A stretch of DNA of 21,063 nt from a virus, in the IMG/VR virus record IMGVR_UViG_3300006802_000731, positions 1 to 21,063 of that record, one strand, 5' to 3'. The first letter of the stretch is position 1; every line of letters starts with the position of its first letter. Positions 1 through 21,063 of this stretch are shown here, in pieces. A program made the translations under genes and the position numbers. A model generated the notes under the pieces. That model was given only the letters and a program-made list of their open reading frames with translations. It did no database searches and was not told where the DNA came from.

Positions 1-1
1 T

Positions 2-754
2 ACAGACGGAACAGACGGTACTTCAGGTACAGATGGTACTGACGGTACCTCAGGTACAGATGGTACCGATGGTACTTCAGGTACAGACGGAACAGACGGT
101 ACTTCAGGTACTTCAGGTACAGATGGTACCGATGGTACTTCAGGTACAGACGGAACAGACGGTACTTCAGGTACAGATGGTGCTGATGGTACCTCAGGTA
201 CAGACGGTACTGACGGTACTTCAGGTACTTCAGGTACTTCAGGTACAGATGGTGCTGATGGTACCTCAGGTACAGACGGTACTGACGGTACTTCAGGTAC
301 AGATGGTACTGATGGTACCTCAGGCACTTCAGGTACAGATGGCACCGATGGTACCTCAGGTACAGATGGTACTGATGGTACCTCAGGTACAGATGGTACT
401 GATGGTACCTCAGGCACCTCAGGTGCAGATGGCACAGACGGTACTTCAGGTACAGACGGTACTGACGGTACCTCAGGTACAGACGGTACTGACGGTACCT
501 CAGGTACTTCAGGTACAGATGGTACCGATGGTACCTCAGGTACAGATGGTACTGATGGTACCTCAGGTACAGACGGTACTGACGGTACTTCAGGTACTTC
601 AGGTACAGATGGTGCTGATGGTACCTCAGGTACAGACGGTACTGACGGTACTTCAGGTACAGATGGTACTGATGGTACCTCAGGTACAGACGGTACTGAC
701 GGTACCTCAGGTACAGATGGTACTGACGGTACTTCAGGTACTTCAGGTACTTCA
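2..754 (+). repeat. Collagen-like triplet repeat array A (27-nt higher-order unit)
   Basis: There are 83 full T-D-G/T-S-G/A-D-G triplets plus a final T-S in frame 2. The dominant unit is TDG-TDG-TSG (27 nt), with occasional extra TSG triplets. Codon choice depends on position in the unit: the first Thr after a TSG is nearly always ACA, the second is ACT, ACC, ACA or replaced by GCT, and the Thr of TSG is ACT or ACC. This shows duplication of whole 27-nt blocks. The array stops at 754, before a Ser-Thr-Val-Gln sequence. Confidence 0.95.
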
Positions 755-1909
755 TCAACAGTACAATACCAAACTGGTTCTGCTACTATAACAGATTTAA
801 GCTTATTAAGAATTTTAGATTATGATGATAATGTATTTGTAACTTCAAGTGCAGGGACATTAATATTACAATTTGGAGAACCTTCTTTACCTTCAATTTC
901 ATCATTTAGTGAACTTAATTTTAGAACTGACAGGTTTAGTGGACCTGGGTCTGGGACGTATGTAATAGATAATGCTTACGATTTTACATTAAATTATAAT
1001 CTAAATGGTACTACATTTATTTCAGCTTCACTTTTAAGTGCATCTGGTGCTACCACAACTGAAATTACTTCATCATTAGATGGAGATGGGAGTTTAAAAT
1101 TTTATGTAGATACTAACAATGCTTACATTAACGATCTACACTCAGGTTCTAAAACATTTACAGCAGGATTACATGTTCAATTAGCAGATGGTTCTAAAAC
1201 CAGTATAACTTCTAATTTAACTTCAGGAAATACTACTTTAAGCAAAGTAGCCCCAGGCCAACCAGCAATTAACTTAAGTTATTCTTTAACTGGAGGTACT
1301 AGTTTTATTAGTAATAATGGTACAAATATTTATACTACTTCTAATATAGAAGAAGGAGCTACAGGTACTATAACATTTACAACTTCTGGTGGTTCAGCTA
1401 ATGGTTGGACTACAGAAGGAATAACTCAAACATCAGGAGACTCAAGTCCTATCACAGTAACAGCTACAGGAGCTATTACAACAATAACAATCCAGGAAGA
1501 CTGGAATTCAGGGGGTTTAGGTACTCCAAGTAGTAATTCTAAAACTAGAAGTAAAGGTTATAATAGAATAATTTCAAGACGTCATGGAGCTTCAATTAGT
1601 AGTTCATTTAGTGAAGCTGAATTACAAGATCTTTTAAATTGGGAAGGAGGAGATGCAGTTGAAAATGGAGATATTGTATTTAATGATATTGATCCTAATG
1701 GAAACACAGTAAGTATAGATGTAACAACAACACCAAAATTTATTTATATTATATATGATGACGGAGAAGATGATCTAACACAAGTAGTACAAAACCAACA
1801 AAACATTATTAATGCTTTTACTAAAACAGTAGTAGGAGGATATAAAGTTTATAAAGGTCCTGAAATTACACTTTTACCAACAACCTGGGAAGCAACTCTA
1901 TATACTTAA
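2..1909 (+). CDS. Collagen-like phage tail fibre protein, 3' part (5' end outside window)
   Basis: Frame 2 is open from the window edge to the TAA at 1907-1909, giving 635 visible residues with no start codon in the window. Residues 1-251 are almost pure Gly-X-Y triplets of the types GTD, GTS and GAD, with no proline. Such collagen-like stretches form trimeric rods in phage fibres. The remaining ~384 residues are Ser/Thr/Gly/Asn-rich and predicted by eye to be beta-rich. They end in an acidic, aromatic segment (about residues 575-635, with FIYIIYDDGEDD and later YKVYKGPEITLLP) that resembles a fibre tip domain. I infer a trimeric receptor-binding or whisker fibre. The repeat is richer in GC than the rest of the window. 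The next gene starts 6 bases downstream. A structural protein other than a fibre cannot be excluded. Confidence 0.85.
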   Translation, partial: TDGTDGTSGTDGTDGTSGTDGTDGTSGTDGTDGTSGTSGTDGTDGTSGTDGTDGTSGTDGADGTSGTDGTDGTSGTSGTSGTDGADGTSGTDGTDGTSGTDGTDGTSGTSGTDGTDGTSGTDGTDGTSGTDGTDGTSGTSGADGTDGTSGTDGTDGTSGTDGTDGTSGTSGTDGTDGTSGTDGTDGTSGTDGTDGTSGTSGTDGADGTSGTDGTDGTSGTDGTDGTSGTDGTDGTSGTDGTDGTSGTSGTSSTVQYQTGSATITDLSLLRILDYDDNVFVTSSAGTLILQFGEPSLPSISSFSELNFRTDRFSGPGSGTYVIDNAYDFTLNYNLNGTTFISASLLSASGATTTEITSSLDGDGSLKFYVDTNNAYINDLHSGSKTFTAGLHVQLADGSKTSITSNLTSGNTTLSKVAPGQPAINLSYSLTGGTSFISNNGTNIYTTSNIEEGATGTITFTTSGGSANGWTTEGITQTSGDSSPITVTATGAITTITIQEDWNSGGLGTPSSNSKTRSKGYNRIISRRHGASISSSFSEAELQDLLNWEGGDAVENGDIVFNDIDPNGNTVSIDVTTTPKFIYIIYDDGEDDLTQVVQNQQNIINAFTKTVVGGYKVYKGPEITLLPTTWEATLYT

Positions 1910-1915
1910 TAAATT

Positions 1916-2455
1916 ATGCCATTATTATCAGAAGGATTTACACTACAAGCTTCAATTCCAATTGACACTAGATTTTTTGTCGCGGAATCGGGATCGCTCT
2001 ACGGTATCCTAACTACATATAATGGTTTAACTGTATATGCTACTGGGTCAAATGAGTATTATTTATTAGTAGATAAAGATAATAGTAACACTAATATAGG
2101 GTGGAGGCAATTACCCACTCATTATGTTACTTCAAGTATAGCAGCTATTAGTACTACAACTACTCTATACGATATTAAAACAGGAAGTCAATCCAATGCT
2201 GAAGATGTAAATTATCATAGTGCCCATTCGGATTACCAGATTTATGATGGGAATGGTACTAGAGCAGGCTCTTTAATAGCTAGTTTTAATGAAGACTCTT
2301 TAGATTATACAGATTTTAGTAATGCTGGAACAGGGGACCAAGCAAATCATATAGAATTACAAGTTGTTCTTATAACAGATGGTATTAAAATCCAAGTAGT
2401 TAATTCTAACGCATCTAAAACCCCAAAAGTTAAAATTTCTACTCGACTTTTATAA
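1916..2455 (+). CDS. Small structural protein next to the fibre gene (unrecognised family)
   Basis: This 179-residue protein has no signal peptide or membrane segment. Its N-terminal half reads IDTRFFVAESGSLYGI, then GLTVYATGSNEYYLLVD and GWRQL. This pattern of a short beta-rich module with a property/value layout is one I associate with small virion or fibre-linked proteins of marine myophages. The rest is Ser/Thr/Asn-rich and also beta-like. It starts 6 bases after the fibre stop codon and ends right at the ATATTTAT element before the neck genes, so it is probably co-transcribed with the fibre gene. A role as fibre chaperone, fibre tip or head/neck decoration is possible. The sequence alone does not decide between them. 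Confidence 0.75.
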   Translation: MPLLSEGFTLQASIPIDTRFFVAESGSLYGILTTYNGLTVYATGSNEYYLLVDKDNSNTNIGWRQLPTHYVTSSIAAISTTTTLYDIKTGSQSNAEDVNYHSAHSDYQIYDGNGTRAGSLIASFNEDSLDYTDFSNAGTGDQANHIELQVVLITDGIKIQVVNSNASKTPKVKISTRLL

Positions 2456-2462
2456 TATTTAT
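2455..2462 (+). promoter_or_regulatory. ATATTTAT element 1, before the neck operon
   Basis: An ATATTTAT octamer overlaps the last base of the upstream stop codon and lies 11 bases before the ATG of the neck gene at 2474. It is one of seven copies, one in each intergenic gap of 18 bases or more. It may be a promoter core or an mRNA processing site; function is inferred from position only. Confidence 0.5.
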
Positions 2463-2473
2463 AAACAAACAAC

Positions 2474-3628
2474 ATGCCCAACACTCCAATATGGCCCGGA
2501 TCTAGTTCATTTTTCCCAGGGGATACTCCTTTTGGGTTTTATGATAACGACATAGATTTTCAATGTGATGCCGATAAAGTATCTGTATTTTGTGCTCGTC
2601 GTTTAGGATATCCTTTAGCTGATGTAGAATTACAAGATATTAATTTTTATACTGCATTTGAAGAAGCAGTAACTACATATGGTAATGAAGTATTTGCTTA
2701 TAAAGCAAGTGAAAACTATCTTTCACTAGAGGGGTCATCCACAGGTTCAACTTTAAATTATAAACTACAAAAACCTAATTTAGGTACTACTATTCGTTTA
2801 TCTGAACAATATGGTGAAGAAGCAGGTGTTGGGGGTAGCGTTACATGGAGAGAAGGAAATATAATACTAACTTCAAGTGTTCAAACTTATGATTTAAATG
2901 CTTGGGCTTCTTCTTCCGGTATAGAATATGGTGAACTAGAAGTTAAAGAAGTATTTTATCAAGGTGATCCTGCAATTGTAAGGTATTTTGATCCTTATGC
3001 TGGTACTGGTACTGATGTGCAAGGTTTATTAGATGCTTTTGGATTTGGTAATTACACTCCTGGTATTAATTTCTTACTAATGCCTATTAATTATGATTTA
3101 TCTAAAATCCAAGCTATTGATTTTAACGATACTATTAGAAAATCAAATTACAGTTTTGAATTAATAAACAATCAACTAAGAATATTCCCTATTCCTAATC
3201 GAAACGGAGAAAAATTATATTTTAAATATATCTTAAAATCTGACAGAAACACAGCGATTGTTTCTGGAAGTTTAGAAAGTGGAGTAGTAACAGATGTTTC
3301 AACTGTACCCTATGCTAACCCAACTTATTCATACATTAATTCAATTGGTAGACAATGGATATTTGAATACACATTAGCATTGTGTAAAGAAATGTTAGGT
3401 TATATTAGAGGTAAATACACTACAGTACCAATTCCTGGAAGTGAAGTAACACTTAACCAAGCTGATTTAATTTCAGCAGCAACTTCTGAAAAAACAGCAT
3501 TAGTTGAAAGGTTAAGAACCTATCTTGAAGAAAATTCTCGTAATAAGTTATTAGAAAAAAAGGCAGCAAATGCTGAATTTTTACAAAAAGATTTAAGTGC
3601 AGTACCATATACTATCTTTATTGGCTAA
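2474..3628 (+). CDS. Neck / head-completion protein, T4 gp13-like
   Basis: This 384-residue soluble protein is somewhat longer than T4 gp13 (309 residues). The N-terminus has an IWPGSSSFFPGDTPFGFYD stretch and then a helical region (ADKVSVFCARRLGYPLADVEL, FYTAFEEAVTTYGNEVF). The C-terminal ~100 residues contain IGRQWIFEYTLALCKEMLG, IRGKYTTVPIPGSEVTLN and a long helix. From memory these match neck proteins of T4-like marine phages. In T4, gp13 and gp14 complete the head and form the neck that the tail docks to. The start is the first ATG after the ATATTTAT element, preceded by AACAAC and no Shine-Dalgarno. It overlaps the next gene by one base (TAATG), and the gp14-like and gp15-like neighbours repeat the T4 order, which supports the call. 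Precise orthology to gp13 is moderate. Confidence 0.65.
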   Translation: MPNTPIWPGSSSFFPGDTPFGFYDNDIDFQCDADKVSVFCARRLGYPLADVELQDINFYTAFEEAVTTYGNEVFAYKASENYLSLEGSSTGSTLNYKLQKPNLGTTIRLSEQYGEEAGVGGSVTWREGNIILTSSVQTYDLNAWASSSGIEYGELEVKEVFYQGDPAIVRYFDPYAGTGTDVQGLLDAFGFGNYTPGINFLLMPINYDLSKIQAIDFNDTIRKSNYSFELINNQLRIFPIPNRNGEKLYFKYILKSDRNTAIVSGSLESGVVTDVSTVPYANPTYSYINSIGRQWIFEYTLALCKEMLGYIRGKYTTVPIPGSEVTLNQADLISAATSEKTALVERLRTYLEENSRNKLLEKKAANAEFLQKDLSAVPYTIFIG

Positions 3629-4137
3629 TGGCATTATTTGGAAGAACTCGTGACGTAAATTTAATAAAAACAATTAACAGAGAATTGTTAGGGGATGTTA
3701 TTACTCAGCAATGTTCTTTTTATAAAATAAGATTAGAAGAAACTACTTTTAATTTATACGGTGAAGCAGCAGGAGGTAAATTTTATGATGGACCTATTAT
3801 ATTTAACTGTTTAGTAGAAAGAAGTGATCAAGAATATCCTGAAAGCGATTTAGGAGTTGATTTTAGCTGGAGTATAATATTTAAATTTCTTAGGGAAGAT
3901 ATTTTAAATGCAGGGATGCAACCCGAAGTAGGAGATCTTATATTATATAATGGTGGATATTACCAAGTAGATGATATTATATCAAATCAATACTTTGTAG
4001 GTAAAGACCCTAACTATCCTAATGAACCCAACCCTCTTAACCCAGGCTTAAGTGATTTTGGAGGTAATTTATCTTACATAGTTAAAACACATTATGAACC
4101 TGCTGATAAATTCGGCATTACTAAAGAAAGATTTTAA
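3628..4137 (+). CDS. Neck protein, T4 gp14-like
   Basis: This 169-residue protein is shorter than T4 gp14 (256 residues). Visible landmarks are TTFNLYGEAAGGKFYDGP near residues 39-56, a central GVDFSWSIIFKFLREDIL segment, and PEVGDLILYNGGYYQVDDI followed by NQYFVGKDPNYP. This combination of a beta-barrel-like connector with an EVGD...YY.VD motif is what I recall from gp14-type neck proteins in cyanophages and related myophages. It would assemble on the head vertex with the gp13-like product and contact the tail terminator. Start and stop codons overlap both neighbours in TAATG form, indicating translational coupling within a neck operon. The family assignment is from remembered motifs and synteny. 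Confidence 0.65.
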   Translation: MALFGRTRDVNLIKTINRELLGDVITQQCSFYKIRLEETTFNLYGEAAGGKFYDGPIIFNCLVERSDQEYPESDLGVDFSWSIIFKFLREDILNAGMQPEVGDLILYNGGYYQVDDIISNQYFVGKDPNYPNEPNPLNPGLSDFGGNLSYIVKTHYEPADKFGITKERF

Positions 4138-5081
4138 TGGCAGAACAAGGTAAAACTCCAATTCCAAAGTCCCAAAGGGAAATATCTACAGGATTACATG
4201 AACCTTATTACGAAGAAACAGGTAATCCTAATAATGTTACTAAATATGCTACTACATTAGCAGATGCTAGAGCTAACAATCAAGTAGTAGATCCTGCTCG
4301 AGCTTCTAGAATTTCTCAAAAAGATGATACTTGGAAACCATTTACTATTGGTATTAAGGATTTAGATGAAGCTATTAAATTTTATTTTGATAATGTTATT
4401 CGTCCTAGTGTAGTCCAAAATGGAAATAGAATAGCAGTACCTACTATATATGGTTCTCCTGAAAGATGGAAATCTGTTCAAAAAGATGGATACTACAGAG
4501 ATAAAAAAGGTAAAATTATGGCACCGCTTATTATGTATAAGCGAACTAATATAGATAGAAATAGGGGAATTACTAATAAAGTTGATGCTAATTTTCCTCA
4601 AAATTATGCAGTTTTCCAACAATCATATTCAAAACAAAATCATTATAATAATTTAAGTGTATTAAATGGGGCTAAACCTATTAAAACCTATCAAGCTATT
4701 GTAATCCCTGATTTTGTTACTTTTACCTACAGTTGTGTGATTTATACCTATTATATGGAACAATTAAATCAAATAATTGAAGCTATAAATTATGCTGCTG
4801 ATACTTATTGGGGTAATCCTGAACGTTTTAAATTTAGAGCTATGATCAATGGATACCAAACTATTACAGAATTAAATGTAGGACAACAAAGAACAGTTAA
4901 AGGTAATTTTGATATTAAATTAAATGGTTATATCATACCTAACGTTATACAAAAAGATCTTAATGCTCTTAAAAAGTTTTCAAGTGATTCTAAGATTATT
5001 ATAGGACAAGAAACAGTTGAAAATTTAACTCAAGATAGAAATAATAATTTTATTGAAGAAATAAACACAAATTTAGACTAA
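4137..5081 (+). CDS. Tail terminator / sheath stabiliser, T4 gp15-like
   Basis: This 314-residue protein compares with 272 for T4 gp15. The N-terminal ~65 residues are polar. The conserved core then runs from FTIGIKDLDEAIKFYFDNVI through VPTIYGSPERWKSVQKDGYY and IMAPLIMYKRT to FVTFTYSCVIYTYYMEQLNQ, GNPERFKFRAMI and the final FDIKLNGYIIP. These are strong matches to the gp15-type proximal sheath-stabilisation family as I remember it. In T4, gp15 caps the finished tube and sheath and provides the face that binds the neck. The position after the two neck genes and before sheath and tube fits that job. It overlaps the gp14-like gene by one base (TAATG). The last ~30 residues are acidic and polar and probably disordered. 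Confidence 0.7.
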   Translation: MAEQGKTPIPKSQREISTGLHEPYYEETGNPNNVTKYATTLADARANNQVVDPARASRISQKDDTWKPFTIGIKDLDEAIKFYFDNVIRPSVVQNGNRIAVPTIYGSPERWKSVQKDGYYRDKKGKIMAPLIMYKRTNIDRNRGITNKVDANFPQNYAVFQQSYSKQNHYNNLSVLNGAKPIKTYQAIVIPDFVTFTYSCVIYTYYMEQLNQIIEAINYAADTYWGNPERFKFRAMINGYQTITELNVGQQRTVKGNFDIKLNGYIIPNVIQKDLNALKKFSSDSKIIIGQETVENLTQDRNNNFIEEINTNLD

Positions 5082-5082
5082 A

Positions 5083-5328
5083 ATGGCCGAACAAAAACTA
5101 ACCTCTGAAGAAATTCAAGAAATTAAAACTATTCAAGAAACACAAGAAAAATTACTAAATAGTTTTGGTGAAATTGAGTTTCAAATTCAAAATTTAGAAT
5201 TACAAAAAGAAAAATTAGTAGAAGAACTAGAATCATATAAAAATAGTGAACAAACCTTAGCTAATAAATTATCCCAAAAATATGGAAATGGTACTATTGA
5301 TCTTGAACAAGGTCTTTTTAAATCATAA
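5083..5328 (+). CDS. Small coiled-coil protein of the tail module
   Basis: This 81-residue protein is almost entirely one charged helix. Heptad-like spacing of Leu/Ile runs from about residue 10 to 62 (EIKTIQETQEKLL, IEFQIQNLELQKEKLVEEL), and it ends with KYGNGTIDLEQGLF. The fold suggests a dimeric or prefoldin-like coiled coil. The gene follows the gp15-like stop after one base, so it belongs to the neck operon. In T4 the terminase genes 16 and 17 sit here between 15 and 18; this protein is too short and has no terminase motif. A role as an assembly chaperone or minor neck component is a guess from position. Confidence 0.7.
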   Translation: MAEQKLTSEEIQEIKTIQETQEKLLNSFGEIEFQIQNLELQKEKLVEELESYKNSEQTLANKLSQKYGNGTIDLEQGLFKS

Positions 5329-5352
5329 AAAATATTTTTGAAAACTTTTTAT

Positions 5353-5360
5353 ATATTTAT
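5353..5360 (+). promoter_or_regulatory. ATATTTAT element 2, before the sheath gene
   Basis: This octamer lies 49 bases upstream of the sheath ATG. The leader that follows contains TTTAATAAATTT and TAACTTAAA (5388-5396), both shared with the tube leader, which suggests a common strong late control region. Confidence 0.5.
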
Positions 5361-5393
5361 CAATAAGACAATTGTTTAATAAATTTTTAACTT

Positions 5394-5405
5394 AAATTCG
5401 AATTT
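5394..5405. promoter_or_regulatory. Perfect 12-bp palindrome before the sheath start
   Basis: AAATTCGAATTT is a perfect inverted repeat with no spacer, ending 4 bases before the sheath ATG. It could be an operator-like protein site. In such AT-rich DNA it may also be chance, and it is not repeated before other genes. Confidence 0.2.
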
Positions 5406-5409
5406 CAAC

Positions 5410-7149
5410 ATGGCAGAACAAATAATTTCCCCAGGGGTATTTCAAAATGAAAATGTCCCTGTAACATTAGAAGCAGCTCCCGCTCCTATAGGAGCTGCTA
5501 TCGTAGGTCCCACAGTTAAGGGTCCTATGGGTATACCTACTTTAGTAACTACTTATAGTGATTTTAAAACTAGATTTGGTAGTACTATTACAAGTGGAGG
5601 AGCAGAATACTCTTTCTTCACAAGCATCTCAGCCCAAAACTACTTTAAACAAGGAGGAGCTAATTTAACAGTTATTAGAGTTGCTAGTGGTTCCCACTTA
5701 TATACTCCAGCTACTTCTTCAGCTATTATTTCTGGTAGTGATGGTGGAACCGGCACTAATGATGTGTTCAAACTCCAAACTATCTCAGAAGGAGCTAATC
5801 AAAACAATACTGGAAGTGAACAAGCTGGAGGTGCCCTCCCATCGGGATCTGCAGATAATATTAGATTTGAAATCACTAATGTAGACACAGGGTCTGGTAT
5901 TTTTACACTTAATATTAGACGAGGTAATGACAGACAAGCAGATAAAACTATCCTTGAGTCTTGGAGAGGAGTTTCACTTGATCCTAAACGAGATGATTAC
6001 ATTGCTAAAGTAATTGGTAACCAAGTATTCTCAGTAGGATTAGATGGTACTGATGCTTATGTCTCAGTAACTGGTGAATATCCAAACAAATCTAAGTACG
6101 TAATTGTAAAAGAAGTACTTAAAACTACTCCTGATTACTTAGATGGTGCTGGTAATGTACGACTTGCTGAATACACATCATCTCTCCCAGCAGCACAAAG
6201 TGGATCGTTTGGAGATGGTGTAGGTGATCCTCTTGGAATAGGTGCAGTAAATTGGTATAGTAACATTACTAATGCAAATTCACAAGGTGTATTAGCTGAA
6301 AATTATACATCTTCACTTAACTTGTTAAGAAACAAAGATCAGTATGCATTTAATGTTATTAGTGTTCCTGGTTTAGTTTATGCATTTGCAGATCATGCTA
6401 CCCAATTAGATACACTTATTACTAATACAACTACTAGGGGTGATAGTATTTTACCAATTGATTTAGTAGGATACGGTTCTACAAGTGCTGCTGCTATAAC
6501 ACAAGCAAGTAACTTAAATACTAACTATGCAGCTGCATACTGGCCTTGGTTATTAGTTAATGACGAAGATACAAAAGCTAACGTTTGGGTCCCAGCTTCT
6601 ACAATAATCCCTTCAGTGTATGTCTATAATGATAATACTTCTGAAGCTTGGTTTGCACCTGCTGGTTTTACTAGAGGTACTATGCCAAATGTAGTAGCTC
6701 CTGAAAAAACATTACCTAGAACCTTAAGAGACAACCTCTACAATGCTAAAATTAACCCAATTGCTACCTTCCCAGGTACGGGTGTTGTAGTTTATGGCCA
6801 GAAAACATTACAATCTCTTTCAACTGCACTCGATAGAGTTAATGTTAGAAGATTAATGATTGCTCTTAAAGCATTTATTGGTAATGTTTCTCAAAACCTC
6901 GTCTTTGAACCTAACACATTACAAACTAGAAATAGCTTTTTAAGTACTGTTAACCCATATTTAGAAAGCGTTCAACAAAACCAAGGTTTGTATGCGTTTA
7001 AGGTAGTAATGGATGACTCAAATAACGGTCCTGATGTAATCGATAGACAAGAGTTAAGAGGTGCTATTTACCTACAACCAGTTAAAACCGCAGAATTTAT
7101 TGTACTTGACTTCAACCTCCTCCCAACAGGAGCTGAATTCCCAGCATAA
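5410..7149 (+). CDS. Contractile tail sheath protein, T4 gp18 family
   Basis: This 579-residue protein is somewhat shorter than T4 gp18 (659 residues). It opens with the hallmark ISPGVFQNE, followed by APIGAAIVGPTVKGP and TYSDFKTRFG, the usual N-terminal sheath domain. Residues ~100-300 form a Ser/Gly/Asn-rich variable insert. The C-terminal domain has the conserved RTLRDNLYNAKINPIATFPG, VVYGQKTLQ, DRVNVRRLMIALKAFI, FEPNT and a final YLQPVKTAEFIVLDFNLLPTG, which forms the inner ring and the inter-subunit handshake arms. Sheath subunits stack around the tube and contract to drive it through the envelope. The gene has its own ATATTTAT element and leader and is followed by a rho-independent terminator, consistent with independent, high expression. 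Start: ATG preceded by ATTTCAAC with no Shine-Dalgarno. Confidence 0.95.
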   Translation: MAEQIISPGVFQNENVPVTLEAAPAPIGAAIVGPTVKGPMGIPTLVTTYSDFKTRFGSTITSGGAEYSFFTSISAQNYFKQGGANLTVIRVASGSHLYTPATSSAIISGSDGGTGTNDVFKLQTISEGANQNNTGSEQAGGALPSGSADNIRFEITNVDTGSGIFTLNIRRGNDRQADKTILESWRGVSLDPKRDDYIAKVIGNQVFSVGLDGTDAYVSVTGEYPNKSKYVIVKEVLKTTPDYLDGAGNVRLAEYTSSLPAAQSGSFGDGVGDPLGIGAVNWYSNITNANSQGVLAENYTSSLNLLRNKDQYAFNVISVPGLVYAFADHATQLDTLITNTTTRGDSILPIDLVGYGSTSAAAITQASNLNTNYAAAYWPWLLVNDEDTKANVWVPASTIIPSVYVYNDNTSEAWFAPAGFTRGTMPNVVAPEKTLPRTLRDNLYNAKINPIATFPGTGVVVYGQKTLQSLSTALDRVNVRRLMIALKAFIGNVSQNLVFEPNTLQTRNSFLSTVNPYLESVQQNQGLYAFKVVMDDSNNGPDVIDRQELRGAIYLQPVKTAEFIVLDFNLLPTGAEFPA

Positions 7150-7174
7150 TAAATTTTTTACAAAAATAAAAGAA

Positions 7175-7206
7175 AGGGGTTGGATTTTATCCAACCTCTT
7201 TTTTTC
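7175..7206 (+). terminator. Rho-independent terminator after the sheath gene
   Basis: The arm AGGGGTTGGA (7175-7184) pairs with TCCAACCTCT (7190-7199) with one G-U wobble and a five-base loop, followed by a run of T to 7205. It lies 26 bases after the sheath stop codon and 5 bases before ATATTTAT element 3. Confidence 0.9.
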
Positions 7207-7210
7207 TTAA

Positions 7211-7218
7211 ATATTTAT
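7211..7218 (+). promoter_or_regulatory. ATATTTAT element 3, before the tube gene
   Basis: This octamer directly follows the sheath terminator and lies 54 bases before the tube ATG. The intervening leader contains TTTTAATAAATTT and TAACTTAAA (7254-7262), also present before the sheath. Its placement right after a terminator supports a promoter role. Confidence 0.5.
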
Positions 7219-7272
7219 TAATAACCCAAATAGGGTTTTAATAAATTTATAATTAACTTAAAAATAACAACA

Positions 7273-7761
7273 ATGGCAATTTTAGATCCAAACGAAATAT
7301 TTTTTACAGCGTTTGAACCCAAACAGCAGAATAGATTCCTTATGTTAGTAGATGGGGTCCCTTCATATTTTATTAAAGGTGTATCCTCTATTACTTTAGA
7401 ACAAGGAGAAGTAATACTTAACCATATTAACGTTTACAGAAAAATAAAAGGTAAAACAACTTGGGGGGATGTAACATTAACTCTTCATGATCCTGTTTCT
7501 CCTTCTGGAGCGCAAACTATTATGGAATGGGTAAGATTACACCACGAATCAGTAACAGGTAGAGATGGTTACTCTGATTTTTATAAAAAAGACGTAACTT
7601 TAAATATTTTAGGTCCTGTAGGTGATATTGTTTCCGAGTGGGTATTAAAAGGATGTTACATTAAGAGTGCAGACTTTGGTGAATATAACTGGGACAACGA
7701 AAACGCCGCCCAAAATATTTCTATGGTATTAACCCCAGACTACTGTGTATTAAATTACTAA
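7273..7761 (+). CDS. Tail tube protein, T4 gp19 family
   Basis: This 162-residue protein is essentially the size of T4 gp19 (163 residues). The typical order of tube features is present: an N-terminal FEPKQQNRFLMLVDGVPSYF strand, the VYRKIKGKTTWGDVTLTLHDP segment, then GAQTIMEWVRLHHESVTGRDGYSD, and a C-terminal VLKGCYIKSADFGEYNWDN followed by ISMVLTPDYCVLNY. This beta-barrel fold forms hexameric rings that stack into the tube carrying the DNA. It sits after the sheath in the usual order. It has its own ATATTTAT element, a leader related to the sheath leader, an AACAACA start context and a strong terminator downstream, so it is probably monocistronic and abundant. Confidence 0.93.
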   Translation: MAILDPNEIFFTAFEPKQQNRFLMLVDGVPSYFIKGVSSITLEQGEVILNHINVYRKIKGKTTWGDVTLTLHDPVSPSGAQTIMEWVRLHHESVTGRDGYSDFYKKDVTLNILGPVGDIVSEWVLKGCYIKSADFGEYNWDNENAAQNISMVLTPDYCVLNY

Positions 7762-7780
7762 TCAATTTAGTAAAGATTAC

Positions 7781-7819
7781 AAAAAGGAGCGCACAAAAGT
7801 GCGCTCTTTTTATTTTTTT
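7781..7819 (+). terminator. Rho-independent terminator after the tube gene
   Basis: GGAGCGCAC (7786-7794) and GTGCGCTCT (7799-7807) form a GC-rich stem with an AAAA loop. It is extended by A-T pairs between the flanking A run and T run and followed by further T-rich sequence. It lies about 20 bases after the tube stop codon. Confidence 0.92.
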
Positions 7820-7821
7820 AG

Positions 7822-7829
7822 ATATTTAT
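7822..7829 (+). promoter_or_regulatory. ATATTTAT element 4, before the gp26-like gene
   Basis: This octamer lies within 15 bases downstream of the tube terminator stem and 25 bases before the ATG at 7855. It is part of the set of seven. Confidence 0.5.
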
Positions 7830-7854
7830 ATTAAACAAATAAAGTTATTAATAA

Positions 7855-8610
7855 ATGAGTGAAGAAAATAAATTTAAATTTCCTACAGAAATTGTAGAGT
7901 TACCTTCAAAAGGTTTACTTTACCCTAAAGAAAATCCTTTATCTTCTGGCAAAATCGAAATGAAGTACATGACTGCTAAAGAAGAGGATATTTTAACTAA
8001 CCAAAACTACATTAGACAAGGCGTTGTCCTTGATAAGTTAATGCAGTCGCTGATTGTGTCGAAGTGTAATTATGATGACCTTGTAGTAGGCGATAAAAAC
8101 GCTATAATGGTTGCTTCTCGTATTTTAGGTTATGGTAAAGATTATACCTTTGAATACGAAGGACAGGAAGTTACAGTTGATTTATCTGAAATTGAACCTA
8201 AGTGGATTAAAGAAGAAGATTTAGTAGAACCTAATACTAATGAATTTAGCTATACTTTACCTCACACTGAAACTCAAATTACTTTTAAAATCTTAAATAA
8301 TAAAGATGAAAAAGCAATTGAAGCAGAAATTAAAGGAGCAAAGAAAATTAACAAGTTAGCCTCCCCAGAATTATCAATGAGATTAAAACAAATGATTCTT
8401 TCAGTAGGTGGTGATGATAGTCGTAAAGCTGTTAGAGAATTTGTAGATAACTATCTTTTAGCTCGTGATTCAAGAGCATTAAGAGAACATATTAAGGAGA
8501 TTCAGCCCGATATGAACTTAACATTTGATTTTTACCCTGAAGATGGAGGTGATTCTCAAGAAGATGTTAAGATTCCTATCGGGGTCACGTTTTTTTGGCC
8601 TGACGCGTGA
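7855..8610 (+). CDS. Baseplate hub / tail assembly protein, T4 gp26-like
   Basis: This 251-residue protein compares with 208 for T4 gp26. The N-terminal block FPTEIVELPSKGLLYPKENP, followed by LSSGKIEMKYMTAKEEDILTNQ, is the signature I recall for T4-type baseplate proteins of the gp26 group. LDKLMQSLIVSK, GDKNAIMVASRILGYGKDY and a C-terminal helix with REFVDNYLLARDSRALREHI follow. In T4, gp26 acts in assembly of the central baseplate hub. It lies between the tube and the tape measure, the slot used by tail assembly chaperones in many other phages. The end reads IPIGVTFFWPDA and stop. The codons for FF lie in a run of seven T, and the downstream small gene is in the +1 frame, so ribosomal frameshifting is worth testing. 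The function is moderately secure; the exact gp26 equivalence is less so. Confidence 0.75.
   Translation: MSEENKFKFPTEIVELPSKGLLYPKENPLSSGKIEMKYMTAKEEDILTNQNYIRQGVVLDKLMQSLIVSKCNYDDLVVGDKNAIMVASRILGYGKDYTFEYEGQEVTVDLSEIEPKWIKEEDLVEPNTNEFSYTLPHTETQITFKILNNKDEKAIEAEIKGAKKINKLASPELSMRLKQMILSVGGDDSRKAVREFVDNYLLARDSRALREHIKEIQPDMNLTFDFYPEDGGDSQEDVKIPIGVTFFWPDA
8590..8596 (+). promoter_or_regulatory. Candidate slippery run of seven T at the gp26-like/small-gene junction
   Basis: Zero-frame codons are ACG TTT TTT TGG. A Phe tRNA on the second TTT can re-pair perfectly after a +1 or a -2 slip, and either puts ribosomes in the frame of the downstream small gene. A -1 slip meets a stop codon almost at once. 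Function is hypothetical. Confidence 0.3.
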
Positions 8611-8617
8611 ATATAGG

Positions 8618-8857
8618 ATGAGCATGTTTGCCATGATCCATGATATAGTGTATCATGGTAAAGGAGGTTTTGATTGGGTGACTGTATATAATATGCCTAT
8701 TTGGTTAAGGCGTTTTACTTACAATAGAATAGCAGATCATATTAAAGAACAAAACGAAGCTCAACAAAGTACTACCCAACAAACATCAAAGGGTACTTCC
8801 CGCCAAATAGATTTTTCCCAACCCCCACCTGATATAAAACCAGGACAAAGGGTATAA
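8618..8857 (+). CDS. Small baseplate/tail assembly protein downstream of gp26-like (gp51 position)
   Basis: From the ATG at 8618 the product has 79 residues. The frame stays open upstream into the end of the gp26-like gene (an ATG at 8525 would give 110 residues and an 86-base overlap). I prefer 8618 because it lies 7 bases after the upstream stop codon; later in-frame ATGs at 8624 and 8633 are also possible. The N-terminal half, MFAMIHDIVYHGKGGFDWVT then YNMPIWLRRFTYNRIADHI, is a compact helical domain of the kind that follows gp26-like genes in T4-like phages, where T4 has the hub assembly factor gp51. The C-terminal ~35 residues are Gln/Thr/Pro-rich and disordered. It may also be expressed as a frameshift fusion with its neighbour, as in the G/GT chaperones. 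Function is inferred from position. Confidence 0.65.
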   Translation: MSMFAMIHDIVYHGKGGFDWVTVYNMPIWLRRFTYNRIADHIKEQNEAQQSTTQQTSKGTSRQIDFSQPPPDIKPGQRV

Positions 8858-8860
8858 AAT

Positions 8861-8886
8861 AGGGCACCGCAAAGGCGGTGCCCTTT
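8861..8886 (+). terminator. GC-rich hairpin before the tape measure gene
   Basis: AGGGCACCGC (8861-8870) pairs perfectly with GCGGTGCCCT (8875-8884) around an AAAG loop. Only three T follow before AATATTTATA, so it is a weak terminator or a partial read-through/processing hairpin. Confidence 0.75.
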
Positions 8887-8887
8887 A

Positions 8888-8895
8888 ATATTTAT
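8888..8895 (+). promoter_or_regulatory. ATATTTAT element 5, before the tape measure gene
   Basis: This octamer starts 4 bases after the hairpin stem and lies 16 bases upstream of the tape measure ATG at 8912. Confidence 0.5.
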
Positions 8896-8911
8896 ACGAA
8901 AACAACACTGC

Positions 8912-11900
8912 ATGGCTTCTGAAGAACAGATTAATAATCAAAAGGAATTTAATGATTATATTCAAGAATCTCAGGAATTCTTAGCTGAGACTATATCGCA
9001 GGCTTCCCAGTTAGCTGATCAAATAAAATTTCAAATAGATCAAACTAAAAATAAAATAGGCTTAGATAAACAAGTTTTAAGCTTATCCCAACAAAATGTA
9101 AATACTTTAACTAAACTTAAAGTAGATTACCAAAGTATTTCTAATATTGATAAAGATAGAGTATCTATTTTAAATCAAATTCAAAAGAATAACAATGTTA
9201 TAGCAGCTCAATCTAAAAATTTAAGCGCAGAGGAGCTTAAAGCAGCTAAAGCTTATGTTTTAAAAGAAAACAGCTTAAAAGCCCAACAAGATACCTTATC
9301 AGAGCTTATCAGTGAACAAGAACAATTAGAAAAAGCTATTAAAGCTGCTGAAGCAAGTAGATCTGATACTACAGCCTTATATGATCAATTAACTGCTTTA
9401 GACGAACAACAAGAATTTTATAGACAGTCAATAACAGATTTAAACAATATTGTTACCTTAGAACAACAACGTTTATCACCTCAAGCTATTGCTGTAGGCA
9501 TGCTCCAAGACCAAAATACCCTGTTGGAAGAAGGAGTAAAATACTTAAATGAAGAAGCAGATGCTGTAAACACTGTAGCTAAGGCTCAATCCTTATGGAA
9601 TTCAAGTTTAGGTGCAGTAGAAGGAATTCTTAAAAAAGCAGGGGCAGGAGGAGCTGCTATAGCTTTAGGGTTAGAAAGAGGAAAATTAGAAGCCGAAGCT
9701 ATGGCTGAACAACTCACCAACTATGGTGAAGATTCAGGTAACTTCATAACAAATATTGGTAGAGAATTTAAAGTATTAGGAGCAGGTGTAAAAGGTACCT
9801 TTAAAGGTATGGCTGATTCTCTTAAAGCTATTGGTTTAGGTGCTATATTGTTTAAAGGCATCAAAGGTGCTTTTAACATGCTGGGAGGTAAAGTAGTTAC
9901 TGGTTTTATAAGTGATCTTAAGAGTAAATTCATGTCAGGAATTTCTTACTTAAAAGATCAATTCTTTTCACTTGACTCTTATATAGAAGATGCTAAAGCC
10001 GGTGACCAATTAAATCAACAACTTTCTCAAGCTGCAGCAGATTTAGCTACTAACTTAGGGGTATCTACTAAAAATGCTAAAGAATTAACTAAACAAGCTG
10101 GAAAATTCGCAGGATCATTAGGCATGATGCCTGAAGAGTTAGCAGCAGCTACTGGGGAATTAAATAAAGCATTTGGATCTACCCAAAAATTCTCTGATGA
10201 TACTGTAAAAACATTTGGTCAATTAACCCATCTATATGGTTTAACAAATGAAGAAGCTTCTGAATTTGTCAAATTGTCGCAATTATCAGGGCAGGAAGCA
10301 TCAGACACTACACTAACGTATAAAACACAAATACAAGCACTTAAAGAACGTAATAATGTTGCTATTTCTGAAAAAGAAATAATGGCTGAAATTGCTAAAT
10401 CAAGTGCTGCTATGCAATTAACAGCAAGAGGACAAGGTAAATCATTAGCAGAAGCTGCTTTCCATGCTAAAAAAATGGGTCTTTCACTTAAACAAGCTGA
10501 AGGCATTGGTAATAGTTTACTTGATTTTGAAAGTTCTATTGCTAATGAAATGGAAGCTGAATTGCTAATTGGTAGGGATCTTAATTTAGAAAGAGCAAGA
10601 TCAGCTGCGTTACAAGGTGATTTAGCTACAGTTGCTAAAGAAGTAGCAGGACAAATAGGATCAGCTGCTGAATTCGGTAAAATGAATGTTATCCAACAAG
10701 AAGCATTAGCTAAATCTGTTGGTGTAAGCAGGGATGAGTTAGCAGAAATGTTAAAAACTCAAGAACTTTTAGCGGGTACTGGATTTGATGATATGAATGA
10801 TGCTCAAGCAAAATTCAAACAATTATTAAAAGAAACTGGTTCTGAAGAAAAAGCATTAGCTAAAATGAAAGAAATGGGCGCCTCAGATGCTCTTCAAGAC
10901 CAAATGAGGCAAGTTTCTTTACAAGAAAAAAGAGCTATGCAAGAAAGAGCAATAGCAGCCGCTCAAGCTCAATTAGCATCAGCTGTAAATAAATTATTTG
11001 ATGCGTTCTATAAAGTAGAAAAAATTGTTAAGCAAATAAAAGCTACTATTGTAGAACAAATGAAACCCTTCTTTGATCAATTTGGGGGGTTAGTTAGTGA
11101 TGGTGGAGATGCTTTTAAAGAAAAAGTTTTACCTTATGCTATATCATTAGGTAAATTTTTAAACGACGTAGGGCTACGTTTAACAGAAATTGTAAGAGAT
11201 CACGGTCCTCAAATTGGAAGAATATTTGATGGAATACTCAAAATGTTTGGCTCTATTTATAATGTAGTTGGAGGTGTTATTAAACAATTATTAGGTATTA
11301 GTGATGCTGGGTCAGCTGCAGATGGATTTTTTGGAGGTATAGAATCTACTATAAACACTATAATTGAAAAACTTAAAAACGTAGATATAAGTGTTATAAC
11401 TGATAAAGTTAAAGGATTTATTGAATCCGTAAAAAATATTTTTAATTTTATTTTTGAAAAAATTGGTGCTTTAGGAAGTTTTTTAGGTAAAAATAAAGGA
11501 TTAACTAAAACTGCTGGGATGGGTGCTCTAGCTTTAAATTTTGCTCCCGATACAACTAAAAAAATAGTAGGAAGCACATTAAAAGGGTTAGGAGGATTAA
11601 TAGCACCTAATTTATTTGGAAAAAGGGGCCAATCAAAATCTGCTCCTATGTTTGTTCAAGATGTTAGTGGGGGAGCTGGAGGGGGATTAATGGATATGGT
11701 AGGTAAAATGGGGGGTCGTCAAGCAGGTATTGGAGGTGGATTTAAAAAAGGATGGAAAGGCTTATTTGATTACGCCAAAATGGCCCTTAAACCAGGTAAA
11801 GCTGGACAAGTTGGTAGAGCTAGAATTGCTCGAGCAGCTAAAGGATTAGTTACAGGACAAGGTGCTTCATTTGTAGGAGGTACTGGTAAAGGTGCTGCCC

Positions 11901-14698
11901 AAGCCGCAGGTCAATTAGGTAAATTAGGAGGAATAGCAGGTAAATTAGGCACTGTTGGTAAAAGTTTAGGTAAATTAGCAGCTGGAGGAGGAATCGGAGC
12001 TGTTGTAGGATTAGCAGCAGAAGCAACTTTAGGACATTTTAAGAAAAAAGCAGAAGCGGCCGCAGGTGCTTTAGATGAACAAATTGCTATAACTACTGAT
12101 GTGGGGAAGGCAGCAGAATTAGAACAACAACGAAATGCTAAATTAGAAAAGGCCCGTAACTTAGGTATAGCTGCTGAAACTGCTAAATTTGCGGGATATG
12201 GGGCTGCTATTGGAACTATGATAGGAGGTCCATTTGGTGCAGCTATTGGAGGTGGAGTTGGGGCTTTAGTAGGATTTACTAAAGGTGTAATTGATGCCGA
12301 AAAAGCTAGAAAAAGAGATGAATCTGAAGCAGGTAAATTTGCTAGAGAAATGCAATTATCGGCTATGAAACATCAAAAATCATTAGCTGAATTTGATGTT
12401 AGATCTGCTACTATGAGGGCCAATGCTGCTAAAAAAGCAGCTGATATAGAAATTGCTGCTAAAGATAATTTTGCTAAACAATTAGCAGGAGCAAATGCAA
12501 CTTTTGAAGACTTACAAAGTATGGATATAAAACATACTGACGAAGCTTTTAAAAAACTTGCTACAGAAGCCCTTAACGCAGGTAACATCACAGAAAAGGA
12601 ATATTCAGATGCTTTAAAAGGTAGTTTAGATCCCTTAAAACTTTTAGAAACAGCAGCTTCCCGCTCAGGAGAAAGAATAAATGAATTAACTAATGCCGCA
12701 ATTAATGCTGCAGATGCTGTAGGAAATACTCTTAAAAACCAAATGCTTAAAGCAGCAGGGGTTAATGAAGATGTAGTTAATGCTCAATTAAATGCTATCC
12801 AAGCAATTTCAGCTAATGCCGAAATAGGAGCGGCAGATTTATTTAGTAAATTCGAAGGAGATCTTACTGCTGGGATTAATACAAAAGCAGTAGATGCACT
12901 TAGAGGCCAAGATGAGGATGCTTCTGGCTTTATGGCAGAAATAGCAAAACAGTTTAAAGCTAGTGGAGCTTCGGATGAACAAGTTAAATTAGCTATGGAA
13001 GTATACGCTAATCAACTTGAAGCTGCGGGTGAAAACTTTAAAATAGACACAGCAGGGGATGCTGTTAAAGTACAACAGGGAATAGCAGACGCTCTTCAAA
13101 CAGTAGTTAAATCTGATATAGTAAAAGCCGAAGCTGCTGCTTCTAGTGCTAAGGCTTCTGCGCTTACCCAAATTGATGATAGTGGTATTATTGACCAATT
13201 AGCTTCTTTAAGTAAAGAACAATTATACGGAGATGAAGCCCTTCAAAGCTTATTATCAACAATTGGAGTAGATATGGCTACTATAGCCGAAGATGGTATA
13301 ACAGGAGACGAACAAAAAGCAATTCAAGAAAAATTAACAGTAGCTTTAACCGAAGGCCTAATGGGGGTAGAAGGAGGTAATGCTAACCTTCTTAAAGATC
13401 TCCAAACAACCCTCTCAGGAGATGAAGCTGCTAGAGCAGAATTAACTAAAGCTATTGCTGATGGTACTTATTTAAAAGCGGCTGATGAATCTGCAAAAAC
13501 TTCTGCGACTATTGAAATTAATCCTGAATCTGAAAAAGGATTATTTGCTAACTTTAAAGAAAATTTTGTAGAAAATATTGATGCAATTAAAACTTACTTC
13601 AAGGATTCATTTACAGGAGGTTTTGATATCATAAAAAACATATTTAAAGGCAACTTCTCAGAAGCTTTTGAAGGTATTAAGAAAAAGTTTTTTGCTTTAC
13701 CTACTTTGCTAGGAAAAGTAATAAAAGGCAGTGTAAAACTAATGTGGAAAAGCTTCTTAGGTTTTATAAAACTAGCAGTTACAGTAGGCCCTAAAATATA
13801 TGATGCTATTAAAAAGGCAGCTAAAAAAATTAAAGATACACTTATATCAATATTTAAAACAGTTACAGAAAAAGTTAAACAATTTTTCCAAGATCCGGTA
13901 GGTTCAATTAAACGAGGATTTGAAGCCGCAGTAGATTTTATTAAAGAAAAATTCTTTAGTATTAAAGACGCAATTTTTGAAAAATTCCAATCTGTTGGAG
14001 ACTGGATAAAAGAAAAAATATCAGGGGCTTTATCAGATTTAGGAGCTGCTCTTGGTATTGATGATTTAGGAGGAAAACTTAAAACAGGATTTGAAAATAT
14101 AATTGGCACAGCCAAAGAAAAATTTGCTGCTTTTAAAGATACTATATTTGGTATATTCTCAGGAATAGGAGAAACTATTATGGGAGTTATTAAGGGTCCT
14201 ATTAATGCTATGATTGGGTTAATTAACTCAATGATTGCAAATATTAATTCTGCCCTTAATTTTAAGCTGACAAACCCAATTACTGGAACTGTATACGAAA
14301 TGGGAGTAACAATCCCAGAAATCCCCATGCTTGCTAAAGGTGGTATAATAGATGAAGCAACATTAGCAGTATTAGGTGAAAAAGGCCCTGAAGCTGTAAT
14401 TCCTTTAGATAAATTAGGTTCTATGCTAAGTAATGCTGCTTCATCAGCATCCTCCACTATTTCTCCATTAGCTGGAAAAGCCGCAGATAAGTTAGGTTCA
14501 TTATTCAAATCTGATAAAGAAAAAGAAGAAAAAACTCAAACTGATGAAGAACTTAAAGAAGAACTTCGAAGAATGAGAAAAACAATGGAAACTTTTGTTG
14601 AACAAATGAATCAAGTAGTAAATCGCCCAATTGTAGTAGAAATGAATAGTAATAAAGTTGGACAAGCTTTAGGACAAGATTCATATAGAATTCAATAA
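8912..14698 (+). CDS. Tape measure protein (tail length determinant)
   Basis: This 1928-residue protein is by far the largest gene product here and over three times the length of T4 gp29 (590). Residues 1-230 are Gln/Lys/Glu-rich coiled coil. Residues ~307-332 are a hydrophobic Gly-rich segment. Residues ~940-1045 are Gly/Lys/Ala-rich, and ~1094-1130 hold a glycine-zipper membrane-like stretch (GAAIGTMIGGPFGAAIGGG). Residues ~1550-1790 are amphipathic Phe/Ile/Lys helices ending in AMIGLINSMIANINSALN. Residues 1806-1832 carry the classic tape-measure tail motif LAKGGII...LGEKGPEAVIPL, then a final coiled coil and VVEMNSNKVGQAL. Family members fill the tube during assembly, fix its length and help form the channel for DNA entry. 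I see no peptidase or lysozyme motif. It has its own ATATTTAT element and an AACAAC-type upstream context. Confidence 0.93.
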   Translation: MASEEQINNQKEFNDYIQESQEFLAETISQASQLADQIKFQIDQTKNKIGLDKQVLSLSQQNVNTLTKLKVDYQSISNIDKDRVSILNQIQKNNNVIAAQSKNLSAEELKAAKAYVLKENSLKAQQDTLSELISEQEQLEKAIKAAEASRSDTTALYDQLTALDEQQEFYRQSITDLNNIVTLEQQRLSPQAIAVGMLQDQNTLLEEGVKYLNEEADAVNTVAKAQSLWNSSLGAVEGILKKAGAGGAAIALGLERGKLEAEAMAEQLTNYGEDSGNFITNIGREFKVLGAGVKGTFKGMADSLKAIGLGAILFKGIKGAFNMLGGKVVTGFISDLKSKFMSGISYLKDQFFSLDSYIEDAKAGDQLNQQLSQAAADLATNLGVSTKNAKELTKQAGKFAGSLGMMPEELAAATGELNKAFGSTQKFSDDTVKTFGQLTHLYGLTNEEASEFVKLSQLSGQEASDTTLTYKTQIQALKERNNVAISEKEIMAEIAKSSAAMQLTARGQGKSLAEAAFHAKKMGLSLKQAEGIGNSLLDFESSIANEMEAELLIGRDLNLERARSAALQGDLATVAKEVAGQIGSAAEFGKMNVIQQEALAKSVGVSRDELAEMLKTQELLAGTGFDDMNDAQAKFKQLLKETGSEEKALAKMKEMGASDALQDQMRQVSLQEKRAMQERAIAAAQAQLASAVNKLFDAFYKVEKIVKQIKATIVEQMKPFFDQFGGLVSDGGDAFKEKVLPYAISLGKFLNDVGLRLTEIVRDHGPQIGRIFDGILKMFGSIYNVVGGVIKQLLGISDAGSAADGFFGGIESTINTIIEKLKNVDISVITDKVKGFIESVKNIFNFIFEKIGALGSFLGKNKGLTKTAGMGALALNFAPDTTKKIVGSTLKGLGGLIAPNLFGKRGQSKSAPMFVQDVSGGAGGGLMDMVGKMGGRQAGIGGGFKKGWKGLFDYAKMALKPGKAGQVGRARIARAAKGLVTGQGASFVGGTGKGAAQAAGQLGKLGGIAGKLGTVGKSLGKLAAGGGIGAVVGLAAEATLGHFKKKAEAAAGALDEQIAITTDVGKAAELEQQRNAKLEKARNLGIAAETAKFAGYGAAIGTMIGGPFGAAIGGGVGALVGFTKGVIDAEKARKRDESEAGKFAREMQLSAMKHQKSLAEFDVRSATMRANAAKKAADIEIAAKDNFAKQLAGANATFEDLQSMDIKHTDEAFKKLATEALNAGNITEKEYSDALKGSLDPLKLLETAASRSGERINELTNAAINAADAVGNTLKNQMLKAAGVNEDVVNAQLNAIQAISANAEIGAADLFSKFEGDLTAGINTKAVDALRGQDEDASGFMAEIAKQFKASGASDEQVKLAMEVYANQLEAAGENFKIDTAGDAVKVQQGIADALQTVVKSDIVKAEAAASSAKASALTQIDDSGIIDQLASLSKEQLYGDEALQSLLSTIGVDMATIAEDGITGDEQKAIQEKLTVALTEGLMGVEGGNANLLKDLQTTLSGDEAARAELTKAIADGTYLKAADESAKTSATIEINPESEKGLFANFKENFVENIDAIKTYFKDSFTGGFDIIKNIFKGNFSEAFEGIKKKFFALPTLLGKVIKGSVKLMWKSFLGFIKLAVTVGPKIYDAIKKAAKKIKDTLISIFKTVTEKVKQFFQDPVGSIKRGFEAAVDFIKEKFFSIKDAIFEKFQSVGDWIKEKISGALSDLGAALGIDDLGGKLKTGFENIIGTAKEKFAAFKDTIFGIFSGIGETIMGVIKGPINAMIGLINSMIANINSALNFKLTNPITGTVYEMGVTIPEIPMLAKGGIIDEATLAVLGEKGPEAVIPLDKLGSMLSNAASSASSTISPLAGKAADKLGSLFKSDKEKEEKTQTDEELKEELRRMRKTMETFVEQMNQVVNRPIVVEMNSNKVGQALGQDSYRIQ

Positions 14699-14702
14699 CC
14701 CC

Positions 14703-14710
14703 ATATTTAT
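14703..14710 (+). promoter_or_regulatory. ATATTTAT element 6, before the baseplate operon
   Basis: This octamer lies 47 bases before the ATG at 14758. The leader holds TAACTTAAA (14739-14747) and ends in AATAACAAC, as in the tube leader. No hairpin separates it from the tape measure gene. Confidence 0.5.
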
Positions 14711-14757
14711 AACCACATTTAGTGTATTAATTAGATAATAACTTAAACAATAACAAC

Positions 14758-14931
14758 ATGTCATTATTAAAATCTTTACAAACATCTATTTTAGGATTTA
14801 AAGGACAAACACCCCCGGTAACTAACCCTAATCCTTTAGGACCATTAGGAAAAAAATCTCTTGATAATTCTCTTTTAGACAGAAATAACGGAGCTACTCC
14901 TCCTAAGTACTTAGATAACCCACCAGCATAA
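14758..14931 (+). CDS. 57-residue proline-rich small protein, first gene of the baseplate operon
   Basis: The frame runs from ATG at 14758 to TAA at 14929-14931. The product starts MSLLKSLQTSILGFKGQTPP, continues with PNPLGPLGKKSLDNSLLD and ends ATPPKYLDNPPA. It is probably unstructured apart from a short N-terminal amphipathic helix. No known domain is recognised. The gene is supported by its exact fit between the tape measure and the next gene (7 bases away), the full leader with ATATTTAT, TAACTTAAA and AACAAC before ATG, and codon use like its neighbours. A tether or plug between tube initiator and tape measure, or an assembly factor, would fit the position, but that is speculation. Confidence 0.7.
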   Translation: MSLLKSLQTSILGFKGQTPPVTNPNPLGPLGKKSLDNSLLDRNNGATPPKYLDNPPA

Positions 14932-14938
14932 TTAACAT

Positions 14939-16486
14939 ATGGGCCTTATTGACTTAAAAACTAACTTAAGGTCCCTTAGCTATGGATCAGGAATAGGGGA
15001 ACCTTATATTAGGCGTCCCCTTCCTGCTTATAATGAGGACCCTGGTAATCCCTATTTAGGAGCTGATATATTTAGTCGCCAAGGTTCTTTAATTAGTGCT
15101 AATAATGATGTCACCAGGCTAACTAGATACATAACAAGTGGAAAAGGTCTACTTTTTAATGCAAAACAATTAGCATTAGAAACTAGTAGACCTAAAACCC
15201 CCTATGGTCCTAAAAGAGGTTATTTAGTTTCAAATGCTGTAGCTCAAGCGGGTGTGCAGGGTAATGGAATTCATTTAAATAGAAATTTATTTTTTGACAG
15301 TAAAAATGATGGGTATGATTATCAAACCCGTACTTTTTACAATGAAGAAAATAATAACAGATTAACTTTACTTTATAATACTAAAATTTCTAAAAGTGGA
15401 GGAGGAGCTACTTCTAGATCTAAATTTGGAATAACAGATAAAGGAGACCAAATTACACTTATGCGCTACAGTGGGGGATCAGGTGGGTTTAGTACAACTT
15501 TAAAACGAATTTCTAACACTACAGAATATACCCCCGGAGTAGGAAAATACCAAAATGTTTTTACATTAACTAATACCCAACTTCAAGGTCAAATCCCAGA
15601 TCCTTCGATAGGAGTGCGTAGAAATACTGGATTTAACCATATTGGAAATTTTATAATTGATGTCAACGATTCTACCAATGCACCTAGTAAAACTAGAATT
15701 TTAGGTCGTTTAACACAATATAGTACATTTAATAGACCTAATATATTTAAAACAGGAGATCCGGGTAATGATGCTAACTTAAATAGACAAACTTATTATG
15801 AAGGAGTTCCTCAACAAACCCAAGGAACTGACTTAATTAATTATAAAAAAATATATTCTAGTGCAGACGGAGTTAAAACCCAAACAAATAGTGCTGAAGA
15901 TTTAATTAAGTTTTATATAGCTGTATTAGATAATAATAACCCCCAAAATAAAACTTACATACATTTTAGAGCTTATATTGAAGGTTTTCAAGACAACTAT
16001 GCTGCAAATTGGAACTCAGTAAAATACCCTGGAAGAGGTGAAGAATTTTTTAAATATGATGGTTTTACTAGAGATATCAGTTTTAGTTTTAAAGTCCATG
16101 TAGCTTCTAGAGTAGAATTATTCCCTACCTATAATAAACTAAACTATCTTGCTTCTATAATGACCCCTGATTACTCTAACCCAGGATTTATGAGAGGAAA
16201 CATAGTTCAATTAACAGTAGGAGATTATATTAATGATACTTATGGTGTTATCACAGGATTTAGTTATAATTTATCAGATGAAACTTCTTGGGATATAGCT
16301 AGAAAAGATGATGGAAAAGAAGATGAAAATTCTGCTGAATTAGCAACTTTAATTAGTGTAGATAGTTTTAGTTTTAAACCTATACACAATTTCTTACCTC
16401 GTACTGTTAAAGAACTTGATAATCCTGAATCTAGATTTATTTCTTTAGGAAATAAAGGTTATGGTGCTGATAAAAGAGGAATATAA
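14939..16486 (+). CDS. Baseplate tube-initiator/cap candidate (T4 gp48/gp54-like position)
   Basis: This 515-residue protein has an N-terminus MGLIDLKTNLRSLSYG followed by a polar, Asn/Gly-rich central part. The C-terminal ~180 residues (from about 340) hold the best-conserved-looking block: YIHFRAYIEGFQDNYAANWN, then YPGRGEEFFKYDGFTRDISF, VGDYINDTYGVITGFSYNL and TSWDIAR. A beta-rich domain of this kind resembles the tube-like fold of baseplate proteins that start tube polymerisation. In T4 the genes next to tape measure gene 29 are 48 and 54, which encode the tube cap and initiator, so synteny supports this reading. The gene ends in a TAATG overlap with the LysM gene. An alternative is another inner baseplate protein. 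The coding call is firm and the function moderate. Confidence 0.6.
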   Translation: MGLIDLKTNLRSLSYGSGIGEPYIRRPLPAYNEDPGNPYLGADIFSRQGSLISANNDVTRLTRYITSGKGLLFNAKQLALETSRPKTPYGPKRGYLVSNAVAQAGVQGNGIHLNRNLFFDSKNDGYDYQTRTFYNEENNNRLTLLYNTKISKSGGGATSRSKFGITDKGDQITLMRYSGGSGGFSTTLKRISNTTEYTPGVGKYQNVFTLTNTQLQGQIPDPSIGVRRNTGFNHIGNFIIDVNDSTNAPSKTRILGRLTQYSTFNRPNIFKTGDPGNDANLNRQTYYEGVPQQTQGTDLINYKKIYSSADGVKTQTNSAEDLIKFYIAVLDNNNPQNKTYIHFRAYIEGFQDNYAANWNSVKYPGRGEEFFKYDGFTRDISFSFKVHVASRVELFPTYNKLNYLASIMTPDYSNPGFMRGNIVQLTVGDYINDTYGVITGFSYNLSDETSWDIARKDDGKEDENSAELATLISVDSFSFKPIHNFLPRTVKELDNPESRFISLGNKGYGADKRGI

Positions 16487-16800
16487 TGAATAGATACAGA
16501 AAAATATCAATTTTTAATAATTCTCCTGTAAAGGAAAAAAAAAGATTTTACTCAACAGTAAGATATCCTGAAATTCCTTTATCTGTAAGTGATATATATG
16601 TTATCACCCAAAAATCTGACAGGTATGATTTATTAGCTAATCAATACTATGGAGATAAATCTTTATGGTGGATAATTTCAATTGCTAATCCCTCAATTAC
16701 TCAAAATACTTTATATCCTCCTATAGGGGTACAACTTAGAATTCCAACTAACATAACAAATATATTAACTAGTTATAATAAATTAAATAATAATGTCTAA
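16486..16800 (+). CDS. LysM-like baseplate protein, T4 gp53-like
   Basis: This 104-residue protein has a LysM-type fold at about residues 36-88. DIYVITQKSDRYDLLANQYY begins the domain, GDKSLWWIISIANP gives the Trp-Trp and Asn-Pro core, and GVQLRIP closes it. T4 gp53 is a baseplate wedge protein with a LysM-like domain, and short LysM proteins (Mu/P2 gpX-like) sit beside hub genes in many contractile tails. In these settings the domain serves baseplate assembly rather than cell-wall binding, though peptidoglycan contact remains possible. It overlaps the previous gene by one base (TAATG) and the next by 8 bases, so the three are tightly coupled. The call rests on the motif plus context. Confidence 0.75.
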   Translation: MNRYRKISIFNNSPVKEKKRFYSTVRYPEIPLSVSDIYVITQKSDRYDLLANQYYGDKSLWWIISIANPSITQNTLYPPIGVQLRIPTNITNILTSYNKLNNNV

Positions 16801-19456
16801 TTTAACTGGGTCACCTTTAGATTTTTATGTACAACAACAAATTGATACAAGACAAAAAATTTTAGGAAATAATCCTGAAATTCAAAATCTTGATATAAGA
16901 GTACTTAATAATCATAATAAAAATGCTTGGGTTAGATTAGCATCTTCTGTAGATGTTACTTCATTTAATGCTATTGAAGGTATTGAATATAATATTCCTC
17001 GTGGTTCTGATTTAGCATCACAATTTGTTCTAGTGGGAGGAGTAACAGAAACATTTGCTAATTATATAGGAAATAATGGAGTATCTAGAGAAGATGCTGG
17101 ACCCTCTTTTTCAAGAGGTGGAGTTATTCCTGGACAAACTTCTTCTCCTCTAATAGCTAGTAGTTATTCTTATGGTTTAGGTAATCTTAATTATGGTTTA
17201 TCCCCTATCCCTGGTTTAGGATCAGTTTCTATTAAACATGTTAATAGAGGAGCTATACGTGATTTTAATATTAAATTGCAAGCTCAAAATAAAGACCAAT
17301 TAACATTAATTGAATCTTTATACCTTAGATTAGGATACTATATGTTATTAGAATGGGGTCATACTAATTATGTTACAAGTGAAGGAGTTTATGTATCTCA
17401 ACCTGAATTTAACACAGATGCTTTTATTAAATTTTTTACTAAAGGATCAAAAGATACAGATGTAGAAGATTCAATAGATGAACTTAGAAGAGAAACTGAG
17501 GGAAACTATGATGGAGCTCTATTTAAAGTTAAAAACTATTCCTGGAATATCAATATGGATGGTAGTTACGACATAACCCTTTCAGGAATATCAAAAGGAG
17601 GATTAATAGATAGTTTAACTATAGGAGCCCCAGGAGAAACAGGAAAAGATGAAAATAAAGCTTCATTTACAGATTATTTAATACTAGATCCTTCTAAAGA
17701 TGAAAAAAAAGCTATTCTCAAAAAATTAGGAAAATCCTCAGTTAAAGATAATGCTGTAGATAAAGTTTATAAAGAAACTATAGGTACAAGATTATCAAAA
17801 GGTGAGTTTAAAATTCTTCAAGAAAAAGGAGCTATTAAAATTAAGGATCCTAATGCTAATACAAACCCCAAAGTTTTAGATATTTCAAGTACTTTAGACT
17901 CTACAGATGATGACGTTGCTATTACTATAGCTAATCAAAATAAATCTATTCTTAATAAAGAACTATTTGATATTACTAGAGCTTTAAAAAAAGAAAAATG
18001 GGTTAAAAAAGGTAAAGGAAAATATAAAAAATACCAACTTCGTGATGAATTATTAAAGAGTGAAGGAATTCAAGATTTAGGAGAAATTATTGCTATAAAA
18101 TTTAATAATGCTAGTAAATCTGATAATGCTGCTGAATATAACTACATAACATTAGGGGCTTTATTATCTATAATAAAAGAAAAAGTATTAAAATCTAATA
18201 ACAATATTACACTTCCTATAAGTGATGGTTATCAAGACAATTATATGTTTTCCCATTGGTTTCAACATTCTACTAACCCTAAAGTTTGTGTAATTCCCTT
18301 TGACATTGAAAATAATCTTAATATTGGGGGATTAGATGTAGATACTTCTAATTTTAATGAAATATTATCTACTACTTTTAGACAAATAGAAGGGGACGAA
18401 GCTCCTTATAATCCTTATAAAGGATATTTAATGGCTATCCATATAAATATTGAATATATATCTAAAACTTTACAAGATTCTTATCAAGATAAAGGAGGAA
18501 TTAATCTTTATACTTTTTTAGAAAAATTAATGTTTGGTATCCAAGATGCTTTAGGTAATATAAATAACTTTACAATAACTTATGATGAAAAAAATGGTAT
18601 TAATATAAAAGATGATACTATAATCCCTGGAATTATCCCCAATAAAGATGATACTGTGAAATTACGCTTATATGGCACCCGCCCAGGAATTGATGGAAGT
18701 TTTTTGCGTAATGTAAGTGCTCAATCTAAAATAACTAGTAAAATGGCTACTCAAATAGCTATAGGTTCAACGGCAAGCGGTAATTCTATTAATGAAAGTA
18801 CTTCTTTACTATCTAGGTGGAATGAAGGGTTAGTAGATAGATTACAAGCAGCAGAACCATCAACACAAGACACAACAGAAGCTGAACCTAATCAACTTTT
18901 AGAAGAAATTAATAAAAAATATGAATCTCAACTTACTTTTTTAAAAGATTCCTATGAAAATTTTAAATATCTAGGAGATCCTAGTTATACATCAGCCCAA
19001 ACTAATTTAAAAAGTTTATTAGAATATGATTTGGCTGTAAAAACTATAAATGGAAACATATCCGGTAAAGGTTTTATTCCTATAGATCTTACTTTAGAAA
19101 TGGAAGGACTTTCTGGAATACTTTTATACCAAAAAATCCAAACAACTGAAGAAATTTTACCTGCTTCTTATAATAATAAAGTAGATTTTATAGTACAAGC
19201 TTTAGATCATACTATAGATAGAAATGAGTGGACTACTACTATAAGCACTCTTTCTACCCCTAAAAAAACAGATTTAACTAAAAATATTATTAATAAGGAT
19301 GATAATGAATTTAGTTTATTAAATCCCCTTAATCCTGACACTAACCAACCAGAACCTAAACCTAAAAAATCAACTCCTAAAATAGAAAAACCAGCAGAAT
19401 ATGCTTGGATGACTGATGAAGCATATGCTAATTTTGTAGGAACTTCTAATAGTTAA
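16793..19456 (+). CDS. Large baseplate protein, central hub candidate
   Basis: This 887-residue protein starts 8 bases inside the LysM gene. The N-terminal region has AWVRLASSVDVTS and a Gly/Ser-rich loop. Residues ~150-270 hold IKLQAQNKDQLTLIESLYLR, LGYYMLLEWGHTNYV and a strand block (FKVKNYSWNINMDGSYDITL). The middle (about 300-450) is Lys-rich and helical. Residues ~765-820 contain LTLEMEGLSGILLYQKI, LPASYNNKVDFIVQALDHTI and NEWTTTISTL. That last pattern, a beta domain with an x-x-H-x-I...W-T-T ending, is what hub proteins (gp27/gpD type) often show. It is followed by a Pro/Lys-rich linker. I infer the hub or a large inner baseplate component. No spike, lysozyme or metal motif is visible. 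I do not recognise a named family over the full length. Confidence 0.55.
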   Translation: MSNLTGSPLDFYVQQQIDTRQKILGNNPEIQNLDIRVLNNHNKNAWVRLASSVDVTSFNAIEGIEYNIPRGSDLASQFVLVGGVTETFANYIGNNGVSREDAGPSFSRGGVIPGQTSSPLIASSYSYGLGNLNYGLSPIPGLGSVSIKHVNRGAIRDFNIKLQAQNKDQLTLIESLYLRLGYYMLLEWGHTNYVTSEGVYVSQPEFNTDAFIKFFTKGSKDTDVEDSIDELRRETEGNYDGALFKVKNYSWNINMDGSYDITLSGISKGGLIDSLTIGAPGETGKDENKASFTDYLILDPSKDEKKAILKKLGKSSVKDNAVDKVYKETIGTRLSKGEFKILQEKGAIKIKDPNANTNPKVLDISSTLDSTDDDVAITIANQNKSILNKELFDITRALKKEKWVKKGKGKYKKYQLRDELLKSEGIQDLGEIIAIKFNNASKSDNAAEYNYITLGALLSIIKEKVLKSNNNITLPISDGYQDNYMFSHWFQHSTNPKVCVIPFDIENNLNIGGLDVDTSNFNEILSTTFRQIEGDEAPYNPYKGYLMAIHINIEYISKTLQDSYQDKGGINLYTFLEKLMFGIQDALGNINNFTITYDEKNGINIKDDTIIPGIIPNKDDTVKLRLYGTRPGIDGSFLRNVSAQSKITSKMATQIAIGSTASGNSINESTSLLSRWNEGLVDRLQAAEPSTQDTTEAEPNQLLEEINKKYESQLTFLKDSYENFKYLGDPSYTSAQTNLKSLLEYDLAVKTINGNISGKGFIPIDLTLEMEGLSGILLYQKIQTTEEILPASYNNKVDFIVQALDHTIDRNEWTTTISTLSTPKKTDLTKNIINKDDNEFSLLNPLNPDTNQPEPKPKKSTPKIEKPAEYAWMTDEAYANFVGTSNS

Positions 19457-19459
19457 AAA

Positions 19460-20053
19460 ATGTCTTATTACCCTAAAAGTCAAATAAAAACAGATTTATA
19501 CACTAAAGGAAAAGAATTTAGAGTTATTTCCCTTCAAAAGGAATATACAGGATATTACTGGAAAACTTCTAAAGGAGAATATTTTTCTGGAAGAAATCCT
19601 AAAGATGGAACTCCCCTAGAACTAGAAGTAATCCCTACAATCCCAGCTTCAAAAAATAATGTTGTAACTTATACTTTGGGACAAGATAATAATTTGTATA
19701 ATTTTTTTAAAGGGATAGATGTATCAAAAACTTTTTTACTTCCTACATATGTTAAACCTTCTCCTAGTAAAGATGATTATCAAATAGGAAATTTTATTCG
19801 TTATTTTGCTAAAAAATATACACAGAATATATATATTGAAACTTCTAAAGAAATATATGATAATTTAGATAATCAAAATGAAGAGTATGATTATCCTTCA
19901 TATTTAATTTTTACTTTAGTTTGGGTTTTAACTGGTTCTTCATTATCTGTAGAAAAAGCTAATCGTAATATTATTAAATCTACCGAGCAAAGACTAAATA
20001 TTAATGGGTTAGATACTTATTTAAAATTTAATTACTTAGAATTTTATAAATAA
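19460..20053 (+). CDS. Conserved-looking tail protein of unknown function (197 residues)
   Basis: This is a soluble protein with an N-terminus MSYYPKSQIKTDLYTKG and then GYYWKTSKGEYFSGRNPKDG. The middle has DYQIGNFIRYFAKKYTQNIY, and the C-terminal part has YLIFTLVWVLTGSSLSVEKANR, which is hydrophobic but interrupted by polar residues and is more likely a buried helix than a membrane segment. The aromatic N-terminal block reads like proteins I have seen beside baseplate and fibre genes of marine myophages, but I cannot name a function. It starts 3 bases after the hub candidate and precedes the fibre gene, so a baseplate-periphery or fibre-attachment role is plausible. Confidence 0.7.
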   Translation: MSYYPKSQIKTDLYTKGKEFRVISLQKEYTGYYWKTSKGEYFSGRNPKDGTPLELEVIPTIPASKNNVVTYTLGQDNNLYNFFKGIDVSKTFLLPTYVKPSPSKDDYQIGNFIRYFAKKYTQNIYIETSKEIYDNLDNQNEEYDYPSYLIFTLVWVLTGSSLSVEKANRNIIKSTEQRLNINGLDTYLKFNYLEFYK

Positions 20054-20061
20054 ATCTTTTA

Positions 20062-20069
20062 ATATTTAT
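20062..20069 (+). promoter_or_regulatory. ATATTTAT element 7, before the second fibre gene
   Basis: This octamer lies 23 bases upstream of the fibre ATG at 20093. A T4-late-promoter-like TATAAATA (20045-20052) occurs just upstream, overlapping the previous stop codon; it may be chance. Confidence 0.5.
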
Positions 20070-20092
20070 AACGAAGAACCATCTAACCCCTA

Positions 20093-21063
20093 ATGGCACA
20101 AAGATTTCAAATAGATAGAGTAGAAGGAACTACAGCTCAAAGTATTCCTCAACCTAGCTTTTGCATTCCTTATAACATTGTTGGTTCAGGAGTTGTACCT
20201 ACAAAAGGCCAAATAAGTTTATCTGATAATAATGTTACTCAAACAGAGTACGTATCAATTTCAACTACCACAGATTTAGGAGCTGATTTAACTTCTTATT
20301 TAGCTAATAGTGAAGCAGGTAATATCCTACTTTATTCTAAAAGTGATCCAACTAAATACGTTATATTCCCTTTTTATTCTACTACTGAAAACAGTGGATA
20401 CGTTATATTTACAACCACTTCAGGCAGCCAAAAAGGTTCTATAGGAGGATCTTCTTCATCACCCTTTTCTCCTTCTACTAAAGTATGTTTTAGTTTAGAT
20501 TATAATAGTGGAACTGGTGGGGGAGGTACAAGTGGTACATCTGGACAAGGAGGTGTAACAACGGCAGGAGATAATATTACGATAACCGGAGATGGTACTA
20601 CTTCTAGTCCCTATGTAATAAATGCTTCTGCTTTAGCTTCAGGCACCTCAGGTACCTCGGGTACAGACGGAACAGACGGTACTTCGGGTACAGATGGTAC
20701 CGATGGTACTTCAGGTACTTCAGGTACAGACGGTACTGATGGTACTTCAGGTACCTCAGGTACAGATGGTACCGATGGTACTTCAGGTACTTCAGGTACA
20801 GACGGTACTGATGGTACTTCAGGTACCTCAGGTACCTCAGGTACAGATGGTACTGATGGTACTTCAGGTACAGATGGTACTGATGGTACCTCAGGCACTT
20901 CAGGTACAGACGGAACAGACGGCACTTCAGGTACTTCAGGTACAGACGGAACAGACGGCACTTCAGGTACTTCAGGTACTTCAGGTACAGATGGTACCGA
21001 TGGTACTTCAGGTACTTCAGGTACAGATGGTACCGATGGTACTTCAGGTACTTCAGGTACAGA
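20093..21063 (+). CDS. Collagen-like phage tail fibre protein, 5' part (3' end outside window)
   Basis: The frame opens at ATG 20093 and has no stop codon before the window edge, giving 323 complete residues. Residues 1-182 are the N-terminal domain: MAQRFQIDRVEGTTAQSIPQ, a beta-rich Ser/Thr region, a Gly-rich linker (GTGGGGTSGTSGQGG) and the module TTAGDNITITGDGTTSSPYV, which is frequent in trimeric fibres just before the shaft. From about residue 183 it is pure GTS/GTD triplets. N-terminal fibre domains usually attach to the baseplate or neck, and the collagen-like part is the shaft. The gene follows the baseplate operon and has its own ATATTTAT element. It could be a second fibre, or, if the ends of this sequence join, the start of the same gene whose end is at 2-1909. 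Confidence 0.85.
   Translation, partial: MAQRFQIDRVEGTTAQSIPQPSFCIPYNIVGSGVVPTKGQISLSDNNVTQTEYVSISTTTDLGADLTSYLANSEAGNILLYSKSDPTKYVIFPFYSTTENSGYVIFTTTSGSQKGSIGGSSSSPFSPSTKVCFSLDYNSGTGGGGTSGTSGQGGVTTAGDNITITGDGTTSSPYVINASALASGTSGTSGTDGTDGTSGTDGTDGTSGTSGTDGTDGTSGTSGTDGTDGTSGTSGTDGTDGTSGTSGTSGTDGTDGTSGTDGTDGTSGTSGTDGTDGTSGTSGTDGTDGTSGTSGTSGTDGTDGTSGTSGTDGTDGTSGTSGT
20642..21063 (+). repeat. Collagen-like triplet repeat array B (36-nt-biased unit), runs off the window
   Basis: About 140 codons of GTS/GTD triplets in the fibre frame continue past the edge. Here TDG-TDG-TSG-TSG (36 nt) is more frequent than in array A, where TDG-TDG-TSG dominates, and no GAD triplets are seen. The same DNA variants (GACGGAACAGAC, GATGGTACCGAT, GATGGTACTGAT) occur in both arrays. 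Confidence 0.95.

Follow-up and report, generated by a model that had tools for sequence, protein, structure and literature searches.

The window analysed here is the complete virus record IMGVR_UViG_3300006802_000731 (21,063 bases), which covers the tail-gene region of a T4-like phage with a contractile tail. Its genes, every one of them on the + strand, encode a head-tail adaptor-like protein, the tail sheath, the tail tube, a baseplate hub-like protein, a tape measure of 1928 aa, a baseplate wedge protein and two collagen-repeat fibre proteins. Among isolates, Flavobacterium phage vB_FspM_immuto, in the following simply called immuto, is the closest, with 48% identity in the sheath. Leaders in the window are A-rich and carry no Shine-Dalgarno sequence, which PMC6847099 reports for Flavobacterium as well. 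Both ends of the contig (2-800 and 20604-21063) consist of collagen-like GTSGTDGTDGT repeats within the two fibre genes, and the assembly therefore probably broke there.

From the letters of this window, it had been claimed that the octamer ATATTTAT stands once, on the + strand, in every intergenic gap of at least 18 nt. This was exact for all seven coordinates (7/7 gaps, Table 1). The total gap length of 467 bases was likewise reproduced, counting as genes the 57-aa ORF at 14758-14931 and a small ORF ending at 8857. A small correction concerns the 2455 copy, which overlaps the preceding stop codon, the first base of the octamer being the last base of the stop. An intragenic copy at 1326 (+) was borne out, and a second one, at 18443 (-), was absent from the original prediction. 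The three hairpins said to lie ahead of octamers are real and end about 4-15 nt before them.

Table 1. Putative late-promoter boxes and terminator-like hairpins in the window, with predicted transcription starts.
Feature	Coordinates	Strand	Predicted start
ATATTTAT putative late-promoter box, head-tail adaptor-like gene (ATG 2474)	2455..2462	+	~2467
ATATTTAT putative late-promoter box, tail sheath gene (ATG 5410)	5353..5360	+	~5365
Terminator-like hairpin with T run, -17.8 kcal/mol, ahead of 7211 box	7172..7202	+	
ATATTTAT putative late-promoter box, tail tube gene (ATG 7273)	7211..7218	+	~7223
Terminator-like hairpin with T run, -15.6 kcal/mol, ahead of 7822 box	7786..7807	+	
ATATTTAT putative late-promoter box, baseplate hub-like gene (ATG 7855)	7822..7829	+	~7834
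Terminator-like hairpin, -21.3 kcal/mol, ends 4 nt before 8888 box	8861..8884	+	
ATATTTAT putative late-promoter box, tape measure gene (ATG 8912)	8888..8895	+	~8900
ATATTTAT putative late-promoter box, 57-aa ORF (ATG 14758) and following genes	14703..14710	+	~14715
ATATTTAT putative late-promoter box, collagen-repeat fibre gene (ATG 20093)	20062..20069	+	~20074

It is the placement of ATATTTAT, and not its number, that is extraordinary. On both strands together, the window holds 9 copies versus 5.3 expected from whole-window shuffles, an unremarkable total because the window is so AT-rich. For the gaps, 5000 dinucleotide-preserving shuffles of the gap sequences were generated. The expected number of copies in the gaps, guessed at 0.3 in the original prediction, was lowered by these shuffles to a mean of 0.167. 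In shuffled gaps, ATATTTAT was present in 3/7 gaps at most, and when any octamer whatsoever was allowed, the maximum was 5/7, with 0/5000 shuffles going beyond it.

To look beyond the window, 80 IMG/VR loci were collected by their sheath protein. In a count that favoured no motif in advance, ATATTTAT came out as the most frequent gap octamer. Removal of near-duplicates left 69 loci, which with mechanical gene calls comprise 402 same-strand gaps (24 kb) and 793 kb of genes. In these, ATATTTAT was found in forward orientation in 272/402 gaps versus 5 in reverse, and inside genes it was rare and without strand bias (50 forward, 43 reverse in the 793 kb). ATATTTAT is therefore a directional, gap-specific element. 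The exact octamer is missing from about one third of the relatives' gaps, and one-base variants also show a forward-strand excess, namely those with C as first base (23/0), G as first base (10/0) and G as fifth base (19/1). Terminator-like hairpins within 60 nt, counted by a simple ad hoc rule, were located upstream of the box at 52 sites and downstream at 1.

The box is also conserved gene by gene, ahead of orthologues with median identities of 54-70%. It is kept exactly in 13/18 orthologues of the adaptor gene (5 more with one mismatch) and in 46/63 of the sheath gene (11 more with one mismatch), is kept in 61/67 for the tube and 40/54 for the hub, and is present in 3/3 for the 57-aa ORF. 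In the same comparison, there is almost no box where a gene abuts its neighbour. In the late part of Microcystis phage Mel-JY01 (PP395634.1), the same element is again the top gap octamer (7/15 gaps, 0 reverse). The enrichment in gaps versus genes that had been proposed as a check is positive in relatives and long genomes. As a side observation, Mel-JY01 was recorded from a cyanobacterium and has its sheath, a sigma-like protein of the gp118 type described below (36% identical) and its late motif in common with phages of Flavobacterium, and it may be worth checking which host it really infects.

In the case of the isolate immuto, two classes of gap sites could be distinguished. The first is of host type, TTG-N20-TATATTTAGG, with the TTG at fixed spacing in 13/13 gap sites, and 12/13 of these lie inside a block at 60-78 kb whose genes are mostly small and have no known function. 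This class closely follows the Bacteroidota primary-sigma consensus, TTTG near -33 and TAnnTTTG near -7 (PMC7366714). The second, putatively late class reads [AC]TATTTAT and has 34 gap sites, 1 of them in the 60-78 kb block; the separation of the two classes along the genome gives a Fisher p = 3e-9. Late-class boxes precede terminase, portal, sheath, tube, hub, tape measure and others, and the octamer is confined mainly to the structural-gene side of this complete isolate genome. Ahead of the major capsid gene (at 26868-26895), no late box could be recognised over 110 nt, although most of the late genes around it have one. Because of its gene content and host-type promoters, we infer that the 60-78 kb block is early in time. 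The comparison of orientation for minus-strand genes comprised 17 gaps, which is too few.

Two further observations concern immuto itself. Between 60954 and 76214 and at 22092 (NC_055915.1), sites of the form TTG-N20-TATATTTAGGTATCAATAATTAAAAC, a putative second promoter class that resembles the Bacteroidota host consensus, mark a block of small genes without known function, and this class is the top gap motif of close immuto relatives. Moreover, immuto is annotated (18607-36093) with the queuosine-pathway genes QueC, QueD, QueE, FolE and QueF-like, plus DpdA, which together suggest 7-deazaguanine in the phage DNA.

A gp55-like sigma factor had been named as something to look for in the full genome. 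In immuto, the sole match to the T4 late-sigma family was gp118, a protein annotated as hypothetical (phrog_234, E 0.008 in a within-genome search, E 0.5 and 0.026 in library scans). A homologue is encoded by the 113-kb relative G002 (44% identical), and many more are present in IMG/VR. Pfam Sigma70_r2 was matched by 25/41 aligned members of the gp118 family and the next family by 3, and the NCBIfam matches of immuto gp118 were sigma factors in 4/4 cases; all these sigma-model scores are below the curated cut-offs, and T4 gp55 is equally weak against Sigma70_r2. The structural model of gp118 is of moderate confidence (pLDDT 78.6, pTM 0.47) and has sigma factors among its weak fold matches, and a PDB sequence search with the gp118 profile gave weak unrelated matches only. 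When the gp118 family was compared by profile (hhalign) to T4 gp55 and its relatives, the match was not significant, and homology to gp55 is therefore not claimed. The proposed check is positive in that a sigma-like protein does occur in the fuller genomes. Searches with phrog_12791 and for a single-subunit phage RNA polymerase (PF00940) gave no match, and neither did their respective controls.

The position of the gp118 gene adds to its sequence. In immuto it lies at the end of the host-type-promoter block, and in 130/131 distinct loci from three clades a late box stands no more than 16 nt behind the stop codon of the sigma gene; two outlying gp118 homologues differ from this arrangement. In the G002-type sigma clade, the first base of the box is A (73 forward, 1 reverse). 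In the clade whose sigma is 57-65% identical to immuto gp118 it is C, with CTATTTAT at 54/2 and ATATTTAT at 19/21. The first base of the box thus tracks the sigma clade, which fits recognition by a gp118-type sigma but may also reflect common descent. At first, ATATTTAT seemed hardly enriched near close gp118 homologues (112 versus 73); their flanks are early-type DNA or belong to the clade that uses CTATTTAT. The 21-kb window contig has no sigma gene, none was found for the clade to which the window belongs, and the link to a sigma rests on relatives with a 48-55% identical sheath. The gene was not found in the 155-kb relative G001 either, but the contig of G001 starts at the gp114 homologue, just past the site of the gene in immuto, and so does not speak for a real absence. 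Separately, the gaps of the phages whose sigma shares 57-65% identity with gp118 contain another motif, AATAAAGGTT, beside CTATTTAT.

These data bear on the possibility that the box is a promoter read by the host's own sigma, either the primary Bacteroidota factor or an ECF sigma, perhaps with a phage activator. TATTTA is common to the box and to the host-type -7 element TATATTTAGG of immuto, which gives the box a -7/-10 region like that of primary-sigma promoters in Bacteroidota, the probable host phylum. There is also the precedent of Ma-LMM01, whose late promoters have kept both host-type elements and which has no phage sigma (PMC5780444); like the phages described here, it is contractile-tailed, distantly related to T4 and without evident gp55. 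However, no upstream -33 partner is visible for the ATATTTAT class, with TTG at the host-type spacing in 0-4% of its sites, whereas in immuto the host-type sites have it throughout. ATATTTAT also differs from the Bacteroidota promoter in having no fixed T one base before it (the preceding base is mostly not T) and no G after TTT. The separation of the two classes along the immuto genome and the presence of a sigma-like protein behind the early block argue in the same direction, and unlike Ma-LMM01, a distinct late class and a sigma candidate are found here. Reading by a host sigma is consequently regarded as unlikely.

To locate the start of transcription, a sequence logo was built solely from sites separated from the start codon by 20 nt or more. 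After the octamer it reads A A [T/C] A [A/G] A, and the box with its surroundings is approximately [ACG]TAT[TG]TAT AA[TC]A[AG]A. Counting the first base of the octamer as 0, position 12 of this logo is a purine in 95% of cases (A 0.62 and G 0.33, with T 0.04 and C 0.00), and A reaches 0.89 at position 13; in the window, A stands at position 12 in 7/7 sites. A separate signal comes from the distances between octamer and ATG, which range from 3 to >50 nt, are never 0-2, peak at 4-5, are nearly absent at 7-10 and resume at 11. In the 4-5 nt class, the ATG begins at position 12 or 13. Two signals, the purine position and the start-codon cluster, thus agree on a predicted start 5-6 nt past the octamer, which would put the box at -12..-5 or -13..-6. 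The 4-5 nt class is made up mainly of one conserved small gene directly before the sheath (median 4), plus others. This small gene has its own ATATTTAT about 4 nt upstream in 35/50 relatives, as in a leaderless mRNA, and its counterpart in the window (5083-5328) abuts the previous gene and has no box.

The same geometry speaks against an RNA-level element in the mRNA 5' leader or in the region after a terminator, acting in processing, stability or translation. Such an element would equally be strand-specific and always stand before genes. Yet with start codons 4-5 nt after the box in many orthologues, there is no room for a leader element, the box-ATG distance is variable, and the purine-only position 12 and the upstream terminators fit initiation. 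We therefore consider a role at the RNA level very improbable.

In comparison with known phage systems, the nearest pattern is the T4 late box TATAAATA, an 8-bp element at -13 to -6 with no -35 partner and an A/T-rich downstream region (PMC2988020); a late promoter variant, NATAAATA, is described for cyanophage S-PM2 (PMC2984593). The original prediction stated that the octamer is the reverse-complement sense of TATAAATA and does not match the Bacteroidota -7 consensus, and as statements about strings both are right. It did not contain a second relation: shifted by one base and read forward, TATTTATA differs from TATAAATA at two central positions, TT in place of the AA of T4. TATTTATA is present at most sites, with 273 forward-strand copies in the relatives' gaps versus 15 of TATAAATA. 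The apparent reversal is more plausibly explained by a T4-late-like box that points forward and has a different centre.

Several properties agree with a T4 late promoter, namely a single 8-base A/T box about one helical turn before the predicted start and without a -35 element, A/T-rich sequence downstream, a position ahead of late structural genes of a T4-like virion in immuto and relatives, and a sigma-region-2-like phage protein. Others differ. Apart from the centre, which departs from the T4 consensus, the first base of the box shifts by clade (A or C), the predicted start is about 0-1 base nearer, and the candidate sigma is not demonstrably a homologue of gp55. In T4, the gp45 sliding clamp activates late transcription via the clamp-binding ends of gp55 and gp33 (PMC2988020). 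By alignment inspection, the gp118 family ends in a helix and a G-rich tail, without the LDFL-type clamp-binding end of gp55. No gp45-type clamp (PF02916) was found in immuto, G001, G002, G015 and G016 by a search that a very diverged clamp could escape and that recovered the T4 control at E 3e-35. The annotation of immuto lists family A DNA polymerases. Judged from these comparisons, the octamer would work like a T4 late promoter, though not necessarily under a gp55 system.

A backward-pointing T4-type late promoter TATAAATA, which would give antisense transcripts, was rejected as hardly credible. It is true that the T4 core, when reverse-complemented, reads exactly TATTTATA, but the late gaps of T4 have TATAAATA 4 times forward and 0 times reverse, so that the orientation of the octamer relative to genes is opposite. 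In addition, the conserved extension lies downstream on the coding strand, and a backward promoter would transcribe into the terminators of the preceding genes. Chance or AT-richness is a negligible explanation, as the whole-window count does lie inside the shuffled range but the placement statistics in the window and in the relatives contradict it.

Overall, ATATTTAT is probably the -10-like core of late promoters in a large group of T4-like contractile-tailed phages, read by a sigma of the gp118 type. The original proposal of a phage promoter family is thereby supported by gap enrichment, location on the structural-gene side and the sigma-like protein, and is refined in that a late class stands beside a separate host-type class for the small-gene block. 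Placement, strand bias, conservation, geometry, the two classes and the sequence and position of the sigma-like protein are computed results; we infer from the sequences that the box starts transcription, acts late and is read by the gp118-type protein. The mechanism would be as follows. Host RNA polymerase with a phage-made sigma would recognise the box without a -33 element and begin transcription on a purine 5-6 bases past it. Each structural gene or small operon would have its own start, often just behind the previous terminator. The sigma, most likely of the immuto gp118 family, would be produced from host-type promoters where the early block ends, and the first late promoter would lie directly behind the stop codon of its gene.

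The cultured close relative infects Flavobacterium. More tentatively, and somewhat short of an even chance in our estimation, a large aquatic group of Bacteroidota T4-like phages may combine a non-gp55 sigma family, the absence of a gp45-type clamp, single-box promoters whose first base shifts by sigma clade (A or C) and some leaderless mRNAs that begin at the ATG, in a late-transcription switch distinct from that of T4, which is coupled to the clamp. In the open-access literature searched, no prior description of this promoter was found. If true, these findings would give a common, almost uncultured phage group both a late-promoter consensus and a candidate sigma, and early and late genes would be separable from metagenome contigs alone. 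Sigma-promoter pairs in which the first base has shifted would be available as a natural series, and it could be tested whether clamp-coupled late transcription holds throughout the T4-like phages or is a property of those that have a gp45 replisome.
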